A DNA stretch of 64,000 nt. It comes from Oscillospiraceae bacterium. GTDB lineage: Bacteria; Bacillota; Clostridia; Oscillospirales; Oscillospiraceae. Position 1 is the first letter of the stretch; the number at the start of each line of letters is the position of its first letter. Below the pieces are notes generated by a model, which worked only from the letters and a program-made list of their open reading frames with translations, did no database searches and was not told the DNA's origin. The stretch is from the NCBI GenBank assembly GCA_017434755.1, contig JAFRER010000006.1:62001-126000 (forward strand), in the 5' to 3' direction. A program made the position numbers and the translations under genes. Shown one piece after another: positions 1 through 64,000 of the stretch.

Positions 1-83
1 TTCCCGTATGATGTGATGCCCCCCTTTCAGAGAGAAGAGACCATTCTGTCCTCTGCTTCTGCCTGAGGCATATAGAAAGAGCC

Positions 84-126
84 AAAACAGCACCCTGACC
101 TCTTTTTGCAGTCCGGGTGCTGTTTT
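84..126. terminator. Intrinsic terminator, bidirectional
   Basis: A perfect 12-bp stem (AAAACAGCACCC at 84-95 with its complement at 115-126) has A-runs and T-runs on its two flanks. It probably ends a gene lying left of the window. Apart from this hairpin, positions 1-280 hold nothing I can recognise. Confidence 0.75.
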
Positions 127-294
127 GTTATTCCTGTGCTCTAATTATATCATCCGGGGCAGGTGTTTTCCACATTTATATTAAAAAAACCGGTAAAACA
201 TGCGGTCATTTTCCTCTTGATAAATGCGGATAAATAAAGTAAAACAGTATATGATATAACACTCCGTCAGGACAATGAGCAAGGAGGAAAAAAC

Positions 295-1665
295 ATGAAA
301 AAGATATTTGCAATGATCCTCGCGCTGTACATGATTTTCGCGCTGGCAGCCTGCGGTGAGGGTGCGGCGCAGAGCGTTCTGGACGCGGCGGCCGAAGCGC
401 AGGAGGTGCTCAGTGAAGCACAGGATCTTTTCGGAGAGAGCGGCGAAGAAGAGGAACACGAGATCGTGATCCCGGACGCAGTCCTCGCGCTGAGTGAGGA
501 GGAGGAAGTCCTGCTCAACGGCGAGCTGAAGGATAACGTTTATACGAACAAATACTTCGGCTTCCGCTTCACCGCGCCGGAGGGCTGGACCCTGATCCGC
601 CTTAACGACGACGCGACCGATCCCACCAAGCCCGTTTCCTTCCGGCAGGCCTACGAGGAGGAACAGAACGGGATCATGTTCATGGCTTCGGGGGAGGGCA
701 TGAGCGAATACCTCACCATTATCATCACGGCGCTCGATGACGATGAGAAGGGCCTGAGCGAGGAGGAGCTCGTCAGACAGAACATAGAGGACATCAAGGA
801 GATTTACCAGGCCTTCGGCGACGAGATCGAAGCGGAATACACCACCCGGACCCTCGCCGGCGAGGAGCATCCGATGGGCCACTATGACAGCGAGAGCGGC
901 GAATCCCACTACTTCAGCTTTTATATCCCGCAGGGGGATTTCGAGCTCGACATCAGCATCACCACGGCCACGACGGACCTTGAGGAGTATCTGAAGCTCT
1001 TTGAAAAGGTCGGCCCCGACGGCGAGCCGCTGGTGCAGCACGGCAGCCTGCTCTACATGGGTCACGCCAGCCTCCGCGTCACTACGCCGGAGGAAAAGGT
1101 GATCTATATCGACCCCTATGTCGGCGACTACTCGGTCCCGGCGGACCTGATCCTCATCACCCACGGCCACTATGACCACAACAACCCGAAGAAGGTCGCC
1201 GGGCGCAACGAGGGCTGCGAGATCATTACGTGGAAAGAGGCGCTCAAGGGCGGACACCAGACTTTTGACCTCGGCTATGTCACGGTGGAGGCCGTGCAGG
1301 CCGGGAACAACAGGAACCACAAGCTCACCGACAGCGTAGGCTATGTGCTCACGCTCTCCGACGGCATAAAGATCTACGTCAGCGGAGACACGAGCACGAC
1401 GGATCAGATGAAGGAGCTCGCGGCACAGAACATCGATTATGCCTTTTTCTGCTGCGACGGGCAGTACAACATGGGGATGGAGGAAGCGATCGAGTGCGCG
1501 AAGCTCGTCGGCGCGAAGATCAACATCCCGTACCATATGATCGTGAAGGACGGCAAGTACTTCGATGCCGACCGTGCAGAGCTGTTTGCCGCGCCGAACC
1601 GCCTGATCCTTGCGGACGGCGAAGAGATCGAGCTGAACGGGAAAAACCTGGAGCTCAAAAAATAG
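295..1665 (+). CDS. MBL-fold metallohydrolase lipoprotein
   Basis: A 456-residue secreted lipoprotein with an N-terminal signal ending in a lipobox (LAAC, lipidated Cys20). Residues about 80-230 form an N-terminal domain beginning YTNKYFGFRF that I do not recognise. Residues about 240-450 are a metallo-beta-lactamase fold of the UlaG-like type: the zinc motif HGHYDH spans residues 290-295 and a later SGD motif contributes Asp365. The substrate is unknown and the enzyme should act outside the membrane. The start is set by an AAGGAGG ribosome binding site at about 282-288. The gene is followed by a strong terminator and appears monocistronic. The fusion of an unknown domain to an exported MBL domain is unusual. 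Confidence 0.85.
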   Translation: MKKIFAMILALYMIFALAACGEGAAQSVLDAAAEAQEVLSEAQDLFGESGEEEEHEIVIPDAVLALSEEEEVLLNGELKDNVYTNKYFGFRFTAPEGWTLIRLNDDATDPTKPVSFRQAYEEEQNGIMFMASGEGMSEYLTIIITALDDDEKGLSEEELVRQNIEDIKEIYQAFGDEIEAEYTTRTLAGEEHPMGHYDSESGESHYFSFYIPQGDFELDISITTATTDLEEYLKLFEKVGPDGEPLVQHGSLLYMGHASLRVTTPEEKVIYIDPYVGDYSVPADLILITHGHYDHNNPKKVAGRNEGCEIITWKEALKGGHQTFDLGYVTVEAVQAGNNRNHKLTDSVGYVLTLSDGIKIYVSGDTSTTDQMKELAAQNIDYAFFCCDGQYNMGMEEAIECAKLVGAKINIPYHMIVKDGKYFDADRAELFAAPNRLILADGEEIELNGKNLELKK

Positions 1666-1688
1666 AAGGAACGCATCCGATAAGACTG

Positions 1689-1718
1689 CACCCGGACCGC
1701 GGTGAAGCGGTCCGGGTG
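1689..1718 (+). terminator. Intrinsic terminator of the MBL lipoprotein gene
   Basis: A perfect 12-bp stem (CACCCGGACCGC with its complement at 1707-1718) is followed by six T residues, 23 bases past the stop codon. Confidence 0.9.
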
Positions 1719-1731
1719 TTTTTTATGCCTA

Positions 1732-1760
1732 TTGCCGATCGATCGACGCGATGATATACT
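1732..1760 (+). promoter_or_regulatory. SigA-type promoter for the DUF3592-like gene
   Basis: TTGCCG (1732-1737), 17 bases, then TATACT (1755-1760) with an upstream TG. It lies across the ATG at 1751, so that ATG cannot be in the transcript; this supports the downstream start at 1799. Confidence 0.7.
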
Positions 1761-1798
1761 TTTCGTGGAACAAAAATCTGTCTGAAGAGAAGAACGAT

Positions 1799-2248
1799 AT
1801 GAAGATTGTGATATGTTTCCTGTGCTTTTCCCTGTGCGGCTGGATATGGATGACAGCGGAGTCCGTCAAGCAGCGCCGCTTCAGGGCAAAGACCAAGAGC
1901 GAAACGGCCCGTGCCGGCGGGATCATAACCGGCTATGAATCAAAAATGATAAATTGGGGGCGCAGTCAGGTGAAGGCGTATTTCCCCGTGGTCAGTTTCT
2001 CCGTAGGGGCCGAGGAATACACGGTGATCTCGAAGAAGTATTACCCGGAGCTGAGGAACTTCCCCGTAGAGCGGCCGGAGGTGGGCAGCGGCGTGGTCCT
2101 GTTTTATGACCCGGCCGATCCCGCGAAGATGCACCTCGAGACAGAGGAGCAGGAAAGGGCAGGAGGTAATTTCAGGCTTGGGTGGATCGTTATAGGCGTC
2201 AGCGGTGTGCTGAGCATCATTGTCGGCCTTGTGATGAAGTGGTTTTAA
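1799..2248 (+). CDS. DUF3592-like membrane protein
   Basis: A 149-residue protein with one transmembrane segment at each end (about residues 3-20 and 125-146). Between them is a beta-rich external domain containing YFPVVSFSVGAEEYTV and VVLFYDPADPAKMHLE. This layout and the FYDPxDP motif fit the DUF3592 family, whose function is unknown. I use ATG 1799, not 1751, because the promoter -10 overlaps the earlier ATG and a GAAGAGAAG ribosome binding site precedes 1799. No partner gene is adjacent. Confidence 0.7.
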   Translation: MKIVICFLCFSLCGWIWMTAESVKQRRFRAKTKSETARAGGIITGYESKMINWGRSQVKAYFPVVSFSVGAEEYTVISKKYYPELRNFPVERPEVGSGVVLFYDPADPAKMHLETEEQERAGGNFRLGWIVIGVSGVLSIIVGLVMKWF

Positions 2249-2388
2249 AAGCATTTTTGATCAGATCATTTCAAACGACCAGGAAACACTGAAAGGACCG
2301 GGAAAGATCCCTGCAGAAGGTTCCAATCTGTATGCCGATGAGAAGAGCCTGTTTTTCAGAGTGACATAAGGGCATTCATGTTAACAGG

Positions 2389-2428
2389 AAAGGAGCAGCA
2401 TGACCGGCAAGGGCCACGCTGCTCCTTT
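2389..2428 (+). terminator. Intrinsic terminator
   Basis: An 11-bp stem (AAAGGAGCAGC with its complement at 2418-2428) followed by T residues. It lies 140 bases past the DUF3592-like gene; the intervening 2249-2388 holds no gene I can support. A GTTAACATAAT motif follows at 2443. Confidence 0.8.
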
Positions 2429-2442
2429 TTATGATCAGAATT

Positions 2443-2453
2443 GTTAACATAAT
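2443..2453 (+). repeat. XerD-arm-like motif 1
   Basis: GTTAACATAAT. Its reverse complement ATTATGTTAAC resembles the XerD arm of dif. It sits 14 bases past a terminator hairpin. Confidence 0.5.
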
Positions 2454-2492
2454 ATAGTTGCCATAAGATTTTGACGGGAAAGGCGGAGGATC

Positions 2493-3047
2493 TCAGTCCG
2501 TGATCACGCGGGGGATGCGGACATCGTTTTCTTCAACGGGGATGTCTGTACAGAGCATGCGGCGGAAGCAGAGGCAGACGGCGTTGCGACGTTCCCGGGC
2601 GAGGAAGCGGTCGTAATACCCGCCGCCATGGCCCAGTCTGCGGCCGTCTTCCGAGGCCGATACGCAGGGGACGAGGATGAGCTCGAGCTCACCGGCGGTC
2701 TTCGTCTTCGCGCAGTCCTCCGGCTCGGGAATTCCCATCGTTCCCGGGCGCAGTTCGTCAGGACTGTCTATTCGCACGGCGAGCATCTCCCTTCCGACGC
2801 ACTTGGGCACAAATACTTCCTTCCCGTCCGACAGAGCCTGCCGGATGATGCGGTCCGTGGGCGGCTCGCCGGGCATGCTCACATAGACGAACAAGCTCCG
2901 GGAAGCGGCGTATTCCGGGGAGGACAGGACCTGCTCCTGTATGCTCTCTCCGGCAGCGCGTCTGTATTCATCCGGCAGTTCCCTTCGCTTGGCGAGCAGC
3001 CCTTTCCGGAGATGCTTCTTTTCGGTTTTTGCCAGGCTTTGTTTCAT
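2493..3047 (-). CDS. 5-formyltetrahydrofolate cyclo-ligase
   Basis: A 184-residue cytoplasmic enzyme that converts 5-formyl-THF plus ATP to 5,10-methenyl-THF, returning formylated folate to one-carbon metabolism. The family signature GHGGGYYDRF spans residues 139-148, and the N-terminal basic helix with KKHLRKGLLAKRREL is typical. The C-terminus ENDVRIPRVIT also fits. The start at 3047 follows a GGAGGA ribosome binding site at 3051-3056; 23 residues upstream are discarded. Length agrees with the family. No adjacent folate genes. Confidence 0.92.
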   Translation of the reverse strand: MKQSLAKTEKKHLRKGLLAKRRELPDEYRRAAGESIQEQVLSSPEYAASRSLFVYVSMPGEPPTDRIIRQALSDGKEVFVPKCVGREMLAVRIDSPDELRPGTMGIPEPEDCAKTKTAGELELILVPCVSASEDGRRLGHGGGYYDRFLARERRNAVCLCFRRMLCTDIPVEENDVRIPRVITD

Positions 3048-3156
3048 AGATCCTCCACTTCCGGGCAGCGGGAAACAGCCCGTGTGTTCAGTGTACCACC
3101 GGTGCGTGGAAAACACAACGGACGATACGGAGAATGAGAAGCCTGTGAGGAAACTG

Positions 3157-3186
3157 TTGCCGTTATTCCTGACGTGATGCTATACT
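3157..3186 (+). promoter_or_regulatory. Promoter for the flavin reductase-like gene
   Basis: TTGCCG (3157-3162), an 18-base spacer and TATACT (3181-3186) with an extended TGC just before it. Confidence 0.65.
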
Positions 3187-3270
3187 GGTTCCGTAAAGAA
3201 AAGACATGAAAGAAGAGCCGTCCTCCTCATGGTGAGCGGACGGCACGGTAACGGAAAGGAGAAATTGACA

Positions 3271-3816
3271 ATGAGCGGATTCGAGGAAAAAGAATACAAG
3301 GTATTCGATCTTTTCGAGAAACAGTGGGCGCTGGTGACCGCGGGGAACATGGAGCGCTTCAACTCCTGCACGGTCGCATGGGGCAGCCTCGGCACGATCT
3401 TCTCAAGGCCCGGACACAGCGGCCCGACGGCGACGGTCTATCTCCATCCCTCTCGCTATACAAAGGAGATCATGACGGAGAGCGAATGCTTCACGGTGAG
3501 TTTCCTGCCGGAGCAGTACAGAAAGGCATACGGAGTAATGGGCTCCCGTTCAGGCCGCGATCACGACAAGGCGGCCGAAGCGGGACTCACACCCGTGGCG
3601 ATGGGGAAGGCGGTCACCTATGAGGAGGCGGAGCTCGTCTTCCTCTGCCGCAAGATCTATCAGCATCAGTTCACGAAGAGCGATCTTGCAAAGGAGGTGT
3701 GCGATTATTACATCGCGCATCCTGAGGTGTACCCGCCCGACGAAAACGGCGTCTGGCAGCCGCACTGGGTCTTCATGGGCGATATCCTTGAAGTGAGAGA
3801 TAAAAGACAGGGCTGA
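3271..3816 (+). CDS. Flavin reductase family protein (FMN-binding)
   Basis: A 181-residue cytoplasmic protein of the FMN-binding split-barrel flavin reductase type. Recognisable family features are an early WALVTAG stretch, NSCTVAWGSLG (residues about 28-38), HPSRYTKEIM, the fold segment ECFTVSFLP and the GSRSGRDHDK loop. Such proteins reduce FMN or act as small flavin oxidoreductases; the substrate here is unknown. ATG 3271 is chosen because AAAGGAG lies 9-15 bases upstream. It has its own promoter and terminator. Confidence 0.85.
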   Translation: MSGFEEKEYKVFDLFEKQWALVTAGNMERFNSCTVAWGSLGTIFSRPGHSGPTATVYLHPSRYTKEIMTESECFTVSFLPEQYRKAYGVMGSRSGRDHDKAAEAGLTPVAMGKAVTYEEAELVFLCRKIYQHQFTKSDLAKEVCDYYIAHPEVYPPDENGVWQPHWVFMGDILEVRDKRQG

Positions 3817-3820
3817 GAGA

Positions 3821-3860
3821 TAAAGGAAAGACCTTTCCATCCGGGAGGGTCTTCCTTTTA
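3821..3860 (+). terminator. Intrinsic terminator of the flavin reductase-like gene
   Basis: The AAAGGAAAGACC arm pairs with GGTCTTCCTTT with one bulged base; T residues follow. Confidence 0.65.
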
Positions 3861-3869
3861 CTGTAATTT

Positions 3870-3880
3870 GTTTACATAAT
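3870..3880 (+). repeat. XerD-arm-like motif 2
   Basis: GTTTACATAAT, 10 bases past a terminator hairpin; matches the reverse complement of a dif XerD arm. Confidence 0.55.
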
Positions 3881-3950
3881 GAAGTTAACGGATCGGTTAT
3901 CATAAAGGTGGGGAGGACAGGATGAAAAGGAAAAGAAGCGCGGGCAATGG

Positions 3951-3979
3951 TTGTTGTTTGCGGCGGGGGATGCTATAAT
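3951..3979 (+). promoter_or_regulatory. Promoter for the lipoprotein at 4011
   Basis: TTGTTG, a 17-base spacer and TATAAT with extended TGC; the gene starts 32 bases downstream. Confidence 0.75.
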
Positions 3980-4010
3980 CCACGTATAAAGCGACTATAA
4001 GGAGCAGACC

Positions 4011-4607
4011 ATGAAAAAGATCACTTCTCTCATTGTACTCCTTGCCCTTGTGCTTTCCCTTTGTGCCTGCGGGACGGCCGCGGGTGGAGAGAAAGAGCCT
4101 GAAGACCCCGTGTGGGAGCGATTCAGGAGCCTTGGAAGGGTAGTGAACGTGAACGGAACGGAGCTCGTTTCGGTAGACGTCTCTTCCCAGATCGTCGGGA
4201 CCGATGTGACGCAGGACGTACTCGACACGAACGTCGGCGAAAGCTACGCCTCCGCCGAGCTCAACGAGGATGGCTCCGTCACCTTCCAGCTGACGAAGGA
4301 GCAGCTCCGGGCCATGCTCGACAGCATCGTGCAAAAAATGGACGACGAGCTGAAGGCTCTGGTGGAGAACCCCGACTACGCGTTCACGGAGATAACGTAT
4401 AACGAAGACCTTACCGTCTTCGATGTGCATCTCAGCTCGGAGAAGGTCGGATACATGGAGGGCTTCATGGCGTTGGGCTTCTATATGTACGGCGGCCTGT
4501 ACGCCACCTATTCCGGGAACGAGGGCGCGGTCATCACGGTAAACTACTATGGACCGGACGGCAGCCTCATCAGCTCGGCGAACTCTTCGAACACGACGGA
4601 AAACTGA
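4011..4607 (+). CDS. Lipoprotein of unknown function
   Basis: A 198-residue exported protein with a signal peptide ending in LCAC (lipidated Cys near residue 20). The mature part is acidic and mixed alpha/beta, including EDGSVTFQLTKEQLRAML and a C-terminal small-residue stretch FMALGFYMYGGLYATYSG that could be a buried helix or weak membrane segment. I do not recognise the family. The ribosome binding site is AAGGAG at about 3999-4004. The next gene begins 40 bases later in the same direction, so the two may be cotranscribed. Confidence 0.75.
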   Translation: MKKITSLIVLLALVLSLCACGTAAGGEKEPEDPVWERFRSLGRVVNVNGTELVSVDVSSQIVGTDVTQDVLDTNVGESYASAELNEDGSVTFQLTKEQLRAMLDSIVQKMDDELKALVENPDYAFTEITYNEDLTVFDVHLSSEKVGYMEGFMALGFYMYGGLYATYSGNEGAVITVNYYGPDGSLISSANSSNTTEN

Positions 4608-4647
4608 CGCGCAGCGGTCGGAGGAAACCTGTACGGGAGGTGCGGAT

Positions 4648-5589
4648 ATGAAAAGAGCGCTTATAAGTTTGTTTACCGCGGCGCTGGCGCTGATGCTCGC
4701 CGTGCCCTGTGCGGCGGAAAGCACGGTACCCGTGGATGAGTTCGGCTTTACCGTGACCATGCCCGACGGCTGCCACATCCTGACGCGCGACAGGGAGCAG
4801 ACGGGCGAGGCATGGGGGCAGCTGAGCGAGGAACAGCAGGCGCGCGTGATGCAGAACTTCCTGAACAACGACATCTACGTAAACGCGGTCTCAAAGGACC
4901 TGTCGTACGAGATCATCGTCTCTGTCCGGCAGGGGGAGAACTATGAGCAGGTCTTCGATCTGGGCAGGCTCAGCGATGAGGATATCCGGAAAGGCTATGC
5001 GGGCTCGTTCAAGACCACCGCGGAGCAGCTGGGGATCTCAGAGGACGAGATCACCGTCTACGGCACCGAGGGCCTGAAATACGTCCGCGCCGAGGGCTGC
5101 GTCACGGACGGTGAACAATCGACCTGGGTGATCTATTACACCACCATCGTCAACGGCATATCCCTGCAGTGCAATTACAAGTCTGTCTCCGGGCCGGTCA
5201 CCGCGGAGCGGCGGGACATGATGAAAGCGGTGGTGGACGGCATACGCTTCCGGGAGATAAAGGAAAAACCCGCCCAGACGCCCGCCGCGGAAGAGAGCTC
5301 CTCCCCGGGGCTCACAGCGAAGATCGTCCTGGCTGCGGCCGGCGGGATCACCGCGGTGATCGGGGTGCCCGCCATGATCATCGGCGGTATCCGGAAAGGG
5401 AAAAAGAACCGGCAGGAGGAAGGGCCGAAGATCCGCTTCGCCTGTTCTGACTGCGGCCATACCTTCGCGGAGCGAAAAATCGTGTGCCCATTCTGTGGTG
5501 CGGAAGACAGCATCCGCTCGATCTACCGCCGGCAGACGGAGGAGGAAGAGAAACTCCCCGCCCCGGAAGACTCGGACAGCCGGGACTGA
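4648..5589 (+). CDS. Secreted-domain membrane protein with C-terminal zinc ribbon
   Basis: A 313-residue protein with a signal peptide (cleavage near CAAES, residue about 24), an external domain, one transmembrane helix (about residues 233-255) and a cytoplasmic tail. The tail carries a zinc ribbon CSDCGHTF...CPFCGAED. The external domain begins PVDEFGFTVTMPDGCHI; I do not recognise its family. The start is set by GGGAGG at about 4635. It follows the lipoprotein at 4011 by 40 bases and may share its promoter. The layout, outer sensor-like domain and inner zinc ribbon, recurs in several proteins at 29.8-43 kb. Confidence 0.75.
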   Translation: MKRALISLFTAALALMLAVPCAAESTVPVDEFGFTVTMPDGCHILTRDREQTGEAWGQLSEEQQARVMQNFLNNDIYVNAVSKDLSYEIIVSVRQGENYEQVFDLGRLSDEDIRKGYAGSFKTTAEQLGISEDEITVYGTEGLKYVRAEGCVTDGEQSTWVIYYTTIVNGISLQCNYKSVSGPVTAERRDMMKAVVDGIRFREIKEKPAQTPAAEESSSPGLTAKIVLAAAGGITAVIGVPAMIIGGIRKGKKNRQEEGPKIRFACSDCGHTFAERKIVCPFCGAEDSIRSIYRRQTEEEEKLPAPEDSDSRD

Positions 5590-5704
5590 AAAATTACATC
5601 GATCGATGGGAAAAATCCGGAGAGTAAGCGAAAGCCTTGCGCTGCAGCACTTTCCGGTCCGCCGATGGGTTGAATAATTACACTGTCGGATGTAAAAAAC
5701 ACAA

Positions 5705-5752
5705 AAACAGGACAGACGTCTGCCCGGAATAGGTCAGGCGGCCGTCCTGTTT
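5705..5752 (+). terminator. Intrinsic terminator
   Basis: The AAACAGGAC arm (5705-5713) pairs with GTCCTGTTT (5744-5752), with inner GC pairing, ending the 4011-5589 pair. Confidence 0.65.
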
Positions 5753-5793
5753 GCTTAAGCGCTTACTTAGTTATTGCACTATTTATTATAATA

Positions 5794-5822
5794 TTGACAT
5801 TATTTTGCGGAACCCATATAAT
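5794..5822 (+). promoter_or_regulatory. Consensus SigA promoter
   Basis: TTGACA (5794-5799), a 17-base spacer and TATAAT (5817-5822), a perfect housekeeping promoter. It should give constitutive strong expression of the TIM-barrel gene at 5869. Confidence 0.9.
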
Positions 5823-5868
5823 GACTTCAGAAACACCTGTGAGATCAGAGAAATGAGAGGAGAAAGGT

Positions 5869-6696
5869 ATGAAGATCGGGACCAACACATTCGGACTTGG
5901 CGCGGCATTCGGCAAAAGCTATAAGGGAACGCTGGCTTCCCTCAAAGAGGCGGGGATCACTTCGGTGGAGCCCTGCATCCTCTTCCCGGCAAACCTTGTG
6001 GACAGGATATCAGCCTTCGTGGTCCGGCAGATGCCGGTGGCCGGCGGGATCTTCCCCTCCGCCTACGGGGCCGAGACCATACGGACGCTGCGGGATCAGG
6101 GATTTACAGTCGTTTCAGTGCATGTGATGGGCCTGAACCGGAAGCTCGGCAAGATCGACGATCTGCTGCGCTTCTGCAAGGACAACGGAATCAAGTATGC
6201 GGTCTTCAGCTTTATGGAAGGCTCGGTGGCGAATATCCGTAAGCTGCTTCCCGCATTAAGCGACGCGGCGAAGAAGTTCCGCGAAGAGGGCATGTGGCTG
6301 CTGATCCATAACCACGCACAGGAGTGGCAGGAGAGCGAAGGCACCAGCGTGATGGAGTTCCTTGCCGAAAGCGTGCCGGAGCTGGGCTTTGAGCTCGACG
6401 CGGGCTGGACGGAGTACGCCGGCGTGTCCAGCGTGGAGGCCATGAAGAGGCTCGGCGGCAGAATCCGCCTTCTGCATCTGAAGGAGATCCAGAAGGGGGA
6501 GGTAGACCTCGGCAAGCCCTTCTGCGTGGCGCCCGGCACGGGGATCCTTCCCCTTGCGGAGATTCTGCAGGCGGCGGCCGGGCTGGAGCTCGACGAGGAC
6601 GGAATCCTCTTTGACCAGGACAACTCCGTCAGCGGCGATATCCTCGCCGATATCCGCGAGGGCGTGAAGAACGTTCAGGCGGCTGTCGCGCCCTGA
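5869..6696 (+). CDS. Sugar phosphate isomerase/epimerase family protein
   Basis: A 275-residue cytoplasmic TIM-barrel protein of the AP-endonuclease-2/xylose-isomerase-like class. Features are VSVHVMGLN, WLLIHNHAQEW (metal-ligand His residues near 143-146), GFELDAGWTEYAG (a metal-binding Asp), and RIRLLHLKEIQKG (a metal His). The order of acidic and His ligands fits divalent-metal sugar isomerases; the sugar is unknown. The start follows GGAGAAAGG. It stands alone between a perfect promoter and two terminators, which argues for a steady housekeeping role. Confidence 0.85.
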   Translation: MKIGTNTFGLGAAFGKSYKGTLASLKEAGITSVEPCILFPANLVDRISAFVVRQMPVAGGIFPSAYGAETIRTLRDQGFTVVSVHVMGLNRKLGKIDDLLRFCKDNGIKYAVFSFMEGSVANIRKLLPALSDAAKKFREEGMWLLIHNHAQEWQESEGTSVMEFLAESVPELGFELDAGWTEYAGVSSVEAMKRLGGRIRLLHLKEIQKGEVDLGKPFCVAPGTGILPLAEILQAAAGLELDEDGILFDQDNSVSGDILADIREGVKNVQAAVAP

Positions 6697-6739
6697 AGAG
6701 AGGGCGAGACCACAAAGACTGACAGACAGGAAACGACGG

Positions 6740-6757
6740 AAAGCCCTGCGGGGCTTT
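6740..6757 (+). terminator. Intrinsic terminator
   Basis: Short GC stem AAAGCCC/GGGCTTT followed by T-rich sequence, 44 bases past the isomerase gene. Confidence 0.75.
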
Positions 6758-6773
6758 CTTATTTGTGCGCACC

Positions 6774-6784
6774 GTTAACATAAT
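6774..6784 (+). repeat. XerD-arm-like motif 3
   Basis: GTTAACATAAT, 16 bases past a terminator. Its complement reads ATTATGTTAAC with an ATTATA-like central spacer, and the position of a XerC arm holds AATTGCTGTTA, which only partly matches a Firmicutes XerC arm. Confidence 0.5.
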
Positions 6785-6885
6785 ATAATTAACAGCAATT
6801 ATTTTCTTGTTTTATCATAAGAAAACAAGGGGAGTAAGGCGCGGTGCTGCGGATGCTGTCATGGGGGAAAAGAGTATCCGAACAG

Positions 6886-6917
6886 AAACAGGAGCATCTG
6901 TTCAGATGCTCCTGTTT
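6886..6917. terminator. Bidirectional terminator
   Basis: A 15-bp perfect stem (AAACAGGAGCATCTG with its complement) separates the plus-strand isomerase from the minus-strand lectin lipoprotein that ends at 6971. Outer sequence is T-rich on both strands. Confidence 0.85.
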
Positions 6918-6970
6918 TCTATTCTCATGAGGCTTATATAACTATAAAGTCCGCTGATACAGACGGTGCC

Positions 6971-7591
6971 TTACTCTTTCGGTTTTTCGATCTCGCAGAC
7001 GAAGCCGATATTGTTCCGGTATACCTCGGGATAATCGCCGGCAGGGTCGTTTATGCAGTCGTTATAGACCCAGCCTCTGCCGGTCCAGTTCCAGATGAAC
7101 ACATAGTCCTCAACCCGCTCTCCGTCCATTTCGGAAGGCTCGCCGACGTCCCAGTTATAATAGAACTCCGCGTTGATATCGTCCGTCTCCCAGACGAGCA
7201 TGTCGAGCTCGCGGTGGAGGCCGATCCAGACCACTGTCACGCCCATTTCGCTTGCTAGGTCCACGACTTTGTTGAACTCATCAGAATCGTTTATGACGAC
7301 GAGATGGCCGCCTTCCTCCTCGCAGCGGGCCTTTGCCTCGGTCCAGCTGACGTTCTCGGCAAACAGCCTGTATTCCGAGACGATCTCCGGAGAGGGTTCG
7401 GGAGAGGGCTCCGGTTCGGGTTCGGACGTCTCCGGCGCCGCGGTGATCAGAACGACGGGCTCGGCCGCTTCTTCGGGTTCCGGCGCCGCGGTCTCTTTCT
7501 GCATATCTGCGAGCTTGCTCCGCAGCGATCCGCAGGCGCAGAGAGAAAGAAGTGCGGCGAGAACGAGAATGAGGGCGATGAGTTTCTTCAT
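6971..7591 (-). CDS. C-type lectin-fold lipoprotein
   Basis: A 206-residue lipoprotein: signal peptide with lipobox LCAC (Cys20), an acidic proline-rich linker (residues about 35-70, EPEPEPSPEPSPE), then a C-type lectin-like domain. The domain shows SWTEAKARCEEEGGHLVVINDSDE, WIGLHRE, a WDVGEPSEM loop in place of the usual WxxGEPN, and a C-terminal FVCE; Cys residues at the expected fold positions are kept. It probably binds a ligand at the cell surface. The ribosome binding site is weak to moderate (AGGAAGAGG). No partner is adjacent; the next minus-strand gene is separated by a terminator. Confidence 0.85.
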   Translation of the reverse strand: MKKLIALILVLAALLSLCACGSLRSKLADMQKETAAPEPEEAAEPVVLITAAPETSEPEPEPSPEPSPEIVSEYRLFAENVSWTEAKARCEEEGGHLVVINDSDEFNKVVDLASEMGVTVVWIGLHRELDMLVWETDDINAEFYYNWDVGEPSEMDGERVEDYVFIWNWTGRGWVYNDCINDPAGDYPEVYRNNIGFVCEIEKPKE

Positions 7592-7669
7592 TTTGAAAAC
7601 CTCTTCCTGAATTATCAGCAGAATGTCCGCATTTTAACCTAATCGAGGCAGATGCGCAAGAGGGACATG

Positions 7670-7703
7670 AAAAAAAGTTTCCCCGGCATAACGGCCGGGG
7701 AAA
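7670..7703 (-). terminator. Intrinsic terminator of the DUF2207-like gene
   Basis: On the minus strand TTTCCCCGGC pairs with GCCGGGGAAA and is followed by seven T residues. Confidence 0.9.
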
Positions 7704-7769
7704 ACGGAAACCGGAAGTTGCAGGGATGCTCTGCGTGTGTGGATGGGTTATTCTTTGATCGGAAACGGT

Positions 7770-8612
7770 TCAGGTCTTGCCGCTCCTGCGTGACTTCAAG
7801 GCGAGGCGGATCCGGTGGAACGGGCCGGCTTTGAAAAGTAGGCTGAGGATCATGAGGATGCAGAGGAAAAGGATGACGCAGACCGTCCATATGATCCGGA
7901 TACCGCCCGGTGTGAGCTCTCTGCGGCTCTCCCGCAGAGAGATGTTCCGGAGCTGTCCGAAGTCGGCCCCGTCCATCCGGAGGCGGAGACGGAACAGGCC
8001 CTCGTGCCCGATCGTGTGATAGACGGCGGTCCCGTCCGATACCTCAAACGAGCCTGAGGTATGGGAAAGGTCGGTCATCGTGCAGTCGGAGGGCGGCGTT
8101 ACCCGGATGATGAGGTTGTTGACTATCGGAGAGAATTTCGCGGACACGGGGCGGAAACAGAAAAGGGCGTGATCCCCGTCCACGCGCTTCACCATGTCCG
8201 TCAGACGGTAGGAGAAGGTATAGACATGGGTCCCGAAGCCCGTCTGCAGATAGGCGGTCAGCGTGACAGCCTTCTTCCCGTCCGTGCGGTCGTAATGGTA
8301 GTCGGATACTTGCTCAGTGTCGGGAGTGGGCTCACAGGGCGTGCCGTCTATGAAGACGCTCAGGTCGGTGAGGGAAGTGAATTCCTCCGCAATCGGGAGG
8401 TCGGTGCAGATGTCCTTGTAAAAGCAGGAGGAACTGCCGTAGGAGGTGATTTTCCAGGTCTCGGTGACGCTCGCGCTGCCGTCGCTGTTGAGAACGATGT
8501 CCATGTCTGCGTAATCCACGGCATAACTGTTTTCGGCGCAGGCCGCGGGGAGAGGGAGAAAGAGAGCGGCGCAGACCGCGAGGATCGCGAGGATCGATAA
8601 AGCGCGCTTCAT
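7770..8612 (-). CDS. DUF2207-like membrane protein
   Basis: A 280-residue protein with a signal peptide (ending near ACAEN), a beta-rich external domain (residues about 30-210) and one C-terminal transmembrane helix (about 236-258) with a short basic tail. The external start YAVDYADMDIVLNSDGSASVTETW fits the N-terminal part of DUF2207 membrane proteins, though the long glycine-rich C-terminal region of the full family is missing. Function is unknown. A short gap (70 bases) separates it from the upstream lipoprotein at 8683. Confidence 0.75.
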   Translation of the reverse strand: MKRALSILAILAVCAALFLPLPAACAENSYAVDYADMDIVLNSDGSASVTETWKITSYGSSSCFYKDICTDLPIAEEFTSLTDLSVFIDGTPCEPTPDTEQVSDYHYDRTDGKKAVTLTAYLQTGFGTHVYTFSYRLTDMVKRVDGDHALFCFRPVSAKFSPIVNNLIIRVTPPSDCTMTDLSHTSGSFEVSDGTAVYHTIGHEGLFRLRLRMDGADFGQLRNISLRESRRELTPGGIRIIWTVCVILFLCILMILSLLFKAGPFHRIRLALKSRRSGKT

Positions 8613-8682
8613 GACAGATTCTCCTGAAAAGAGCTTAAAGATGTTTATGTGCCTTAGCGGGAGCCGGCGTCCGGAAACGCCC

Positions 8683-9348
8683 TCATGCGTAGAGGTACAG
8701 CGTGCCGGAGGCGGAGAGGAGCTTTAAATTCTGGATGATTTTGACTGTCGAAACGTTCAGGACGGTATTGAAGCCTAAATAGATACAGTAGGTTCCGTCC
8801 TCAAAGACCCCTTCGATCTGGTCGTCATGGACGGTGGACGAGTATTTGTTGGGGGCGTTTCTGCGGATCTCGTAGCTGCAGGTTTCAAGATCGATGTAGA
8901 TCGATCTTTCAACATAATAGTAAGCATTGCGGTTGTATTGCACCCGGGCTTCGACTTTGCAGCTGTCCGCCTTTTCCGGCGCCACTTCATAGTCTGCCTT
9001 GAGGCGGAAGCACGAGGGGGCTATGATCCGGCTCAGCAGACCTTCGGGGTCCCTTTCGACCGTCAGCTTACTCTCCGGAAACTCCACAAATTCAAAATAA
9101 TCGTAGAAATTGTCCGCCGTGATTGCCACCTCGACGATCTCGCGGGCCGGAGCAGGGGCAGTCTGCGCAGGTTCGGCCTCCGGAGCGGGGGCTTCAGATC
9201 CGTCCGCGTCGGAGACAGTCTCCGATGCGGTCTCGGCGGAGGCGGGCTCCTGTGCGGGACCGGAGACGGACGGGATGGCTGGAGCACCGCAGCCCGCAAG
9301 GGCGGAGAGCGCTGCTATGACCAGCGTGAGAGCAATTACTTTCTTCAT
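8683..9348 (-). CDS. Lipoprotein with FDYFEY-type domain
   Basis: A 221-residue lipoprotein: signal with lipobox LAGC (Cys20), a low-complexity Ala/Glu/Pro linker (residues about 21-70), then one folded domain. The domain begins VAITADNFYDYFEF, contains IYIDLETCSYEI and ends SASGTLYLYA. The same order of motifs occurs twice in the lipoprotein at 46479-47864 (TITKENFFDYFEY, VDLENRSYTI, SAEGTLYLTV), so these are paralogues. The family is unknown to me. It is probably a surface or periplasm-facing protein with its own promoter. Confidence 0.8.
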   Translation of the reverse strand: MKKVIALTLVIAALSALAGCGAPAIPSVSGPAQEPASAETASETVSDADGSEAPAPEAEPAQTAPAPAREIVEVAITADNFYDYFEFVEFPESKLTVERDPEGLLSRIIAPSCFRLKADYEVAPEKADSCKVEARVQYNRNAYYYVERSIYIDLETCSYEIRRNAPNKYSSTVHDDQIEGVFEDGTYCIYLGFNTVLNVSTVKIIQNLKLLSASGTLYLYA

Positions 9349-9383
9349 GGGACAGGCTCCTTCGATGCTTTGATGCTTTTTCT

Positions 9384-9413
9384 ATTATACGTTCAGCGGA
9401 GGGGTTCTTGCAA
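9384..9413 (-). promoter_or_regulatory. Promoter for the lipoprotein at 8683
   Basis: On the minus strand: TTGCAA, an 18-base spacer and TATAAT. Confidence 0.65.
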
Positions 9414-9441
9414 GGGGAAATGAAGCGGAACGCGCTCAGGC

Positions 9442-9960
9442 TCAGCCGTTTTGCTCCATGGCGGCAATGGTCGCGCGGACTCTCATCAGCGTCTGACCGA
9501 GAAGGTTCTTCCCGGTCCATTTGGACGGATCGAGCGCGTCCGGATCGTCCGCCGCGAAGCCGATGCCGTAGTTGAGGTCCACGGGACTGGCCTCGGCGAG
9601 AGTCCTGTTTCCGGTCTTCAGCAGGACGGCCTTGAGTTCCGGATGCTGCGAGAATTTGGCGAGGTTGGCGTGGAAGATAATCTCGGCGTTGCAGCTGCGC
9701 CAGAGCGGTGAGACGAAGTTGCGCACCTGCCGGCCATATGCCTTGTCCTTTGCCGGGTCAGGCTCGTTCAGGATGAGCACGTAGGTCTCGAAATCGCGGA
9801 AGAGCAGGGCCTTTTTGGCCATCATGTACTGCTCGCAGGTCTGATAGGTGATGCCCTCCACGGTGAAGGGAGCCACGTACCACTGGCTGAAGCCGCCGTA
9901 CTTTCCCTCCTCGCGCCAGAAGAAAACGAGGTCTCTGGTATTCGTTGTTGGATCGGACAT
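9442..9960 (-). CDS. NADAR family protein (YbiA-like)
   Basis: A 172-residue protein of the NADAR (NAD- and ADP-ribose-associated) family. Features are FWREEGKYGGFSQWYVAPF, ITYQTCEQYMMAKKALLF, WRSCNAEIIFHANLAKFSQHPELKAVLL, and the C-terminal WTGKNLLGQTLMRVR. Relatives hydrolyse N-glycosidic bonds in riboflavin intermediates or remove ADP-ribose from DNA or RNA; which applies here cannot be said. The start at 9960 follows GGAGGTG; five upstream residues are dropped. It is driven by a consensus-like promoter of its own. Confidence 0.9.
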   Translation of the reverse strand: MSDPTTNTRDLVFFWREEGKYGGFSQWYVAPFTVEGITYQTCEQYMMAKKALLFRDFETYVLILNEPDPAKDKAYGRQVRNFVSPLWRSCNAEIIFHANLAKFSQHPELKAVLLKTGNRTLAEASPVDLNYGIGFAADDPDALDPSKWTGKNLLGQTLMRVRATIAAMEQNG

Positions 9961-9996
9961 GCCGCACCTCCGCAAATGATCGGTTTTATCCCGTTT

Positions 9997-10025
9997 ATTG
10001 TAGACGAGGGGAAAGCCACTGTCAA
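9997..10025 (-). promoter_or_regulatory. Promoter for the NADAR gene
   Basis: On the minus strand: TTGACA, 17 bases, TACAAT. Confidence 0.8.
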
Positions 10026-10064
10026 TCGGGAACGGGACGAACGAAAGGGAAAACGGAAAAGAGC

Positions 10065-10093
10065 GGGTAGGGGACCGAAAGGATCTCCTGCCC
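10065..10093 (-). terminator. Probable terminator for the SseB-like gene
   Basis: On the minus strand GGGCAGGAGA pairs with TCCCCTACCC using two G-U pairs; a short T-run follows 5 bases later. Confidence 0.45.
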
Positions 10094-10124
10094 TTGCAAA
10101 GCGCTCTATCCGGTTATCATACTG

Positions 10125-10952
10125 TCAGGATCCGCTCTCCGTCACCTGCCGCAGGCCTTCGTAGCGGCAGAAGTACGCATCGCCCCGGAGTGCGAGGCCG
10201 GCGGCGAAGCGCTCCGGCTCTGCGGAGACGAAGCCCACCGTTGCCCAGCAGCATCTGGCGCCGTACCGTTCGCTGAGCTTCAGCAGCTCGCTGCGCTCAG
10301 CCTCCGAAAGCACCGGCTCAGTTTCCCCCGTGTAGCCCTTTATGAGGACGAAAACGAAACTCCCGTCCCTTTCGAGGATGAGGCTCGGCATCGCGCCCGG
10401 GAAGTCGCAGGCGGAGACAAAAGTATATCCCTGCTTGAGCTGGGTGTCGTTTTCCAGAACGGAGTGGATCGCGAAATTCTGGATCTCACCCGGAGTCATG
10501 AGGTCCTCCGGCGTGTAAGAGGGGATTCCGTCGCCCCAGTTTTTCGGCTCACCGCCGCCGTTGTTCTGCGGTGGATAGGCGCCGTGCAGGAGGCATTTGA
10601 GCAGGAAGTGCTTCTCCATGCAGAGTTTCGTCGTAAACGGATCGATCACGATGCCGGCAAGCTGTGACTCATGAAACACCGCGTCGAGCAGCCTGTTCAG
10701 TTCCGCAAGGCAAACCTCGGCCTGACCGGCGGGCGCCTCGGACGCATCCGAATACAATGCCGCGAAGCGCTTTCCACGGGCCTCCAGCACCTTGAAGCGA
10801 AAGCCGTCGCCGTCGTTCCGGCCGGGCATATAGACCCATGTGCCCTTGTCAGTATAAGAGCGCAGGACTTTTGAAAAAGAGGCGAGGCTCTCCGGTCCCT
10901 GATTTTTTGCCAGGTCCTGTACGGCGGAGTTCAGTTCGGATACTTCGTTCAT
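10125..10952 (-). CDS. SseB-like protein
   Basis: A 275-residue cytoplasmic protein with the SseB N-terminal-like features LNSAVQDLAKNQGPESLASFSKVL, TWVYMPG, and the signature LAGIVIDPFTTKLCM. SseB was named for serine sensitivity, but the molecular role of this family is poorly known. A second half (residues about 150-275) includes YTFVSACDFPGAMPSLIL. The start follows AAGGAGA at about 10958-10964. It begins 50 bases after the stop of the lipoprotein at 11003, so the two could be cotranscribed. Confidence 0.75.
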   Translation of the reverse strand: MNEVSELNSAVQDLAKNQGPESLASFSKVLRSYTDKGTWVYMPGRNDGDGFRFKVLEARGKRFAALYSDASEAPAGQAEVCLAELNRLLDAVFHESQLAGIVIDPFTTKLCMEKHFLLKCLLHGAYPPQNNGGGEPKNWGDGIPSYTPEDLMTPGEIQNFAIHSVLENDTQLKQGYTFVSACDFPGAMPSLILERDGSFVFVLIKGYTGETEPVLSEAERSELLKLSERYGARCCWATVGFVSAEPERFAAGLALRGDAYFCRYEGLRQVTESGS

Positions 10953-11002
10953 AGCTTCTCCTTGCGAGGCTGTTTTCTGAATAATCCCGGGCCCGTGTCC
11001 GT

Positions 11003-12373
11003 TCAGGGGTCCCCGATGGAAACGTATGTGAAGAGGTCCCGGTCCTCCGTCATGACGAACTGATTCCGTTTCTGCATATCCTGCTCAAGGGAGACGGGCA
11101 TCGTGCAGAGGCCGTCGGTGAACTTCTGGCAGAGCTGTCTGCCGTACGGATCCGGCCAGAGGGTATATTCGATGAGCTCGCCGTTTTTCCCCGTTCCGGT
11201 GATCCGCAGGGACTGCATGCCGCCCGCGGAAAGGTTGGACGACTTCGAATAGAGGTCCAGGCCTGCAAAGCCGCCGTGCAGCTCTCCGTAATAGTTGACA
11301 AGGCCCTCCCGCCACGTGACGCCGAACAGGCCAATCTCCGCACTGCCGACCGCACAGTCGAGCGCATCGTACACATCCGTGGAAAGCGGGCCGGACTCGA
11401 CAGGCAGCCCGTCGGAGTTGCTTATCTTGTATTCGAATTCGGTGCGGAGCGGTTCGCCCGAGGACTTGCCGTCGCGATAGCCGGAGGCTGATGAACGGAA
11501 AGATACGGAACCCGAACGATAGGTGACTGAAACCTCCGTCACGATCTTCCGGGATTCCCAGGCACCGTATTCTGCATAGGCCGTCAGGGGGCTTCGCTCC
11601 ATGGTACAGGTCCACTTTGTGACACGGCCCTGCCGGTCATACTCATATTCCTCGGTAAGCCTCTCGCGGAGATACAGCCCGTTTTCGTCCGCTTTCATGC
11701 CGTTTTTCGCGGCGGCCTCGCCCAGACGTTCCGCAAAGCTGTCCATTTTCTCTTCTGCCGTCCCGGCAGGAAGAGCATTCAGGGCAAACAGGGAGAGGGG
11801 ATAGCTCTCGGGGAAGGAGACGGACACAAGCCTGCCCTTGCTGTCCCATTCTATGCTGTCGGGATCGCTTCCGGGCAGGAAGGGAGCATAAGGCGTCTTG
11901 ACCGGAAGACCCGTCCCGGATATGGCGCGGCCGCTGCCGTCATACTGCCAGACCGTTTCCGCTTCGCCGTCTTCGCCGTATACGGTGAGCGTGCGGAGAA
12001 CGCCGCTGCCGTCGAATGCGTATTTCTCAAAAACGGTTTTCACTCCGTCCTTTTCCATATAACGGACGAGGGGACGCCCCGCTTCGTCGAGATCGTAGGA
12101 GAAAGAGAGAATGTTGCCGGACCCGTCTTTCGCCGAGACGCACAGGCCCATTTCGTTATAGGTGTATTCGTGCTCGCCGTCAGTTGAAAGAACAAAGCCG
12201 TTTACGGAAAAGCCGGGGCTTGCTTCATAGGCGGCATCTGCCGCATCCGCCGCGGGCTTTTTACTGCCGCCGTCTTGGTCACCGTCTGCCGCGGGAACCC
12301 TGCCGGAAAGCCCGCAGGAGCAGAGCAGGAAGAGCAGCGCAAGGGCGAGAAATAAAGCAGCTGTTCTTTTCAT
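11003..12373 (-). CDS. Large lipoprotein with YD-like repeats
   Basis: A 456-residue lipoprotein with signal and lipobox LCSC (Cys near 19). The mature part carries degenerate YD (RHS-type) repeats: HEYTYNEMGLCVSAKDGSG, FSYDLDEAGRPLVRYMEKDG, WQYDGSGRAIS and EYEYDRQGRVTKW. It lacks a toxin-like C-terminus or RHS core, so it is probably a plain surface beta-structure protein. Lipoproteins at 28143 and 35975 share the style. The start at 12373 follows AAAGGA eight bases upstream and lies within range of a strong promoter. Confidence 0.8.
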   Translation of the reverse strand: MKRTAALFLALALLFLLCSCGLSGRVPAADGDQDGGSKKPAADAADAAYEASPGFSVNGFVLSTDGEHEYTYNEMGLCVSAKDGSGNILSFSYDLDEAGRPLVRYMEKDGVKTVFEKYAFDGSGVLRTLTVYGEDGEAETVWQYDGSGRAISGTGLPVKTPYAPFLPGSDPDSIEWDSKGRLVSVSFPESYPLSLFALNALPAGTAEEKMDSFAERLGEAAAKNGMKADENGLYLRERLTEEYEYDRQGRVTKWTCTMERSPLTAYAEYGAWESRKIVTEVSVTYRSGSVSFRSSASGYRDGKSSGEPLRTEFEYKISNSDGLPVESGPLSTDVYDALDCAVGSAEIGLFGVTWREGLVNYYGELHGGFAGLDLYSKSSNLSAGGMQSLRITGTGKNGELIEYTLWPDPYGRQLCQKFTDGLCTMPVSLEQDMQKRNQFVMTEDRDLFTYVSIGDP

Positions 12374-12456
12374 GTATATCATCCTTTCAAACGGCCTGCC
12401 GCGCGGATCTGCGAGACCCGCCTCACGTCGGCCGTCCTTTTCACTTGCACCGGTCA

Positions 12457-12485
12457 ATTATACCATCCGGACCCGCGGAGCACAA
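12457..12485 (-). promoter_or_regulatory. Promoter for the YD-repeat lipoprotein at 11003
   Basis: On the minus strand: TTGTGC, 17 bases, TATAAT with TGG just upstream (extended -10). Confidence 0.8.
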
Positions 12486-12523
12486 GACGCGCGACGCATT
12501 TGTCTCCCTGTCCGAAAGACGTC

Positions 12524-12552
12524 TTGCGGCGGGCAGGCGGGAATGTTATACT
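12524..12552 (+). promoter_or_regulatory. Promoter for the ion channel gene
   Basis: TTGCGG, 17 bases, TATACT; the start codon lies 33 bases downstream. Confidence 0.65.
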
Positions 12553-12584
12553 TTTTCCGGAATAAAAGAAGAGAGGGATGAAGC

Positions 12585-13373
12585 ATGAGCCGGAAAAGGA
12601 TCTTTGAGATCATAGAGAAATCGGGCGGGGACGATAAACTCAGTTCCGTCTATGACTTTTTCATGATCGCCGTCATCATCGCCAGCCTGCTCCCGCTGGC
12701 GTTCAAGCAGGATAACAGTTTCTTCTTTGTGCTGGACAAGGTGTGCGTCACCATTTTCATCATAGACTATATCTTCCGCTGGTACACGGCCGATTACAAG
12801 TTCCCGCAGAGCGGCTCCTTCGCCTTCGTGCGCTACCCCTTCTCCTTCATGGCACTGGTGGATCTGGTGTCCATTCTCCCGTCGCTGACCATCGTCAGCA
12901 ATGGATTCAAGATCCTGCGTGTCCTGCGCATGATCCGCGCGCTGAGGGTTTTCCGCATCTTCAAGGCCATGCGCTATTCGCGGAGCATCATGATCATCAA
13001 CAATGTACTGCGGAACTCGCGGGACTCGCTGATCGCCTGCTGCGCGCTGGCTGCGGGATACATCCTCATCTCCGCGCTGGTGATCTTCAACGTGGAGCCT
13101 GATTCCTTTGATACCTTCTTCGATGCAGTCTACTGGGCGACCGTCTCGCTCACCACCGTGGGCTACGGGGACATCTACCCCGTGTCCACCTTCGGCCGGA
13201 TCATCACGATGGCCTCGTCCATCTTCGGCATTGCGATCGTGGCGCTGCCCGCCGGCATCGTGACAGCGGGATATATGAGCGAGCTGGCAAAGGAACAGAT
13301 GCGCAAGGCGGAGGCGAAGAGCGGGGAAGCAGCCCCTGAGGAGACATCCCCTGAGCAGGAGGAGTGCATCTGA
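12585..13373 (+). CDS. Voltage-gated K+ channel-type protein
   Basis: A 262-residue six-helix channel. Residues about 22-130 form a voltage-sensor domain whose fourth helix carries regularly spaced arginines (KILRVLRMIRALRVFRIFKAMR, near residues 108-130). Residues about 150-240 form the pore: the selectivity filter TTVGYGD has its core TVGYGD at residues 191-196. The TVGYGD filter predicts K+ selectivity. The C-terminal 25 residues are acidic and cytoplasmic. It has its own promoter and ribosome binding site and no obvious partner. Confidence 0.92.
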   Translation: MSRKRIFEIIEKSGGDDKLSSVYDFFMIAVIIASLLPLAFKQDNSFFFVLDKVCVTIFIIDYIFRWYTADYKFPQSGSFAFVRYPFSFMALVDLVSILPSLTIVSNGFKILRVLRMIRALRVFRIFKAMRYSRSIMIINNVLRNSRDSLIACCALAAGYILISALVIFNVEPDSFDTFFDAVYWATVSLTTVGYGDIYPVSTFGRIITMASSIFGIAIVALPAGIVTAGYMSELAKEQMRKAEAKSGEAAPEETSPEQEECI

Positions 13374-13438
13374 AAGACGGGAAAGAGGAATGGCCTCCGC
13401 ATCATCCGAAAACGCGGAGCGATTTCCGGGAAAAGCCT

Positions 13439-13467
13439 TTGCAATACAAAGCAAAAAGAGGTACAAT
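13439..13467 (+). promoter_or_regulatory. Promoter for the PAP2 gene at 13517
   Basis: TTGCAA, 17 bases, TACAAT. Confidence 0.6.
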
Positions 13468-13516
13468 AACCGATAAAGTAACCGGATAACAGATCTGAGA
13501 AGGAGATGCTTACACT

Positions 13517-14491
13517 ATGGCGGAAACGCTTGGCTCCATTTTCTATTTCGACTGGGAAATGCGGCTGATGGAGTGGCTGCAGGCGACCATCGGCAGCAAC
13601 GGCTTCCTGTTTCAGCTGCTGTCCAATCTGTCGGCTTTCGGCGAACAGCTGCTGCTTGTGGCCATCATGGGATTTCTCTATTGGGGCCTTGACAAGGAGT
13701 TCGGCAAGTATGTCGGGCTGAACGTGCTTGTCGCCAACGTCTGGAACCCCTTGATCAAGAACGTATTCCTGCGGCTGCGGCCGTATTTCGTGCCCGGATA
13801 CAACGTGAAGCTGCTCCGCCTTATAGACACGGAGGCGGACGCCATGGATGTCGCCGCTCAGGGCTATTCCTTCCCCAGCGGGCACTCTACCAACGCCGTG
13901 GTCGCCTACGGGTCACTGGCTGCACATGAGAAGAAACGAAAACTGCTGTGGCTGCTGGTCATCCTCCTGCCGCTGCTGGTGGGCTTCTCCCGCGTGTATG
14001 TCGGCGCGCATTACCCCACGGACGTGATTTGCGGCTGGGCACTGGGCATCCTTGTTCTGATTCTGATCCCGTGGCTGCGCCGGAAGATCCGGAACCGCTG
14101 GCTGTTCTATGGGGTGCTGCTGCTCCTCTCGATGCCGGGATTCTTCTACTGCACCAGCAACGACTATTACAGCTCCTTCGGCATGCTCCTCGGCTTCTTC
14201 CTTGCCGAGCCCTTCGAGGAGCGCTTCGTGATGTTTGAGAACACCTCCAGCATCCTCCGCTGCATCCTGCGCACGATCGGCGGGGCTCTGATCTACTTCG
14301 GCCTGAACGAAGTGCTGAAGATGCCCTTCCCGAAGGAAGTGCTGGATGCGGGGAACCTTCCGGCCTACGTGATCCGCACACTGCGCTACGCCGTGGTGAT
14401 CTTCGTAGTGATCGGCGTGTACCCCGTGCTGTTCAGGCTGACGGGAAAACTTTGGAAAAAGAAGGAGCCGGAGCAGGTGCAGGAGACCTGA
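13517..14491 (+). CDS. PAP2 superfamily membrane phosphatase
   Basis: A 324-residue polytopic membrane protein with the acid-phosphatase signature in three parts: KNVFLRLRPYF (first), SFPSGHSTNAV with SGHS at residues 121-124 (second, acid-base His123), and GFSRVYVGAHYPTDVICG with His165 as nucleophile (third). Such enzymes dephosphorylate undecaprenyl or phosphatidyl phosphates on the outer face of the membrane. Helices after the third motif (residues about 180-310) extend beyond the minimal family size. It is followed by a strong terminator. Confidence 0.88.
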   Translation: MAETLGSIFYFDWEMRLMEWLQATIGSNGFLFQLLSNLSAFGEQLLLVAIMGFLYWGLDKEFGKYVGLNVLVANVWNPLIKNVFLRLRPYFVPGYNVKLLRLIDTEADAMDVAAQGYSFPSGHSTNAVVAYGSLAAHEKKRKLLWLLVILLPLLVGFSRVYVGAHYPTDVICGWALGILVLILIPWLRRKIRNRWLFYGVLLLLSMPGFFYCTSNDYYSSFGMLLGFFLAEPFEERFVMFENTSSILRCILRTIGGALIYFGLNEVLKMPFPKEVLDAGNLPAYVIRTLRYAVVIFVVIGVYPVLFRLTGKLWKKKEPEQVQET

Positions 14492-14512
14492 TCCCCTCCG
14501 AATAAAAGAAAG

Positions 14513-14542
14513 AAGCAGGATGCCGGAAAAGGCATCCTGCTT
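14513..14542. terminator. Bidirectional terminator
   Basis: A 12-bp stem (AAGCAGGATGCC with its complement) between convergent PAP2 genes. A nearly identical hairpin recurs at 16651-16680. Confidence 0.85.
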
Positions 14543-14572
14543 TCCTGTTGAGAGATGAAAGGGAAGGAAGGG

Positions 14573-15268
14573 TCATGGATCTCCCGTACCTCTGCCGAAC
14601 AGCGGGGCGAGAAGGCGGACGATCCGGTCCGCCAGCCGGCCGTATACGCTGCGCACGGCGGGGATGCCGGTGAGCAGATAGGCGATCTCGGCCAGAACGA
14701 TCCCAGCAATCACGTCCGCGATCACATGCTGACGCACGGTGAGCGTGGAGACGCAGACGAGCAGCGCCATAAAAAGAGCCGCCGCGCGTATCCGGAGGGG
14801 AACATCCCTGTTCCCGCGGACTCCGGCCCAGCAGAGCCAGCTGTTCAGGCAGTGGATGGAGGGGAAAAGATTGTCCGGCGTATCGATGGAGTACAGAAAG
14901 CGCATCGCGAATTCCCAGAAGGAAGTCCCGCTCACGTCCGGCCTTGCCATCGTTGTCGGGAGAAAGAGGAAGAAGAGAAGACACACGGCCTTGCCGAGGA
15001 CGTTGGAGCAGAAGAAACGGTCCGCCCTCTCCCGCGGGAGCCCGGCAATGAAGCGGTAAAAGAGGAACCATACCGCGAAGCAGCCGAAATAGATGACGAT
15101 CGTCCAGGGCAGGAAGGGAATGGCGGTATCGGCGGGAAGCGTCAGATCATGATGAAAAAGATTTCGCGTAAAAAGACGGCTGCCCTGGAAGGAGATGAGG
15201 TTGGCAAGCAGAACCAGTCCCAGAGAGACCCAGAAATAGAGCATTTCTTCTTTTTTTCGTCTGAACAT
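14573..15268 (-). CDS. PAP2 superfamily protein, inositolphosphotransferase-like type
   Basis: A 231-residue polytopic membrane protein. It has the shorter PAP2 variant seen in lipid phosphotransferase-like members: LFPSIHCLNSW (second motif) and STLTVRQHVIADVIAGI (third motif, with His as nucleophile). The first motif is weak. The exact lipid substrate cannot be told. It faces the first PAP2 gene across a shared terminator. The start follows GGAGG at 15281-15285. Confidence 0.82.
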   Translation of the reverse strand: MFRRKKEEMLYFWVSLGLVLLANLISFQGSRLFTRNLFHHDLTLPADTAIPFLPWTIVIYFGCFAVWFLFYRFIAGLPRERADRFFCSNVLGKAVCLLFFLFLPTTMARPDVSGTSFWEFAMRFLYSIDTPDNLFPSIHCLNSWLCWAGVRGNRDVPLRIRAAALFMALLVCVSTLTVRQHVIADVIAGIVLAEIAYLLTGIPAVRSVYGRLADRIVRLLAPLFGRGTGDP

Positions 15269-15370
15269 GATGCCTGCCTGTCCTCCAGCAGCGTGGAACC
15301 TTTCCGTTGGTATTTGAGAGGTACTTTACCACAGCCGTCCGGAAAATTCAATCTCTGCAAACGAAGGAGA

Positions 15371-15382
15371 GGTTTACATAAT
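15371..15382 (+). repeat. XerD-arm-like motif 4
   Basis: GGTTTACATAAT, lying between divergent genes and without an obvious hairpin beside it. Confidence 0.55.
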
Positions 15383-15527
15383 TTTTGAGAGCCAAAGCCC
15401 GGTATTTTAAGAAAGCGGTGCATCCTACACAGTTTGTCTATATTTTGCCCGCCGTAAGTGGTATAATAATTAATAATAAAAAGAAAATAAGATGAAAAGT
15501 TTTGTAAGAAAAGTGAGGGAACCTGTT

Positions 15528-16634
15528 ATGAAAAAAACACTGATATGCCTTTTGGCGCTCACGATGCTTCTTTCCGTCTTCGGCACCGTTACCGCTGCGG
15601 CGGAGGATCTGCCGGAGCCCACGGAGAAGTCTCCGACCTGGGTGAGCTCGCTGGGCAAGGACCTGAAGGCCAAACAGCTGTTTGTAGTGGCCGCCGTCGG
15701 CAAGACGACCGCCTATGTCTCCATGCATCAGAAGGACGGCAGGGGCGTGTGGCGGCAGGTGATCTCCACACCCGGCTATATCGGGAAAAACGGTCTTGGC
15801 AAGACCATGGAGGGGGACGGCATGACCCCGGTCGGCACCTTCTCGTTCAACCGCGCCTTCGGCATTGCGGAAGACCCCGGCTGCGCGCTGGAATACGTGC
15901 AGGTGGATAAAAGCCACTACTGGTCGGGTGACGAGCGCGAGGGCTATGCCTACAACGAACTGGTGAGCATAGAGGACCTGCCGGATCTCAATACGGATGC
16001 CAGCGAGCACATCATCGACTACACAAGCGAGTACCAGTACTGCCTGAACATCAGCTACAACGCGGAGGGAGAGCCCGGCGTCGGCTCGGCGATCTTCCTG
16101 CACTGCCTCGGACAGGTGAAGCCCTATACGGGCGGCTGTGTGGCAATCCCGAGAGAACAGATGGAGACCGTGATGAAGTACATCGACCCCGATTGCGTCG
16201 TGGTGATCGACACGCTGAAGAACATAAGCCCCACGACCTGGGAGGCGCTTGGCCTTGAAAGCGAGGAGGAGCCTGCCGAAGAGCCCGCTGACGAAGTTGA
16301 GATGGACTACGGCGCCTCGGCGCTTTACAGCAAGGCGGACATGGACTCCGCCATCGCCAAGATCCGTGAGGAGTTCGCCAGTTGGGAAGGCTGCGCGCTG
16401 CACAGCATCCGCTATGCCGGTGACGAATGCGCCGACCGGAAGAATCTCGACTGGATGAACAGCCTGCGGGAGGAAAAGACCTTCACCGCCTGCATCGGCT
16501 TCAAGAGCGACTTCCACTCTCCCGTGGAAGACGGCCCCTACGCCTGGGAGCCGGACACGGAATACACCGATTGGGAATGGTGGCTTGCCCGCACGGACGG
16601 CGGAGACTGGGAGCTCGTGACCTGGGGCTATTGA
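15528..16634 (+). CDS. Secreted L,D-transpeptidase (YkuD-like)
   Basis: A 368-residue exported protein with a signal peptide (cleavage near TAAAED) and a YkuD-like catalytic domain at about residues 40-225. His192 (in FLHCLG) and Cys204 (in YTGGCVAIP) fit the catalytic pair; the usual SxGC is TGGC here. It would cross-link peptidoglycan between meso-diamino residues or trim murein. Residues about 255-368 form an extra C-terminal domain (SALYSKADMDSAIAKI to WWLARTDGGDWELVTWGY) of unknown role. The start is ATG 15528 with GAGGGA upstream; the ATG at 15492 has no ribosome binding site. Confidence 0.85.
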   Translation: MKKTLICLLALTMLLSVFGTVTAAAEDLPEPTEKSPTWVSSLGKDLKAKQLFVVAAVGKTTAYVSMHQKDGRGVWRQVISTPGYIGKNGLGKTMEGDGMTPVGTFSFNRAFGIAEDPGCALEYVQVDKSHYWSGDEREGYAYNELVSIEDLPDLNTDASEHIIDYTSEYQYCLNISYNAEGEPGVGSAIFLHCLGQVKPYTGGCVAIPREQMETVMKYIDPDCVVVIDTLKNISPTTWEALGLESEEEPAEEPADEVEMDYGASALYSKADMDSAIAKIREEFASWEGCALHSIRYAGDECADRKNLDWMNSLREEKTFTACIGFKSDFHSPVEDGPYAWEPDTEYTDWEWWLARTDGGDWELVTWGY

Positions 16635-16650
16635 GCCGTATAAAACAAAA

Positions 16651-16680
16651 GAAGCAGGATGCTGAAAAGCATCCTGCTTC
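16651..16680. terminator. Bidirectional terminator
   Basis: A 13-bp stem (GAAGCAGGATGCT with its complement), 16 bases past the transpeptidase gene and before the convergent gene ending at 16717. It is nearly the same hairpin as at 14513. Confidence 0.85.
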
Positions 16681-16716
16681 CTGCTTTGTATAAGGAGGAC
16701 CGTGGCCCGGTCTTTT

Positions 16717-17643
16717 TCAATAGGAATCTTCGGACATGATGTCGGCAAAGCGCGTTTCCTCGTCCGACATCTCCACGCGCCTGAGGAGTTGGGCAGTCCG
16801 TGTGTCGACGAGGTTTTTGTCCTTCAGTTGCTCGTAGGCGTTCATGCGGAGCTGGATGTCTTCATCCCCGTTCAGCGCGATCGCGGCCAGCACCTTGTCA
16901 TCGCTCAGACGGGAGACCGCCGCATGACGGACGGCGGATGTGCCGCCGTGCAGGGCAATGTCCGCCAGAAGATCTCTGTCGCTGAGCAGACGGATGACGG
17001 CAGGGCGGCCCCATTTCGCGAAAACGGAGCCCTCCGTTTTCTCCATGAGTCTTGTCACTTCGTCCGCATCCGGCTTCCAACCTCCTTCGATGAGCTTGGC
17101 AAGGCAGCGGCTGAAGGTAAGATCGCTGTCCAGTTTGAACAGAAGCTCCTTCTGCCTGTCTGCATCGCGGATGTGCGAGAAGGCCCATTCGGCCAGGTTC
17201 CTGTCCCCGTTCACCGCTTTCGCATATTCCTCCGGGTCATCCAGCTTCTCAAGTGCGGTCTGACGGATGCGGCTGTCCGCGGAGGCGAGCAGACTCTTCA
17301 GCGCGCCCCTGTCCGTGATCTTCTCCGCCGCCTCGTTTGCCAGAACGGCCCCGTCGGGGTCGCCTGTGAAGTCGTGTGACGCCAGTTCAAAAAGAATTGG
17401 CAGTGAATAGAGGAACCCTGCCGCAAATTTCCGGGAGCGGGAAAAACCGCGCCGGTTAATAACATAGTCCAACAGGAAGCGCTCGTCATCGATCCTGCAT
17501 ACGGCTACCTCCCTCGCCCGGTCGTGGACGGCCTCGTTCGCGATCTTCTTCAGTTTATCCTGATCCTTCACGCGGCCTGCCGCCTTTCCGGCCTCCACCG
17601 GATCGGCATCGGGCTTCATCCATATCGGTGTGAACAGACCCAT
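16717..17643 (-). CDS. HEAT-like repeat protein
   Basis: A 308-residue all-helical cytoplasmic protein with degenerate HEAT-like repeats: ADSRIRQTALEKLDDPEEYAKAV, RDLLADIALHGGTSAVRHAAVSRLSDDKVLAAIALNGDEDIQLRMNAYEQLKDKN. Such repeats form a solenoid for protein binding. No signal peptide. It starts after GGAGG and follows the HEFRHH gene by 38 bases, so they are probably one transcript. Function unknown. Confidence 0.7.
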   Translation of the reverse strand: MGLFTPIWMKPDADPVEAGKAAGRVKDQDKLKKIANEAVHDRAREVAVCRIDDERFLLDYVINRRGFSRSRKFAAGFLYSLPILFELASHDFTGDPDGAVLANEAAEKITDRGALKSLLASADSRIRQTALEKLDDPEEYAKAVNGDRNLAEWAFSHIRDADRQKELLFKLDSDLTFSRCLAKLIEGGWKPDADEVTRLMEKTEGSVFAKWGRPAVIRLLSDRDLLADIALHGGTSAVRHAAVSRLSDDKVLAAIALNGDEDIQLRMNAYEQLKDKNLVDTRTAQLLRRVEMSDEETRFADIMSEDSY

Positions 17644-17681
17644 GGAAATGCCTCCTCTCTGATCATCGTATACAAGCAGGA

Positions 17682-18062
17682 TTATCCGCCGATGCCGGCG
17701 AGATACTCCTGCTTTTTCCGCTCGTCCTCGGCTTCAAGGGAGTCGCTGCCGTGGACGCCGGCGAGGTACTCCAGATGGTGCCGGAACTCGTGGCGAAGGA
17801 TGCCGCGCAGGATATCCCGCGCCTCGTCCGCGTTTGCCAGCGGGTACACACGGTCGAAAGAACCCTTATAGACCGTGATCTGGCGGACGCCGGAGAAGAA
17901 ACGGTAATGGCCCATGGTAAAGACGTTGCCATCCGGATCCCAGTCTGACTTCAGTACCTCGTCTGAAACGGTCACACCGCCGCTGAGCTCCCGGAAGAAC
18001 TCCTTGGGGAATTCGTCCAGCAGCTCCGAGACAATGGCTTCAAATTCACCGGCACTTATCAT
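17682..18062 (-). CDS. Small zincin-like metalloprotease
   Basis: A 126-residue protein with the motif HEFRHHLEY near residues 93-101, an HExxH zinc site followed by a conserved acidic region GSDSLEAEDE that could supply the third ligand. The size and position of the motif resemble the short zincin-like metallopeptidase families. A signal peptide is absent, so it is cytoplasmic. GGAGATGCG supplies the ribosome binding site. It sits 38 bases upstream of the HEAT-like gene; the pairing suggests a shared function, but the substrate is unknown. Confidence 0.65.
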   Translation of the reverse strand: MISAGEFEAIVSELLDEFPKEFFRELSGGVTVSDEVLKSDWDPDGNVFTMGHYRFFSGVRQITVYKGSFDRVYPLANADEARDILRGILRHEFRHHLEYLAGVHGSDSLEAEDERKKQEYLAGIGG

Positions 18063-18120
18063 CGCATCTCCTTCAAAGGCAGACGATCCGGAGCCGTCCG
18101 GCGGAGGAAACAGCCGCAGC

Positions 18121-18645
18121 TCATTCGACAGCGATGCATCTCACCGTGCAGGTGGCTCCCGCGCACTTCAGAGTGATCACGACGCCGGTCTCCAGCACGC
18201 CCACCTGATGGACCTTGCACTCCGAGCCGTTCTCATTCGGTGTGAGCTCCACGATCCCATCCTTGTCCACCGACCAGGTAAAAGTCTTACTTTCGGCAGT
18301 GAGCGGATAAGCCTCTGCCTTGAGGGTGATGTCGCCGTCCTCGCCCTGCGAGAGAGTCATGGTAAAATCGGAACCGGTAAGGTCGTTCGTGTAGTAAAAG
18401 ATCTTAACAGACTCCACATACGGGGCAGGTGTAGGAGCCGGAGTTGCAGGAGAGGGATCCATGGCGTTGATGATGGCGTGGGCCTGCTCATATTTGCCGT
18501 TCTCCAGCGCGTCGATCAGTGCCTGGTAACGGGCATACTGTCCCGGGAGGGCCGTTGGATCTTCCGTTTGTGCGGCTTTCTGCCCGCATGCGCAGAGGGC
18601 AGAACAGAGGGAGAGGATGAGGATGAAAGAGATGAGTTTTTTCAT
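18121..18645 (-). CDS. Lipoprotein with Ig-like C-terminal domain
   Basis: A 174-residue lipoprotein: lipobox LCAC, a short helical segment YQALIDALENGKYEQAHAIINAM, and a C-terminal BIG2-like domain (FTWSVDKDGIVELTPNENGSECKVHQVG). The helical segment matches YEPFRAALDALAGEDYEGALALIEDM in the lipoprotein at 46479, so these proteins share modules. The start at 18645 is fixed by AAGGAG at 18656-18661. Confidence 0.78.
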   Translation of the reverse strand: MKKLISFILILSLCSALCACGQKAAQTEDPTALPGQYARYQALIDALENGKYEQAHAIINAMDPSPATPAPTPAPYVESVKIFYYTNDLTGSDFTMTLSQGEDGDITLKAEAYPLTAESKTFTWSVDKDGIVELTPNENGSECKVHQVGVLETGVVITLKCAGATCTVRCIAVE

Positions 18646-18669
18646 GACGCGGGGCTCCTTATGGATGAG

Positions 18670-18680
18670 ATTATGTAAAG
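18670..18680 (-). repeat. XerD-arm-like motif 5, overlapping a promoter -10
   Basis: ATTATGTAAAG. It touches the -10 of the lipoprotein promoter at 18679, so its match could be partly coincidental. Confidence 0.3.
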
Positions 18681-18707
18681 TATAGCATCCATCTCTGCCG
18701 AGCACAA
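18679..18707 (-). promoter_or_regulatory. Promoter for the lipoprotein at 18121
   Basis: On the minus strand: TTGTGC, 17 bases, TATACT with TGC extension. Confidence 0.8.
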
Positions 18708-18733
18708 GGACTATATCACGCGTGTCGATTATT

Positions 18734-18744
18734 TTTATGTTAAC
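18734..18744 (-). repeat. XerD-arm-like motif 6
   Basis: TTTATGTTAAC, one mismatch from ATTATGTTAAC. Confidence 0.35.
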
Positions 18745-18802
18745 AAAGTTTGCTGCCGGACGGGAACGGATCCGGACGACGGAAAACAGCTCGGAAACAG
18801 AA

Positions 18803-18830
18803 AAAGGAAGCGCCGTGAGACGCTTCCTTT
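18803..18830 (-). terminator. Intrinsic terminator of the lipoprotein at 18880
   Basis: Minus-strand stem AAAGGAAGCG/CGCTTCCTTT followed by T residues. Confidence 0.85.
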
Positions 18831-18879
18831 CAAGCTTTCTGCGGGACGGAAGAGAGGGAAACCGGCCGGGCCGGGATCG

Positions 18880-19686
18880 TCACAGATCGATGACGCGCCA
18901 GATATAGTCGGGACCCGCCAGCACAAAGACGCGTACGACCATGCTCAGCTTCCCCTCTCCGTTGAGGAAGAGTTGTGTGTTCAGCAGATTGTCCTCTGCG
19001 AGCGTCTTGGAATTCTGCTCCTCGGCGTAGGGACGAGCCGCCTCGGGGAGATTCTCCGGGTCACTGAAAGAGGCTTTGAGAGCCTCGGCAGCGAGGGCGA
19101 GGAAGCTCTCCTCGTCCAGACCGGCGGCCTTCAGTACCTCCGCACGGCTCAGCTCACGGCCTACCGCGTCGATATTCACGGCGCGGTAGCGAGTCTGGCC
19201 CCAATCGTTGCTGACATGACAGAGCAGCGAGACGAGATCTCCGTTCACATGGTATTTGTAGTCGGCGTTGTAGGACAGAAGACTGTGACCCGCGTTTTCC
19301 TCAATATAGTCCAGTTCGGTCCGGATGAGGGACATATAGAAATCGTAGGTCTCCGTGTTCAGGCGCAGCGTGTCGCCGCTCTCGCCGGAAAAGGCGGGGA
19401 TGCGGAAAAGATAATGATAATCATTTCCGACGGAATCGCTGTAGTCGCCCTCCTTCTGGTAGACGGTGAAGACCGGAACGGTCTCCGCGACGGCTTCGGG
19501 CGCCGGTTCGGCAGACTCTTCGGACAGGCTCTCCGTGGAAGTTTCCGCCGCCGCTTCCAGGGAAGACTCCTCAGGAGCAGGTTCCGTGGGTGCGGGTGCC
19601 GCAGGGGCGGAAGTGCTGACGCCTCCGCAGGCCGTGAGGGCGAGGCAGAGGGACAGGATGAGTACGAGAGAGAGGATCTTTTTCAT
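18880..19686 (-). CDS. Lipoprotein, RsiV/PdaC-like (DUF3298) type
   Basis: A 268-residue lipoprotein: lipobox LTAC (Cys20), a long acidic Glu/Ala/Ser/Pro linker (residues about 25-72), then a domain with VNGDLVSLLCHVSND, TRYRAVNIDAVGRELSRAEVLKAAGL and LNTQLFLNGEGKLSMVVRVF. This order resembles the DUF3298 part of RsiV and PdaC, as does the larger lipoprotein at 43131. Function unknown. It has a good promoter and a terminator of its own. Confidence 0.68.
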   Translation of the reverse strand: MKKILSLVLILSLCLALTACGGVSTSAPAAPAPTEPAPEESSLEAAAETSTESLSEESAEPAPEAVAETVPVFTVYQKEGDYSDSVGNDYHYLFRIPAFSGESGDTLRLNTETYDFYMSLIRTELDYIEENAGHSLLSYNADYKYHVNGDLVSLLCHVSNDWGQTRYRAVNIDAVGRELSRAEVLKAAGLDEESFLALAAEALKASFSDPENLPEAARPYAEEQNSKTLAEDNLLNTQLFLNGEGKLSMVVRVFVLAGPDYIWRVIDL

Positions 19687-19721
19687 GACAGGACTCCTTA
19701 TCGGCTTTATCTCTGCCGGAA

Positions 19722-19750
19722 ATTATACCATCCGGCGCGCTTCAGCACAA
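19722..19750 (-). promoter_or_regulatory. Promoter for the lipoprotein at 18880
   Basis: On the minus strand: TTGTGC, 17 bases, TATAAT with TGG extension. Confidence 0.8.
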
Positions 19751-19861
19751 GGCATACGGGACCGAAAAACCGACAATGAATCTTTTTTCTATACATCCGG
19801 CGGGGGATTTGATAGAATCGGGATATGCAGAAAAAGACAAGGTGACTGCAGGAGGCATGGA

Positions 19862-21529
19862 ATGAAAGGCAGCCGATGGATAAATCGTTTCCTCTCTTCG
19901 CTGCTGGCTGCCGCGATGCTCTTTGCCCTGACTGCCGGCGCGGTCCCCGCGTTCGCGGAAGGGGAGGGCGATCCCGCGGCCGGCGGAGAGGAGACCGGCG
20001 AACCCTTTGACTGGGAGCAGGAATCGGGAGAGATACTGAGCGGCATCAGGGACACCCTGCAATGGGCCGTCCTCAACTGGAAGCTCGCAAGCGCGGTCGA
20101 AAAAAGCGGGAAGATGATCGTCTTCGGCGAGAAGGAAGTCGTTGTTTACACCGGCGGGACCCGAACGCCCGGATTCAGCGTCGAAGCCGTCGATCCGGCC
20201 GGAGCCGCGACGGAGAGCGAGATCCCTCCCCTCAAATGGAACTCCGCTGATCCGGCCGTCGCCTCGGTGAACGGTTCAGGCGTCATCAAAGGGGTTAGCG
20301 CCGGGAAGACCTATGTATACTGCTCGTCTGCGGACGGCTCGCTGTTCGGCTATGTAAGAGTCGTCGTGAGGACAGCGGTGACCGGACTGCGCCTATCGGA
20401 AAACGAGATCGATCTGCTGCTTTCGCCTGCTGATCCTGCTGCCGCCTCCGCGAGGTTGGGCGTCACGATCCTGCCGGAGAACGCGTACAGCAGGAAAGTC
20501 ACCTGGAGCTCGGACGATGAGAGCATTGCCGCCGTCGACGCGGACGGGAACGTGAAGGCCCTTCGGGCGGGCAGGACGACTATACGCGTTTCGGCCGGGG
20601 ACCAGGGCACCGGCACCCCCGTGACCGCGAAATGCGATGTGACGGTCAGACAGGCCGTGACCGGGATAGAACCGGACAGGAAAGAGCTTACGCTGAACGT
20701 CAGGGAAAAGGCCCGGCTCAGTGCCGTGATAAGTCCCGCGGACGCGAGTGAGAAGACAGTGACCTGGACATCTTCGGACACGAGTGTTGCCGCGGTCGAT
20801 GACAAGGGGCAGGTCACCGCGAAGGCTTCCGGAACCGCGGTCATAACCTGCACCGCGACTGATGGCACAGGTCTGAGCGGAAGCTGCACGGTGCATGTCA
20901 TAAAAGGGGTCACGTCCGTAAAGATCATGGAGAAGGATGTCCGGCTCTATGTGCGGGATACGATGCAGCTGACCGTGACGGTGAGCCCCGCCGACGCCAC
21001 GGAAAAGAACCTGACATGGTCGAGCTCGGACAGCAGCGTCGTGAAGGTCGACGCCAACGGGAAAATCGAGGCGCTCAAGGCAGGAACGGCGACCGTGGTC
21101 TGCACTGCCGGAGAAGGAGACGGCAAAAGCGCGTCCGTCCGGGTGACCGTGGCGGTGTTCACGGCGCAGGATGTTGCGAAGGATATAGAAGAGCTGGCTG
21201 CGGCGCCCGCAAAACAGTACGGGGTCAAATACAAGATGATCGTTGACGGGGGCGACAGCGTGACCGTCGAGGTCTATGCCGACGAGCTGTCTCTGCTTTC
21301 AACGCTTGCAAAACTGGGCAACAAGGAGGCCAAGGACAAGTGGAACGGCCTCATAGCCTCTCTGGAGGAGGTCAGCGCTGCCGTTCAGGAGAGAGCGGAT
21401 CAGAAGGCCACGGACAAGGTGACCGTGACCATCGTCCTGTATGACTCCGGGAAGAGCACAAAATACGCTGCCTTCCGGAACGGAAGCACCATCTATGACA
21501 AGGTGAACGGCATCGATATTGCCGGCTGA
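19862..21529 (+). CDS. Secreted protein with four BIG2 repeats
   Basis: A 555-residue exported protein: signal peptide (cleavage near AFAEGE), an N-terminal helical region (about residues 30-80), four bacterial Ig-like group 2 repeats (marked by KWNSADPAVASVN, TWSSDDESIAAVD, TWTSSDTSVAAVD and TWSSSDSSVVKVD, spaced about 85 residues), and a 120-residue C-terminal helical domain starting VFTAQDVAKDIEELAA. It should form a cell-surface stalk; no LPXTG or SLH anchor is visible, so attachment is unclear. The start follows GGAGG six bases upstream. Confidence 0.88.
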   Translation: MKGSRWINRFLSSLLAAAMLFALTAGAVPAFAEGEGDPAAGGEETGEPFDWEQESGEILSGIRDTLQWAVLNWKLASAVEKSGKMIVFGEKEVVVYTGGTRTPGFSVEAVDPAGAATESEIPPLKWNSADPAVASVNGSGVIKGVSAGKTYVYCSSADGSLFGYVRVVVRTAVTGLRLSENEIDLLLSPADPAAASARLGVTILPENAYSRKVTWSSDDESIAAVDADGNVKALRAGRTTIRVSAGDQGTGTPVTAKCDVTVRQAVTGIEPDRKELTLNVREKARLSAVISPADASEKTVTWTSSDTSVAAVDDKGQVTAKASGTAVITCTATDGTGLSGSCTVHVIKGVTSVKIMEKDVRLYVRDTMQLTVTVSPADATEKNLTWSSSDSSVVKVDANGKIEALKAGTATVVCTAGEGDGKSASVRVTVAVFTAQDVAKDIEELAAAPAKQYGVKYKMIVDGGDSVTVEVYADELSLLSTLAKLGNKEAKDKWNGLIASLEEVSAAVQERADQKATDKVTVTIVLYDSGKSTKYAAFRNGSTIYDKVNGIDIAG

Positions 21530-21547
21530 GAAAAAACGGACAAAATA

Positions 21548-21579
21548 CAGCAGCAGGATCGTGAAGGATCCTGCTGCTG
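21548..21579 (+). terminator. Terminator of the BIG2 gene
   Basis: A 13-bp stem (CAGCAGCAGGATC with its complement), 19 bases past the stop. Confidence 0.85.
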
Positions 21580-21644
21580 TTGTTTATGTATTCATTTTCT
21601 GTTCCGGGACCGGCCGTTCCGGCCGTTTCATGCGGACGTGCTTC

Positions 21645-21980
21645 TCAGCGCTGCGATTTGATGCCGGAGCCGCTCAGGGGCTCCGTTCCTTCCTTCGCTT
21701 TGAACCTGTCTGCAAACCATATCTCCATGTCTTCCAGAGAGGCGAACTTTTCGGGAAGAGCGAGGCTGTCTGCCAGGGGAAACTTCTTTACGAGGCCGCC
21801 TCTGATCTCTCCGGCCAGGTCCTTCGCTCCGTCCGTGATCCCTTTCACACCGTTTGCGAGATTGGCGGGAGCAAGAGTTCTCGCCAGTCCGCCCGCTATT
21901 CTTTCGAGCAGTCCGTCTTCGAGCTCGGTGCCGTCGGGCAGTCTGTCAAGCAGCGCTTTCTTGAGTTCAAGTTTGTCCAT
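21645..21980 (-). CDS. Small protein with a double-glycine leader-like N-terminus
   Basis: A 111-residue protein. Residues 20-31, LEDGLLERIAGG, fit the double-glycine leader pattern: hydrophobic at -12 (Leu), -7 (Leu) and -4 (Ile), Gly at -2 and -1. The same spacing occurs in the PepSY protein at 23753. Downstream is a small-residue-rich stretch LARTLAPANLANGVKGITDGAKDLAGEI, then KK and an acidic tail. A peptidase-bearing ABC exporter would be expected to cut after Gly31, but none is in the window. The ribosome binding site is AGGAG. It could instead be a plain helical protein with a chance GG. Confidence 0.55.
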   Translation of the reverse strand: MDKLELKKALLDRLPDGTELEDGLLERIAGGLARTLAPANLANGVKGITDGAKDLAGEIRGGLVKKFPLADSLALPEKFASLEDMEIWFADRFKAKEGTEPLSGSGIKSQR

Positions 21981-22066
21981 GTGTTTTTCTCCTATTTTTT
22001 AATGATCTCTTACTAATGTTTACTAATGTTTATACGTTCCCTGAGCGGAAAAGGACGGGTTCCGTG

Positions 22067-22882
22067 TCAGAGTTCCGGTTTCGGCAAGTCCTGGAACAGG
22101 GCGAGATCGGCCTTCACATAGGCGTACATGAACACCGCCTTGCCGGGCGCGAGTTCGCTCAGATCGAAGGCCCGTTCGCTCAGCGCCACGGGGATGACTC
22201 CAAGGGCTGTCTCCACCTCGGCGATCGTAAAGTCGAATCGACATCGCACAATGCTCATCGAAGCGTCCCGCACTGCCCGGACAGTCCCCGCAAGGATGGA
22301 GAACACGTCGCTCTCGTCTGCGGCCTCATCGGGGACGTCCGTCAGGCTCGCCGGCGCGGCGAAGGTCTCCGACAGACCGCCGACCTCACCGTCCTCCGCA
22401 TTCCAGCCGAATGCACGGTTGAGCGCGTCGATATCATCAAAGATGTCGAACCGGAAGGGAAAGGCGCAGGCATGAACATAGCGCTCCGTGCCCGTGAGCT
22501 CCCCAGCGATCTTGCTGCGGTTCACCGTCTCCACCTGCAGACGCTGTCCCTGCGCGTTTTCCACGTCGTAATACTCGTTCGCGTCCGAAGACTGCGGCAG
22601 CTTCCGGAGGAACCGGAGCTTCGGCGTCTGTTTGGTGCAGAGCGTGAGGTCTATGTCAATGATGCCGTAGCTCTCCGCCGGATCCGGGTCGCGGAGCAGC
22701 GTGTAGATCAGTTTGCCCACACGGCCGAAGCGGGCGGAATCGAGTATGAAATGCGCGACGTGGAGGATCCTTTCGTCCTCGCTGTAGATCACATCGTCGA
22801 TGCTGTCCATGAGATCCGGCCGCAGGAAATTCTCCGCGGCGGGACCAATATCGGGTGCGATGGAGTCAAGATGCAGCGGCAT
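22067..22882 (-). CDS. Conserved-looking hypothetical protein
   Basis: A 271-residue soluble protein, moderately acidic, with alternating beta and alpha segments such as DSARFGRVGKLIYTLLRDPDP and SMSIVRCRFDFTIAEVETALGV. It has no signal peptide or transmembrane region and I do not recognise a family. GGAGG at about 22892 selects ATG 22882 over the in-frame start 21 bases earlier. The promoter at 22915 supports it as a single gene. Confidence 0.6.
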   Translation of the reverse strand: MPLHLDSIAPDIGPAAENFLRPDLMDSIDDVIYSEDERILHVAHFILDSARFGRVGKLIYTLLRDPDPAESYGIIDIDLTLCTKQTPKLRFLRKLPQSSDANEYYDVENAQGQRLQVETVNRSKIAGELTGTERYVHACAFPFRFDIFDDIDALNRAFGWNAEDGEVGGLSETFAAPASLTDVPDEAADESDVFSILAGTVRAVRDASMSIVRCRFDFTIAEVETALGVIPVALSERAFDLSELAPGKAVFMYAYVKADLALFQDLPKPEL

Positions 22883-22914
22883 GGCGTCAGCCTCCTCTTT
22901 CATAAGACGCGTTC

Positions 22915-22943
22915 AGTATAGCACACGCCGCGGTTTCTGACCA
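22915..22943 (-). promoter_or_regulatory. Promoter for the gene at 22067
   Basis: On the minus strand: TGGTCA, 17 bases, TATACT with TGC extension. Confidence 0.55.
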
Positions 22944-23069
22944 CAGGAATCTGACGGACCTTCCGCGCTTGTTTTTCTTGCTTTATCTGTCGGATTGTGT
23001 TTTAAAATAGAAAAAAAGACCGGTACAGAAGACTGCCGGAAGCATGCCATGCGGAAGGAGGGAGACACC

Positions 23070-23594
23070 ATGATACGCAAAGCACGACCCGAAGACCTGG
23101 ACGCCGTGGTAGCCGTCTACGACGAGATCCTGACCGCCGAGGAGGCGGGGCTCAGCTGCACCGGCTGGATACGCGGCCTGTATCCCGACCGCTCCGTTGC
23201 CGGGAAGGCGCTGGCACGGGACGACCTCTTCGTCATCGAGGAGGATGGCTGCATCCTCGGCTCCGGGATCATCAATCACTTTCAGGGGCCTGAGTATGCA
23301 TCGGCACCGTGGGAGCATGAGGCGGATCCCGATCATGTGTGCGTGCTGCACACGCTCACCGTCTCTCCACGCGCCGGCGGGAGAGGACTGGGGAGACAGT
23401 TTGTCGCCTTCTATGAGGCATACGCAAAAAAGAATGGCTGCCGGGAGCTGCGCATCGACACGAACGAGCGGAACCGGACCGCAAGGGCCATGTACGCAAA
23501 ACTCGGCTACAAGGAGATCTGCATCGTTCCGACGGTGTTCAACGGAATCACGAATGTCCGGATGGTGATCATGGAAAAATACCTCGAAGAATAA
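23070..23594 (+). CDS. GNAT family N-acetyltransferase
   Basis: A 174-residue acetyl-CoA-dependent acyltransferase. MIRKARPEDLDAVVAVYDEIL is a typical N-terminal beta1-alpha1 start; RAGGRGLGRQFV near residue 109 is the acetyl-CoA pyrophosphate loop, and ELRIDTNERNRTARAMYAKLGYKE is the usual C-terminal part. The substrate is unknown. The start follows GGAGGGAG. A terminator-like hairpin and a XerD-like motif follow. Confidence 0.9.
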   Translation: MIRKARPEDLDAVVAVYDEILTAEEAGLSCTGWIRGLYPDRSVAGKALARDDLFVIEEDGCILGSGIINHFQGPEYASAPWEHEADPDHVCVLHTLTVSPRAGGRGLGRQFVAFYEAYAKKNGCRELRIDTNERNRTARAMYAKLGYKEICIVPTVFNGITNVRMVIMEKYLEE

Positions 23595-23596
23595 AA

Positions 23597-23624
23597 ACAG
23601 GGCACCCCGGAAGGAATGCCCTTT
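23597..23624 (+). terminator. Terminator-like hairpin
   Basis: The CAGGGCA arm pairs with TGCCCT around an AT-poor loop; T-rich sequence follows, then a GGTTTACATAAT motif. Confidence 0.55.
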
Positions 23625-23638
23625 GTGTTGCTGTATTT

Positions 23639-23650
23639 GGTTTACATAAT
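23639..23650 (+). repeat. XerD-arm-like motif 7
   Basis: GGTTTACATAAT, about 15 bases beyond a hairpin. Confidence 0.6.
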
Positions 23651-23674
23651 TTCATAAACAGCCCTGTTTTTTTC

Positions 23675-23704
23675 TTGTGCAGGCGGTCCGAATCATGCTA
23701 TACT
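23675..23704 (+). promoter_or_regulatory. Promoter for the PepSY leader protein
   Basis: TTGTGC, 18 bases, TATACT with TGC extension. Confidence 0.75.
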
Positions 23705-23752
23705 TCGTATAAACAGACAGACTTCATAAAAAACTTAACAGGAGGAAATACA

Positions 23753-24016
23753 ATGGATAACATGAACAAACTCAGCGACAGCCAGCTGGAAGGCGTTGCC
23801 GGCGGCATGATCACCGAGGACGAGGCCGTTGCGGCGGCTCTCGCACACGTGAAGGCCGGACAGGATCAGGTGGAATTCATGAAGAGAGTTGAGCTTGACT
23901 ACGAGCACGGCCGCAAGATCTACGAGATCGAGTTCTACATGGGCGGCTTCGAGTACGAGTTCGATATCGACGCGGAGACCGGCAGGGTCATCAAGTGCAA
24001 GAAGGAACGCGACTGA
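23753..24016 (+). CDS. Double-glycine leader fused to a PepSY domain
   Basis: An 87-residue protein. LSDSQLEGVAGG near residues 7-18 is a textbook double-glycine leader (Leu -12, Leu -7, Val -4, GG). It is followed directly by a PepSY domain: MITEDEAVAAALAHVKAG, a beta-rich middle ending YEIEFYMGGFEYEFDIDAETGRVI, and a basic end. PepSY domains usually inhibit proteases or act outside the membrane. The natural reading is that the PepSY part is exported after leader cleavage at Gly18 by a peptidase-containing ABC exporter, absent from the window. AGGAGG at 23740 fixes the start. Chance resemblance of the leader is the main alternative. Confidence 0.78.
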   Translation: MDNMNKLSDSQLEGVAGGMITEDEAVAAALAHVKAGQDQVEFMKRVELDYEHGRKIYEIEFYMGGFEYEFDIDAETGRVIKCKKERD

Positions 24017-24063
24017 TCCGGTAAAGGCAGAAGCGGTTCCGGGCATTTCGAAAACCGAACGGC

Positions 24064-24093
24064 AAAAAGGGTGGGGAAGTTTCCCCGCCTTTG
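24064..24093 (+). terminator. Intrinsic terminator of the PepSY gene
   Basis: A hairpin of the AAAGG-TGGGGAA and TTTCCCCGCCTTT arms followed by GCTTTTTCC. Confidence 0.65.
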
Positions 24094-24121
24094 CTTTTTC
24101 CGCTGTTTTTCCCTTTTGTGG

Positions 24122-24150
24122 TTGTCGCCCGTTTCCATCGATGGTATACT
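24122..24150 (+). promoter_or_regulatory. Promoter for the hybrid kinase gene
   Basis: TTGTCG, 17 bases, TATACT with TGG extension. Confidence 0.7.
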
Positions 24151-24229
24151 TAACTTTAAAAGAAATGCATGATGAAAAGAAATGCATGATGCCGATCCCG
24201 CTGACTTAGCACAGAGGAAAGGAAACCAT

Positions 24230-27133
24230 ATGGAAGGTATACAGACAAAGCGCATCCGGAAGCCGATGATCCGCCTCATCGCTCTTGCCTGCGCGGTGCT
24301 CCTGATCAGCGCCGTGCTTCTCCCTGCCGCCGCGGATGCCAGCGAAGTGAAGACGGTCCGCGTGGGATATTACGAGAACGAGGTCTTTCAGGAAGGCGCC
24401 GCGGAAGGCGCGGTGAAGACCGGCTATGCCTACGAGTATTACCGCAAGCTCTCGGAATACACGGGCTGGAAATATGAATATGTTTACGGCGGCTTCGGCG
24501 AGCTGTACCAGATGCTGCTGGACGGGGACGTCGATCTGCTGGCCGGGCTTGCCTGGCGTGAAGACCGCGACGACATCATCGGCTACCCGGAAGCCGTCAT
24601 GGGCAGCGAATCCTATTACCTCGTCAAACGCAGCGGGAACGATTCCGTCACCGCCGACCCGGCGACCTTGAACGGATGCAGGATCGGCGTTCTGGAAAGC
24701 GCCATGGTCAGCGTGCTGCAGCGCTATCTCGATGACCACAATGTGACGGCGGAAGTCGTCGCGTTTCCGGAGCATTCCGAGCTTTTCGCCTCCTTTGATT
24801 CCGGCGCGGTGGATGTCCTTGCCGCCGAGAGCGACGGCGCCTACGGCAAGGACGATTACGAGGTGCTCTCCATATTCGGCGCGTCGGATTATTATCTGTG
24901 CGTCAACAAAAACCGGCCGGACCTGCTGGCGGAGCTCAATTCCGCCCAGGCGCTCCTGGCGGCGGAGGAACCCAATTTCCTGAACAACCTCCGCGCGAAG
25001 TACTATTCCGTGAGCGTCACGTCGCGGGCCTTCTCCAGCTCGGAACGGGAATGGATGAACACCCATTCCTCTCTCCATATCGGATATCTGGAAAACTACC
25101 TTCCCTATAGCGCCACGGACGCGGACGGAAACGTCACCGGCATCCTCCGGGATATGATACCGCAGATGATGAATGCGCTCGGCATCCCGGAGATCGAGGT
25201 GAGCTACACCGGCTATAAAAGCTATGACGACATGGTCGCCGACATGAGCGCCGGCGCGATCGATGCGGCATTCCCCGTCGGAGGCGGCCTGTATTATTCC
25301 GAGGAAAACGGCATCTATCAGTCGAACCCCGTGGTCTCGGCGCCCACCGCGCTGATCTACCGCGCACCGTTCAGCGAGGAGACCACGGCCCGCTTCGCCG
25401 TGAACGAAAACAACCGCATGCAGTATTACTATGTGCGGACGAATTATCCGAACGCGGAAGTCCTTTTCTGCTCCTCGATCGAGGACAGCCTCGCCGCCGT
25501 GCAGGCGGGCAAAGCCGGCTGCACCACGCTCAACGGGCTCCGGGCGAACGATATCCTGAAAAACCGGGAATACGGGGATCTGTCCCTCCGCCAGTCGATC
25601 TATAATGACGACAGCTGCTTCGGCGTGGAGATCGGCAACGAGGGCCTGCTGAAGCTGCTCAACCGCGGCATCAGCATCCTCGGCAGCGATTACGCGCAGA
25701 ACATCTCCTACCGCTATACGGGCGAGCTTTATTCCTACGGCCTGCTTGATGCGCTCGCAGACCACATGGCCCTGTTCGGATCGGTGCTGCTGGCGCTCGC
25801 CGCGCTGATCGTTGTTCTTCTCATCAGGAGGATAAAAAGAGTCAGGAAGGAAGTCGCCGAAAAGGAAGCGGTCAGGCTGGAGATGGAGGCGAAAAACGCC
25901 GCGCTTTCCGAAAGCGAGAGAGCCCTTTCCGAGGCGCTGGCCACGGCGGAGCAGGCAAGCCGCGCCAAGTCGGTCTTTCTCAACAACATGTCCCATGACA
26001 TACGCACACCGATGAACGCCATCGTGGGCTTTACGACGCTTGCCGCCAACAATATCGACAACCGGGAACTGGTGCAGGATTACCTCGGGAAGATCTCCCT
26101 TTCCAGCAACCACCTGCTGTCGCTCATCAACGAAGTGCTCGAGATGAGCCGCATCGAAAGCGGAAAGGTCACCCTGGAAGAGGGCAGCGTGCATCTGCCC
26201 GACGTGATCAGTGACCTGAAGGCCATCGTCCAGCCCGCCGTCAGCTCCGGAAAGCTCGACCTTACGGTGGACACGGAGGGCGTCGTGCACGAGGACATCG
26301 TCACGGACAGGCTCCGGCTGGAACAGGTGCTGCTGAACATCCTCTCGAACGCCGTGAAGTTCACCCCCGAAGGCGGTGCCATCCGCTTCAGCATGAAGGA
26401 GAAGCCCTCCTCCGCCGAGGATACGGCCGTGTATGAGTTCCGCATCCGGGACAGCGGCATCGGCATGAGCGAGGAGTTCCGCAAGACGATCTTCGATGCC
26501 TTCACCCGCGAGCGGACCAGCACGGTGAGCGGCATCCAGGGAAGCGGCCTCGGTATGGCGATTACCAGGAACATCGTGGATATGATGGGCGGAAAGATTA
26601 GCGTCGAGTCGGAGGAAGGCAAAGGCAGCGAATTTACCGTTGAGCTGCCCTGCAGGATCAGTGCCGGATCTGATGAATCCGAGCCGCCTGCCGCGGACGA
26701 AGCAGCAGCGCCCGCCGCCTCCGGGGAGGAGGAGCCGCTGCCGGACTTCAGCGGAAAGCGCATCCTTCTGGCGGAAGACAATGAGATGAACCGGATGATC
26801 GCCGAAGCGATCCTCTCCGAGACCGGCGTCGCCATCGATATGGCCTTCGACGGCACCGAAGCGGTCGAAAAGGTCGCCGAAGCGCCTGCCGGGACTTACG
26901 ACGTCATCCTCATGGACATCCAGATGCCCAGGATGGACGGCTATGAGGCGGCCAAGCGGATCCGTGCGCTGGACGATGCGCAGAAGGCCGGGATACCCAT
27001 CGTGGCTGTCACGGCCAACGCCTTTGAAGAGGACAGGAAGATCGCGCTGGAGGCCGGCATGAACGGCCATCTGGCAAAACCCTACGATGTCCCCGCCATG
27101 ATGGAGACGCTGAAGCAGCTGCTGAACGGATAA
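24230..27133 (+). CDS. EvgS/BvgS-like hybrid sensor kinase
   Basis: A 967-residue membrane-bound sensor. After an N-terminal anchor (about residues 13-30) come two bacterial solute-binding-type (SBP_bac_3-like) domains facing outside (about 40-270 and 280-500), a transmembrane helix (about 508-533), a coiled coil, a HisKA domain with phospho-accepting His589 (SHDIRTPMNAIVGF), a HATPase domain (about 690-815, with the N-box and GSGLGMAI), and a receiver domain with phospho-acceptor Asp896 (LMDIQMPRMDGYEA). No HPt domain or partner regulator is next to it. The ligand is unknown. ATG 24230 follows GAGGAAAGG. Confidence 0.93.
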   Translation: MEGIQTKRIRKPMIRLIALACAVLLISAVLLPAAADASEVKTVRVGYYENEVFQEGAAEGAVKTGYAYEYYRKLSEYTGWKYEYVYGGFGELYQMLLDGDVDLLAGLAWREDRDDIIGYPEAVMGSESYYLVKRSGNDSVTADPATLNGCRIGVLESAMVSVLQRYLDDHNVTAEVVAFPEHSELFASFDSGAVDVLAAESDGAYGKDDYEVLSIFGASDYYLCVNKNRPDLLAELNSAQALLAAEEPNFLNNLRAKYYSVSVTSRAFSSSEREWMNTHSSLHIGYLENYLPYSATDADGNVTGILRDMIPQMMNALGIPEIEVSYTGYKSYDDMVADMSAGAIDAAFPVGGGLYYSEENGIYQSNPVVSAPTALIYRAPFSEETTARFAVNENNRMQYYYVRTNYPNAEVLFCSSIEDSLAAVQAGKAGCTTLNGLRANDILKNREYGDLSLRQSIYNDDSCFGVEIGNEGLLKLLNRGISILGSDYAQNISYRYTGELYSYGLLDALADHMALFGSVLLALAALIVVLLIRRIKRVRKEVAEKEAVRLEMEAKNAALSESERALSEALATAEQASRAKSVFLNNMSHDIRTPMNAIVGFTTLAANNIDNRELVQDYLGKISLSSNHLLSLINEVLEMSRIESGKVTLEEGSVHLPDVISDLKAIVQPAVSSGKLDLTVDTEGVVHEDIVTDRLRLEQVLLNILSNAVKFTPEGGAIRFSMKEKPSSAEDTAVYEFRIRDSGIGMSEEFRKTIFDAFTRERTSTVSGIQGSGLGMAITRNIVDMMGGKISVESEEGKGSEFTVELPCRISAGSDESEPPAADEAAAPAASGEEEPLPDFSGKRILLAEDNEMNRMIAEAILSETGVAIDMAFDGTEAVEKVAEAPAGTYDVILMDIQMPRMDGYEAAKRIRALDDAQKAGIPIVAVTANAFEEDRKIALEAGMNGHLAKPYDVPAMMETLKQLLNG

Positions 27134-27143
27134 GCGCACCGAA

Positions 27144-27155
27144 ATTATGTAAACC
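27144..27155 (-). repeat. XerD-arm-like motif 8
   Basis: ATTATGTAAACC. Together with motif 9 it brackets the hairpin at 27172, pointing outwards on the two sides. Confidence 0.6.
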
Positions 27156-27171
27156 AAATACGGTATCAGAA

Positions 27172-27206
27172 AAAGGAGTACCCGCTTGTCGGGCGCTCCT
27201 TTTTTT
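27172..27206. terminator. Terminator-like hairpin
   Basis: An AAAAAGGAG arm and CCCG pair with CGGG and CTCCTTTTTTT around a central mismatch. It ends the kinase gene and is flanked on both sides by inverted motif copies. Confidence 0.6.
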
Positions 27207-27216
27207 GCCTTCACTC

Positions 27217-27228
27217 GGTTGACATAAT
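27217..27228 (+). repeat. XerD-arm-like motif 9
   Basis: GGTTGACATAAT, one substitution from motif 8 and inverted relative to it. Confidence 0.5.
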
Positions 27229-27272
27229 ATTCCGTTCTTCCTTGCGTGTTATACCGGACCGGCGGGAAGCTC

Positions 27273-27302
27273 TTGACAATCCGGCTGCTTGGAGACTATA
27301 AT
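27273..27302 (+). promoter_or_regulatory. Consensus promoter of the riboswitch transcript
   Basis: TTGACA (27273-27278), 18 bases, TATAAT (27297-27302), reading into the riboswitch. Confidence 0.9.
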
Positions 27303-27304
27303 CG

Positions 27305-27445
27305 GATCGACCTATAAAGAGTGCGCTAGGGACAAGCCCGCTGACCGCACGACAACCTGCCGGATACGGTAAGGTGCCAAAGCTTGAACGATAGGCTGAA
27401 CCGAATGTTCCAGGACAGTCTGTCGCGACGATAGGCTGTCTTTTG
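27305..27445 (+). ncRNA. SAM-clan riboswitch (S-box-like) with terminator
   Basis: A leader with the S-box order of conserved parts: CCTATAAAGAG (P1 5' strand), AGGGACAAGCCC (P2 with loop), GCTGAC, CAACC, AAGGTGCCAA (P3 and J3/4) and ATAGG closing P1 (27391-27395 with CCTAT 27311-27315). Loop CAAGC (27333-27337) can pair with GCTTG (27382-27386), the expected pseudoknot. The SAM-I P4 hairpin seems absent. The 11-mer ACGATAGGCTG occurs at 27388 and 27428: the first can pair with CAGTCTGTCG of the terminator's left arm, the second completes a 12-bp terminator stem (27414-27425 with 27429-27440) followed by TTTTGTT. SAM binding should free the terminator, so it is an OFF switch. The downstream gene is unknown. 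Confidence 0.78.
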
Positions 27446-27487
27446 TTCTCTTTATGGGATCCTGTATTTTATAAGGAGAAGAAAAAC

Positions 27488-27865
27488 ATGATCCGGATCA
27501 TTCGGGAAGACAAACACAGCTGGTACGGGGACGTGTATGTCTCGGACTGGCTCGCGGGCGTCATGGTAAACGACCGGGAACTGGGAGGAAACGTGCTGAA
27601 GGCGGTGGAGCGGTTCCGGGCCGATGACTTCGGCCTGATCTGCGGCTTCGACAAAATGCACACGAACGACTGGTATTTCGGAGGGGATTTCATCGGCCGC
27701 TATTCCGTGGGGAAATGGAACAAAGGGGCGCAGATCAACGGGCAGGAGATGCGCATCAACATGGCGGAGCTGTACATAAAGATCCGCACCTATGAGGGAA
27801 ACACCTATGTCCTCGCCGACTCGGAATGGGACTGGCTGATCCGGGAGGAAGAGAAAGTGGAGTGA
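27488..27865 (+). CDS. Unknown protein under a SAM-type riboswitch
   Basis: A 125-residue cytoplasmic protein, rich in aromatic residues (WYGDVYVSDWLAGV, HTNDWYFGG, DSEWDWLIREEE). No signal peptide or known motif is visible. It follows the riboswitch terminator by 47 bases with AAGGAG as ribosome binding site at about 27472, so its expression should fall when SAM is high. By analogy with other S-box genes it may take part in methionine, cysteine or SAM metabolism, but the sequence itself does not show this. Confidence 0.7.
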   Translation: MIRIIREDKHSWYGDVYVSDWLAGVMVNDRELGGNVLKAVERFRADDFGLICGFDKMHTNDWYFGGDFIGRYSVGKWNKGAQINGQEMRINMAELYIKIRTYEGNTYVLADSEWDWLIREEEKVE

Positions 27866-27895
27866 CGGAGCGACCTCAACGCCGGGAAGACGAAA

Positions 27896-27945
27896 AAAAA
27901 GAAAAAAGGGCTGACCCATCAGAAGGGCCGGCCCGCTTCTTTTTT
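27896..27945 (+). terminator. Probable terminator
   Basis: GGGCTGACCC pairs with GGGCCGGCCC imperfectly, with A-run before and CTTCTTTTTT after. Confidence 0.5.
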
Positions 27946-27962
27946 GCCGCTTTATTTCGCTT

Positions 27963-28070
27963 TCAGGGTGTCTTTTTCTCTGTCTCGGATTCTATCAGGT
28001 TGTTGAACAGGAACCCGAGAGCCGAACATATGGCTCCGAAAACAAGGAGCCAGCCGGATATTTTCTTCAT
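27963..28070 (-). CDS. Small single-pass membrane protein (35 residues)
   Basis: A 35-residue protein, MKKISGWLLVFGAICSALG with a hydrophobic helix at about residues 5-23 and a polar end ESETEKKTP. It starts after GAGGTGAG at about 28074-28082, good spacing. It is too short for most gene finders. It lies downstream of an extended -10 element and ends next to the convergent gene at 27488. It may be a regulatory or membrane-stabilising peptide; nothing further is shown. Confidence 0.6.
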   Translation of the reverse strand: MKKISGWLLVFGAICSALGFLFNNLIESETEKKTP

Positions 28071-28142
28071 CGTTTCTCACCTCTGATCGAAAGGATCCGT
28101 TTTTTTAGTATAGCATCCCGCGCGGGAAAGGACTGCGGCCGC

Positions 28143-29570
28143 TCAGTCGGCGGCAACGAGGACGCTCATGGTCTCATACACATACTGCGTAACATATTCC
28201 ACGAAGACCGGCTTGAGCGAGTAAACAGACGGCCGCAGGACATATTCGTACTCCGTCAGGAGCAGGTCGTCCTGCATCACATCGGACCGGAAGGTCATGG
28301 ACGTTCCGTCCGGGAAGACGTTCAGATCCTCGTTGGAGGCGGCTCCTTCGATCCCGCCCCCGTCGGTTTCCGTCCAGGTGAAGGCGGTCCTGGTCTTTCC
28401 GTTGCGGGCGACGGCGAGCAGGCCGTCCTCCCCGTATTCATATTCCGTCCGCTCCGTCTTGCCGTCCGTCACCGTCTCATAGCCGGTCATGCGGCCGAGA
28501 TCATCGTAGCTGTAGGTGAAGTCCGTCTCAACGGGTTTCCGGCCGCCCATGCCCTTGTAATCCATCGCCCCGTGCTGGAACATGTGGGCGGAGACCATGC
28601 GGTTTTCCGCATCATACTGCATCTCGAGGGAAAGGATGGCTTTCAGTCTCTCGTTGCCCCATTGATCCGTTCCTTCCACGATCCGGTAGCCGGGCTCCTT
28701 CTCCGTCTGGGGCGCCTCGTTCGTAAAGCCCCATTTCCGCTCCATCTTCACGGGGTTTCCGGCGGCGTCGAAGCTCCACCGGTAATCCATCACGCCGATG
28801 GTGCCCACCGTGAGCCCGCCGTTCCCGTCGTCCTTGGTGCTGTGGATGTTCTCGATGTGATATACGGTCTGGCGGCCGCCCTCGTCAAATTCGTCGTAAC
28901 GCACGAGCGGGACCTCAAAGGTATAGATCGTGTCGTAGAAAGGGTAGGCGTAGGTCCGGATGATCTGACGGAACAGGCTGCCGTCCTCCCGGTACTCGAA
29001 CGTGGTTTCCGCGACCTTGAAGCCGTTCTCATCGGCGATGCGCTCCCCCCGGACGGGGATGCCGTTTTCAAAATACACGGTCTCCGTGGTGTTCCAGATC
29101 TCGTCCGATTTGTTCGGCTTGATCTGCCCGCCGTTCCGGGAGGCCGAAACGAGCTCGCCGCCCTCGTTCAATACGGCCTCGGCATTTCCGCTCTCAATGT
29201 CCCGCAGCCAACCGCAGAGGGGCTCGCTCTGGTAGCTGACCGACTCCCCGGTCGGGTTGCCGTATTCGTCATAGTGATAGGTGGTGATCCGCTCGCCGCT
29301 GTGCGTGACCGGGCCGACGAGGCTCTTGTGCCAGATCCCGAAGCCCGCTTCCGTCTTTTCGGCAAGGAGCGTGACCTCTTTCGTCTCCGGCTCCGGGGTC
29401 GGGGCGGGTGCGGCCGCCTCCGTCGCCTCTGCCGCTGCTGCGGCTGCCGGCGCTTCCGGGGCGGGGGCGCTCTCCGCGGCCTGCGGGGCTGCACCGCCGC
29501 AGGCGCTCATCGTCAGCAGCAGCGCCAGCGTCAGGAGCAGAAAAACGCTTTTCCGGATCGTATTCATCAT
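28143..29570 (-). CDS. Large lipoprotein with YD-like repeats
   Basis: A 475-residue lipoprotein: lipobox MSAC (Cys near 24), an Ala/Glu/Pro linker (about residues 26-65), then repeated YD-like motifs: TTYHYDEYGNPTGESVSY, YREDGSLFRQIIR, YSYDDLGRMTGYETVTDG and TEYEYGEDGLLAVARNG. The order is like the lipoproteins at 11003 and 35975, so they form a paralogous group. The repeats should fold as a beta-strand shell; no toxin core is visible. Ribosome binding site AGGTGG. It probably faces the outside. Confidence 0.78.
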   Translation of the reverse strand: MMNTIRKSVFLLLTLALLLTMSACGGAAPQAAESAPAPEAPAAAAAAEATEAAAPAPTPEPETKEVTLLAEKTEAGFGIWHKSLVGPVTHSGERITTYHYDEYGNPTGESVSYQSEPLCGWLRDIESGNAEAVLNEGGELVSASRNGGQIKPNKSDEIWNTTETVYFENGIPVRGERIADENGFKVAETTFEYREDGSLFRQIIRTYAYPFYDTIYTFEVPLVRYDEFDEGGRQTVYHIENIHSTKDDGNGGLTVGTIGVMDYRWSFDAAGNPVKMERKWGFTNEAPQTEKEPGYRIVEGTDQWGNERLKAILSLEMQYDAENRMVSAHMFQHGAMDYKGMGGRKPVETDFTYSYDDLGRMTGYETVTDGKTERTEYEYGEDGLLAVARNGKTRTAFTWTETDGGGIEGAASNEDLNVFPDGTSMTFRSDVMQDDLLLTEYEYVLRPSVYSLKPVFVEYVTQYVYETMSVLVAAD

Positions 29571-29598
29571 TCGCCACCTGCTTTGCTTTTTTCTTTGG

Positions 29599-29628
29599 AT
29601 TATAGCATCTGTAAAGCGGGCAGGTCAA
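29599..29628 (-). promoter_or_regulatory. Promoter for the YD-repeat lipoprotein at 28143
   Basis: On the minus strand: TTGACC, 18 bases, TATAAT with TGC extension. Confidence 0.75.
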
Positions 29629-29652
29629 CACAGCCGGTGCTTCGGATTGCGG

Positions 29653-29681
29653 TTCACATTCGGCGGGGACTGTGGTATAGT
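29653..29681 (+). promoter_or_regulatory. Promoter of the zinc-ribbon trio
   Basis: TTCACA, 17 bases, TATAGT with TGG extension. It is back-to-back with the promoter at 29599. Confidence 0.6.
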
Positions 29682-29822
29682 ATGTTGGAACGGTAACGGC
29701 AGATCCGGATCGGGATCCTCCGTCATTCCGTTCATTCCGTTCCCCGGCCTTCGAGCTGATCTCCGCCAGCGGCACGTTCTATCTGGCAGGCTGAGGAGCG
29801 AAAACCGAAAAGGAATGTCCTT

Positions 29823-30545
29823 ATGAGCAAAGTGAACTGCAAAAACTGCGGGTCGGTCTTCGACGGCACGCTGAGCTACTGCCCGTACTGCGGCACCATG
29901 AACAAAAGAGGCGCCTACGCCGAATTCCGGATGAAAGTCTCTTCGCTGATCGACTCCATGTTCGGTCTGAAGGATAACGTGGAGCAGTCGGTCAGCCGGA
30001 TCATCCTGTCTTCTTTTCTGCGTGCCCTGGTCTTCATCGCTGTCATCATCGGGCTCGCTTTCGTCTTCTCCCGCACGGCACAGGTCAATTATTACAACGA
30101 CCCGGAATACGACCGGAAGGCCTACGAAGAGATCGTGTGGATGGAGGAGAACATCGACAGGCTCAACGAAGCTTATGAGCGCGGGGATTATAAGACGGTG
30201 GAAAAGCTGTATTACGAGCAGCCCGATGCCGTCCGGAACTGGTCCTGCTATTATTCCTATACCCTGAAATACGCCTATCAGAAGATCGAAGCAACGGACC
30301 GTTTTGACGTGTACGTATTCCAGAACATGCTGCATTTCATCTTCATGCCGGAGTATTTCACCGGATATAACGGCATGAGCCGGGTGGACAGGGACGAGTA
30401 TGCCGGGATGCGGGATGCTCTGCTCGCGGAGCTGGAAGCAAAAGGATACTCCCTTTCCGAGGTCGAAGAGATCTATGACAGGTGTTCGGATTCCTATGGC
30501 TATGTGGATTCCGGGATGCTGAAGGAATACATAAAGGAGGGCTGA
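29823..30545 (+). CDS. Zinc-ribbon plus transmembrane protein (A)
   Basis: A 240-residue protein: cytoplasmic N-terminal zinc ribbon CKNCGSVF...CPYCGTMNK (Cys near residues 6, 9, 20, 23), a linker, one transmembrane helix (about 65-82), then an external domain with repeated acidic-aromatic segments (NEAYERGDYKTVEKLYYEQPD). It is the first of three genes in tight tandem. The ribosome binding site is AAAGGAA. The family is unknown. Confidence 0.78.
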   Translation: MSKVNCKNCGSVFDGTLSYCPYCGTMNKRGAYAEFRMKVSSLIDSMFGLKDNVEQSVSRIILSSFLRALVFIAVIIGLAFVFSRTAQVNYYNDPEYDRKAYEEIVWMEENIDRLNEAYERGDYKTVEKLYYEQPDAVRNWSCYYSYTLKYAYQKIEATDRFDVYVFQNMLHFIFMPEYFTGYNGMSRVDRDEYAGMRDALLAELEAKGYSLSEVEEIYDRCSDSYGYVDSGMLKEYIKEG

Positions 30546-30546
30546 C

Positions 30547-31266
30547 ATGGTCAACTGCAAAAACTGCGGCGCACCGCTCACCCTTAACAGCGCCTACTGC
30601 CCATACTGCGGCACGCACAACCCCGAGGCGCATGAACACCTGAAAAAGCTTCAGCAGCTGGATGCGCAGTTCGAAAATGCCAGCCGCGAAGTCGCCACCG
30701 AGGTCAAAAAAAGCAAAAAGGGCTACGGGATCCTGCTCATCATCGTGATGCTGCTCCTGGCAAACCTTGTGGTCTTTGTGCTGAATTTCGCAAGCTATGA
30801 AATTGCCGACCGGATCATTGCCGGCAGGATGTCAGATACCCGGATCAAAGCCAAGCTGGATGAATTCCTCGAAGCGGGCGACTACATCGAACTGGACCTT
30901 TTCATGGATAAGTTTTCCCTCTCCTACAGCGACTACGAAGATTACCACAAAATCTCCTATCTGGCGGACTATCAGAACCGCATGATCGACAGCATGACCC
31001 AGTATCTCTACGGCACCGATAACTACGGGGATCCTCTTGTCCGGACCTGCCAGGCCATCGTGGACTATGAGGACGAATATGCCCGGCTCATCAAACGGGA
31101 CAACAGCGAAACAGTCCTGTTCCATATGGAGAAGATCAATACCGAGGTGAACGGGTTCCTCAAAAACTATCTGGGACTTACGGATGAAGACATAGCCGGG
31201 ATAAAGGATATGAACGAATCCTCGCTCCTGATCCTTGTGAATGAGAGGCTGCGCAATGAAAACTAA
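30547..31266 (+). CDS. Zinc-ribbon plus transmembrane protein (B)
   Basis: A 239-residue paralogue of the previous gene: zinc ribbon CKNCGAPL...CPYCGTHNP, a helical linker, a transmembrane segment (about residues 60-80), and an external helical domain with segments LEAGDYIELDLFMDKFSLSY. It starts one base after the previous stop, with AAAGGAGGG inside that gene, so the two are translationally coupled. Function unknown. Confidence 0.78.
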   Translation: MVNCKNCGAPLTLNSAYCPYCGTHNPEAHEHLKKLQQLDAQFENASREVATEVKKSKKGYGILLIIVMLLLANLVVFVLNFASYEIADRIIAGRMSDTRIKAKLDEFLEAGDYIELDLFMDKFSLSYSDYEDYHKISYLADYQNRMIDSMTQYLYGTDNYGDPLVRTCQAIVDYEDEYARLIKRDNSETVLFHMEKINTEVNGFLKNYLGLTDEDIAGIKDMNESSLLILVNERLRNEN

Positions 31267-31660
31267 AAGAAGCAGATGGATCGGTTTTGCGAGGATCATC
31301 GCGATCCTGCTGATGGTCGTCCTTTTCATCAACAGTTTCGTGCTGTTCAGGCAGATCCGGAGCTACGTCATGAACGGCTCGAAAAGCACGGGCCTGAGCA
31401 CCATGAACGAATACTTCGACCAGGGCAATTATCAGAAGATCTTTACCGCCGCCTTCGTCAATGAATATGCCGACGACGAGCTTGCCGTGGATGTCTCCCA
31501 GTACGAGGCCTTCGGCCGCTGGTACCGTGCCTACGTCAGGGCCCGGAGCCTGAACGACAACACAGAATATCTGCAGCAGATGGAGAAAGAAAAGTCCGGT
31601 ATCTCCTGGAAGAAGATACTGGATGTGATCAACGTTCTGGAGGAAGATCTGGATCGATGA
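31256..31660 (+). CDS. Single-pass membrane protein, third of the trio
   Basis: A 134-residue protein with a basic N-terminus, one transmembrane helix (about residues 12-30) and an external domain with MNEYFDQGNYQKIFTAAFVNEYADDELA. It overlaps the previous gene by 11 bases, so it is coupled to it. It lacks the zinc ribbon but shares the external GDY/GNY segment type. The trio probably forms one membrane complex, an inference from the operon. Confidence 0.72.
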   Translation: MKTKRSRWIGFARIIAILLMVVLFINSFVLFRQIRSYVMNGSKSTGLSTMNEYFDQGNYQKIFTAAFVNEYADDELAVDVSQYEAFGRWYRAYVRARSLNDNTEYLQQMEKEKSGISWKKILDVINVLEEDLDR

Positions 31661-31676
31661 GCTCCTTTATACGGAA

Positions 31677-31710
31677 AAGAAACACCCTCTCATTCGGGAG
31701 GGTGTTTCTT
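31677..31710 (+). terminator. Terminator of the zinc-ribbon trio
   Basis: The 13-base AAGAAACACCCTC arm pairs with GAGGGTGTTTCTT. Confidence 0.88.
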
Positions 31711-31719
31711 TATGGGAAT

Positions 31720-31808
31720 TGTCATTCTGAGCGAAGCGAAGCGGAGTCGAAGAATCTTTCCCCGAGATCCCTCGGCAAGCTCGGGATGACAGAGGGCTCA
31801 GGATGACA
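31720..31808. repeat. Dispersed intergenic repeat, copy A
   Basis: Contains GTCATTCTGAGCGAAGCGAA, the GTCGAAGAATCTTT stretch, GGGATGACA and a second CAGGATGACA. Copies or parts occur at 32851 and 56921. Sequences of this CATTCTGAGCGAAGCG type are widespread in diverse bacterial genomes. Confidence 0.7.
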
Positions 31809-31815
31809 AGGTATG

Positions 31816-32142
31816 TCACGGCGCGGGGTCGGGGGGAGGCCAGCTCGTGTTTGCCTGCGCCTCCGGGACCTTCACATACCAGCGGCCGAACTTGCCGAGG
31901 AAGTGCTCCTCGGTGCGCTGCAGATAGAGATAGCGGACCTCGCCCTGGATCTGGACGGTGTACCGGTCGCAGAAGCAGCCGCTTATGCTCTCCCGACCGG
32001 GGAGCCAGTCGATCATCCGCTGGATATAGTAGACCTTTCCGTTCCGCCACTGGATGCTCCGCGGGCGCACGTAGCCGTCGGTGGTGAAATCCGCGTTCAC
32101 GTCCACATAGACGGGCTTGTAGACGGGCTCTTTCTTGATCAT
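31816..32142 (-). CDS. Hypothetical protein downstream of an XRE regulator
   Basis: A 108-residue soluble protein: YKPVYVDVNADFTTDGYVRPRSIQWRNGKVYYI, GCFCDRYTVQIQGEVRYLYL and a C-terminal Pro-rich end. The beta-rich pattern with CFCDRY and YLYL resembles small regulator-linked proteins; I do not recognise a family. It starts 31 bases after the XRE gene with AAAGGAG, so they probably form one operon. Confidence 0.6.
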   Translation of the reverse strand: MIKKEPVYKPVYVDVNADFTTDGYVRPRSIQWRNGKVYYIQRMIDWLPGRESISGCFCDRYTVQIQGEVRYLYLQRTEEHFLGKFGRWYVKVPEAQANTSWPPPDPAP

Positions 32143-32173
32143 GACTGCTGGCTCCTTTCAGGCTGCGCATCCC

Positions 32174-32395
32174 TCACGCCGGTCCTGTGCCGGGGCCCTC
32201 CGCGGAGAAGAATTCGGAGAGGGACATGCCCAGCGCGGCACAGATCTGCTCCACGGTGGCGATGCTGAGCTGCGTGCCCCTCGCCGCCGCCACCCGCAGC
32301 GTGGATTCGTTCAGACCGCTGAGGCGGGCAAGCTCCGCAGCGGACAGACCGCGCTCCTTCATGAGGGCGGTCACTCTGGCTGTCGTATCGAACAT
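32174..32395 (-). CDS. XRE-family helix-turn-helix regulator
   Basis: A 73-residue DNA-binding protein with one HTH: LSAAELARLSGLNESTLRVAAARG (residues about 17-40), with a following AALGMSLSEFF helix. It is driven from upstream of 32395 where AAAGGAGGT gives the ribosome binding site. It is followed by the gene at 31816 on the same strand. A CTGTCCG inverted repeat lies 45 bases upstream, a possible own operator. Confidence 0.85.
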   Translation of the reverse strand: MFDTTARVTALMKERGLSAAELARLSGLNESTLRVAAARGTQLSIATVEQICAALGMSLSEFFSAEGPGTGPA

Positions 32396-32440
32396 GGCGG
32401 GGACCTCCTTTCCCTGTGCATTTAATTATAAACAGGGTCA

Positions 32441-32460
32441 CTGTCCGATAAAACGGACAG
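32441..32460. promoter_or_regulatory. Inverted repeat, candidate operator
   Basis: CTGTCCG, six bases, CGGACAG, in the promoter region of the XRE gene. A near copy occurs at 56885 (CTGTCC...GGAC). Confidence 0.5.
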
Positions 32461-32558
32461 TTTCCGGAGCGGCCCCGGCAGGTCCGGGAGACGACTTTTT
32501 CCCCCACGGAAATACAAGATCGGGGAAAATAGTTTCCTAATAAGTGACAAATGTGCGC

Positions 32559-32587
32559 TTGACTTCTCTTGATAGGATAATTATACT
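32559..32587 (+). promoter_or_regulatory. Promoter for the Com-like gene
   Basis: TTGACT, 17 bases, TATACT. Confidence 0.75.
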
Positions 32588-32651
32588 ATAAGCATGATCG
32601 ATATGCAAGAGGCAATTTTGAAGACAGAATTTGAAGAAGAGGAGGACGACG

Positions 32652-32924
32652 ATGAAGAGTTTTGACGTGCACTGTCCGGCCTGCTCGCACTATCTGTGCC
32701 GGGTGGAACCGGAGGTGCTGGAGATGACCGCCTGCTGTTCCTGCTGCGGGAACCGGATGACGGTGCGGAAGCTCAGCAGCCGGCATTACGTGATCGGCTG
32801 GGAAGGGGATCCCGGCGCAATGAGATTGCTGCCGGACAGAAGGGATATAAGATCCCTCAGCAGGCTGGGGATGACAGCGATGCGGGCCGCCGGGGAGTCG
32901 GTCCCTACACAGGGTAAGGCATGA
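32652..32924 (+). CDS. Com-like zinc-finger protein with repeat-derived tail
   Basis: A 90-residue protein: CPACSHYLCRV...CCSCCGNRMTV is a four-Cys zinc finger of the Com (phage Mu translational regulator) type, residues about 7-40. The C-terminal 25 residues, near RDIRSLSRLGMTAMRAAGE, come from the dispersed repeat at 32851, which has extended the reading frame. GAGGAGGA gives the ribosome binding site. The native C-terminus may have been truncated or replaced. Confidence 0.6.
   Translation: MKSFDVHCPACSHYLCRVEPEVLEMTACCSCCGNRMTVRKLSSRHYVIGWEGDPGAMRLLPDRRDIRSLSRLGMTAMRAAGESVPTQGKA
32851..32878. repeat. Dispersed repeat, copy B (partial)
   Basis: GATCCCTCAGCAGGCTGGGG followed by ATGACA, within the 3' end of the Com-like gene. 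Confidence 0.5.
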
Positions 32925-32949
32925 GCGCGGACGGAAATGCCATGTTTTG

Positions 32950-32978
32950 TTGATATGTGCCTGCAGATGTGGTATGGT
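32950..32978 (+). promoter_or_regulatory. Possible promoter for the CXXC membrane gene
   Basis: TTGATA, 17 bases, TATGGT. Confidence 0.45.
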
Positions 32979-33050
32979 TTCAGCATGAGGCAAAAAAGAT
33001 AATACACGGAAAGAGACAGGAAATACGGCAAGTCTGAAAAGGGAGAGGGC

Positions 33051-33473
33051 ATGAAGAGAAAGAAGCTGTTTCTGATCCTGCAGTCCGTAGTGTGTGTGCT
33101 GGGGGCACTGGCGCTGATCGTCGCCGTGCTCCTCGTATACCGCGCGGGCTCGGAGGCGCACGCCCTCGATCCGCTGACGCCTGTCTTCTCGCAGCATATC
33201 GTGGGGGAGAGCCTGAAGCTCGCGGCGCCGCTGCTGTTCATCGGCCTGTGCATGACGGCGGTGGGGCTGCTGCTGGGCGTGCAGGATGAGAAGGGCCTCG
33301 GCCCCGTGAAAGGCGGAAAGGTCGAAAACAGGGCTCCCGGCGGGAAAACACTGCGGACGGTCCTGCTGATTGCGGCCGCTGTGCTGCTGATCGCGGGGAT
33401 CCTCAACGGGAGCGCACGGGACGTGTTCGTCAAGGCGGCAAAGATCTGTACGGAGTGTGTGGGCCTTGGATAA
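33051..33473 (+). CDS. Membrane protein with CD1871A-like CXXC C-terminus
   Basis: A 140-residue membrane protein with three hydrophobic helices (about residues 8-28, 58-75 and 102-118) and a C-terminal end FVKAAKICTECVGLG, which matches the short CD1871A CXXC family. It overlaps the NapH-like gene by 17 bases, a pairing often seen. The CXXC could receive or donate electrons or bind a metal. No AGGAGG-like site is visible; GAAAAGGGAGAG supplies the ribosome binding site. Confidence 0.72.
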   Translation: MKRKKLFLILQSVVCVLGALALIVAVLLVYRAGSEAHALDPLTPVFSQHIVGESLKLAAPLLFIGLCMTAVGLLLGVQDEKGLGPVKGGKVENRAPGGKTLRTVLLIAAAVLLIAGILNGSARDVFVKAAKICTECVGLG

Positions 33474-34476
33474 CGCGGATGTGAAGACCGGCCGGCTGCA
33501 GTCCGTCCGGCCAATGACGAGAAAACTGATCCAGCTCTACAGCGCTCTGCTCCATAACGCGCATCTGCGGGGCTTTATCGACGGCGGGATCTATACCGGA
33601 GCGGCCAAATACGCCTGTGTTCCGGGCCTCAACTGCTATTCCTGTCCCGGGGCAGTGGGCTCCTGTCCGCTCGGGGCGCTGCAGAACGCGCTCGCCTCGA
33701 CGGGGCACCGGGCCGGCTGGTACGTGCTGGGTATCCTCCTGCTCTTCGGCACGGTCCTCGGCCGCACCGTCTGCGGCTGGCTCTGCCCGATGGGCCTGAT
33801 CCAGGAGCTCCTGCACAGGATCCCGACTTACAAGATAAAAAAGAGCCGCGTCACGCGGCTGCTGTCGTATCTGAAATATGTGCTGCTGGCCGTGTTCGTG
33901 ATCGCGGTCCCGCTGTGGGCCGGTCTGAAGAGCGGCCTGCCGCTGCCGGCCTTCTGCAAATACATCTGCCCGGCCGGAACGCTCGAGGGTGCGGTTGGCC
34001 TGCTGGCCAACGAGAGGAACAGGGATCTGTTCGGCCTGCTGGGCGTGTTCTTCACAAGGAAGTTCGTGATCATGGTGATCATCGGTTTCGCCTGCATCTT
34101 CTGCTACCGCAGCTTCTGCCGCTTTCTCTGTCCACTCGGCGCGCTTTACGGTCTGTTCGACCGCTTCTGCCTCACGGGCGTGAAGGTGGATACGGGCAGA
34201 TGCACCGGCTGCGGAAATTGCGTGCGGCACTGCGGCATGGACGTCAAGCGCGTGGGGGACCACGAGTGCATCAGCTGCGGCAGGTGCATGGACGTCTGCC
34301 CCGAGAAGGCCATCTCGCTCAAGGCCGGAAAGCTCACGCTCATGGCCCCGGAGGGGACCTTCGGCGAGGAGGAGACAAAGAAGCGGAAGAAGGCCGGACG
34401 CATCGCGTGGGCCGTCGCCCTGGCCGTGCTGTGCCTCGCGCTGCTGTGGTTCAACTTCCTCGATCCCTCCGCATGA
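33457..34476 (+). CDS. NapH/NosR-like 4Fe-4S membrane protein
   Basis: A 339-residue membrane redox protein. It has several CxxxCP/CxxC groups: NCYSCPGAVGSCPLGA, GWLCPMGLIQE, CKYICPAG, CRFLCPLGALYG, and two ferredoxin motifs at the C-terminus (CTGCGNCVRHCGMD and CISCGRCMDVCPE), each able to hold a 4Fe-4S cluster. Five or six transmembrane helices lie between. Such proteins pass electrons from the quinone or membrane pool. The GTG start at 33457 is uncertain; a TTG at 33466 or GTG at 33481 is as likely. It overlaps the upstream CXXC gene, so the two probably act together. Confidence 0.85.
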   Translation: MWALDNADVKTGRLQSVRPMTRKLIQLYSALLHNAHLRGFIDGGIYTGAAKYACVPGLNCYSCPGAVGSCPLGALQNALASTGHRAGWYVLGILLLFGTVLGRTVCGWLCPMGLIQELLHRIPTYKIKKSRVTRLLSYLKYVLLAVFVIAVPLWAGLKSGLPLPAFCKYICPAGTLEGAVGLLANERNRDLFGLLGVFFTRKFVIMVIIGFACIFCYRSFCRFLCPLGALYGLFDRFCLTGVKVDTGRCTGCGNCVRHCGMDVKRVGDHECISCGRCMDVCPEKAISLKAGKLTLMAPEGTFGEEETKKRKKAGRIAWAVALAVLCLALLWFNFLDPSA

Positions 34477-34508
34477 GGCTTGCCGGCGCCCGCCGCGAAT
34501 AAAAAAAG

Positions 34509-34532
34509 ACTGCCGTCCTTCGGGGCGGCAGT
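34509..34532. terminator. Bidirectional terminator with TTCG loop
   Basis: A 10-bp stem around TTCG, ending in T5 on the plus strand; A-run on the other. Confidence 0.85.
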
Positions 34533-34538
34533 TTTTCG

Positions 34539-35006
34539 TTATTTTCCGTTCCGGAAGAGTTTTCTTCGCCGGAGATAGTAGACCAGAATCAGGATCCGCA
34601 GGACGAAGCGGACGCCGATAAGCAGCAGATAGGCGGTCACGAAGCGGTCCGCATAGTGGCTGTAGTCCGTGAATAAAAAGGCGCTGACGCCCGCGAGCAG
34701 GAACACCAGCCGCTTGGCGGTGCAAAGGCGGTATTCCCGCATGGAAAGCTCCTTCCGAAACAGGAAAATGAAGAAGGAGAGCACAAGGCCGATCACCGCG
34801 AAGCCGAGGCCGAACACGTCCCCGTTGGCGAGGTTGAAGCGGCCGCGGTACATGAGGAAGAAGCCAACGATCCAGAAAGCGTAGACGAACATCTCGATGA
34901 CGGGCCAGATGCGCGAGAGGAACCAATGGAGCCGGAGACCCGGCGGCAGAGGCTGCATTTCGCCTGCTGCGGGCGTGCCGTTCGCGGACTGTTTCTCATT
35001 GCTCAT
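34539..35006 (-). CDS. Four-helix membrane protein
   Basis: A 155-residue integral membrane protein with helices at about residues 32-50, 60-80, 95-115 and 120-140 and a short basic tail (YYLRRRKLFRNGK). I do not recognise a family. The start at 35006 follows GGAAAGGAG. It stands alone between a shared terminator and the repeat-rich DNA at 35100-35280. Confidence 0.6.
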   Translation of the reverse strand: MSNEKQSANGTPAAGEMQPLPPGLRLHWFLSRIWPVIEMFVYAFWIVGFFLMYRGRFNLANGDVFGLGFAVIGLVLSFFIFLFRKELSMREYRLCTAKRLVFLLAGVSAFLFTDYSHYADRFVTAYLLLIGVRFVLRILILVYYLRRRKLFRNGK

Positions 35007-35109
35007 GTGCTGCGAGTCTCCTTTCCTGTATGGTATCTGCCGCTCCCATAGTACCACAGTTCCCGCCTTCTGCATAGTGCGGCATCCGTCGATCGACACC
35101 CTGTTGAAA

Positions 35110-35120
35110 ATTATGTCAAC
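35110..35120 (-). repeat. XerD-arm-like motif 10
   Basis: ATTATGTCAAC, shortly before the tandem array. Confidence 0.45.
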
Positions 35121-35182
35121 AATGTTGAATAGTGCATTAAAAAGGAGCTTGAAACTGCACGGGATAACGCATTGTCAACCGA

Positions 35183-35280
35183 ATGATGGTAACTGAAATA
35201 TGTATAGTAAAATATGTTAATGATATTATGACAAATAAATTATGTATAGGAAATTATGGTGAGTAAATTATGTGAATGAA
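35183..35280 (+). repeat. 14-bp tandem repeat array
   Basis: Seven consecutive 14-base units start at 35183, 35197, 35211, 35225, 35239, 35253 and 35267. Each begins ATTATG or a one-base variant (ATGATG, AATATG, AATATG, then ATTATG four times), followed by eight variable, AT-rich bases. It is AT-rich against GC-rich flanks and lies between two same-strand genes. It resembles an iteron array, and the ATTATG start recalls the XerD-arm motif. Confidence 0.75.
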
Positions 35281-35317
35281 AAGGAAAGAGCGGCCGCAGC
35301 GCGCGGGCATAAAAAAG

Positions 35318-35340
35318 GCGGGCCCCTCAGCGGGACCCGC
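35318..35340 (-). terminator. Terminator of the zinc-ribbon gene at 35367
   Basis: On the minus strand GCGGGTCCC pairs with GGGGCCCGC with one mismatch, followed by CTTTTTT. Confidence 0.75.
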
Positions 35341-35366
35341 ATAAATTCCTTCAGGAAACGGCGCGC

Positions 35367-35912
35367 TTATTTTGCCTTATATTCCTTCCAGGCCTTGTCG
35401 AGCTTGAAGGCGCTGGAAACGGCGTAGATGCCTGCTATCACGATCACGATCCCTAAGGGCCTGCCGTATACGATGAGCCCGTATACAACATTGATAACGG
35501 AATAGACGAGAAGAATGATGGCGCAGACCTTGCTCTGCTTCAGATGGATAAGCAGTCCGAGCACCAGCAGGATGACGACATCCACAAAGGACATCATGCT
35601 TCCGCCGTTATTTGCGCTGATGATGGCTGCAAGCAGCGTGATCCCGGCGCTGACATAGCAGATGATGCCGCTGGCCCGGATCTGTTTCTTCAGAGGGGCG
35701 TTTTCGGGCAGATCGACAAATTCCTTCTTTGTGGCCACTTTGGGCGCGTAGGGGGCATAGGGGCTCTCCGCGGCATAGGCCGGATAGACCGGGCTTTCGG
35801 CTGCGGGCTCCGGCTGGGGCGAAGCGGCCGCCTGGCTGATCTGCGAGCCGCAGGAGGTGCAGAATTTCGCGCCGTCGTCGTTGAAAGCACCGCACGTTTC
35901 GCACTGTTTCAT
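35367..35912 (-). CDS. Zinc-ribbon plus multi-helix membrane protein
   Basis: A 181-residue protein: zinc ribbon CETCGAFND...CTSCGSQ (Cys4) at residues 4-21, a Pro/Ala/Tyr-rich linker (about 24-60), then three or four transmembrane helices (about 80-165) and a basic tail. The ribosome binding site is GAAAGGATGA. The family is unknown, but the zinc-ribbon-linker-membrane design recurs at 29.8-31.7 kb and at 35975, 39076 and 40391. Confidence 0.75.
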   Translation of the reverse strand: MKQCETCGAFNDDGAKFCTSCGSQISQAAASPQPEPAAESPVYPAYAAESPYAPYAPKVATKKEFVDLPENAPLKKQIRASGIICYVSAGITLLAAIISANNGGSMMSFVDVVILLVLGLLIHLKQSKVCAIILLVYSVINVVYGLIVYGRPLGIVIVIAGIYAVSSAFKLDKAWKEYKAK

Positions 35913-35946
35913 GGGTGATCATCCTTTCTGTATAATTTGTCGCTTT

Positions 35947-35958
35947 GGTTTACATAAT
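35947..35958 (+). repeat. XerD-arm-like motif 11
   Basis: GGTTTACATAAT between two same-strand genes. Confidence 0.55.
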
Positions 35959-35974
35959 GTTATGAGGATCGCCC

Positions 35975-37207
35975 TCAGGACTCCTTCCATGCCGGGTCGT
36001 CCAGCAGGCGCTGATAGAGGCCGGTCTGCTTGCCGGTCTTGTCCTTGAGCGTGAGCAGGGTGGCGAAGTGGTACCAGTTGCCGTTCTCGTCGCGCAAGTG
36101 TGTCTCCTCCGCGAACTGTTCGTACTGGCTGAAGGCGGCGATCTCGTTGCGCCAGCAGTAGGTGTAGCTCTGCGCGCGTCCGTCGGCGCCGAAGCAGATG
36201 CGGAAGATCTCCCGGTCTGCGGCCTTCGCGGAGCCTGTCTCAAGGCTTTCGCCCCAGACGGAAAGCGTGTAGATGTTCGCGCCTTCGCCGCTCCGCGGGA
36301 AGGTGACCCGCTCCACGGTATGCCCGCCGAGGGCGAGAGTGTCGGTGTAGTTCTTCTTTGCGGCCAGATCGGTGTACATGTCGTTCCTGCCGGGGACGAT
36401 CCGCCGTTCCACCGAGAGCACGTCGTCCGTGTAGGCGACCTCGCGGGTGACCGCGGCCTTCCCCTCGGCGTTCTGCCGGGTAATCGTCGCAAGCCTTCCG
36501 TCCGGCAGATAGACGAACTCGTAGCTGAACTCATATACCCCCTTGGAAAGCGACCGCACATACAGGATCTCGCGTGTCTCGGGATCGAAGCTGAGCAGGA
36601 GGGACTTGCTGCCGCCCGAATAGGTGAAAACGAGCTCCTGATCGCTGCTCGCGCCGACGGCGGCGGTCTGTCCGGTCCCGGTCTCCGGGGGAGTTCCCTC
36701 CGGCGGCGTTTCGTCCGGTTCCTGTTCCTCCGGCGGCAGCGTATCGGCCTCCGGCGGGGCTGTGTCCGCCGGTGCGGGGGTCGGCGTCGGAGTTGGCTTA
36801 GGCGTCGGGGCGGGCGGGGGCAAAGGGGTCGCTTCGGGGCTTGCGGTCGCGGCGGGAGTTGGTTTCGGCGTGGGCTTGGGCGGCGTGGGGATCGGCTTGT
36901 AAAGGCTCAGGAAAATGCTTCCGAGGATGAACAGCGCCGCCACGGAGATCAGGATGCCGGTGTGCTTCCGCTTCACAACGGCCTTCGCCTCTTCCTCCGG
37001 GTGGCTTACCTGCGGCCGGGAGATGCCGCACCGGTAGCAGTATTCCAGCTCGCTGCTGTTCTCCGTCCCGCAGTAGCGGCACTTCCATACGGTCTCCACC
37101 GTCTCTCCGGCCTTGGGCTTTACCGAGCGGGGCCTTTCGCTGCCGCAGCCGATACAGTACCGGTATTGATCGGGATTTTCCTTCCCGCATTTTTCACATT
37201 TCCACAT
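35975..37207 (-). CDS. Double zinc-ribbon membrane protein with YD-like outer domain
   Basis: A 410-residue protein: two cytoplasmic zinc ribbons (CEKCGKENPDQYRYCIGCG and CRYCGTENSSELEYCYRCG), a transmembrane helix (about residues 82-102), a Pro/Thr/Ala-rich linker (about 105-170), and an outer domain with YD-like segments FEFVYLPDGRLATITRQ. The outer domain resembles parts of the lipoproteins at 11003 and 28143. The start is ATG 37207 after AGAGGGA. It may carry an outside signal to a zinc-binding inner end, an inference from topology. Confidence 0.72.
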   Translation of the reverse strand: MWKCEKCGKENPDQYRYCIGCGSERPRSVKPKAGETVETVWKCRYCGTENSSELEYCYRCGISRPQVSHPEEEAKAVVKRKHTGILISVAALFILGSIFLSLYKPIPTPPKPTPKPTPAATASPEATPLPPPAPTPKPTPTPTPAPADTAPPEADTLPPEEQEPDETPPEGTPPETGTGQTAAVGASSDQELVFTYSGGSKSLLLSFDPETREILYVRSLSKGVYEFSYEFVYLPDGRLATITRQNAEGKAAVTREVAYTDDVLSVERRIVPGRNDMYTDLAAKKNYTDTLALGGHTVERVTFPRSGEGANIYTLSVWGESLETGSAKAADREIFRICFGADGRAQSYTYCWRNEIAAFSQYEQFAEETHLRDENGNWYHFATLLTLKDKTGKQTGLYQRLLDDPAWKES

Positions 37208-37406
37208 GGCGCATCCCTCTCGCGCATCATAGTCTCCGTGCCGCCGGAACCGCAGAAACATGCCTGTCTGAATGCCTGAGTCGAATACTTAAAAACATAA
37301 TACCATAAGCGCCGGAAAAAAACAGAGGAAATTTGCGCTTATATGCCGTTTTTACGGGGATCCGCGGCCGGGAGCGGGAAAAAGACGCGCATGCTTCCGG
37401 GAAGGC

Positions 37407-37435
37407 TCGACAAGCGCGTCAGTTTGGTATAGAAT
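37407..37435 (+). promoter_or_regulatory. Promoter for the helical-bundle lipoprotein
   Basis: TCGACA, 17 bases, TAGAAT. Confidence 0.55.
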
Positions 37436-37507
37436 AAGAAAACACTATCAGCATGGAAAGCCGGACCGGAGGGAGATCCCGCCGGCCGCGGTTTCCGGAG
37501 GTCGGAA

Positions 37508-38863
37508 ATGAAAAGGATCATATGCCTGCTGCTCGTCGCCGCGCTCGTGCTCAGTCTGGCGGGCTGCGGGATGGTTAGCGACAGGGTGCTCGCCGTGGAG
37601 AAGGCCATAGACGAGATCGGCGAGGTCACCCTCGAGAGCGCGGACAGGATCGCCGAGGCGCGGAAAGCCTTCGACAGACTGCCCGAAAAGGAAAAGAAGA
37701 ACGTCTCCAACGCCCGCAAGCTCGTTGCGGCCGAGGAGGAACTGCAGGACCTGAAGAACAACGGGACCGTCACGGAGCTGATCGATGCGCTCTGGGCGCT
37801 CCGGGACATCATCCCCGCCTCGGCGGAGGAGATCGAAAAGCTGCAGGCCCGCCTCGACGAGCTCCCGCAGAAGCTGCGCGACCGGGTGAACAACAGCGGC
37901 CGGCTGGAGGACGCGCGGGAGGTCCTCGCCGTGTCGGAGACGATCGAGGCCCTCGGCGACATCCTGCCCGCCCTGAAGGAGGTCCCCGCCAGGCTGAAAG
38001 AGGCCGGGGAGGAGAGCCTCGCGGACGTGCCGGAGATCCTGGCCGGGGCGAAGGAGAGCATCGACGAGGCGCTTTCCGCCTTTGACGCTCTCGATCCGGA
38101 GCTGCAGCGGATGCTGGGCAACAGCACCCTCCTGGAGGATGCCAAGGACTGGTATCAGGCCGCGCAGTACGCCGTGGCGGAGAAGCACTTCGGCGAATGG
38201 GAGATGGAGAAGGCCCTGGAGCTTTACCGTCAGTTCCCGGAGGACTATAAGGAGACCGCTTCGCGGATCGCTTCCGCGGAGAACTTCCTGAACTGGCAGG
38301 CCGCGCGGGCGGATCTGCCGGGCAAATGGGTCTGGGACGGCCAGACTTCCGCGGGATCCGACGGCAAGACCTATCGGGCGGATTTCCCGGAGCTCACCAT
38401 CCGCGAGCTTCAGCCGGACGATGCCTTCGCCGGCATTCGCTTCCGGGAGAAGCGGCTGCTGTATGTGGAGCTCGTGCCCGGGACGCTGAAGAAGGCGGAG
38501 CTGAGCCAGACGGTGCTGAACAAGCTGCATGAGCTCCGGCCGAAGTCCTTCACGGCGGCGAACATCGAGAGCTATCTCCACCTGGACGACCATCTGGACG
38601 GCGGCCGCCAGGTCTACAGCGGGGACATCCCCACCGATACCGGCCCCTGGGAAGGCGCCCGCCTCGTTCTGCACGGCGGCATCCACACCCATGGGACCTC
38701 CGGCGGCAGCAGCTGGGACCACCTGCTCCAGATGACCATCACCCTGCAGGAGGACGGCCGGCTGCGCGTGGAGTACTACGTGCGCGACCGCGACAAGGTG
38801 ACCGACCCGAACGCCCTTCCCGCCATGGCCGAGACGGTGGTCTTCTACTACGACAAAAAGTGA
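37508..38863 (+). CDS. Helical-repeat lipoprotein
   Basis: A 451-residue lipoprotein: lipobox LAGC (Cys near 20), helical repeats at about residues 25-240 (VEKAIDEIGEVTLESADRI, ARKAFDRLPEKEKKNV, ARLDELPQKLRDRVNN) like FIVAR-type surface helices, then a C-terminal beta-rich domain (about 265-451) with ELTIRELQPDDAFAGIRF and RLVLHGGIHTHG. GGAGGT precedes the start. It is followed by a terminator and a GGTTTACATAAC motif. Function unknown. Confidence 0.78.
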   Translation: MKRIICLLLVAALVLSLAGCGMVSDRVLAVEKAIDEIGEVTLESADRIAEARKAFDRLPEKEKKNVSNARKLVAAEEELQDLKNNGTVTELIDALWALRDIIPASAEEIEKLQARLDELPQKLRDRVNNSGRLEDAREVLAVSETIEALGDILPALKEVPARLKEAGEESLADVPEILAGAKESIDEALSAFDALDPELQRMLGNSTLLEDAKDWYQAAQYAVAEKHFGEWEMEKALELYRQFPEDYKETASRIASAENFLNWQAARADLPGKWVWDGQTSAGSDGKTYRADFPELTIRELQPDDAFAGIRFREKRLLYVELVPGTLKKAELSQTVLNKLHELRPKSFTAANIESYLHLDDHLDGGRQVYSGDIPTDTGPWEGARLVLHGGIHTHGTSGGSSWDHLLQMTITLQEDGRLRVEYYVRDRDKVTDPNALPAMAETVVFYYDKK

Positions 38864-38900
38864 CCGGCCTGCAGCCGCACAGAGAATACGGAAACAGACA

Positions 38901-38930
38901 CAAGGGCAGAGGATCGCTCCTCGGCCCTTG
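38901..38930 (+). terminator. Terminator of the helical-repeat lipoprotein gene
   Basis: The CAAGGGC-A-GAGGA arm pairs with TCCTC-G-GCCCTTG, loop TCGC, followed by GTTTTTG. Confidence 0.8.
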
Positions 38931-38947
38931 GTTTTTGCCCCCCGTTT

Positions 38948-38959
38948 GGTTTACATAAC
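38948..38959 (+). repeat. XerD-arm-like motif 12
   Basis: GGTTTACATAAC, one mismatch, 17 bases past the terminator. Confidence 0.5.
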
Positions 38960-39006
38960 ACAGATCAGGCCGCCTGCGGAGAAATGCGGGAAAGGGGTGA
39001 TTTTTC

Positions 39007-39035
39007 TTGCGTTCGGATACCGGCCTTGCTATAAT
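39007..39035 (+). promoter_or_regulatory. Promoter for the zinc-ribbon lipoprotein at 39076
   Basis: TTGCGT, 17 bases, TATAAT with TGC extension. Confidence 0.8.
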
Positions 39036-39075
39036 GATAAAGCATTAAATTATTGCGTTCACGGAGGCCGCCGAA

Positions 39076-40284
39076 ATGAAAAAGAAGATAGCCGTACTGC
39101 TGATGCTCGTCATCCTTGTTGGCCTGCTCGCGGGCTGCGGGGGAAAATTGAGCGGGACCTATGTGCCCGTGGATGATTACTACTCCGAATACGATGCCCT
39201 TACGTTCAAAGGAAACAAGGTCACGTTCACCACCTGGGGCTTTGATACGTCCGGCACGTACAAGATCAAGGGCGATCAGATCACCTTAAAAGCCAATTTT
39301 TATGGCTATGAGGCCGAAGAGACCTTGAGCTTCAGCAAGAAAGGCAAGTCCATCTTCATCGACGGCGAGGAATATGTCAGAGGCAAGAAGCCGGACAGCA
39401 TTTCGGCAGTTGAGGCTGTCGGTGCCATTACCGGCGTCTCCTCGCAGATCAACAGGGCAAAACGCACCGCCACCACCCTCCTTGTCATCTTTCTCGTGGT
39501 GCTTCCGATCATTGCGATCGCCGTGCTCGTGCTGATGCGCAAGAAGATCCCCTGGGTGGATTCCACGGTCGACAAGGTCTGCGCATGGGCGAAAAAGACC
39601 TTCAACAAAGTGGCGGATCCCGAAACGAGAGCGCATATAAAGGAAGGCGCGGCGAAGGTCGGCAATAAGGTCTCCGTCGGCGCCGGAAAAGCGGCCGCAA
39701 AGGTCTCCTCCGGCGTAGCGTCCGGCACCGCCGCCTTCAAGGCGGAAATAGCAAAGAGGCAGGCCGCGAAGGGCTGGAAGTGCCCGAACTGCGGAACGTC
39801 CAACAGCCCCCAGAGCCGCTTCTGCACCAACTGCGGCACCGAAAAACCGGCGGACGTGCAGCCGGTACCGGTGACCGTGGCCACGGAGGTCGAGGAATTC
39901 CCGGAGGAACACCGTCCCGCCCAGGCCGCTCCCGCCCAGCCGAAGGGACCGGCCCAGGCCCCGGTGGACAGTACGGACAGTTCCCGGCTGCCTCCCGCGA
40001 GACGTTCCGTCACCGAGGATCGCTGCTGCGTCTGCGGCAAGCCGCTCGACGAGGAGCAGGTGAAGCTGTTCGACCATCCCTACGGCGTGGAGGCCCGCCT
40101 GTGCAAGAAGTGCCACACGGCCATGTTCATCCTCGCCTCCGGGACCGACATGAATCAGTTCAACAATGCGAACAGATACCTCAAGCACTATATCGCCACG
40201 GCGGACCCGGTGGTGGAAAAGAGCCTGAACAAGTTCATCAGCAAGGCCGAGGCGCGTATCTACAACGACATGATGGGAGAATAA
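39076..40284 (+). CDS. Lipoprotein-like membrane protein with two zinc ribbons
   Basis: A 402-residue protein with lipobox LAGC (Cys21), a small outer beta-domain (residues about 25-120), a transmembrane helix (about 135-155), a helical segment, and a cytoplasmic part with zinc ribbon CPNCGTSN...CTNCGTEKP (about 236-254) and a second Cys site CCVCGKPL...CKKCHTAM (about 317-350). The second site and the following helices resemble the C-terminus of the protein at 40391 (CCICGQVLG), so the tails are paralogous. No AGGAGG site is clear. Confidence 0.72.
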   Translation: MKKKIAVLLMLVILVGLLAGCGGKLSGTYVPVDDYYSEYDALTFKGNKVTFTTWGFDTSGTYKIKGDQITLKANFYGYEAEETLSFSKKGKSIFIDGEEYVRGKKPDSISAVEAVGAITGVSSQINRAKRTATTLLVIFLVVLPIIAIAVLVLMRKKIPWVDSTVDKVCAWAKKTFNKVADPETRAHIKEGAAKVGNKVSVGAGKAAAKVSSGVASGTAAFKAEIAKRQAAKGWKCPNCGTSNSPQSRFCTNCGTEKPADVQPVPVTVATEVEEFPEEHRPAQAAPAQPKGPAQAPVDSTDSSRLPPARRSVTEDRCCVCGKPLDEEQVKLFDHPYGVEARLCKKCHTAMFILASGTDMNQFNNANRYLKHYIATADPVVEKSLNKFISKAEARIYNDMMGE

Positions 40285-40308
40285 GCTCCCGTCCCATAGA
40301 AAACACAC

Positions 40309-40334
40309 AGGGCAGAGGAACGTTCCTCTGCCCT
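40309..40334. terminator. Perfect palindromic hairpin
   Basis: Two 13-base arms starting AGGGCAGAGG, the centre being AACGTT. It is followed by a GGTTTACATAAT motif. Confidence 0.8.
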
Positions 40335-40350
40335 TGTTCTTTCTGCGTGT

Positions 40351-40362
40351 GGTTTACATAAT
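40351..40362 (+). repeat. XerD-arm-like motif 13
   Basis: GGTTTACATAAT, 16 bases past a palindromic hairpin. Confidence 0.6.
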
Positions 40363-40390
40363 TCAAAAACGCCCGGAGGCCGCCGCGGCT

Positions 40391-42934
40391 TCATCTGCCG
40401 GCGAGATACTCGTCGGCGCTGTCGCTCAGCTTTGTCAGCCGCTCGGCGATCAGCGGATCCACGCCGCCCAGACGCGAACGCACAAAGGCCTGCGCCTGAC
40501 GGATCTCCTGCGCATCCTCGCCGGAGCGGAGGATGTTCAGCTGCCCGTAGCACCCGGGATCCACGCGGGACTCGCGCCCGTCCTTCGCCCGGAGGAACAC
40601 CTTGAAGTCCTCTCCCAGCACCTGCCCGCAGATGCAGCAGCGCGTGTCGGAGAAGGCGGGGAGCGGCGCGGCGGCCGGCGGACGGCCCGCGGTGTGGGCG
40701 GGAGCAGCCGTGCTTTTCGCCGCCGTGGCCCGTTCCGCCTGCCGGACGGGGCGAGCCGCCTTCGCGCGCTCTTTCCGGCTCCTGCGCGTCAGCAGGATGA
40801 TGAGCAGCGCGATCAGCGCGGCAAGGAGGAACACGATAAGCAGGATCAGCAGCAGGTGCTGGCGCAGACCTGCGGCAAGGCGCCCGATCCGTGCGGCAAA
40901 GCCGCCCTTTTCAGCCTTTGCGCCGCCTGTGGTTTCCGTGCTCCCGCTTCCGGCCGGGGCAGAGTCGGTGCTCGCAGAGGAGCCTGTGTCCGGACTGCCG
41001 CCCGGAACAGCGGAGCCGTCCTGCCCGGAGCCCGTTCCGCCGCTGGCTGCACCGCCGGCTGTCCGCCCGCCGCCCGCGCTGAGGTCCCAGGACGGCACGT
41101 TCACGCCTCTCTGATAGCGCAGCAGCTGCCAGCTCTGCCTTCCGTTATAGCTGTATGGCTTCACCACCGCAGCGCCCGAGTGCTCAAGCGTGAGGCGTCC
41201 GTCCCCCGAGGCGGTGCCGGCGTCCATTTTGTAGAAAGCGGTGTCAACGCCGTCGGTCTTATGATATTCCATGATGTCGAGCCGGTAGATATCGAAAAGC
41301 AGGCGGTAGGTCCCGTCGCCGAGGTCCTCCATGCTGCGCACGATGCTCAGCCGGTTGTACGACTCGCCCGACGCGGCGGGGAACCAGAACATGCCGCTGT
41401 CGTAGAAGCTGGGATAGGGCCCGTAGATGTTCTCGTAGAGATAGGTCGAGCGGGGATACTGCGCGGCCTCCTGCTGGGTGAAGCTGAAGCCGAAGAACCG
41501 CTGCCAGACCTCGGCCGCCTCGGAGAACGGCAGTGTGAAGTAAGCACCTCTTGCCGTCTGGTTCACGCCCAGCGCATCCGGACGGTTGATGGCGCACCAG
41601 AGATGCGCGAAGCCCACCAGATCGTCCAGATAGGTGAAATGCGCGCAGTCCGTGTCGAAGCGGCGGCGGGAGAAAACGGCCTGCTCCCCGAAGTTCGAGA
41701 GGAAGATGTTCGCCTCGTACTGCTGCTCCGCGCTCATCTGCACGGGGGTGCCGAGAGTCTGCCCCGCCTGGTCCCAGAGCTGCGTGTTGAGGAAGGCCGG
41801 CCAGCCCATGGCGCGGATCTGCCGGAGCGAATAGAACACGAGGCGCGTGCTTGATTCGTCCTGGCTCCAGGAGAACAGCTCCCCGTCGCGGGTGAGCTGC
41901 TGCTTGTCCGTGCCGCCGCCGGCGGTCATCGATTGTTTCATCACGGGGATGCTCACGAACTCCCCGTCGCCCATGTCGTAGTAGGTAACGGTGAAGGAAG
42001 TGCCGGTGCTGAGGCGGCAGAAGAAGCCCGGATAGGGCGAGTTTTCATAGCGGTAGGGCTGCTCGCCGGCGGAGCCGCGGAAGAGCACCTCGCCGTTCAC
42101 GCAGGAGAAGACGAAGGTCTTCGCCGTGATCTGCGTCGGCCCGCCGTTGAAGGCGATCAGCTCGGGCACGCCGTCGCGGTCCATGTCCAGCAGGCAGAAG
42201 CCGGGCTCCGCGTAGCCGAGAGCCGCCTGCCCGTCCGTGAGGTCCGTGTTGAGAAACTCCAGATCCGTGTTGAGGAATTCGTAGTTCAGAAGGAAGTTGC
42301 CGTATACCGCCGGCCAGGACTTGTCGGATCTGTCAAAGGCGGGAGCCGGGTCCTCGGCCTTCGGGGCGGAGGCGATCTGCGTGCCGGCCGTGACGCTGAA
42401 GAAGCTGTCCCAGCCCATGCTGAGGATCTGGGAGCGCGAGTAGAAGGTGAGATAGTTCTTATAGCCCTTCACCTCGCTGTCGGGGACCTCCCGCTCCGTG
42501 AGGGTCCGGCCGTTGAGCTCGTAGTACACGGTGCGGAACACGCCGTTGTTCCCGTCCGTGCAGAACAGGCCCGGCCACGCGGGATCGTCCACATAGTACA
42601 GGTGGCACTCGCGGAATCCGATCTGCCCCACGCTCGAAACGCCGAAGAAGTGCGTGAACACCGTCACGTAGCGCCCGGCGAGGGCGGGACTGCCGTTGAA
42701 GGCCAGGAGCGCCGGCTCGCCGTCGTGATCGAAGTCATACAGGCAGAAACCCGGCTCCACGCCGTTTTCCGGCGGGAAGTATTCGTTGGTATAGGTGCTT
42801 TCGTTCGCCGGATCCGTGACGAACACGCGGAAAGCGTCCGACCAGCCCTCGTCGGCGGAGGCCCGGACGGGCGGCACGAGCGAAACTGCCAGCAGCACCG
42901 CCAGCAGGATGGGAAGCAGGCGTTTTTTGACCAT
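40391..42934 (-). CDS. Giant secreted protein with calcium-like repeats and zinc tail
   Basis: An 847-residue protein: signal peptide (cleavage near VRASADE), a large outer part with two similar segments, each with PGFCL then a DxDxDG-type loop (DFDHDGEPALLAF and DMDRDGVPELIAF), typical of calcium-binding surface repeats, a third domain up to about residue 640, a Gly/Ser/Pro linker, one transmembrane helix (about 725-750), and a cytoplasmic tail with CCICGQVLG (paralogous to the protein at 39076). The start at 42934 has AGGT and a good promoter. Function unknown. Confidence 0.78.
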   Translation of the reverse strand: MVKKRLLPILLAVLLAVSLVPPVRASADEGWSDAFRVFVTDPANESTYTNEYFPPENGVEPGFCLYDFDHDGEPALLAFNGSPALAGRYVTVFTHFFGVSSVGQIGFRECHLYYVDDPAWPGLFCTDGNNGVFRTVYYELNGRTLTEREVPDSEVKGYKNYLTFYSRSQILSMGWDSFFSVTAGTQIASAPKAEDPAPAFDRSDKSWPAVYGNFLLNYEFLNTDLEFLNTDLTDGQAALGYAEPGFCLLDMDRDGVPELIAFNGGPTQITAKTFVFSCVNGEVLFRGSAGEQPYRYENSPYPGFFCRLSTGTSFTVTYYDMGDGEFVSIPVMKQSMTAGGGTDKQQLTRDGELFSWSQDESSTRLVFYSLRQIRAMGWPAFLNTQLWDQAGQTLGTPVQMSAEQQYEANIFLSNFGEQAVFSRRRFDTDCAHFTYLDDLVGFAHLWCAINRPDALGVNQTARGAYFTLPFSEAAEVWQRFFGFSFTQQEAAQYPRSTYLYENIYGPYPSFYDSGMFWFPAASGESYNRLSIVRSMEDLGDGTYRLLFDIYRLDIMEYHKTDGVDTAFYKMDAGTASGDGRLTLEHSGAAVVKPYSYNGRQSWQLLRYQRGVNVPSWDLSAGGGRTAGGAASGGTGSGQDGSAVPGGSPDTGSSASTDSAPAGSGSTETTGGAKAEKGGFAARIGRLAAGLRQHLLLILLIVFLLAALIALLIILLTRRSRKERAKAARPVRQAERATAAKSTAAPAHTAGRPPAAAPLPAFSDTRCCICGQVLGEDFKVFLRAKDGRESRVDPGCYGQLNILRSGEDAQEIRQAQAFVRSRLGGVDPLIAERLTKLSDSADEYLAGR

Positions 42935-42973
42935 AGCGTACCTCGGATGCAGCAAGTCTTGTATTCTGCGAAG

Positions 42974-43002
42974 ATTATACCATCCCGCCCTGCGCAGCAC
43001 AA
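42974..43002 (-). promoter_or_regulatory. Promoter for the giant protein at 40391
   Basis: On the minus strand: TTGTGC, 17 bases, TATAAT with TGG extension. Confidence 0.8.
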
Positions 43003-43038
43003 GCGATCCGGCGCCCGCCGGAAGCGGAAAATGAAACG

Positions 43039-43063
43039 GCAGGGGACCGGTGAAGTCCTCTGC
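43039..43063. terminator. Hairpin before motif 14
   Basis: GCAGGGGA pairs with TCCTCTGC using one G-U pair; it belongs to the hairpin-plus-motif module. Confidence 0.45.
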
Positions 43064-43081
43064 TGTCTGCCTTGTCTGTTT

Positions 43082-43093
43082 GGTTTACATAAT
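43082..43093 (+). repeat. XerD-arm-like motif 14
   Basis: GGTTTACATAAT, 18 bases past a hairpin. Confidence 0.6.
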
Positions 43094-43130
43094 TTTTAAA
43101 AGCCGTCCCGCAAATGCAGCTTGTAGGCGC

Positions 43131-44423
43131 TCAGCCCTCCATCGTGAACACCGTCAGCACCGGCGAGCCGTAGCCGAAGAGGTCCGCTCCCAGCTGCGTC
43201 AGCTGGATGCAGTCGCCGATCCGCGCAAGAGCATAGGAGGCGTTCTGCTGCCGGCCGTTTGTGTCGGTGTAGCTGAAGCTTACCGTGCTGCCGCTCTCGT
43301 CAAAGGAGAAGGTCCCCGTTACGCTGCTGCGCTGGCCGAAGCCGTTGTCCGCGCCGAGGGCGGTGAAGCTGCCGTCGGTCCCGAGCGTCAGCTCGCGGGA
43401 GAGAACGCAGCTCGAAGTATCGAAGCCTGCGTTTTCCTCCTCCGTCCAGGAGAACACCGGCAGCGAGTAGTTCTGCAGGGTGTATTCGCTGCGCCAGGTC
43501 CGGCCCCGTACATCCGCCGCCGCGCCCTGCTCCCCGCCGAGGAAGATCCCCGTCGGCGCCGGGAACGAGCCGTCCGCTCCGTAGCCGATCTGGTAGGTGT
43601 TGAAATAGATGACGAGCTCCCGGTTTTCCACATAGAACTCAAGGTCCTCCAGCCGCAGATCCGTCGGGTATTTGGGTTCCATCTCCCGCTCCACGGTGGC
43701 CGCGTTCGCCTTCGCGCGGATGAATTCCGTCAGATCCGTGCCGCTGCCGAGAGTCGAGGCGATCTTCTCCAGTGTGATCGGCATCCCGGTCTGCAGGTCG
43801 TAGTTCACGCATTCGGCGTCAATGTTGTGCACCCCGCCCATGTACCAGTCCGTGAACAGCGCCGCGCTGAAGATGTCCTCGTCAAACTCCTTCACATCCG
43901 CGGATACGGTGTTCGTGAAGGCGACCCAGCCCCAGCCTTCGGTCTCGGCCGAGGCCTTCAGCTCCTCCGCATAGGAGATGGTGTCCTGCACAAACGAGTT
44001 GTTGAGGCTGTAGACATAGTCCGCAAGACCCTTGCGCAGCTCGTCGTTCACGCCGACATACCGGTACGGCTCGCCGCTCAGCTGCACAAGGTCGTACCAG
44101 AGCTCCACCAGCATAACGTCTTTCCCGTCATAGAGCGAGAAATCATAGCGGGTGATCTCGATGCCGTCCCCCTCATAGACCTTCTCCGCCTTTGCCTTCT
44201 CCTCGGAGAACACGTACTGTTCCGGCTGCACCTCAGCGGGAGCGGTCTCCTCCGGTGCGGGTTCCGCAGCGGGAGTCGCCGCGGGAACGGGAGATGCCGT
44301 CCGCGCAGGCTCCGGCACAGCGGGGCGCTTCCCGGAAGGGGAGATCTGCGACGGAAGGATCCCGCAGCCCGAAAGGGCGGCGAGCATCCCCAGCAGCAGG
44401 ATGAATGCGATCGTTCTTTTCAT
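43131..44423 (-). CDS. Lipoprotein with RsiV/PdaC-like DUF3298 domain
   Basis: A 430-residue lipoprotein: lipobox LSGC (Cys near 20), an Ala/Pro/Glu-rich linker (about residues 25-60), then a DUF4163/DUF3298-type domain: YDLVQLSGEPYRYVGVNDEL, WYMGGVHNIDAECVNYDLQTGMPITLEKI (residues about 175-205), and ENRELVIYFNTYQIGYGADG. Such domains occur in RsiV-type anti-sigma factors and in the PdaC deacetylase, but here the partner is missing. AGGAGGTG gives the ribosome binding site. Confidence 0.8.
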   Translation of the reverse strand: MKRTIAFILLLGMLAALSGCGILPSQISPSGKRPAVPEPARTASPVPAATPAAEPAPEETAPAEVQPEQYVFSEEKAKAEKVYEGDGIEITRYDFSLYDGKDVMLVELWYDLVQLSGEPYRYVGVNDELRKGLADYVYSLNNSFVQDTISYAEELKASAETEGWGWVAFTNTVSADVKEFDEDIFSAALFTDWYMGGVHNIDAECVNYDLQTGMPITLEKIASTLGSGTDLTEFIRAKANAATVEREMEPKYPTDLRLEDLEFYVENRELVIYFNTYQIGYGADGSFPAPTGIFLGGEQGAAADVRGRTWRSEYTLQNYSLPVFSWTEEENAGFDTSSCVLSRELTLGTDGSFTALGADNGFGQRSSVTGTFSFDESGSTVSFSYTDTNGRQQNASYALARIGDCIQLTQLGADLFGYGSPVLTVFTMEG

Positions 44424-44500
44424 GGCTTTGCACCTCCTGTATCTGACTGCGGGTATCATACCACCCGCACATCCGCCGTTCATGACGAAAACGTGAACAG

Positions 44501-44527
44501 GGAAGGCCTTTTGCAAGGTCCTCCCTG
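44501..44527. terminator. Hairpin before motif 15
   Basis: CAGGGA-GGCCTT and AAGG-TCCCTG arms around TTGC, with mismatches. Confidence 0.45.
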
Positions 44528-44531
44528 TTTT

Positions 44532-44543
44532 GGTTAACATAAT
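44532..44543 (+). repeat. XerD-arm-like motif 15
   Basis: GGTTAACATAAT followed by ATATA, giving on the minus strand TATATATTATGTTAAC, the same as the dif centre plus XerD arm in outline. The XerC arm is not convincing. Confidence 0.55.
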
Positions 44544-44555
44544 ATATACGTTCTC

Positions 44556-44957
44556 TTATTCCGCGGATCCCGTGCCGGTCCCTTCCGCTTCGGGGGAAGG
44601 CTCCCCCGCCGCTTCGGCGGCCTTGGCGGCTTCCGCCTCGAGCGCGGCCTGCCGTATGGCCTTAGCTCGGGCGGTCCGGTGCTTATAGATCGCGTTGCAT
44701 ACCAGCGCGCCCAGAAGCGCGAACACAACGGACAGCAGGGCGCCCACGATCAGCCCGTTCATAACGAAGCTCGCGTAGGGCGAGGCGGAGCGGAGCATGA
44801 TGAGCAGATAGATCATCTGGAACACGATCCCGATCGCGAAGGGGATCAGCCAGCCCCTCGTCCGGAAGCACGCGAGGAGAAAAGCTATGACGAGAAAACC
44901 GAGGAAGAACAGGTTGTAGCCGACGCCGGACAGCAGATAATACACGTAGTTGTTCAT
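44556..44957 (-). CDS. Four-helix membrane protein with acidic tail
   Basis: A 133-residue protein: hydrophobic helices at about residues 8-28, 35-55, 62-78 and 75-95 and a long Ala/Glu-rich cytoplasmic tail (QAALEAEAAKAAEAAGEPS). The ribosome binding site is AAAGAGGA. Family unknown. It has a good upstream promoter. Confidence 0.6.
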   Translation of the reverse strand: MNNYVYYLLSGVGYNLFFLGFLVIAFLLACFRTRGWLIPFAIGIVFQMIYLLIMLRSASPYASFVMNGLIVGALLSVVFALLGALVCNAIYKHRTARAKAIRQAALEAEAAKAAEAAGEPSPEAEGTGTGSAE

Positions 44958-45016
44958 ACGGATGTCCTCTTTCCGTTTGATGTTTGGATGTGTTTGCCGT
45001 GTTTCTGTTCAGCAGA

Positions 45017-45046
45017 AGTATAGCACAGGACCGGCCGAAAGCACAA
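45017..45046 (-). promoter_or_regulatory. Promoter for the membrane protein at 44556
   Basis: On the minus strand: TTGTGC, 18 bases, TATACT with TGC extension. Confidence 0.78.
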
Positions 45047-45115
45047 GAAGCTTTCTGCGGGGCCTCCTATGGAGATGTACCCCGCGGAGCGGCGTGACGG
45101 GGGGAGAAGGAAACC

Positions 45116-45193
45116 GTGACCAGAGTGTATGATGAGCATGAGAAGGTCCCGCATCGCGCGGAGACGGCGGGGAAAGCTCACAGGATCGGATAA
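45116..45193 (+). CDS. Tentative 25-residue peptide
   Basis: GTG start, GGGGAGAAGGAAACC ribosome binding site, coding MTRVYDEHEKVPHRAETAGK and five more residues. It ends 30 bases before the terminase-like gene. It could be the end of an older phage gene or a leader peptide; chance is possible. Confidence 0.3.
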   Translation: MTRVYDEHEKVPHRAETAGKAHRIG

Positions 45194-45223
45194 CGGCAAA
45201 AGCTTATGAAGGAGAACGGCACA

Positions 45224-45727
45224 TTGCGGATCATTGACTGGCCGGCCATAAAGCTGGAATACAAGATCTCGGATATTTCCTATAAGGCGCTGGCGGAAAA
45301 GCACCACGTGAACCTGAAGCACCTCGAGAGAAAAGCGTCCCGCGAGGGATGGGTCGCGGAAAAGAAAGCCTTTCAGGCAGGCCACGTCAGAGAGCCCGGC
45401 CGGGATGTCCCCATGAGCCTCGTGAGCGAGAGGTCGCTGCTCATCGAGGAATACAGCGAGAGGCTCCTGTCGGAGGTCATGCGGCAGCACATGCTGGTGG
45501 TCGAAAAAGCGGACGAGCTGCTCAACTACGGGGAGCCCTTCAGCCCGCGGGATATGAAGCTCGTGGCTGATCTGATGGGCAAAATACTGGATAACCGGAA
45601 GAAGATCCTTGCCGCCGCAAAAGAGCTGAAACAAACGGATGACCAAAAACTGATCATCGAGTGGGTGAACAACGAGTGGGACGAGCCGGTTTATGAGGAA
45701 GACGCGGATGGTGTGCCGCGCCCGTGA
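45224..45727 (+). CDS. Phage terminase small subunit-like orphan
   Basis: A 167-residue DNA-binding protein: LEYKISDISYKALAEKHHVNLKHLERKASREGW is the helix-turn-helix of terminase small subunits, followed by helical regions (YSERLLSEVMRQHMLVVEKADELL) used in oligomerisation. It ends without a terminase large subunit or other phage genes in the window, so it is a domesticated or relict piece. TTG 45224 is preferred because AAGGAG at 45209-45214 lies 9 bases upstream; an in-frame ATG at 45206 has no such site. Confidence 0.6.
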   Translation: MRIIDWPAIKLEYKISDISYKALAEKHHVNLKHLERKASREGWVAEKKAFQAGHVREPGRDVPMSLVSERSLLIEEYSERLLSEVMRQHMLVVEKADELLNYGEPFSPRDMKLVADLMGKILDNRKKILAAAKELKQTDDQKLIIEWVNNEWDEPVYEEDADGVPRP

Positions 45728-45752
45728 CATTTGCGGAGATCTGCGTTATAAT
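45724..45752 (+). promoter_or_regulatory. Promoter for the alarmone hydrolase gene
   Basis: GTGACA, 17 bases, TATAAT; it overlaps the end of the terminase-like gene. Confidence 0.7.
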
Positions 45753-45788
45753 GATCCTGTTATTCTATGGGAACGGAAGGCGGATACG

Positions 45789-46433
45789 ATGAACGACCTG
45801 GTGAAAAAAGCGGATGCGTTCGCCGCGAAGGTGCATGAAGGGCAGACCGATAAGGCCGGCCTCCCGTACATGACCCATCCCCGTGCGGTGGCGGCCATGA
45901 TCGAGGACGAAACGGCGAAGGTCGCGGCCCTCCTGCACGACACGGTGGAGGACACGGACGTCACCCTTGAGGAGATACGGGCGGAATTCGGCGACGAGAT
46001 CGCGGCCGCGGTGGATCTTCTCACGCACCGCCCCGGCGTGGACTATTTCGAATATGTCGCCGGGGTAAAGAATGACCCGGTCGCCTGGCGGGTGAAGCTG
46101 GCCGACCTTACCCACAACATGGACCTGTCGAGGATCCCGGCTCCCACCGATGCCGACTTTGCGCGCATAGAGAAATACAAAAAGGCCTACGCGATCCTGA
46201 CGGAGGGTCTGGTCCGGCCGGACGGGACCTCAGATGTCCTTACGGAGAGGGAGATCCTGCATGCCGCGTCGCAGTTCAGGCTGAACGACGATTCCGGCAT
46301 CATCTCCGGCAAGGAAAGCGGATATGATCACAGCCTTACGCCGGAGGAATCAAGGGAGCGGATAAGGCGGATGAGGGAGGAGATCCTGAAACGCCTCGAG
46401 GAGCTCGGTTACGGCAAAGCGGATAAAAAATAA
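45789..46433 (+). CDS. Small HD-domain alarmone hydrolase (SpoT/Mesh1-type)
   Basis: A 214-residue HD-superfamily protein with the Mn2+ site of (p)ppGpp hydrolases: His30 in YMTHPRAVA, His50-Asp51 in LLHDTVEDT, Glu54-Asp55, Asp105 and Asn110 in KLADLTHNMD. There is no synthetase domain, so it is a single-function small alarmone hydrolase that would remove the 3' pyrophosphate from (p)ppGpp. It is cytoplasmic. The start at 45789 follows GGAAGG. It has its own promoter and terminator. Confidence 0.88.
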   Translation: MNDLVKKADAFAAKVHEGQTDKAGLPYMTHPRAVAAMIEDETAKVAALLHDTVEDTDVTLEEIRAEFGDEIAAAVDLLTHRPGVDYFEYVAGVKNDPVAWRVKLADLTHNMDLSRIPAPTDADFARIEKYKKAYAILTEGLVRPDGTSDVLTEREILHAASQFRLNDDSGIISGKESGYDHSLTPEESRERIRRMREEILKRLEELGYGKADKK

Positions 46434-46453
46434 GACGCAATTGCTTGCGTCTT
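46432..46453. terminator. Bidirectional terminator
   Basis: AAGACGCAA/TTGCGTCTT with T8 on the plus strand and T-rich on the minus strand, shared with the gene ending at 46479. Confidence 0.9.
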
Positions 46454-46478
46454 TTTTTTATTCGGAAGTATTCCGCTC

Positions 46479-47864
46479 TTATTCGCAGAGGAACAGCCGT
46501 CCCTCAACGGAGACGATCTCGAAGCTATCCGGATCCTTGATCATGGTCTCCTGCGTTTTCCCGTCGCTCAGGATCGTGGCGGCCGAAAAGATCATGCCGT
46601 ACCGCGGAGCCTCGTCGGGATAGCTCAGAAGCCATGCGTTGATCATATCGTCGTAATCCCGGTGGAAGCTCTCCTTCCCGGTCACGGTGTAGCTGCGGTT
46701 TTCCAGATCCACCTGGATGCCTTTGTTGTTTTTGAACGCGAGCAGCCTCCACTTGATCCCGACATTCACATAGCAGTCGCCCAGCTTATCCTCGGCCGGG
46801 GTATATTCGGGCTTGAGGTAGAAGCCGGACAGCACCACCACCCTTGTGATGTTTCCCTTGGCGTCCCGTTCCGTGCCGTTCTGGATATAGAGCTCCGGAA
46901 TGTCCACGTATTCGAAATAATCGAGGAAGTTCTCCTTCGTGATCGTCACTTCCACGCTGGGGATGGGCTCGGGCTCGGGCATCTTCTCTTCGATCAGGGC
47001 CTGCGCCTCGTCGAAGTCGTCGTTGACAAGAGCTTCCAGAACATCCCTGAACGGCTCATACGTCGCCGGCAGGCCTTCAACGGTCTTCCGGGGCGCGGCG
47101 TCTCCTCCGTCATCCGCAGGGAGAACGGTCAGATACAGCGTGCCCTCGGCGGAGAGCAGCTCAAAGCTCTCCGGATCGTTGATCGTGGTAAACTGCGTTT
47201 TCCCGTCGCTCAGAACGGGAGTGCTCGGAAACGTAAGGCCGTACATCGCGGGCTCGTTCTCCGCATAGTGAAAATAGCGTCCCGCCAGCATATCCTGTTT
47301 CAGCGAATACTCCCTGGGCCGTTCGGTGATGGTGTAGCTGCGGTTTTCAAGATCCACGTCTATGCCCTGGTTGCCTATGAAATACAGGCTGTGATACTTG
47401 AGCCCGATCCCTACATGGCAGTCGTCCAGCCGCTCTTCGGCCACGGCATATCCGGGCTTGAGGTAGAAGCCGGAGAGCACAAGGATCATCGTGATCTTTC
47501 CCGAAGAGTCCCTGTGCGTGCCGCTCAGATAGATATCCGGAATATCGATATACTCGAAATAATCGAAGAAATTCTCCTTTGTGATCGTCACTTCCTCAAC
47601 GGGCAGGGGCTCGGGCTCGGGCCTCATGTCCTCGATCAGCGCCAGAGCTCCCTCGTAGTCCTCCCCGGCAAGGGCGTCCAGCGCAGCCCGGAACGGCTCA
47701 TATTCCGCGGGGAAGACCTCCGCGGGCGCTTCAGTCTCCTGCACCGCTTCCGGCTCTACAGCGGCGGGCGTCTCGGCAGGTGCGGCGGTGGTCGTGCTGC
47801 TGCCGCAGGCCCCCAGGGAGAGGCACAGGGACAGCGCAAGGATGAGAATGATGATCTTTTTCAT
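46479..47864 (-). CDS. Two-domain FDYFEY lipoprotein
   Basis: A 461-residue lipoprotein: lipobox LGAC (Cys20), then the same unit twice: a helical hairpin (YEPFRAALDALAGEDYEGALALIEDM and YEPFRDVLEALVNDDFDEAQALIEEK) followed by a folded domain (TITKENFFDYFEYIDIP to SAEGTLYLTV, and TITKENFLDYFEYVDIP to SVEGRLFLCE). The single-domain relative is the lipoprotein at 8683, and the helical hairpin also occurs at 18121. The duplication is internal and in-frame. GAGGAG supplies the ribosome binding site. Function unknown. Confidence 0.85.
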   Translation of the reverse strand: MKKIIILILALSLCLSLGACGSSTTTAAPAETPAAVEPEAVQETEAPAEVFPAEYEPFRAALDALAGEDYEGALALIEDMRPEPEPLPVEEVTITKENFFDYFEYIDIPDIYLSGTHRDSSGKITMILVLSGFYLKPGYAVAEERLDDCHVGIGLKYHSLYFIGNQGIDVDLENRSYTITERPREYSLKQDMLAGRYFHYAENEPAMYGLTFPSTPVLSDGKTQFTTINDPESFELLSAEGTLYLTVLPADDGGDAAPRKTVEGLPATYEPFRDVLEALVNDDFDEAQALIEEKMPEPEPIPSVEVTITKENFLDYFEYVDIPELYIQNGTERDAKGNITRVVVLSGFYLKPEYTPAEDKLGDCYVNVGIKWRLLAFKNNKGIQVDLENRSYTVTGKESFHRDYDDMINAWLLSYPDEAPRYGMIFSAATILSDGKTQETMIKDPDSFEIVSVEGRLFLCE

Positions 47865-47894
47865 GATCGGCTCCTCAAATCAGTTGATGAAAAA

Positions 47895-47923
47895 AGTATA
47901 GCATCCGGCGCGGGAATCGGCAA
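47895..47923 (-). promoter_or_regulatory. Promoter for the two-domain lipoprotein
   Basis: On the minus strand: TTGCCG, 17 bases, TATACT with TGC extension. Confidence 0.75.
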
Positions 47924-47962
47924 CAGGGGAGAGCCGCGGGGATCCCTTTGCCGGACCGGAAC

Positions 47963-48172
47963 TCACGGGACCTGTTCAATGATCATTTCCGATGATCCCG
48001 GCTCAAGCGAATTGTCTTCGTCATAATGGATGTGATCGCCCGGAACGCCGTCGGCAAGCGCCAGAAGCTGCCTTGCCAGCGAAAGCAATCCTTCTCTGTT
48101 CGCCGATATCACCGCTTTGCCGTCCGCAGCTTTTACCCGGATCTCCGATCCGTCTTCCCATTCGATCTTCGT
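47963..48172 (-). CDS. Imm32-like immunity protein with ACG start
   Basis: A 69-residue protein in which the sequence KIEWEDGSEIRVKAADGKAV, ISANREGLLSLARQLLALAD, HIHYDE and SSEMIIEQ recalls the Imm32 immunity family. The codon at the expected start is ACG (48172), preceded by AAGGAG at the right distance, and no ATG, GTG or TTG lies in a better place. Either translation starts at ACG, or the gene has lost its ATG. It lies 6 bases after the DUF6440-like gene in the same frame, separated by that gene's TGA. No toxin is adjacent. Confidence 0.55.
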   Translation of the reverse strand, partial: TKIEWEDGSEIRVKAADGKAVISANREGLLSLARQLLALADGVPGDHIHYDEDNSLEPGSSEMIIEQVP

Positions 48173-48178
48173 TGTCTG

Positions 48179-48370
48179 TCACTCCTTCTTCGTAATGACG
48201 GCTTTTCCTTCGGAGTCAAGAAGCGGCGTGATGCCGGCGCCGTAACCGGCTTTCCAGGCAAGGTAATGTACACCGGTCTCTTTATCCACGATGATCTGGC
48301 GCGTGCCGGATTCAAGCCACGCGCTTCCGTCTTTGTAGATCACTTCGAATCTGCTTTGCTTGTTAGCCAT
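48179..48370 (-). CDS. DUF6440-like small protein
   Basis: A 63-residue protein: SRFEVIYKDGSAWLESG, IIVDKETGVHYLAW, GYGAGITPLLDSEGKAVITKKE. The VDKETGVxYL and GxTPLLDxxGK motifs fit DUF6440. The start at 48370 follows GGGAGGAAC. It lies 32 bases downstream of the CAT-like gene and upstream of the Imm32-like gene, so a shared transcript is likely. Confidence 0.68.
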   Translation of the reverse strand: MANKQSRFEVIYKDGSAWLESGTRQIIVDKETGVHYLAWKAGYGAGITPLLDSEGKAVITKKE

Positions 48371-48402
48371 GTTCTGTTCCTCCCATATAATAGATCTATC
48401 GG

Positions 48403-49053
48403 TCATAGCCCGGTAAAAGACTTGATTTCCTTCTCCAGGAGACGGAAAACATTTGCGACCAGATAACCATCGGCGATCGCATGATTCAGGCGAACGGTCA
48501 CGGGCATGACCAGCCTGCCGTTTTCCTCCCTGTATTTTCCCCAGTTGATGATCGGCGCAAAAAACAAATGACCATCGGGCAGTTCGACATTCAGTGCGTC
48601 ATAAGAAAGCCACGATATATACGACGCATCGAACCAGTTGGGGTGGTTCGCCATATCCAATCCGTATTCTCTCGTCTTTTTTGCCTCTTCAACATCCCGC
48701 AATGCGGCAGCATAGAACTTTTCATAGTCCTCATCGTATTCCGTATACACGGGAGTGCAGGTTTCCGTATCTTCATGAAAAACATACTGCGTAGGATTGA
48801 TCACGTCATAACAGATCAGTTCATCAGTCTGCCAGAGATAACCCATTCTGTAATCGTCGCGTGAATTGAGCACCTTTGAAAGGATATAAAGAAAGTTGAT
48901 ATAAAACTTTGTCCCGGTCTTCCCGGAATATGCAGCAAGTTCGGTCACATCGATCCTCGCCGTCATGGAAGTCGAGCATTTGCAATCTTCCGAAAAGTGA
49001 CGGAACACACCTTTTCTATAATAGGTCTCTCTGTCAATTACCTTATAGTTCAT
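48403..49053 (-). CDS. Chloramphenicol acetyltransferase-like protein
   Basis: A 216-residue CAT-fold protein. Near the C-terminus RLNHAIADG carries the catalytic His191 and the conserved Asp; the N-terminal MNYKVIDRETYYRKGVFRHF is typical. The usual HHAxxDGxH is NHAIADGYL, so the first His is replaced. Whether it confers resistance or acylates another alcohol is not known. It starts within the end of the CPBP gene (11-base overlap), so they are coupled. Confidence 0.82.
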   Translation of the reverse strand: MNYKVIDRETYYRKGVFRHFSEDCKCSTSMTARIDVTELAAYSGKTGTKFYINFLYILSKVLNSRDDYRMGYLWQTDELICYDVINPTQYVFHEDTETCTPVYTEYDEDYEKFYAAALRDVEEAKKTREYGLDMANHPNWFDASYISWLSYDALNVELPDGHLFFAPIINWGKYREENGRLVMPVTVRLNHAIADGYLVANVFRLLEKEIKSFTGL

Positions 49054-49924
49054 CTTCGTTATCCTCATGATCTGCGATTTGCCGGGATTCATGGAGCTGC
49101 CTTTCTTTCTTATCCGCTGCAAGCCACAAGACAACGGATGCTGTCAGCCAGATAACTCTGTGGACATTTGCCGCTGTGCTTCCGGGAAAGCCGTCAAATA
49201 ATGCGTTCCAGTCATATACCGCGCCGATCGCATCGATAAAAGTATGATACAGCGCGCAGGCAATCACGCTTTTTGTCGATTTGTAGATCGCTGCCAAAGC
49301 AAACGCCCAGATAAAGATCGTGATGGCGAATCCGATGACACTGTCTCCGTAATGGTTGGATGTCGGGTCTGTAAACACCGGGAAATGCCAGACGAACCAG
49401 ATCGCGGCGGTAAGAAGGACTGAAAACGGATACGGCATCCTTTTATCCAGTTCCGGCTGCAGCAGGCCCCGCCAGCCGGTTTCTTCGGCGATGCCGACAA
49501 ACGGTATCATGATCAGGAAACCGAGAGGGAACATATACCAGGGCGAGCCGTTGGGCGTTCCGAACAGGATCGCGTAAACAAAAGCGAGCAGACAGAACCC
49601 GCCTGTGATCAGGATGGTCTTCCGCTTGTCCTCCGTGCGGAAGATGTCGCGGAACATCTGCCGGAGACCGGTCTTTTCAATGAACAGGGAAATGATCAGC
49701 ACCGCCACAAAAGGCGTCGGCGTTGAGAATAACAGTCCGATTGCCGCATACAGGAGATAACCGGCTGTCATTTTTCCCGTTTCGCTGTGCTCGATCGAAT
49801 ACGGCAGCAGCCACACGTTGAGGGTGATATAGCAAAAAGCAGACAGAAGGATCACCAGCAGCAGATACCACCACAATCTGTTTAACTGAACTTTGTTCGG
49901 GTTTGATGCTGTTGCATTTCTCAT
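49043..49924 (-). CDS. CPBP family membrane metalloprotease
   Basis: A 293-residue polytopic membrane protein with EETGWRG (residues about 164-170), WFVWHFPVF and HTFID, the three CPBP (CAAX/Abi) motifs with Glu and His for zinc. Such proteases process prenylated or bacteriocin-like substrates, often as immunity proteins. The start at 49924 follows GGAGAT. It is the first gene of the cluster that ends with the DUF6440 and Imm32-like genes. Confidence 0.88.
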   Translation of the reverse strand: MRNATASNPNKVQLNRLWWYLLLVILLSAFCYITLNVWLLPYSIEHSETGKMTAGYLLYAAIGLLFSTPTPFVAVLIISLFIEKTGLRQMFRDIFRTEDKRKTILITGGFCLLAFVYAILFGTPNGSPWYMFPLGFLIMIPFVGIAEETGWRGLLQPELDKRMPYPFSVLLTAAIWFVWHFPVFTDPTSNHYGDSVIGFAITIFIWAFALAAIYKSTKSVIACALYHTFIDAIGAVYDWNALFDGFPGSTAANVHRVIWLTASVVLWLAADKKERQLHESRQIADHEDNEDEL

Positions 49925-49961
49925 AAAAAGATCTCCAAAGACCGATTTTTCGCACACATGT

Positions 49962-49990
49962 ATCCTATCACACCCGCCGTTGGTCCGCAA
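49962..49990 (-). promoter_or_regulatory. Promoter of the CPBP-CAT cluster
   Basis: On the minus strand: TTGCGG, 17 bases, TAGGAT. Confidence 0.6.
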
Positions 49991-50030
49991 CAGCGCTCTG
50001 CCCTCTGTACTGATCTATCCTGTCTGTTTC

Positions 50031-50259
50031 CTGTTCTATACTGACCTATACTTAACTAACCTATACTAACCTATCCTATACTATCCTTACCTGTGTATCC
50101 ATTTTGGATCCAAATTGGATACAGGTCGTATACAAGTCGTATACAGAGGACAGATGCACTGACCTGACCTATACTAACCTATACTATCCTGACCTGCGTC
50201 AACGGGTCGTATCGTTTTCGTGACGCATCCGTGACCGGTTCGTGACTAGTCCGTGACGG
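50031..50259. repeat. Clustered short degenerate repeats
   Basis: Three repeat types in 230 bases without a gene: CCTATACTAACC-like units (50042-50096 and again 50160-50194), GTCGTATAC-like units (50125-50143 and 50206-50213), and four CGTGAC units exactly 11 bases apart (50219, 50230, 50241, 50252). I see no coding pattern. Confidence 0.7.
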
Positions 50260-50297
50260 CATGCCCTAGCGAGGAATCTGATAGAGTCTGCTGAGTG

Positions 50298-50326
50298 TTG
50301 CCCGAACGATGCGGGAATGATACAAT
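50298..50326 (+). promoter_or_regulatory. Promoter for the gene at 50360
   Basis: TTGCCC, 17 bases, TACAAT with TGA just upstream. Confidence 0.65.
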
Positions 50327-50359
50327 GATCATAGTATAAACCATTGGAGGCCTTGTAGA

Positions 50360-51007
50360 ATGATCAGGGATATTGCCTCGTTCACGAACAGAATGGATTC
50401 CTTTCTCGCCCGGAGCAGGGACAGGTGGCAGTATGGAAACGGAATCCTTTACAGGATGTGCCGGGAGGATCCGAAGCATGACGATCCGGACGTCGCAGCT
50501 GCAAAGGTGTGGCTGATTGGCAGAAGCTATGCCGCCGCCATCGAGAGGAGAAAGAACGCGGACGGATTCTCCGGGGATTTCTACCACGATGTGGTTGCTC
50601 CGAAGATGACGAGCATCAGCAACGAACTCGACAGCAGGTTGGAGAAGATCAACGCCACGGAATGTCCTGACGAGAACGCGGCTGATCTTATCCTTAGCAC
50701 ACATCATTTGCTTATGAAGGCTTTTTATGAGATAACCGGACTTGAGAAAAGGTCTCTCGCAGCTAAGTATCTGCATTTCCACTGCCCGGCCGCATTTTAT
50801 ATTTACGACAGCATCGCAAGCCGGGAGGCAAGGAAACTGGTTTCGCTGGATAGGGGAGAGTCGGAGAGCTTCCGCATAGAAGACGTTGATCCGGAATACC
50901 GTGATTTCTTCCTGAGATGCCTCGAGATCAAGGCAGCAACTCTGGAACTGTACGGAAGGGAACTGACACCGCGTGAGGTAGACAGAGTCCTGTTGGGGAA
51001 TACGTAA
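50360..51007 (+). CDS. Hypothetical protein at the edge of the defense island
   Basis: A 215-residue, mostly helical cytoplasmic protein: MDSFLARSRDRWQYGNGILY, VWLIGRSYAAAIERRK, LAAKYLHFHCPAAFYIYDS and TLELYGRELTPREVDRVLL. The helical KYLHFHCP segment recalls abortive-infection-type helical folds but no catalytic motif is visible. GGAGG gives the ribosome binding site. It shares a terminator with the Vsr gene on the other strand. Its codon use looks closer to the GC-rich background than to the AT-rich island. Confidence 0.6.
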   Translation: MIRDIASFTNRMDSFLARSRDRWQYGNGILYRMCREDPKHDDPDVAAAKVWLIGRSYAAAIERRKNADGFSGDFYHDVVAPKMTSISNELDSRLEKINATECPDENAADLILSTHHLLMKAFYEITGLEKRSLAAKYLHFHCPAAFYIYDSIASREARKLVSLDRGESESFRIEDVDPEYRDFFLRCLEIKAATLELYGRELTPREVDRVLLGNT

Positions 51008-51021
51008 GAAGAGGATAGAAG

Positions 51022-51051
51022 AACAGCCGTGTGATTGTTCACACGGCTGTT
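51022..51051. terminator. Bidirectional terminator
   Basis: A 13-bp stem (AACAGCCGTGTGA with its complement, loop TTGT) between convergent genes. Confidence 0.9.
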
Positions 51052-51495
51052 TTACACATAATATCTGTTTTCAACGTAAACTGAACTCAGTTCGTTTATC
51101 ACTCTCTGCATAGTTTCTTCAAAACGTTTCTTCGTCAGTTCGCATTCCCAAATCACTATAACATGCCAGCCCATGCTTTCAAGCTCTTCGATGCTCTTCC
51201 TGTCTCTTGCTGAGTTGAGCTCAAATTTCTTCTGCCAGTATTCTTCATTCGTCTTCGGCGACGTAGCATATCCGCAGAAAGGATGCCTGTGCCAGAAGCA
51301 TCCGTGGATAAATATCACAGTATGATATTTTGGAAGGACGATATCCGGCCTTCCGGGATATCTTTTATCATTTTTTCTGAAACGAAAGCCTTTTGAAAAC
51401 AGATACTTCCGAACCTGTACTTCAATGGTTGTATCATGTCCTTTTATAGAAGCCATATTTCGGCTACGGCTTTCTGGAGAATGATTATCTGACAT
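51052..51495 (-). CDS. vsr: Very short patch repair endonuclease
   Basis: A 147-residue enzyme that nicks at T:G mismatches formed by deamination of 5-methylcytosine. Conserved parts are RSRNMASIKGHDTTIEVQVRKYLFSKGFRFRKN, PGRPDIVLPKYHTVIFIHGCFWHRH (catalytic Asp and zinc ligands) and KKFELNSARDRKSIEELESMGWHVIVIWECE. It is the usual companion of a Dcm-type methylase. It is AT-rich as is the rest of the island. It starts 16 bases after the restriction gene's stop, so one operon is likely. Confidence 0.95.
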   Translation of the reverse strand: MSDNHSPESRSRNMASIKGHDTTIEVQVRKYLFSKGFRFRKNDKRYPGRPDIVLPKYHTVIFIHGCFWHRHPFCGYATSPKTNEEYWQKKFELNSARDRKSIEELESMGWHVIVIWECELTKKRFEETMQRVINELSSVYVENRYYV

Positions 51496-51511
51496 TTTTT
51501 ACACAGTTTTA

Positions 51512-53128
51512 TCAATTAATGCTTTCGTATGATGTTTGGGGTATAGCGGCTTTTTCATATTCTGGGGATGAAGCAATATAGAAACTTGAAGTGCTTTCCA
51601 GGTTGTTTAAATCTGATAACTGTACTTCCTGATTAACGCTGAAAATGTCGCGAATCTGATCATGACTATATCCTTTTTCCGCATAATCCTGAGCAAAATT
51701 AATAAAAATGTCCACAGGCATTGCAGAGCCGCGAACTCCTGTATCAAGAATGATTTCAGATAGCTGTCGGTTAATATAAGAACCGAAAGAACCAGCAATA
51801 TATGAAAAGAATGCCAGCGGGAGCTCAGTATGTCCATAAGACTTATAACTAGGTATGTAAACATCTTCCATCACACGTTTATGATCACCGGTTATGCTAT
51901 ACCCATTTTTATAAGCTTTATTATCAATAATACCGCAGTATCCAAACTCTTCTGAAGCGATGAACACATCCGGAGTGTTTCCAATTGGCCCTACATGCTC
52001 TGCTCTCATATGGAAAACATTCTTAAACAATTCACATGTTGCGATTTCAAAATCTCGCGCGCCTGAAGTACCCATATGAGCCAATTCACGGTAGGAGAGG
52101 AAAAAGTCATCGATATTGCCGTGGGGATAGTTCTGGATCAGAAACCTCTCAACGGTTCTCTCATCAACCCCTGTGTTGTTAGACACTTTTTCAACTATTT
52201 CCGATGTAATGTCTGTGATTGGCATTCTTAAAGCCAGAAGAACAAATTCGCGACGAATGCGCGTCTCAATCATTTCTCTTTGAGACTGAACATTTTCCCT
52301 GTTGAAGTTGCGCCTGTCCATAGCAATATGGCCACGACCGTATTGCCGAAGATAGTTTTCAGTGAGTTCAGGATGAGGAATAAATGCGGGATTATCTTCT
52401 ATAAACAAATCGACGGATGCTTCTTTTCCCTGGCGAACACTGATTGTTTGCCAACCTCTGTCAACATACTGGGTTAGACTTATATAGTTAAAGAAAGTAT
52501 TGGCAATATTACTGTACGTTTTAGTAGAAGTATCATTTATGAAATCTTCTGTGACGTTCTGTCTGTAACGTAGAATGTGGGAAACTACATCTTCAAATAC
52601 CTCAGCAGAATCTGAGACAGCCCTGTGAATAACGATTCCATACATTTCTTCCATAGTCAGCATGTTTTCTAGCCTGGGATCGCGCAAAAGCCGAAAAATA
52701 AACTGGAATGGATGTACCTTAATACTATGATTAATGCTTCCTGTGCCCGACCATGTTGCCGCAGAAGGATACTGATATCTTCTTAGCTGAAGGCGCATAG
52801 CCTCTACAAAGCTAACATTTGCTTTGACAATTTCTTCACCTATAATGGTCAGTCTGCACTTCCTGTTCTCATCTTCAAGAAATACAAGACCCAAATCCTT
52901 CATCTGTTTGAAAAGAGTTCTGGTACCGCCTCCGCCCTGACCTGCTCTCCTTGCGCGAAGTGATCCATGCTCCGTTATCTCTCTGCCACCAAGAACATCT
53001 TCGAATTCAAGTTGCAATTCCAGATTCCATTCTTTTCCCACGCAGACATCACTGTACGCAACCAAAGCCTGAAGGATTGTCGTAAGCTGACGTTTTTGAC
53101 GAGAAACAAACCAGTGTTGATACGGCAT
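51512..53128 (-). CDS. AlwI-family-like restriction endonuclease
   Basis: A 538-residue protein, probably the restriction enzyme that goes with the Dcm gene. The C-terminal catalytic site appears at PDVFI (Asp387) and IDNKAY (Asp402 and Lys404), a PD-(D/E)xK arrangement. N-terminal PYQHWFVSRQKRQLTTILQAL and LRARRAGQGGGGTRTLFKQM fit the AlwI/MlyI-type family, which cuts outside short asymmetric or symmetric sites. The family assignment is moderate. It sits between methylase and Vsr; base composition is low in GC. Confidence 0.7.
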   Translation of the reverse strand: MPYQHWFVSRQKRQLTTILQALVAYSDVCVGKEWNLELQLEFEDVLGGREITEHGSLRARRAGQGGGGTRTLFKQMKDLGLVFLEDENRKCRLTIIGEEIVKANVSFVEAMRLQLRRYQYPSAATWSGTGSINHSIKVHPFQFIFRLLRDPRLENMLTMEEMYGIVIHRAVSDSAEVFEDVVSHILRYRQNVTEDFINDTSTKTYSNIANTFFNYISLTQYVDRGWQTISVRQGKEASVDLFIEDNPAFIPHPELTENYLRQYGRGHIAMDRRNFNRENVQSQREMIETRIRREFVLLALRMPITDITSEIVEKVSNNTGVDERTVERFLIQNYPHGNIDDFFLSYRELAHMGTSGARDFEIATCELFKNVFHMRAEHVGPIGNTPDVFIASEEFGYCGIIDNKAYKNGYSITGDHKRVMEDVYIPSYKSYGHTELPLAFFSYIAGSFGSYINRQLSEIILDTGVRGSAMPVDIFINFAQDYAEKGYSHDQIRDIFSVNQEVQLSDLNNLESTSSFYIASSPEYEKAAIPQTSYESIN

Positions 53129-53144
53129 GTTTTCCTCACTCCCT

Positions 53145-54185
53145 TTATGAAAGGCTTGCTTCTGTTGAAGGATACTCTATTCCGGCAAATGTTTTCAGCA
53201 CTGCTTCAAAAATGATTTTTGCTCCCTGTGCAGGAACTGCCATGCCAATCTGTTTTCTTACAGATTCCTTACTGCCTTCGAATACGAAATCATCGGGGAA
53301 TGTCTGCAGCCTTGCACGTTCTCTGTTAGTGAGGGCACGGTTCTCAGACCAGTGGTATACATGTGTTCCGCCGCCGCCTGATCCTGTGATCGTGTAGGAA
53401 GGCTTGTCTGGATCAAGGCGTTTGTATATCTGGCTGATCTTCGTCCGTGTCTTTATCTGTAGCTCTACGGGAAGATCTGCTGTGAAAGCATTCTGACCGG
53501 GTTTGATATATTTCAGCCGTTCAACCACCTGAGCAGACTGCTTCGTAATCTCATTGTTTGGCGCATCAGCTGGAATCGGCGGGTTCTCAATTGCTTCGCG
53601 GCAACTCTTCGCCGGATACTCTGTAGGGGACGGGATCTTGAACTCGTAGGGCAGGTCTTCTCGTATACCTATAATGATCATTCTGTGCCTTGCCTGGGGG
53701 ATGCCGTAATCTTCAAAATGATACAGATTCGGGCAGATTCTGTATCCTGCATTTCTCATATCGGATTGGATACGCTTGAATGCAATACCATCGTTAGCAG
53801 AACGGATCCCGCCGACATTTTCCGCAAGGAACCATTTCGGTTTGTACTGTAGCAGGACACTTATGCCATATGTATACAGCGGCCCGAACTTCCCTTTGAA
53901 TCCGAGCTGCTCTCCAACAACAGAAAAGTCGTTGCAGGGGAAGCCGAAGGCAAGAGCATCTATCGGGCCGAGCTTGTCAAGATCCAGCATATGTACGTCT
54001 TCGCAGTAAACACTCTCTGGATCGTCTGGACAGATGTTCCTTATATACGTCTGACATGTATCATAATCATAGTCATTTGCCCAGGCATGCTCTATCTTCA
54101 TGCCGGGGACATCTGCGTTCATAGCACCCCATGCGAGGCCGCCCGGCCCGCAGAACAGTTCTCCGAGTTTAAAAACAGTATCCAT
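53145..54185 (-). CDS. dcm: DNA (cytosine-5) methyltransferase
   Basis: A 346-residue C5-methyltransferase: motif I GELFCGPGGL (residues 8-17), motif IV GFPCNDFS with catalytic Cys84, motif VI ENV (Glu122), motif VIII QARHRMIIIG (164-173), and motifs IX and X near TNRERARLQTFPDDF and QIGMAVPAQGAKII. A target-recognition region lies between about 185 and 285. It protects host DNA from the AlwI-like enzyme. It starts directly at the stop of the controller gene (TAAATG), so the two are coupled. Confidence 0.95.
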   Translation of the reverse strand: MDTVFKLGELFCGPGGLAWGAMNADVPGMKIEHAWANDYDYDTCQTYIRNICPDDPESVYCEDVHMLDLDKLGPIDALAFGFPCNDFSVVGEQLGFKGKFGPLYTYGISVLLQYKPKWFLAENVGGIRSANDGIAFKRIQSDMRNAGYRICPNLYHFEDYGIPQARHRMIIIGIREDLPYEFKIPSPTEYPAKSCREAIENPPIPADAPNNEITKQSAQVVERLKYIKPGQNAFTADLPVELQIKTRTKISQIYKRLDPDKPSYTITGSGGGGTHVYHWSENRALTNRERARLQTFPDDFVFEGSKESVRKQIGMAVPAQGAKIIFEAVLKTFAGIEYPSTEASLS

Positions 54186-54398
54186 TTATACTTTCTCCCC
54201 GCTGTTCATCACAAAGTATTTTTCAAACTTCACGCCCAGAACTGAAGCTATCTTTTCAAGATCGCTGACCGTGAAGGATTCTCTTTTCATCTTTGCATTC
54301 AGGCTCTGCGGGGATTTCCCGAGTCTCCTTGCAAGCTCTGCCTCGCTTACGCCGCACCTGACGCACAGCACTTTGATGTGTTCGCTTACAGTCATCAT
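54186..54398 (-). CDS. XRE-type controller protein of the restriction system
   Basis: A 70-residue HTH protein: VSEAELARRLGKSPQSLNAKMKRE is the DNA-recognition part. Position as the first gene of a restriction-modification operon, abutting the methylase, fits a C-protein-type regulator that delays restriction after entry. ATG 54398 follows GGAGGTG; the GTG at 54407 lies inside that site. Confidence 0.85.
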   Translation of the reverse strand: MMTVSEHIKVLCVRCGVSEAELARRLGKSPQSLNAKMKRESFTVSDLEKIASVLGVKFEKYFVMNSGEKV

Positions 54399-54422
54399 GC
54401 GCTTCACCTCCGTTAACTAATG

Positions 54423-54451
54423 ATTATAAATGTTTTCTTTGATGATTTCAA
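54423..54451 (-). promoter_or_regulatory. Promoter of the restriction-modification operon
   Basis: On the minus strand: TTGAAA, 17 bases, TATAAT. Confidence 0.8.
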
Positions 54452-54483
54452 GATTTACTATTAGCTTATATATTGGCTGATAT

Positions 54484-54519
54484 AAAAAGCAACGGACAGA
54501 AAGTTGCTCGTTGCTTTTT
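54484..54519 (-). terminator. Terminator of the GmrSD-type operon
   Basis: AAAAAGCAACG pairs with CGTTGCTTTTT; it ends the gene at 54537. Confidence 0.85.
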
Positions 54520-54536
54520 GGAAAAGTATATTTAGT

Positions 54537-54770
54537 TTATAAAAACTCTTCAGTTAATAGTATCATTAGTTTCTTTGCGTCATCATTGGACAACTGAATG
54601 GACTGGCTTATTTTTCCGGGAATCTCTCTCTGCTCACGGCCATATGTGTCGATTTGAAGATACTTTTCACCATCTTCTTCAAAAACAGTATAAGTGGCGG
54701 ATACAGGGGTATGAATTGAGTTCTTATTCTTATCAATGCGTCTAATATTTTTCCAATCAATTCTTGCCAT
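54537..54770 (-). CDS. Small protein paired with a DUF262 gene
   Basis: A 77-residue protein: MARIDWKNIRRIDKNKNSIH, TPVSATYTVFEEDGEKYLQIDTYG, IPGKISQSIQLSNDDAKKLM. Small proteins of this type are often found beside defense genes, sometimes misnamed as formyltransferase. It starts after AAAGGAG and 32 bases past the DUF262 gene, so one operon. Its role in defense is unknown. Confidence 0.72.
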   Translation of the reverse strand: MARIDWKNIRRIDKNKNSIHTPVSATYTVFEEDGEKYLQIDTYGREQREIPGKISQSIQLSNDDAKKLMILLTEEFL

Positions 54771-54802
54771 AATCAATCTCCTTTTCTAATCTTTCATTAC
54801 TT

Positions 54803-56470
54803 TCATACCCTTTTCCAAATACTTAGGGCATACGTTGCCAATTCAGCCTGTCTTGCATCAATCTCATCAGGGCCCCAGCTGGTTTGAAGCGCAATCTCCT
54901 CGTTAGGTCTGATTTGTGAAGATGCAAAAAATGAACGTTTAAAATCAAAAGGCTTGTTTTGCATTTCCTTATTTAGCGTTGCATCAAGCAAAGAAAGGTT
55001 GCCGAGTCGCCAAAGATATTCAGTATGAACCTCTTCAGATATTTCAGTCCAATGCTCCGGATTCTGCGGCATGATATGCTCTATATGAACTTTGTTGTTG
55101 TCTATTACTACCTCACTTGTCGGGCAGAGATAAGAATGGATTTTCCTGTATATATAGCGTACAGCCGTCTTATCGTATGTCGTGTTCTTCGCTTTCCAAG
55201 TCTTGAACTGCTGGGCAAACTGATCATCGGGCATCATGTTTTCCTGTATCTCAGCCTGAATAGCATGCTTGTCAACGAGTTTCTGGTCAAATATTCTTTT
55301 TGCTGTCTTTGCAAATGCCACTTCAGCGGCGTTGGAAACCAATCCTCCGATTGCAAAGTTTCTGAAAACAAGAGTTTCTATGGTAGAAACGACATCTGCA
55401 ATATCGGCTTCGCTGTAATTGTTGGCCTCCAGAGCAAGAACGATAGGATAAAAGGTTGTTGCTTTCAGATCCTTTAATGCTACTAGACTTGCTTTCAGCC
55501 TTTCATCTGTATAATAGTCGCAGTCCGAAGGACTTGACAAATCGTGATAAACCGGGGCAAACGAAGCCATTTGAATGGAAAAGTATTTGCTGAGCCTCGG
55601 AGTGCTGATTACGTGAATAATTCTTTTGTACAGGTCTTTTTCTCTTGTAAAATCCTGTCGGGAATTCCAGAGATGACGGATGAACTTTGTCGGATCTATG
55701 CCATCGAGTGCACTAATCATTTCCGTCCAGTTTTTCTCTGCCTCTTTTACATCATTGGCCTTGCTGAAAAGGTAATTCTTCAAGAGGTCTGCGGTTTCCA
55801 GATCTTTTCCTCTGGCATTAAGGGTTTCAAAAATGATGAAAGCCTCATTCAGTTTCGTTGCTTCCATATAAAGAACCTTAAAGTTGTCTATGAAAGTATG
55901 ACTGATGAGATCCAGCTCATCCAAAAGATCCACTTCATCATCGATGTTGCTGATTCTTTCATTTATTTTGTTCTCAAAAAACAGAAAAGCCTTTCTCATT
56001 CTTTCCTGAGATGTCTTTTTCTGCTTGTTAACTGGATTCGGATAGCCGGTCTGAATGTTGGTAATGAAATAATCTTTGTCATCATTACCAAGCACCAGAT
56101 GAAGATCGTTGCTGTTTCTTGTCTTTCGCCCAATTAGAGAGGCAATATCTTGAACCATAGCATCAGCATCATCAGTATCTTTGATCAATTCGTTTTCAGA
56201 ATAAAACTTAGATAAGACTCTAAGAAATATCACAGAGGTGATAGATCTCTGTTGTCCATCAATTATAAAAAGCTTTGAATCATTCTCGTTATGAATAACG
56301 ATCTGCCCAAAAAAGTGATAGTCCTTATCAGAAACAGAAGCTTCCAGATCAGCCCAAAAATCTTCAAGTTCTGTTTCTTCCCAAGCATATTCACGCTGAT
56401 ATGTAGGTATGTAGAGCCTTTTACTTAAGTATTCCTTGATCGGCATAATGCTGTTGTTTTGAAGCGCCAT
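54803..56470 (-). CDS. GmrSD-type DUF262/DUF1524 protein
   Basis: A 555-residue protein. Residues about 1-240 are DUF262: LYIPTYQREYAWEETELEDFW and IDGQQRSITSV (nucleotide-binding DGQQR at 71-75). The C-terminal part is DUF1524, an HNH-type nuclease: VHIEHIMPQNPEHW near residue 455 and RLGNLSLLDATLNKEMQNK. Such fused GmrSD enzymes are type IV restriction systems against glucosylated cytosine phage DNA. ATG 56470 follows GAGAGGTC. AT-rich as the rest of the island. Confidence 0.92.
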   Translation of the reverse strand: MALQNNSIMPIKEYLSKRLYIPTYQREYAWEETELEDFWADLEASVSDKDYHFFGQIVIHNENDSKLFIIDGQQRSITSVIFLRVLSKFYSENELIKDTDDADAMVQDIASLIGRKTRNSNDLHLVLGNDDKDYFITNIQTGYPNPVNKQKKTSQERMRKAFLFFENKINERISNIDDEVDLLDELDLISHTFIDNFKVLYMEATKLNEAFIIFETLNARGKDLETADLLKNYLFSKANDVKEAEKNWTEMISALDGIDPTKFIRHLWNSRQDFTREKDLYKRIIHVISTPRLSKYFSIQMASFAPVYHDLSSPSDCDYYTDERLKASLVALKDLKATTFYPIVLALEANNYSEADIADVVSTIETLVFRNFAIGGLVSNAAEVAFAKTAKRIFDQKLVDKHAIQAEIQENMMPDDQFAQQFKTWKAKNTTYDKTAVRYIYRKIHSYLCPTSEVVIDNNKVHIEHIMPQNPEHWTEISEEVHTEYLWRLGNLSLLDATLNKEMQNKPFDFKRSFFASSQIRPNEEIALQTSWGPDEIDARQAELATYALSIWKRV

Positions 56471-56507
56471 AATGAAGACCTCTCTTTGCATTCGCTGTTA
56501 TTGAATT

Positions 56508-56536
56508 ATTATATATTCAAAAAGGTCCTCGATCAA
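56508..56536 (-). promoter_or_regulatory. Promoter of the GmrSD-type operon
   Basis: On the minus strand: TTGATC, 17 bases, TATAAT. Confidence 0.75.
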
Positions 56537-56589
56537 GATCAATAATAACAAGAGCAATGTTACCTTTATAACGCTAAGCGTGAGATAAA

Positions 56590-56630
56590 AAGCAAACAGG
56601 AACGGAAGATACTTCCGTTCCTGTTTGCTT
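56590..56630. terminator. Strong bidirectional terminator
   Basis: A 19-bp perfect stem starting AAGCAAACAGG with a 3-base loop. It ends the minus-strand gene at 56638 and seals off the island. Confidence 0.9.
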
Positions 56631-56637
56631 TGGTGCC

Positions 56638-56835
56638 TTACTGTTTCTCGTTCTTTTCGGCTGCTTTGCAGAAAGCGTCACGGACCTCGGGATACTCCGG
56701 GAAGAGGCTGTAGAAAATGTCCCCGACATTCCGCAGGACATCAGCAGTGGTAACGGTGTCTGACTTGCAGGGTGTCGACTCGATCGAGGAGATAAGGCTG
56801 TCGATTGTTTCCTGTATTTCCTTGTTGATCCTCAT
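56638..56835 (-). CDS. Small unknown protein
   Basis: A 65-residue protein, helical and acidic: MRINKEIQETIDSLISSIES, a middle TVTTADVLRNVGDIFYSLFPEY, and a charged end CKAAEKNEKQ. AAAGGAGGAT gives a very good ribosome binding site. Its function is unknown. It lies just right of the GmrSD operon. Confidence 0.6.
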   Translation of the reverse strand: MRINKEIQETIDSLISSIESTPCKSDTVTTADVLRNVGDIFYSLFPEYPEVRDAFCKAAEKNEKQ

Positions 56836-56884
56836 GATTTGATCCTCCTTTCGCTCACTGTTCGTTTATATAAAAACACACGGA

Positions 56885-56904
56885 CTGTCCCATAAAACGG
56901 ACGG
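56885..56904. promoter_or_regulatory. Copy of the CTGTCC...GGAC inverted repeat
   Basis: CTGTCCCATAAAACGGACGG, close to the one at 32441; both lie in front of minus-strand small genes. Confidence 0.4.
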
Positions 56905-56920
56905 AAAAATGTGCAGCCGT

Positions 56921-56954
56921 GGAAAGATTCTTCGACTGCGCTCAGGATGACAGG
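56921..56954. repeat. Dispersed repeat, copy C
   Basis: GGAAAGATTCTTCGACTGCG, then CTCAGGATGACAGG; an inverted version of copy A's core. Confidence 0.65.
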
Positions 56955-56965
56955 GGAAAAAAGAA

Positions 56966-56991
56966 AAAGACGGGTGAAAACACCCGTCTTT
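56966..56991 (-). terminator. Hairpin with T-rich minus-strand flank
   Basis: AAAGACGGGTG/CACCCGTCTTT; CTTTTTCTTTTTT follows on the minus strand. No clear gene ends here: 57000-57140 holds only an AGGAGG without a start codon and a 13-base AGCACTTAA-AGG direct repeat (57008 and 57067). Confidence 0.6.
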
Positions 56992-57148
56992 CCCATTCTG
57001 CCGAGAGCACTTAAAAGGAGGTAACATCGCTTCCAAATATGTACGATCGAACTCTGGTATTATGATAGCACTTAACAGGTAAAATAACAATCAAAATATC
57101 GAAGTTTCCCGAACTTTTTTCCGGGAGGGGGAAAAACCCCTGTAAAAG

Positions 57149-57181
57149 AAGGGACCGCCGGCCTTTCGGCTGACGGTCCTT
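57149..57181 (-). terminator. Terminator of the gene at 57207
   Basis: GGACCG/CGGTCC outer stem with inner pairing, followed on the minus strand by CTTCTTTTAC. Confidence 0.75.
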
Positions 57182-57206
57182 CGCTTTCTCCGCTCGTGGA
57201 GCGCGC

Positions 57207-57416
57207 TCAGAGGGCGTTTACTCTCCGCTCGATCTCCTTGGCGGCTTCCTCGGGAACGATCTTTTTCTTCACGACGAGGTCGAAGATCTCACCGCAGGTC
57301 TTGCTGTTGAAGAGCTTGATCGGGTACTTCAGCAGGTTGGGGGCGAGCTCCTTGACGATGGCGGCTTTCCGCTCGTCCGCGAAGAAGTCCTTCACCTTGG
57401 TGCTTCTGAAATCCAT
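57207..57416 (-). CDS. Small helical protein of unknown function
   Basis: A 69-residue protein: MDFRSTKVKDFFADERKAAI, ELAPNLLKYPIKLFNSKTCG, IFDLVVKKKIVPEEAAKEIE. It is basic and helical. AAAGGAGGA is the ribosome binding site, selecting ATG 57416. No family is recognised. Confidence 0.6.
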   Translation of the reverse strand: MDFRSTKVKDFFADERKAAIVKELAPNLLKYPIKLFNSKTCGEIFDLVVKKKIVPEEAAKEIERRVNAL

Positions 57417-57525
57417 TCTGGTCCTCCTTTCGGTCCGGTATTTGTTTTTGCATGGCATCAGTATAGCACATCCCGCCCCCGCTTTGAGAACGAATTGTAA
57501 ATACGCGGGAGCATCCTGTGAAAGC

Positions 57526-57554
57526 TGGCATGCTGCCCCCGGATATGGTATACT
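57526..57554 (+). promoter_or_regulatory. Promoter for the methyltransferase gene
   Basis: TGGCAT, 17 bases, TATACT with TGG extension (weak -35). Confidence 0.5.
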
Positions 57555-57615
57555 GTCGGGGAAAGAGGATCCCCGCCGGAGCGTGATGCGGATGACGGGA
57601 AAACAGGAGGAGCGG

Positions 57616-58395
57616 ATGGACGAAAGGGAAAGATGGGACCGTGCCGCGGGGGAATACCGGCGGGTGTTCGACCTCGGCCTAAGCGACTATAACGCGGCGC
57701 TCCTCCGCTTCTGGACGGAGAGGGGCATGCTGTGGCCCGGGGCCCGCGTGATCGACATCGGCTGCGGTGTGGGCAGGTACGGCACCCTGTTTGCCGAGCT
57801 GGGCTGCGACGTCACCCTGACGGACATCTCGGACGAGATGCTCCGCCATGCCGCGGAGAACATGGCCCGGTACAGGACCCCGTGGACGGTATACCGCTGC
57901 GACTTCAGCGAGGCGACGGGGAAGGAGCCCGTTTTTGAAGGGGGCTTCGACCTTGCGGTCTGCACCATGTCTCCCGCCGTGCACGACGCGGCGACCGTCC
58001 GGAAGATGAGCGGCATGAGCCGCGGCTGGTGCTTTCTCTCCCGCTTCAGCGACTGGCGGCAGCCCTTCCGCGACGGCCTGATGAGCCGGATCGGCATGGA
58101 GCCGCGCAGGGCGCTGAACGACCCGCAGGCCGACTGCGAGGCGATGATCGCGGCGGTCCGGGAGGCGGGCTTCGAGCCGGAGGTCCTGTACACGGACTAT
58201 AACTGGTCGGACAGGCGGACCCCGGAGGAGATGGCGGACTATATGATGCGCTTCTTCTTCGCAGAGGACAGGGATGCGGACGGGATCCGCGAACGGCTCC
58301 TGCTTGCGGCGCGCGAGGAAGCGGACGCCGACGGCACGGTGGACGACGCGGTGTTCACCAAGGCGGCCTGGATCTTCTGGCGCACGAACGCCTAA
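57616..58395 (+). CDS. SAM-dependent methyltransferase
   Basis: A 259-residue class I methyltransferase. VIDIGCGVGRYGTLFAELGCDVTLTDIS (near residues 44-70) has motif I with GxGxG-type GCGVGRYG and the acidic Asp end of beta2; FDLAVCTMSPAVHD is motif IV. Some relatives act on small molecules; the target is unknown. CAGGAGGAG gives the ribosome binding site for ATG 57616. Two segments of this gene recur as a pseudogene at 59487. Confidence 0.88.
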   Translation: MDERERWDRAAGEYRRVFDLGLSDYNAALLRFWTERGMLWPGARVIDIGCGVGRYGTLFAELGCDVTLTDISDEMLRHAAENMARYRTPWTVYRCDFSEATGKEPVFEGGFDLAVCTMSPAVHDAATVRKMSGMSRGWCFLSRFSDWRQPFRDGLMSRIGMEPRRALNDPQADCEAMIAAVREAGFEPEVLYTDYNWSDRRTPEEMADYMMRFFFAEDRDADGIRERLLLAAREEADADGTVDDAVFTKAAWIFWRTNA

Positions 58396-58436
58396 AGACA
58401 TGAATATGCAAATCTTTCGGAAAGAGAGCCGATGAT

Positions 58437-59486
58437 ATGGAAAACAAAAAAAGAGGCAAATGCGGCCCGGAGCTTACATGGAAACTCCGAGGTAGGGCAC
58501 TGATCATCTCCGGAATGGGTGAGATGGATGATCACGAGCTGCCGGAACGTGAGATCAATACCGGGGAGATGAGAGTCTATATTAAGCCCAAGTCATGGAT
58601 ACCCCTTGATATCAGGCGCCTGATCATAAAAAAGGGCGTGACGGGGATCGGGAAAAGGGCTTTCGCAGACTGCAGCAGCCTTGAAAAAGTGGTCATTCCG
58701 GAAGGTGTGACACATATCGGGGATTCAGCCTTCTCGGAGTGCCGCGGGCTGAAGGAAGTGACGATCCCGGCAAGCGTAAGTAGAATAGAGAAATGGGCTT
58801 TCGCCTCGTGCTGGGGCCTGAAGGATGTGTATTATGCCGGAAGCGAGGATGAGTGGAACAGCATCGAAGGCATCTCTGCGGAAGAGGACCTCCTGAAGGC
58901 GCGGAAGCACTTCAGGAAGTCGCTGAAAGGGGCCGATGATATGGAAGCAACAAAGAGCGGAAAATGCGGCCCGGATCTGTACTGGGAACTGCACGGCACG
59001 ACCCTGCGCATATTCGGCACGGGGAGGATGGCGTGGTATGCTACCGATCCGAGGGATGATTCTGATCCGAAGCCATGGGAGGACGATCCGATCGAAAAGG
59101 TCATCATGGAGAAAGGCGTGACGAGCATAGGAGTCGGCGCTTTCTTCCGGCTCGGCACCTTGAAGAGCGTGAAGATACCGAACGGCGTTTTAAGCATAGG
59201 AGCATGTGCTTTTGCCATGTGCCGCAGCCTGAAAAGCATAAATATTCCGGATGGCGTGACGGAGATGGGATTCAGGGCCTTCGACGGATGCAGCGAACTC
59301 ACGTACGCTGTTATCCCGAAAAGTCTGAAGAAAATAGGAAACAGCGCTTTCGGCTCGTGTCAGTCTCTGAAGGATGTGTATTATGCCGGCAGTAAAAATG
59401 AATGGAACCGCATCGAGGGCATCTCCGCGGAAAAGGACCTCCTGAATGCGCAGAAGCACTTCAACCGCACCGTCCCGGAGGCCTGA
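58437..59486 (+). CDS. BspA-type leucine-rich repeat protein with internal duplication
   Basis: A 349-residue protein made of two similar halves. Each begins with KCGPxLxWxLxG and a GxGxM strand, continues with BspA-type LRR units (IKKGVTGIGKRAFADCSSLEKVVIPEGVTHIGDSAF and relatives), and ends in LKDVYYAGSxxEWNxIEGISAE. Such repeats form a curved binding surface. No signal peptide is seen, so it may stay inside or be exported another way. It is 41 bases past the methyltransferase gene. Confidence 0.85.
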   Translation: MENKKRGKCGPELTWKLRGRALIISGMGEMDDHELPEREINTGEMRVYIKPKSWIPLDIRRLIIKKGVTGIGKRAFADCSSLEKVVIPEGVTHIGDSAFSECRGLKEVTIPASVSRIEKWAFASCWGLKDVYYAGSEDEWNSIEGISAEEDLLKARKHFRKSLKGADDMEATKSGKCGPDLYWELHGTTLRIFGTGRMAWYATDPRDDSDPKPWEDDPIEKVIMEKGVTSIGVGAFFRLGTLKSVKIPNGVLSIGACAFAMCRSLKSINIPDGVTEMGFRAFDGCSELTYAVIPKSLKKIGNSAFGSCQSLKDVYYAGSKNEWNRIEGISAEKDLLNAQKHFNRTVPEA

Positions 59487-59610
59487 CGGAAGATGAGCGG
59501 CATGAGCCGCGGCTGGTGCTTTCTCTCCCGCTTCAGCGGACGCAGACGGCATGGTGGATGACGCGGTGTTCACCAAAGCGGCCTGGATCTTCTGGCGCCC
59601 GAACGCATGA
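59487..59610 (+). pseudogene. Partial duplicate of the methyltransferase gene
   Basis: Positions 59487-59538 are identical to 58000-58051, and 59539-59610 match 58324-58395 with few changes. The pieces are joined at a shared AGCG, and 272 bases of the original are missing between them. The stop is TGA instead of TAA. It is a remnant of a tandem duplication followed by deletion. Confidence 0.9.
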
Positions 59611-59664
59611 ACACGAAAGACACAGAAAAAACCGGAAAACAGAAACGGAAAAGAGGAGTTTGCC

Positions 59665-60213
59665 ATGGAAAGAAAGATTAGCTGGGAAAGCGGATGCTAC
59701 GACGGGATTCTTCGTGTATACGAAAAGGCGGAAAAGGACCCTGCCGCGGCTGCGGTGCTGCGTTCGCTTGAAGAGTCGGCTCTGGAGGAAGGCAACAGGT
59801 ATTCGCAGATTTTCCAGATCGAAGGCAAGGTCATTACACCGGATATCTTCCCGCAGCTGCCTGAACAGCTGAAAGAACAGATACTTCAGGAGTTGGGCAG
59901 AAAGGGCCTTTCGGAGTGCTGCGCTATGAAGGCGGAGCCTGTGATCAAGGTGACACTGTCGCAGTTTTTCTCCTATTTTCCCGCATGCACGACGCTATTC
60001 ATCCTGGATATGTTTGAGCAGCTGGAACAGCAGTACAGGGTTCGTTTCCCGGAAGCGGAACTGAGGCTTCAGATACCGGTCGGAAGTAGCAAGGATATTA
60101 CAAGGCTGCGGATGATGAACGGCCTGCTCTATCCCTGGATAAAAATGAACGGGACCGTGACGAACCGGATGGCGGGTCCCCTTGCGAACAGTCTGAATAA
60201 AGCGGAAGAATAA
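59665..60213 (+). CDS. Hypothetical protein
   Basis: A 182-residue cytoplasmic protein of mixed alpha/beta character: WESGCYDGILRVYEKAEKDP, LPEQLKEQILQELGRKGLSE, CAMKAEPVIKVTLSQFFSYF. It lacks a signal peptide and I do not recognise the family. GAGGAG gives the ribosome binding site. It is followed 64 bases later by the HTH gene at 60278, probably cotranscribed. Confidence 0.6.
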   Translation: MERKISWESGCYDGILRVYEKAEKDPAAAAVLRSLEESALEEGNRYSQIFQIEGKVITPDIFPQLPEQLKEQILQELGRKGLSECCAMKAEPVIKVTLSQFFSYFPACTTLFILDMFEQLEQQYRVRFPEAELRLQIPVGSSKDITRLRMMNGLLYPWIKMNGTVTNRMAGPLANSLNKAEE

Positions 60214-60277
60214 CGAAAGGCACAAAGCAGGGCAGGGACGATGTTTCATGGGTTTGAATGAAGAGGAGAAACAGAGC

Positions 60278-60883
60278 ATGAGTCTGCTTAGCAAAGAAAA
60301 ACTGAGAGAGCTGACAGAGCTTGCAAAGGCCTATGCCGAGGAGCGCCTTGCTGCGAACGCAGCAAAACCCTATGCGTCGCGGGAAGATGAGAGGCCCGGC
60401 AGAACCGCTTTTTCTCAATCGCAATACAGATACAGCATTCAGAGCTCCGAGGTGATCGAACTCGACAGTGTGATGGGCGATCTCTCCGACAAAAGCGCCG
60501 TTCAGAGAGCAAAGGAGTTCGTGAACCGTCACAGGAAAAAGACCTTTGTGGAAAAGCTCCTGGAGCACGCCGGGGAGAAGAACATGTCATCCAAAGACCT
60601 GTACAAGTCGGCGCAGATCGACCGGAAACTGTTCTCCAAGATGCAGAACGATCCGGCATACAAGCCTTCACGCGACACGTGCCTGGCGCTGGCTTATGCG
60701 CTCGGGCTCAGCTTTGACGAAGCGGCAGACCTTCTCTCCCGCGCAGGATACAGCTTCTCGGAAAGCAGCAGACGGGATATCCTTCTTCAGTATTTTTTCA
60801 TGAAGGGTTGCTGCGATCTCGACACGGTAAACGAAGTGCTGTATACGCTCGGGGAGAGGATCCTCGGAGGAAGCCGCTTCTGA
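60278..60883 (+). CDS. HTH protein of XRE-like C-terminal type
   Basis: A 201-residue protein: an N-terminal charged helical region, then an HTH-like domain with FVEKLLEHAGEKNMSSKDLY, AQIDRKLFSKMQNDPAYKPS, CLALAYALGLSFDEAADLLS and AGYSFSESSRRDIL. The second half recalls the XRE-like C-terminal domain found in many Firmicutes proteins of unknown role. AGAGGAG at 60262 selects ATG 60278 over the ATG at 60248. Confidence 0.72.
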   Translation: MSLLSKEKLRELTELAKAYAEERLAANAAKPYASREDERPGRTAFSQSQYRYSIQSSEVIELDSVMGDLSDKSAVQRAKEFVNRHRKKTFVEKLLEHAGEKNMSSKDLYKSAQIDRKLFSKMQNDPAYKPSRDTCLALAYALGLSFDEAADLLSRAGYSFSESSRRDILLQYFFMKGCCDLDTVNEVLYTLGERILGGSRF

Positions 60884-60910
60884 GCTGTCGCCTTTAAAGC
60901 GACCAGTTCC

Positions 60911-60975
60911 ATACTCCTTTCTGTTACACTTGGTCTGCAGAGTAAAAGCAGCCATGTGCGGACGGAAAGGAGTAT
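60911..60975 (+). promoter_or_regulatory. Inverted repeat covering the ribosome binding site
   Basis: ATACTCCTTTC (60911-60921) is the exact complement of GAAAGGAGTAT (60965-60975), which is the ribosome binding site of the gene at 60980. If both arms are transcribed, the stem would hide the site and block translation. Confidence 0.6.
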
Positions 60976-60979
60976 TTTT

Positions 60980-62419
60980 ATGACAGTACGTGATGCAATA
61001 AAAGCCTATGCGGGCAGTGTGAACGAACACAGGAACGAACTGTTTTTTCCTCTTATTGCGGAGGACTGCGTGTATTTCAGCAGAGGAAAGGAGCGCGCCC
61101 GCGGAAAAGAGGCGATATGTGCGATCCTTCATGATATCTCCGACCACTGGGAGGATACGTATATCCATGTCTGGCCTGCGGAGATAACGGAAAGCGGCAA
61201 TGCCTCCTATGCGGCGGGGGAGCCCTGTGCCGTGGTCGCAATGATGGATGAATACAGCTGCGCGGGCTTTTTCACCATGGCCCTCAACGAAGAAGGACAG
61301 GTCGGCACGATGGATTTCAGCGTCGATTCGTCTGTCCGCTTCAAGGTGGACGGTGCGGAGGAAACGGCGTTCTCTCATACGCACTTCCCGAAGGATGCCG
61401 CGGACGCGCTCGTCATACGCGCCGTGGGAAAGGGAGTATTCGCCCGGGATGAGTACCTCGGCCTCCACTATGTGGAAACGGACGTGGGGATCGAGCTCAC
61501 AAGGGAACTCTTCAATTACATAGAGAAGTATGTGTTCGAGGATTTCAACAATAAGATGTTCAATGCCGCGGCCTATATGTTTGCCATCGGCATGGCGTAT
61601 GACTTTTACCGGCGGACGGGCGTGCTGCTCTTCAGATTCGATGCCCCTGCCGCAGACGAGAGGGACGTCCCGAAGGTTCCCGATGAATACACCGCCTGGA
61701 TCCGCGAAGGCTATGAGACCGGAAAGGACCTTTTCACCGCATATCTGGAATACAAAGACAACCGCGGCAATGACGGGACCGATTATGACAGGGAGCTGCG
61801 AAATTCCTTCATAGCGCTGTTCAATATGGGCACCATAAAAGCCGACAGGGATATAGACAGAGGACTGCTGAACACGGAACTGGAAGACACTATCGCGCCG
61901 AGACTCGCCCGTGTCGGACCCGACGGGACCATGCTCGAAAGCATAGGACCTCTCGACTTTATCCCGGAGATCCTAAGCATCAGCTCCGAAGTCGCGTCGG
62001 AGATGTATGCGAAACTGAAAGAGTTCGGAGAAAGCAGGCTCTATACCTGCGAGAATATCGTGAGGAACACGCTGGTCTTCTGCGCCTATGCGGGGATAGG
62101 TGCCGTCCTGCTCTGGAAAGAGAACGGAAAGAAACTTCCCGAGGGGAATATCGTGGAGATCCTCTGCAGGCCCCGCGGCCTTTACTACATGGATGAGCAT
62201 GTCCATGACAGGCTGGGTATGCCCTATGAGACAGAGGAGGCGCAGGCGCTGGCAAAGCATCTGTTCCTGCTGAGAGATGTTCTCATGGAAGTGCTCCGAA
62301 GAGGAGGATTCGACCCGATAGAGATGAACGAAAACTTCAAGGGCATGTACGACTACGGAATGGTGTGGGCGATGGAGCACCTCGGAATAAAGCACCATGC
62401 CGGCGGAACAGGCGAATGA
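60980..62419 (+). CDS. SnoaL/NTF2-like plus unknown-domain protein
   Basis: A 479-residue cytoplasmic protein. Residues about 1-140 look like an NTF2/SnoaL-type domain (RDAIKAYAGSVNEHRNELFF to GFFTMALNEEGQVGTMDFS). Residues about 150-479 are a helical region with FDIE-type and acidic segments (DEYLGLHYVETDVGIELTRELF, FIPEILSISSEVASEMYAKLKEF) that I do not recognise. AAAGGAG precedes ATG 60980; it lies in the stem of the inverted repeat. No pathway is shown. Confidence 0.6.
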   Translation: MTVRDAIKAYAGSVNEHRNELFFPLIAEDCVYFSRGKERARGKEAICAILHDISDHWEDTYIHVWPAEITESGNASYAAGEPCAVVAMMDEYSCAGFFTMALNEEGQVGTMDFSVDSSVRFKVDGAEETAFSHTHFPKDAADALVIRAVGKGVFARDEYLGLHYVETDVGIELTRELFNYIEKYVFEDFNNKMFNAAAYMFAIGMAYDFYRRTGVLLFRFDAPAADERDVPKVPDEYTAWIREGYETGKDLFTAYLEYKDNRGNDGTDYDRELRNSFIALFNMGTIKADRDIDRGLLNTELEDTIAPRLARVGPDGTMLESIGPLDFIPEILSISSEVASEMYAKLKEFGESRLYTCENIVRNTLVFCAYAGIGAVLLWKENGKKLPEGNIVEILCRPRGLYYMDEHVHDRLGMPYETEEAQALAKHLFLLRDVLMEVLRRGGFDPIEMNENFKGMYDYGMVWAMEHLGIKHHAGGTGE

Positions 62420-62444
62420 GCGGCAGGGATCCCGAAAAGCAGAG

Positions 62445-62472
62445 TTGACAAAACCGGAAAGAATGCTATAGT
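62445..62472 (+). promoter_or_regulatory. Promoter of the hicAB operon
   Basis: TTGACA, a 16-base spacer and TATAGT with TGC extension. Confidence 0.75.
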
Positions 62473-62476
62473 ATAT

Positions 62477-62495
62477 GTAACTGAATGTCAGTTAC
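62477..62495 (+). promoter_or_regulatory. Operator-like inverted repeat before hicA
   Basis: GTAACTGA, three bases, TCAGTTAC: an 8-bp perfect inverted repeat just after the -10. It is the likely binding site of the RHH antitoxin. Confidence 0.75.
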
Positions 62496-62510
62496 GGAAG
62501 AAAGGCACAT

Positions 62511-62777
62511 ATGAGCAAAGAGGAAAAAATGATCGAGAGGCTCAAAGCCCTTCCGTCCGATTACACATTCACGGAGGCGCGGACGCTGGCAGGCCGCTTC
62601 GGATATAAGGAAATGAGCAAAGGGAGCACTTCCGGCTCAAGGGTCCTGTTCTGCCGCGAGCGGGACGGCCGCAAGATCCTTCTGCACAAGCCGCATCCCG
62701 GCGATGTTATGAAGCTGTATGCCGTCCGGCAGCTGCTGGCCGCGTTCAGGGGGAACGGAGATATCGATGAAGAATAA
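62511..62777 (+). CDS. hicA: HicA-type mRNA interferase toxin
   Basis: An 88-residue HicA fold: TFTEARTLAGRFGYKEMSKG, GSRVLFCRERDGRKILLHKPHPGD, with His in HKPHP as a likely catalytic residue. HicA toxins bind and cut RNA when free. The gene overlaps hicB by 11 bases. Ribosome binding site GAAAGG. The operator at 62477 suggests autoregulation. Confidence 0.92.
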   Translation: MSKEEKMIERLKALPSDYTFTEARTLAGRFGYKEMSKGSTSGSRVLFCRERDGRKILLHKPHPGDVMKLYAVRQLLAAFRGNGDIDEE

Positions 62778-63111
62778 TATGATCGAATACAAGGGCTATT
62801 GGACAAAGGTCGAATTCAGCGCGGAGGACAGGGTACTCTACGGGAAGATAGAGGGCATCGCCGATCTGGTGAACTTCGAATGCGAGGATCCCGGCAGGGT
62901 CGAGGAGGAGTTCCGGCAGGCGGTCGACGATTATCTTGCATTCTGCAGAGATCTCGGGAAAGACCCGGAAAAGCCGTACAAAGGCGTGTTCAACGTGCGC
63001 GTCTCTCCGGAGCTTCACCGCAGGGCTGCCGCCGCAGCAGACAGCCGGGGCGAAACGCTTAACGCCTTCGTTGCGCAGGCGATCAGCGCCGCGGTGGACG
63101 GGAGAACCTGA
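62767..63111 (+). CDS. hicB: HicB antitoxin with ribbon-helix-helix domain
   Basis: A 114-residue antitoxin: an N-terminal HicB fold (IEYKGYWTKVEFSAEDRVLYGKIEGI, residues about 5-30, and FECEDPGRVEEEFRQAVDDYL) and a C-terminal RHH DNA-binding domain (FNVRVSPELHRRAAAAADSR). The RHH domain should bind the inverted repeat at 62477. It starts within hicA (11-base overlap) so the two are coupled. Confidence 0.92.
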   Translation: MKNNMIEYKGYWTKVEFSAEDRVLYGKIEGIADLVNFECEDPGRVEEEFRQAVDDYLAFCRDLGKDPEKPYKGVFNVRVSPELHRRAAAAADSRGETLNAFVAQAISAAVDGRT

Positions 63112-63144
63112 AAGCGTCCGGTCGGTTTCAGCGGAGCAAATGAC

Positions 63145-63174
63145 AAAGGGCAGGGGAGTTATCCTCTGCCCTTT
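63145..63174 (+). terminator. Terminator of hicAB
   Basis: AAAGGGCAGGGGA pairs with TCCTCTGCCCTTT (one G-U pair); the motif at 63189 follows. Confidence 0.85.
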
Positions 63175-63188
63175 ATATCGCTTAGGCT

Positions 63189-63200
63189 GGTTTACATAAT
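63189..63200 (+). repeat. XerD-arm-like motif 16
   Basis: GGTTTACATAAT, 14 bases past a terminator. Confidence 0.6.
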
Positions 63201-63299
63201 TTTCTTTCTTTTTCGAGCCATATGCGGGATATATGATAATGCGTATAATATATGTATTTCCTTTTTCCGGGTGTGTATGCTATGCTTCCCACATATTTG

Positions 63300-63563
63300 A
63301 CAGGGCGTTGAGGAAGACAGGCCGCGAAAGAATGCAGTCACAGAGAGCCGGGGGCGGTGGAAGCCCGGTACGGGCGCTTTCGAACGGGAACACTTCGGAG
63401 CCGCGAACCCAAAGCGTTTTGCGAGTAGGGGAGCCGTGTACCCCGCGTTAAGGGGCAGGGGATTGTCAGATCCCGACGAGTGACCGCTTCGGCGGTAAAA
63501 AAGGTGGCACCACGGATGCGCAGCTTTCCGTCCTTTTGGGATGGAGAAGCTGCCGATTTTTTT
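63300..63563 (+). ncRNA. T-box leader (Asn) of asnB
   Basis: Stem I elements AGAGAG (63342), GGTGGAAG (63357) and the AGTAGGGG region (63424) lead to the conserved T-box AAGGTGGCACCACG at 63501-63514, followed by a terminator (63520-63553, then T7). The probable specifier codon is AAC at 63406-63408, which pairs with tRNA-Asn and fits the downstream gene. Uncharged tRNA-Asn should stabilise the antiterminator and turn the gene on. Confidence 0.88.
63520..63563 (+). terminator. T-box regulated terminator
   Basis: The GCAGCTT outer arm and inner TCC pair with GGA and AAGCTGC, followed by seven T residues. Confidence 0.85.
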
Positions 63564-63582
63564 ATCCGGAGGTGCATTTTTC

Positions 63583-64000
63583 ATGTGTTGTGTAATGGGT
63601 TTTTCCTCGCCGCTGTATTCGGAGGAGCAGATCCGGCCGTATTTCGCGCGGACCAGGTCCCGCGGGCCGGACGATACGAGGTTTGAGAAAGCGGGAGACG
63701 GTCTTCTTTCCTTTCACCGTCTCGCCATCATGGGGCTGCACGACAGCGGCATGCAGCCCTTCAGCCTCGGCAGGAACAAGGTGGTCTGCAACGGCGAGCT
63801 CTACGGCTGGCGCAGGCAGAGACGGGATCTCGAATCCAAGGGCTATACCTTTGCCAGCGGGTCCGACTGCGAGCTGCTCCTGCCGCTGTATAAGGAGTAC
63901 GGGCTCGACATGTTCAAAGTTCTGGACGCGGAGTTCGCCCTGATCCTCTATGACGGCGAGCGGGACGTGATGATCGCGGGGCGGGACCCCATCGGCATCC
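63583..64000 (+). CDS. asnB: Asparagine synthetase (glutamine-hydrolysing), truncated at window edge
   Basis: The visible 139 residues are the N-terminal glutaminase domain of asparagine synthase B. After ATG, Cys2 is the nucleophile (MCCVMGFSS); RSRGPDD, LSFHRLAIMGLHDSGMQPF, VVCNGELYG (the loop that binds glutamine) and LDAEFALILYDGERDVMIAGRDPIGI are all typical. The synthetase part lies past 64000. GGAGGTG at 63569 gives the ribosome binding site. Control by a tRNA-Asn T-box fits the function. Confidence 0.93.
   Translation, partial: MCCVMGFSSPLYSEEQIRPYFARTRSRGPDDTRFEKAGDGLLSFHRLAIMGLHDSGMQPFSLGRNKVVCNGELYGWRRQRRDLESKGYTFASGSDCELLLPLYKEYGLDMFKVLDAEFALILYDGERDVMIAGRDPIGI

Follow-up and report, generated by a model that had tools for sequence, protein, structure and literature searches.

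The repeats scattered through the 64,000-nucleotide stretch of DNA from a rumen gut bacterium analysed here (the window) are probably XerD half-sites, which, judging from sequence, would serve in autoregulation of xerD and in this genus would also be scattered as extra docking sites. Such a half-site would consist of the XerD arm of dif and the adjoining central-region bases, approximately 14 bp in all, without the XerC arm. Beyond what a sequence-only reading had described, we report direct-repeat rows with a 14-bp pitch, sites upstream of xerD, and the placement of sites downstream of hairpins.

The word, its copies and its 14-bp rows

The window contains 16 matches to GGTTTACATAAT with at most two mismatches, against 1.57 expected by chance, and none of 100 shuffles reached this number. 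No 12-mer is more frequent in the window than GGTTTACATAAT, whose seven copies are equalled by TGGTTTACATAA and the complements of both; TGGTTTACATAA is the same word shifted by 1 base. Across the whole genome, a draft of 27 contigs, exact copies number 13 for the word and 0 for the reversed word, and matches with up to two mismatches 143 and 60, respectively. Although it makes up 2.7% of the assembly, the window holds 7 of the 13 exact copies (binomial p = 2e-8) and 11 of the 40 matches with at most one mismatch (binomial p = 7e-9); half-sites are also present on ten further contigs.

At all 16 places listed in the sequence-only reading the motif is found, with coordinates correct to within 1 base, and 15 of the 16 window matches at up to two mismatches were on that list, the missing one, at 7590, being poor and situated at a gene start. 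The accompanying statement that no copy lies inside a confident CDS is nearly right, but, as judged with a home-made gene caller, the copy at 18670 overlaps a called ORF and that at 44532 the first codons of another. The tandem arrangement of some copies (35165-35276, and weaker second units 14 bp on at 2442, 3869, and 6773) had been missed.

Copies of the word stand singly or in head-to-tail rows, in which it recurs as a direct repeat every 14 bp. In 546 kb of the genome (contig C17 and stretches chosen, when the pitch was still unnoticed, for their motif hits, which included close pairs), runs of at least three units with a mean score of at least 13 number six at pitch 14 and one at pitch 13, versus none at the eleven remaining pitches between 10 and 22, and six permuted motifs yield none at any pitch. 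Runs of at least four units with a mean score of at least 11 are found at pitch 14 (four) and pitch 22 (two). Low-score three-unit runs are less clear-cut, with 7 at pitch 14 versus up to 4 at the others (2 versus 0-1 in C17 alone) and up to 4 at pitch 14 for permuted motifs, the pitch tests being weak at loose thresholds and clear at stricter ones. The 14-bp runs in G034 and G012 are left out of the argument for the pitch, because these stretches came from a search for the 14-bp pattern. Rows diverge in sequence yet keep the pitch; a search of viral contigs with one exact pattern returned no three-unit rows.

Within the window, three plus-strand half-sites have a hairpin before them and a second unit 14 bp on, namely TGTTAACATAAT at 2442..2453 (weaker second unit), TGTTTACATAAT at 3869..3880 (forming a low-score three-unit run), and CGTTAACATAAT at 6773..6784 (weaker second unit, convergent called genes). 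An exact copy of GGTTTACATAAT at 15371..15382 (plus) has divergent called genes on either side and lacks a strong hairpin. On the minus strand, the weak half-site ACTTTACATAAT at 18670..18681, which overlaps the called ORF, may be due to chance, and GTTAACATAAA at 18734..18744 lies outside the called genes. The exact half-site at 23639..23650 (plus) follows a hairpin of -13.4 kcal/mol, just below the cut used. One terminator-like hairpin is shared by two outward-facing half-sites on its opposite flanks, an exact one at 27144..27155 (minus) and GGTTGACATAAT at 27217..27228 (plus). TGTTGACATAAT at 35110..35121 (minus) lacks a strong hairpin, and a tandem array of six clear and two weak units at an exact 14-bp pitch occupies 35165..35276 (minus); by eye, this array lies behind a terminator of the minus-strand gene 35367-35912. 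The remaining sites are all on the plus strand: an exact, intergenic half-site without a 5' hairpin at 35947..35958; GGTTTACATAAC after a strong hairpin at 38948..38959; exact half-sites at 40351..40362 (after a strong hairpin, called genes convergent) and 43082..43093 (after a hairpin, both neighboring genes on the minus strand); GGTTAACATAAT after a hairpin at 44532..44543; and an exact half-site after a strong hairpin at 63189..63200.

By RNA folding, a hairpin of -14 kcal/mol or stronger lies within 55 bp on the 5' side of 11 of the 18 sites, versus 20.6% of 500 random intergenic places. A strict hairpin finder gave 5/18 sites on the 5' side and 2/18 on the 3' side, versus 25/400 random places; it missed bulged stems, and RNA folding was therefore used instead. 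A reading of the word as a -35 promoter element was dropped because, by eye, no -10 element stands at 17 bp at the sites looked at.

Sites upstream of xerD and the search for dif

Of the 161 strong sites in 80 XerD loci, 157 are upstream of xerD. As expected of an autoregulatory site, they are kept there across genera: two units exactly 14 bp apart precede the gene in 45 of 48 Oscillospiraceae loci with XerD identity of at most 64%, and at least one site is found at all 32 loci close to this genome, whose own XerD passes the curated XerD cut-off. The motif ACATAA is invariant at both units in all 45 paired loci; the third unit of this family array stands 13 bp, not 14, from the second. Whereas spoIIM was detected in 43 of the 48 loci and in none of the 32 nearer ones, the sites stay with xerD in both groups. 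Promoter-like TAATATATTG is present in 17 of 33 loci near this genome, always with TTATGTTAA 10-14 bp behind it (17/17) and mostly with TTNACATAA upstream (14/17), which places sites on both sides of the xerD promoter. In place of a 14-bp row, these promoter-type loci have a distant upstream copy and, by eye, a 17-bp downstream spacing where a second copy is present; L126, one of ten promoter-type loci, has TTATGTCAA.

The complete relative G224 contains one two-unit match (up to one mismatch) in its whole genome, located in front of spoIIM-xerD, which favors a local autoregulatory site over a global regulon there. A pair in G302, at the same stringency, falls, by eye, within coding sequence that has no relation to xerD. 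In seven genomes from other genera, all complete or nearly so (the terminus being mapped in G224 only), GTTWACATAAT forms no obvious cluster, with 1-15 copies each; its counts against the reversed control (9/2 in G224, 2/0 in G302, 1/0 in G313, 2/0 in G044, 2/5 in G130, 15/2 in G177, and 2/0 in G307) indicate that the scattering of sites is not general.

The likeness of the reverse complement to the XerD arm, pointed out in the earlier reading, is real: ATTATGTAAAC is identical to the XerD side of Bacillus subtilis dif as printed (PMC3025954), and TTATGTAAACC is the XerD side given for Syntrophus aciditrophicus (PMC2731167). Conservation of sites at the xerD promoter makes the link to XerD stronger. 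According to PMC5357621, dif measures 28 bp, with two 11-bp arms and a 6-bp center; the 14-bp unit has half this length. In this genome, no match with up to three mismatches was found to a Firmicutes dif consensus, which is one base from B. subtilis dif, and a second dif pattern yielded a single poor hit among 60 genomes, this one included. Judged by these searches, the repeats are not dif, which would be one 28-bp site with a 6-bp center between two inverted 11-bp arms. A loose pattern combining the XerD and XerC arms matched 46 times, in 27 of 41 genus genomes, against 17 for the reversed control, and these hits are mostly unrelated, with no sequence common to more than a few genomes. Recurrent hits beginning TTTACATAATCTTCTTTCTCG and those with TTTACATAATGTCGATTCTCTGTCAT look coding by eye; two pairs (G368/G344 and G025/G367) look dif-like, without a wider candidate. 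Because no dif turned up, the XerD arm of this genus could not be taken from that site. At the XerC-arm distance, TTMT follows TTNACATAA at only 2 places in 546 kb of the genome.

Taken as half-sites, the repeats would be bound by XerD, which might repress or tune its own operon through those at the promoter and, in this genus, dock at many scattered ones as well; some rows could accommodate several adjacent XerD monomers. The scattered sites most likely have a chromosomal use, such as stalling or unloading SMC complexes, by analogy with B. subtilis XerD, and a position behind terminators would shield them from RNA polymerase. More speculatively, and on balance improbably in its entirety, XerD in Oscillospiraceae might be a sequence-reading chromosome organizer besides a recombinase, one that forms a filament-like stack on head-to-tail 14-bp rows, controls its own operon by way of such a row, and in one rumen genus removes SMC complexes through half-sites multiplied into a regional set. 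That would be a recombinase-based equivalent of matS/MatP in Gram-positive bacteria. The xerD promoter row may itself have founded the set and, in genomes with xerD at the terminus, may also be an unloading site.

The replication terminus and other readings

The sequence-only reading took the repeats for terminus XerD-binding sites (XDS) that unload SMC, with the window beside dif. In full, this is a possible account, yet one we consider rather less likely to be right than wrong. The XerD-arm match, the clustering, and half-sites outside dif that lack a XerC arm at the proper distance all agree with XDS, and B. subtilis XerD is reported to unload SMC at the terminus (PMC12322038, PMC8669397). 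The concentration of sites in the window stands, but proximity to the terminus is not established by skew, dif, or orthologs: GC skew has no lasting sign change on the window's 162-kb contig, FtsK-type words have no clear flip on C17, no dif was found, and C17 ORFs with matches in G224 (some overlapping; 1.2 of 2.19 Mb sampled for placement) split into 4 near the origin, 5 at the terminus, and 5 mid-arm. Site orientation agrees with GC skew at 24 of 38 sites, which is not significant (p = 0.14); window sites in this set, 11 plus and 3 minus, are suggestive only. In G224, the single array lies near the skew switch, flanked, within the sampled 0.9-1.3 Mb, by the maxima of GC skew (1.204 Mb) and of GAAGGG polarity (1.235 Mb), as a terminus role would have it; however, being the spoIIM-xerD promoter array, it is accounted for by that. 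Between 1.13 and 1.53 Mb of G302, neither a close XerD match nor a lasting switch of skew was found. The sites on ten other contigs also speak against the full reading. A location of the window at the terminus is possible.

Operators of some other regulator, cell-cycle or phage-type, that controls xerD and other genes, with the XerD-arm likeness arising by coincidence or convergence, are an unlikely explanation. Sites on both sides of the promoter in 14 of 17 promoter-type loci resemble ordinary operators, fixed-pitch rows suggest a cooperative binder, and one row (G000:C26:4578-4647) stands directly before an ATG. Against this, 11 of the 18 C17 sites are behind hairpins and not at promoters, no wider regulon is seen in G224, where the array occurs once, and the word is identical to XerD arms printed for several bacteria. 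Operators of the OmpR/PhoB type are direct repeats at a pitch of approximately 11 bp, which is also the pitch of some known direct-repeat regulators that recognize TTNACA-like words; the pitch here is 14, and strong runs at 11 number zero.

A protein roadblock that backs up intrinsic terminators, halting read-through RNA polymerase, would fit the hairpins and the outward-facing pair at 27144 and 27217, but we regard it as distinctly improbable: at 7 of the 18 sites no hairpin reaches the cut, both genes flanking 43082 run the opposite way, and the xerD promoter sites are left unexplained. Least probable is a reading of the sites as leftovers of a small dispersed repeat or of cassettes with dif-like sites at their ends, since, despite the hairpin, spacer, and word that 38948 and 40351 have in common (62 bp at 81%), the similar hairpin at 63189, and the brief matches of two close relatives (incomplete assemblies) to window positions 34500-45100 (at most 562 bp, 65-93%), most sites have no XerC arm at the proper distance, a 5-formyltetrahydrofolate cyclo-ligase gene lies between sites, self-comparison gives no further pair of single sites alike beyond the word, and rows keep their pitch while diverging in sequence. 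Integron or pdif cassettes were likewise rejected, as several segments are multi-gene and one carries this housekeeping gene.

Relation to known systems

If the repeats are XerD half-sites, the row at the xerD promoter, easily recognized in nearly all Oscillospiraceae loci examined, offers a direct test of XerD self-regulation and of whether XerD monomers pack side by side on direct repeats, and the scattered half-sites form a natural set for asking what XerD does away from dif. To our knowledge, removal of SMC complexes at the chromosome end is known in few bacteria. Karaboja et al., in Mol Cell in 2021, are said to have found that XDS unload SMC in B. subtilis, where these sites reportedly cluster in one chromosome region. 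Like them, the sites described here are XerD-arm sequences outside dif, clustered in one region; unlike them, they form rows with a 14-bp pitch, include conserved sites at the xerD promoter, and often lie behind hairpins. With dif they share the XerD arm, the adjoining central bases, and a unit length of half a site, but most lack the inverted XerC arm, copies are many, and the repeats are direct and not inverted arms. As in difSL/XerS and difH/XerH, a recombinase-type site adjoins its xer gene, which in G224 lies near the skew switch; in contrast, the XerD here is of the two-recombinase type, and a direct-repeat row before the operon stands in place of an inverted pair. Finally, if the scattered sites marked a region and displaced an SMC-type complex, the logic would be that of matS/MatP in Enterobacteria, albeit through a different protein system.

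Abundance and placement of the half-site

The repeated 12-mer GGTTTACATAAT, a putative half-site that resembles the XerD arm of dif and at most sites comes without the XerC arm, is matched 16 times in the window at up to 2 mismatches, against 1.57 expected and a maximum of 5 in 100 shuffles, and is the joint commonest 12-mer there. The motif described by the sequence-only reading is thus real and lies close to the positions it gave. Across the 2.335-Mb draft (27 contigs), the exact word occurs 13 times and the reversed word never; the window, C17:62001-126000, holds 7 of the exact copies (p = 2e-8) and 11 of the 40 copies at up to 1 mismatch (p = 7e-9). These 40 are spread over the window's contig C17 (12 copies), C26 (6), C10 (5), C22 (4), C11 (3), C5, C12, C15, and C18 (2 each), and C1 and C7 (1 each), so the clustering is real yet extends past the window. 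Of 20 genomes, this one among them, 16 carry the exact word and none has its reverse. In seven genomes from other genera, all complete or nearly so, GTTWACATAAT has 1 to 15 copies with no obvious cluster; among the seven, the terminus was mapped only in the complete relative G224.

Consistent with the claim that the sites lie between genes, 16 of the 17 strong C17 sites (score ≥17.9) fall outside genes called by a codon-based caller, which missed some AT-rich genes, or just touch a gene end. They occur in convergent, divergent, and co-directional arrangements, and the orientation of sites shows no significant agreement with skew (24/38). Hairpins of at most -14 kcal/mol were found within 55 bp 5' of the word at 11 of 18 sites, compared with 20.6% of 500 intergenic positions drawn at random (p = 7e-5); on the 3' side there was no such excess (4/18, p = 0.40). 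The half-site at 27217 is followed closely downstream by a SAM riboswitch (27309-27397; Rfam RF00162, 51.1 bits).

The window also contains an AT-rich stretch (48001-56000, GC 0.43-0.47), possibly recently acquired, in which large ORFs at 51512-53128, 53145-54185, and 54803-56491 were uncalled by the codon model. Local duplications were seen, one within 58000-59614 (58.0-58.4 versus 59.5-59.6 kb; 52 bp identical plus 80 bp at 90%) and one within 46493-47702 (46.5 versus 47.1 kb; 583 bp at 71%). An NCBIfam scan of 20 window ORFs, some of them shadow frames, gave no match for 16, and 34500-45100 shares only short matches with two close relatives, both incomplete assemblies.

Rows of half-sites at a 14-bp pitch

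Around 76 strong sites (score ≥16; second match ≥11; matrix hand-drawn from the window's copies), the commonest same-strand neighbour offset was +14 (16%), followed by -14 (9%) and then by +28, +42, and +56, the median offset having none. In 546 kb of the genome, where stretches outside C17 were chosen for motif hits, some being close pairs, runs of at least 3 units with a mean score ≥13 numbered six at pitch 14, one at pitch 13, and none at any remaining pitch between 10 and 22. With a mean ≥15, runs of two or more units numbered eight at pitch 14 and never exceeded 3 at another pitch, and six permuted motifs yielded at most 0 and 2 under the two criteria, respectively; pitch 14 became less distinct when thresholds were loosened. 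Rows of at least 5 units lie at 35165-35276 in the window (6 clear and 2 weak units), C5:119919-119988, C15:15132-15201, and C26:4578-4647 (five units at 14-bp pitch, variant RTTRACAKAA). The C26 row sits immediately 5' of an ATG with a ribosome-binding-like GGAG and in this differs from the hairpin-side rows. Rows also occur in two other genomes, G012 and G034, but in stretches that had been chosen with a 14-bp pattern.

According to PMC5357621, dif comprises a 6-bp centre flanked by two arms of 11 bp, and hence half of dif measures 14 bp. In B. subtilis this half is ATATTATGTAAACT (sequence from PMC3025954), the reverse complement of AGTTTACATAATAT. We note that the row pitch equals this half-site length, and infer that it reflects XerD monomers bound side by side.

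Repeats of another kind occur in G224 (616506-625207, locus L287), where segments of roughly 265-375 bp, with 82-95% identity between most pairs, start near 616506, 617554, 618889, 620290, 621523, 623651, and 625129. Some adjoin CAGTTAACATAACAAAAG and a GC-rich hairpin, and together they look like a candidate cassette array.

A conserved array upstream of xerD

A protein search from the XerD of this genome (C12:193958-194845, above the XerD cut-off; genes recognised by eye as ruvC- and ruvA-like lie downstream) recovered uncultured Oscillospiraceae of rumen type, with 94-96% identity for two of them, and the named genera Oscillibacter, Papillibacter, Intestinimonas, and Dysosmobacter at 56-61%. 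The 80 XerD loci hold 161 strong sites (score ≥17), of which 157 are on the upstream side of xerD, 147 of these no more than 1 kb away. Among 48 loci with at most 64% XerD identity, the best spacing-14 pair 200-2200 bp upstream reached a sum ≥26 in 45, all with the invariant ACATAA in both units and with a third unit, CATAA, 13 bp beyond the pair; L213, L220, and L233 fell short of this cut. By tblastn, a SpoIIM-like gene was detected ahead of xerD in 43 of these 48 loci and in none of the 32 with at least 68% identity (L179-L210), whose bacteria may have lost or moved spoIIM; in all 32, nevertheless, one or more sites lie in the 1 kb upstream of xerD. The sites are present with or without spoIIM and therefore go with xerD, which points to XerD itself as the predicted binder and to autoregulation.

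A promoter-like TAATATATTG was found in 17 of 33 near xerD loci, this genome counted, followed 10-14 bp downstream by TTATGTTAA in all 17 and preceded by TTNACATAA in 14. Among 30 genus loci, a set partly overlapping the 33, 10 share this promoter type; L126 carries TTATGTCAA and the other 9 TTATGTTAA. No title among the matches listed in the open-access literature concerned xerD-promoter sites or autoregulation. Together, the sequence and the xerD-promoter sites make the putative XerD-arm identity of the half-sites, as the sequence-only reading proposed, well supported.

Terminus, dif, and the B. subtilis sites

The proposal that the window lies near the terminus fares less evenly: the concentration of sites favours it, but C17 has no lasting GC-skew flip, its skew being near zero or weakly positive and dipping slightly below zero in scattered 8-kb bins, and no dif was named. 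With the patterns used, no canonical Firmicutes-type dif was found in this genome, which has XerD, or in the 60-genome and 41-genome sets; Oscillospiraceae dif may be divergent or xerD-linked. G224, a member of the same family, is a single contig of 2,185,546 bases with dnaA at 22-1290. Its sole two-unit match at up to 1 mismatch, at 1,226,272, stands in front of spoIIM-xerD (xerD ORF 1,227,087-1,227,990; SpoIIM assigned via Pfam and a TIGR02831 match below its cut-off). The match falls between the maxima, within the sampled 0.9-1.3 Mb, of cumulative GC skew (1,204,001) and GAAGGG polarity (1,235,369). In Oscillibacter valericigenes, the xerD locus lies at 2.10 of 4.41 Mb from the record start, which may not be the origin. 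Thus, xerD and its row may be near the terminus in some relatives, a question separate from that of the scattered sites.

The half-sites are possible terminus sites of predicted SMC unloading, as reported for XerD sites in B. subtilis (Karaboja et al.). Against the B. subtilis description as given in citing passages, and with the reservation that parts may already stand in the original paper, the rows at 14 bp, the promoter array conserved across genera, and the placement of sites behind hairpins are, as far as known, new.
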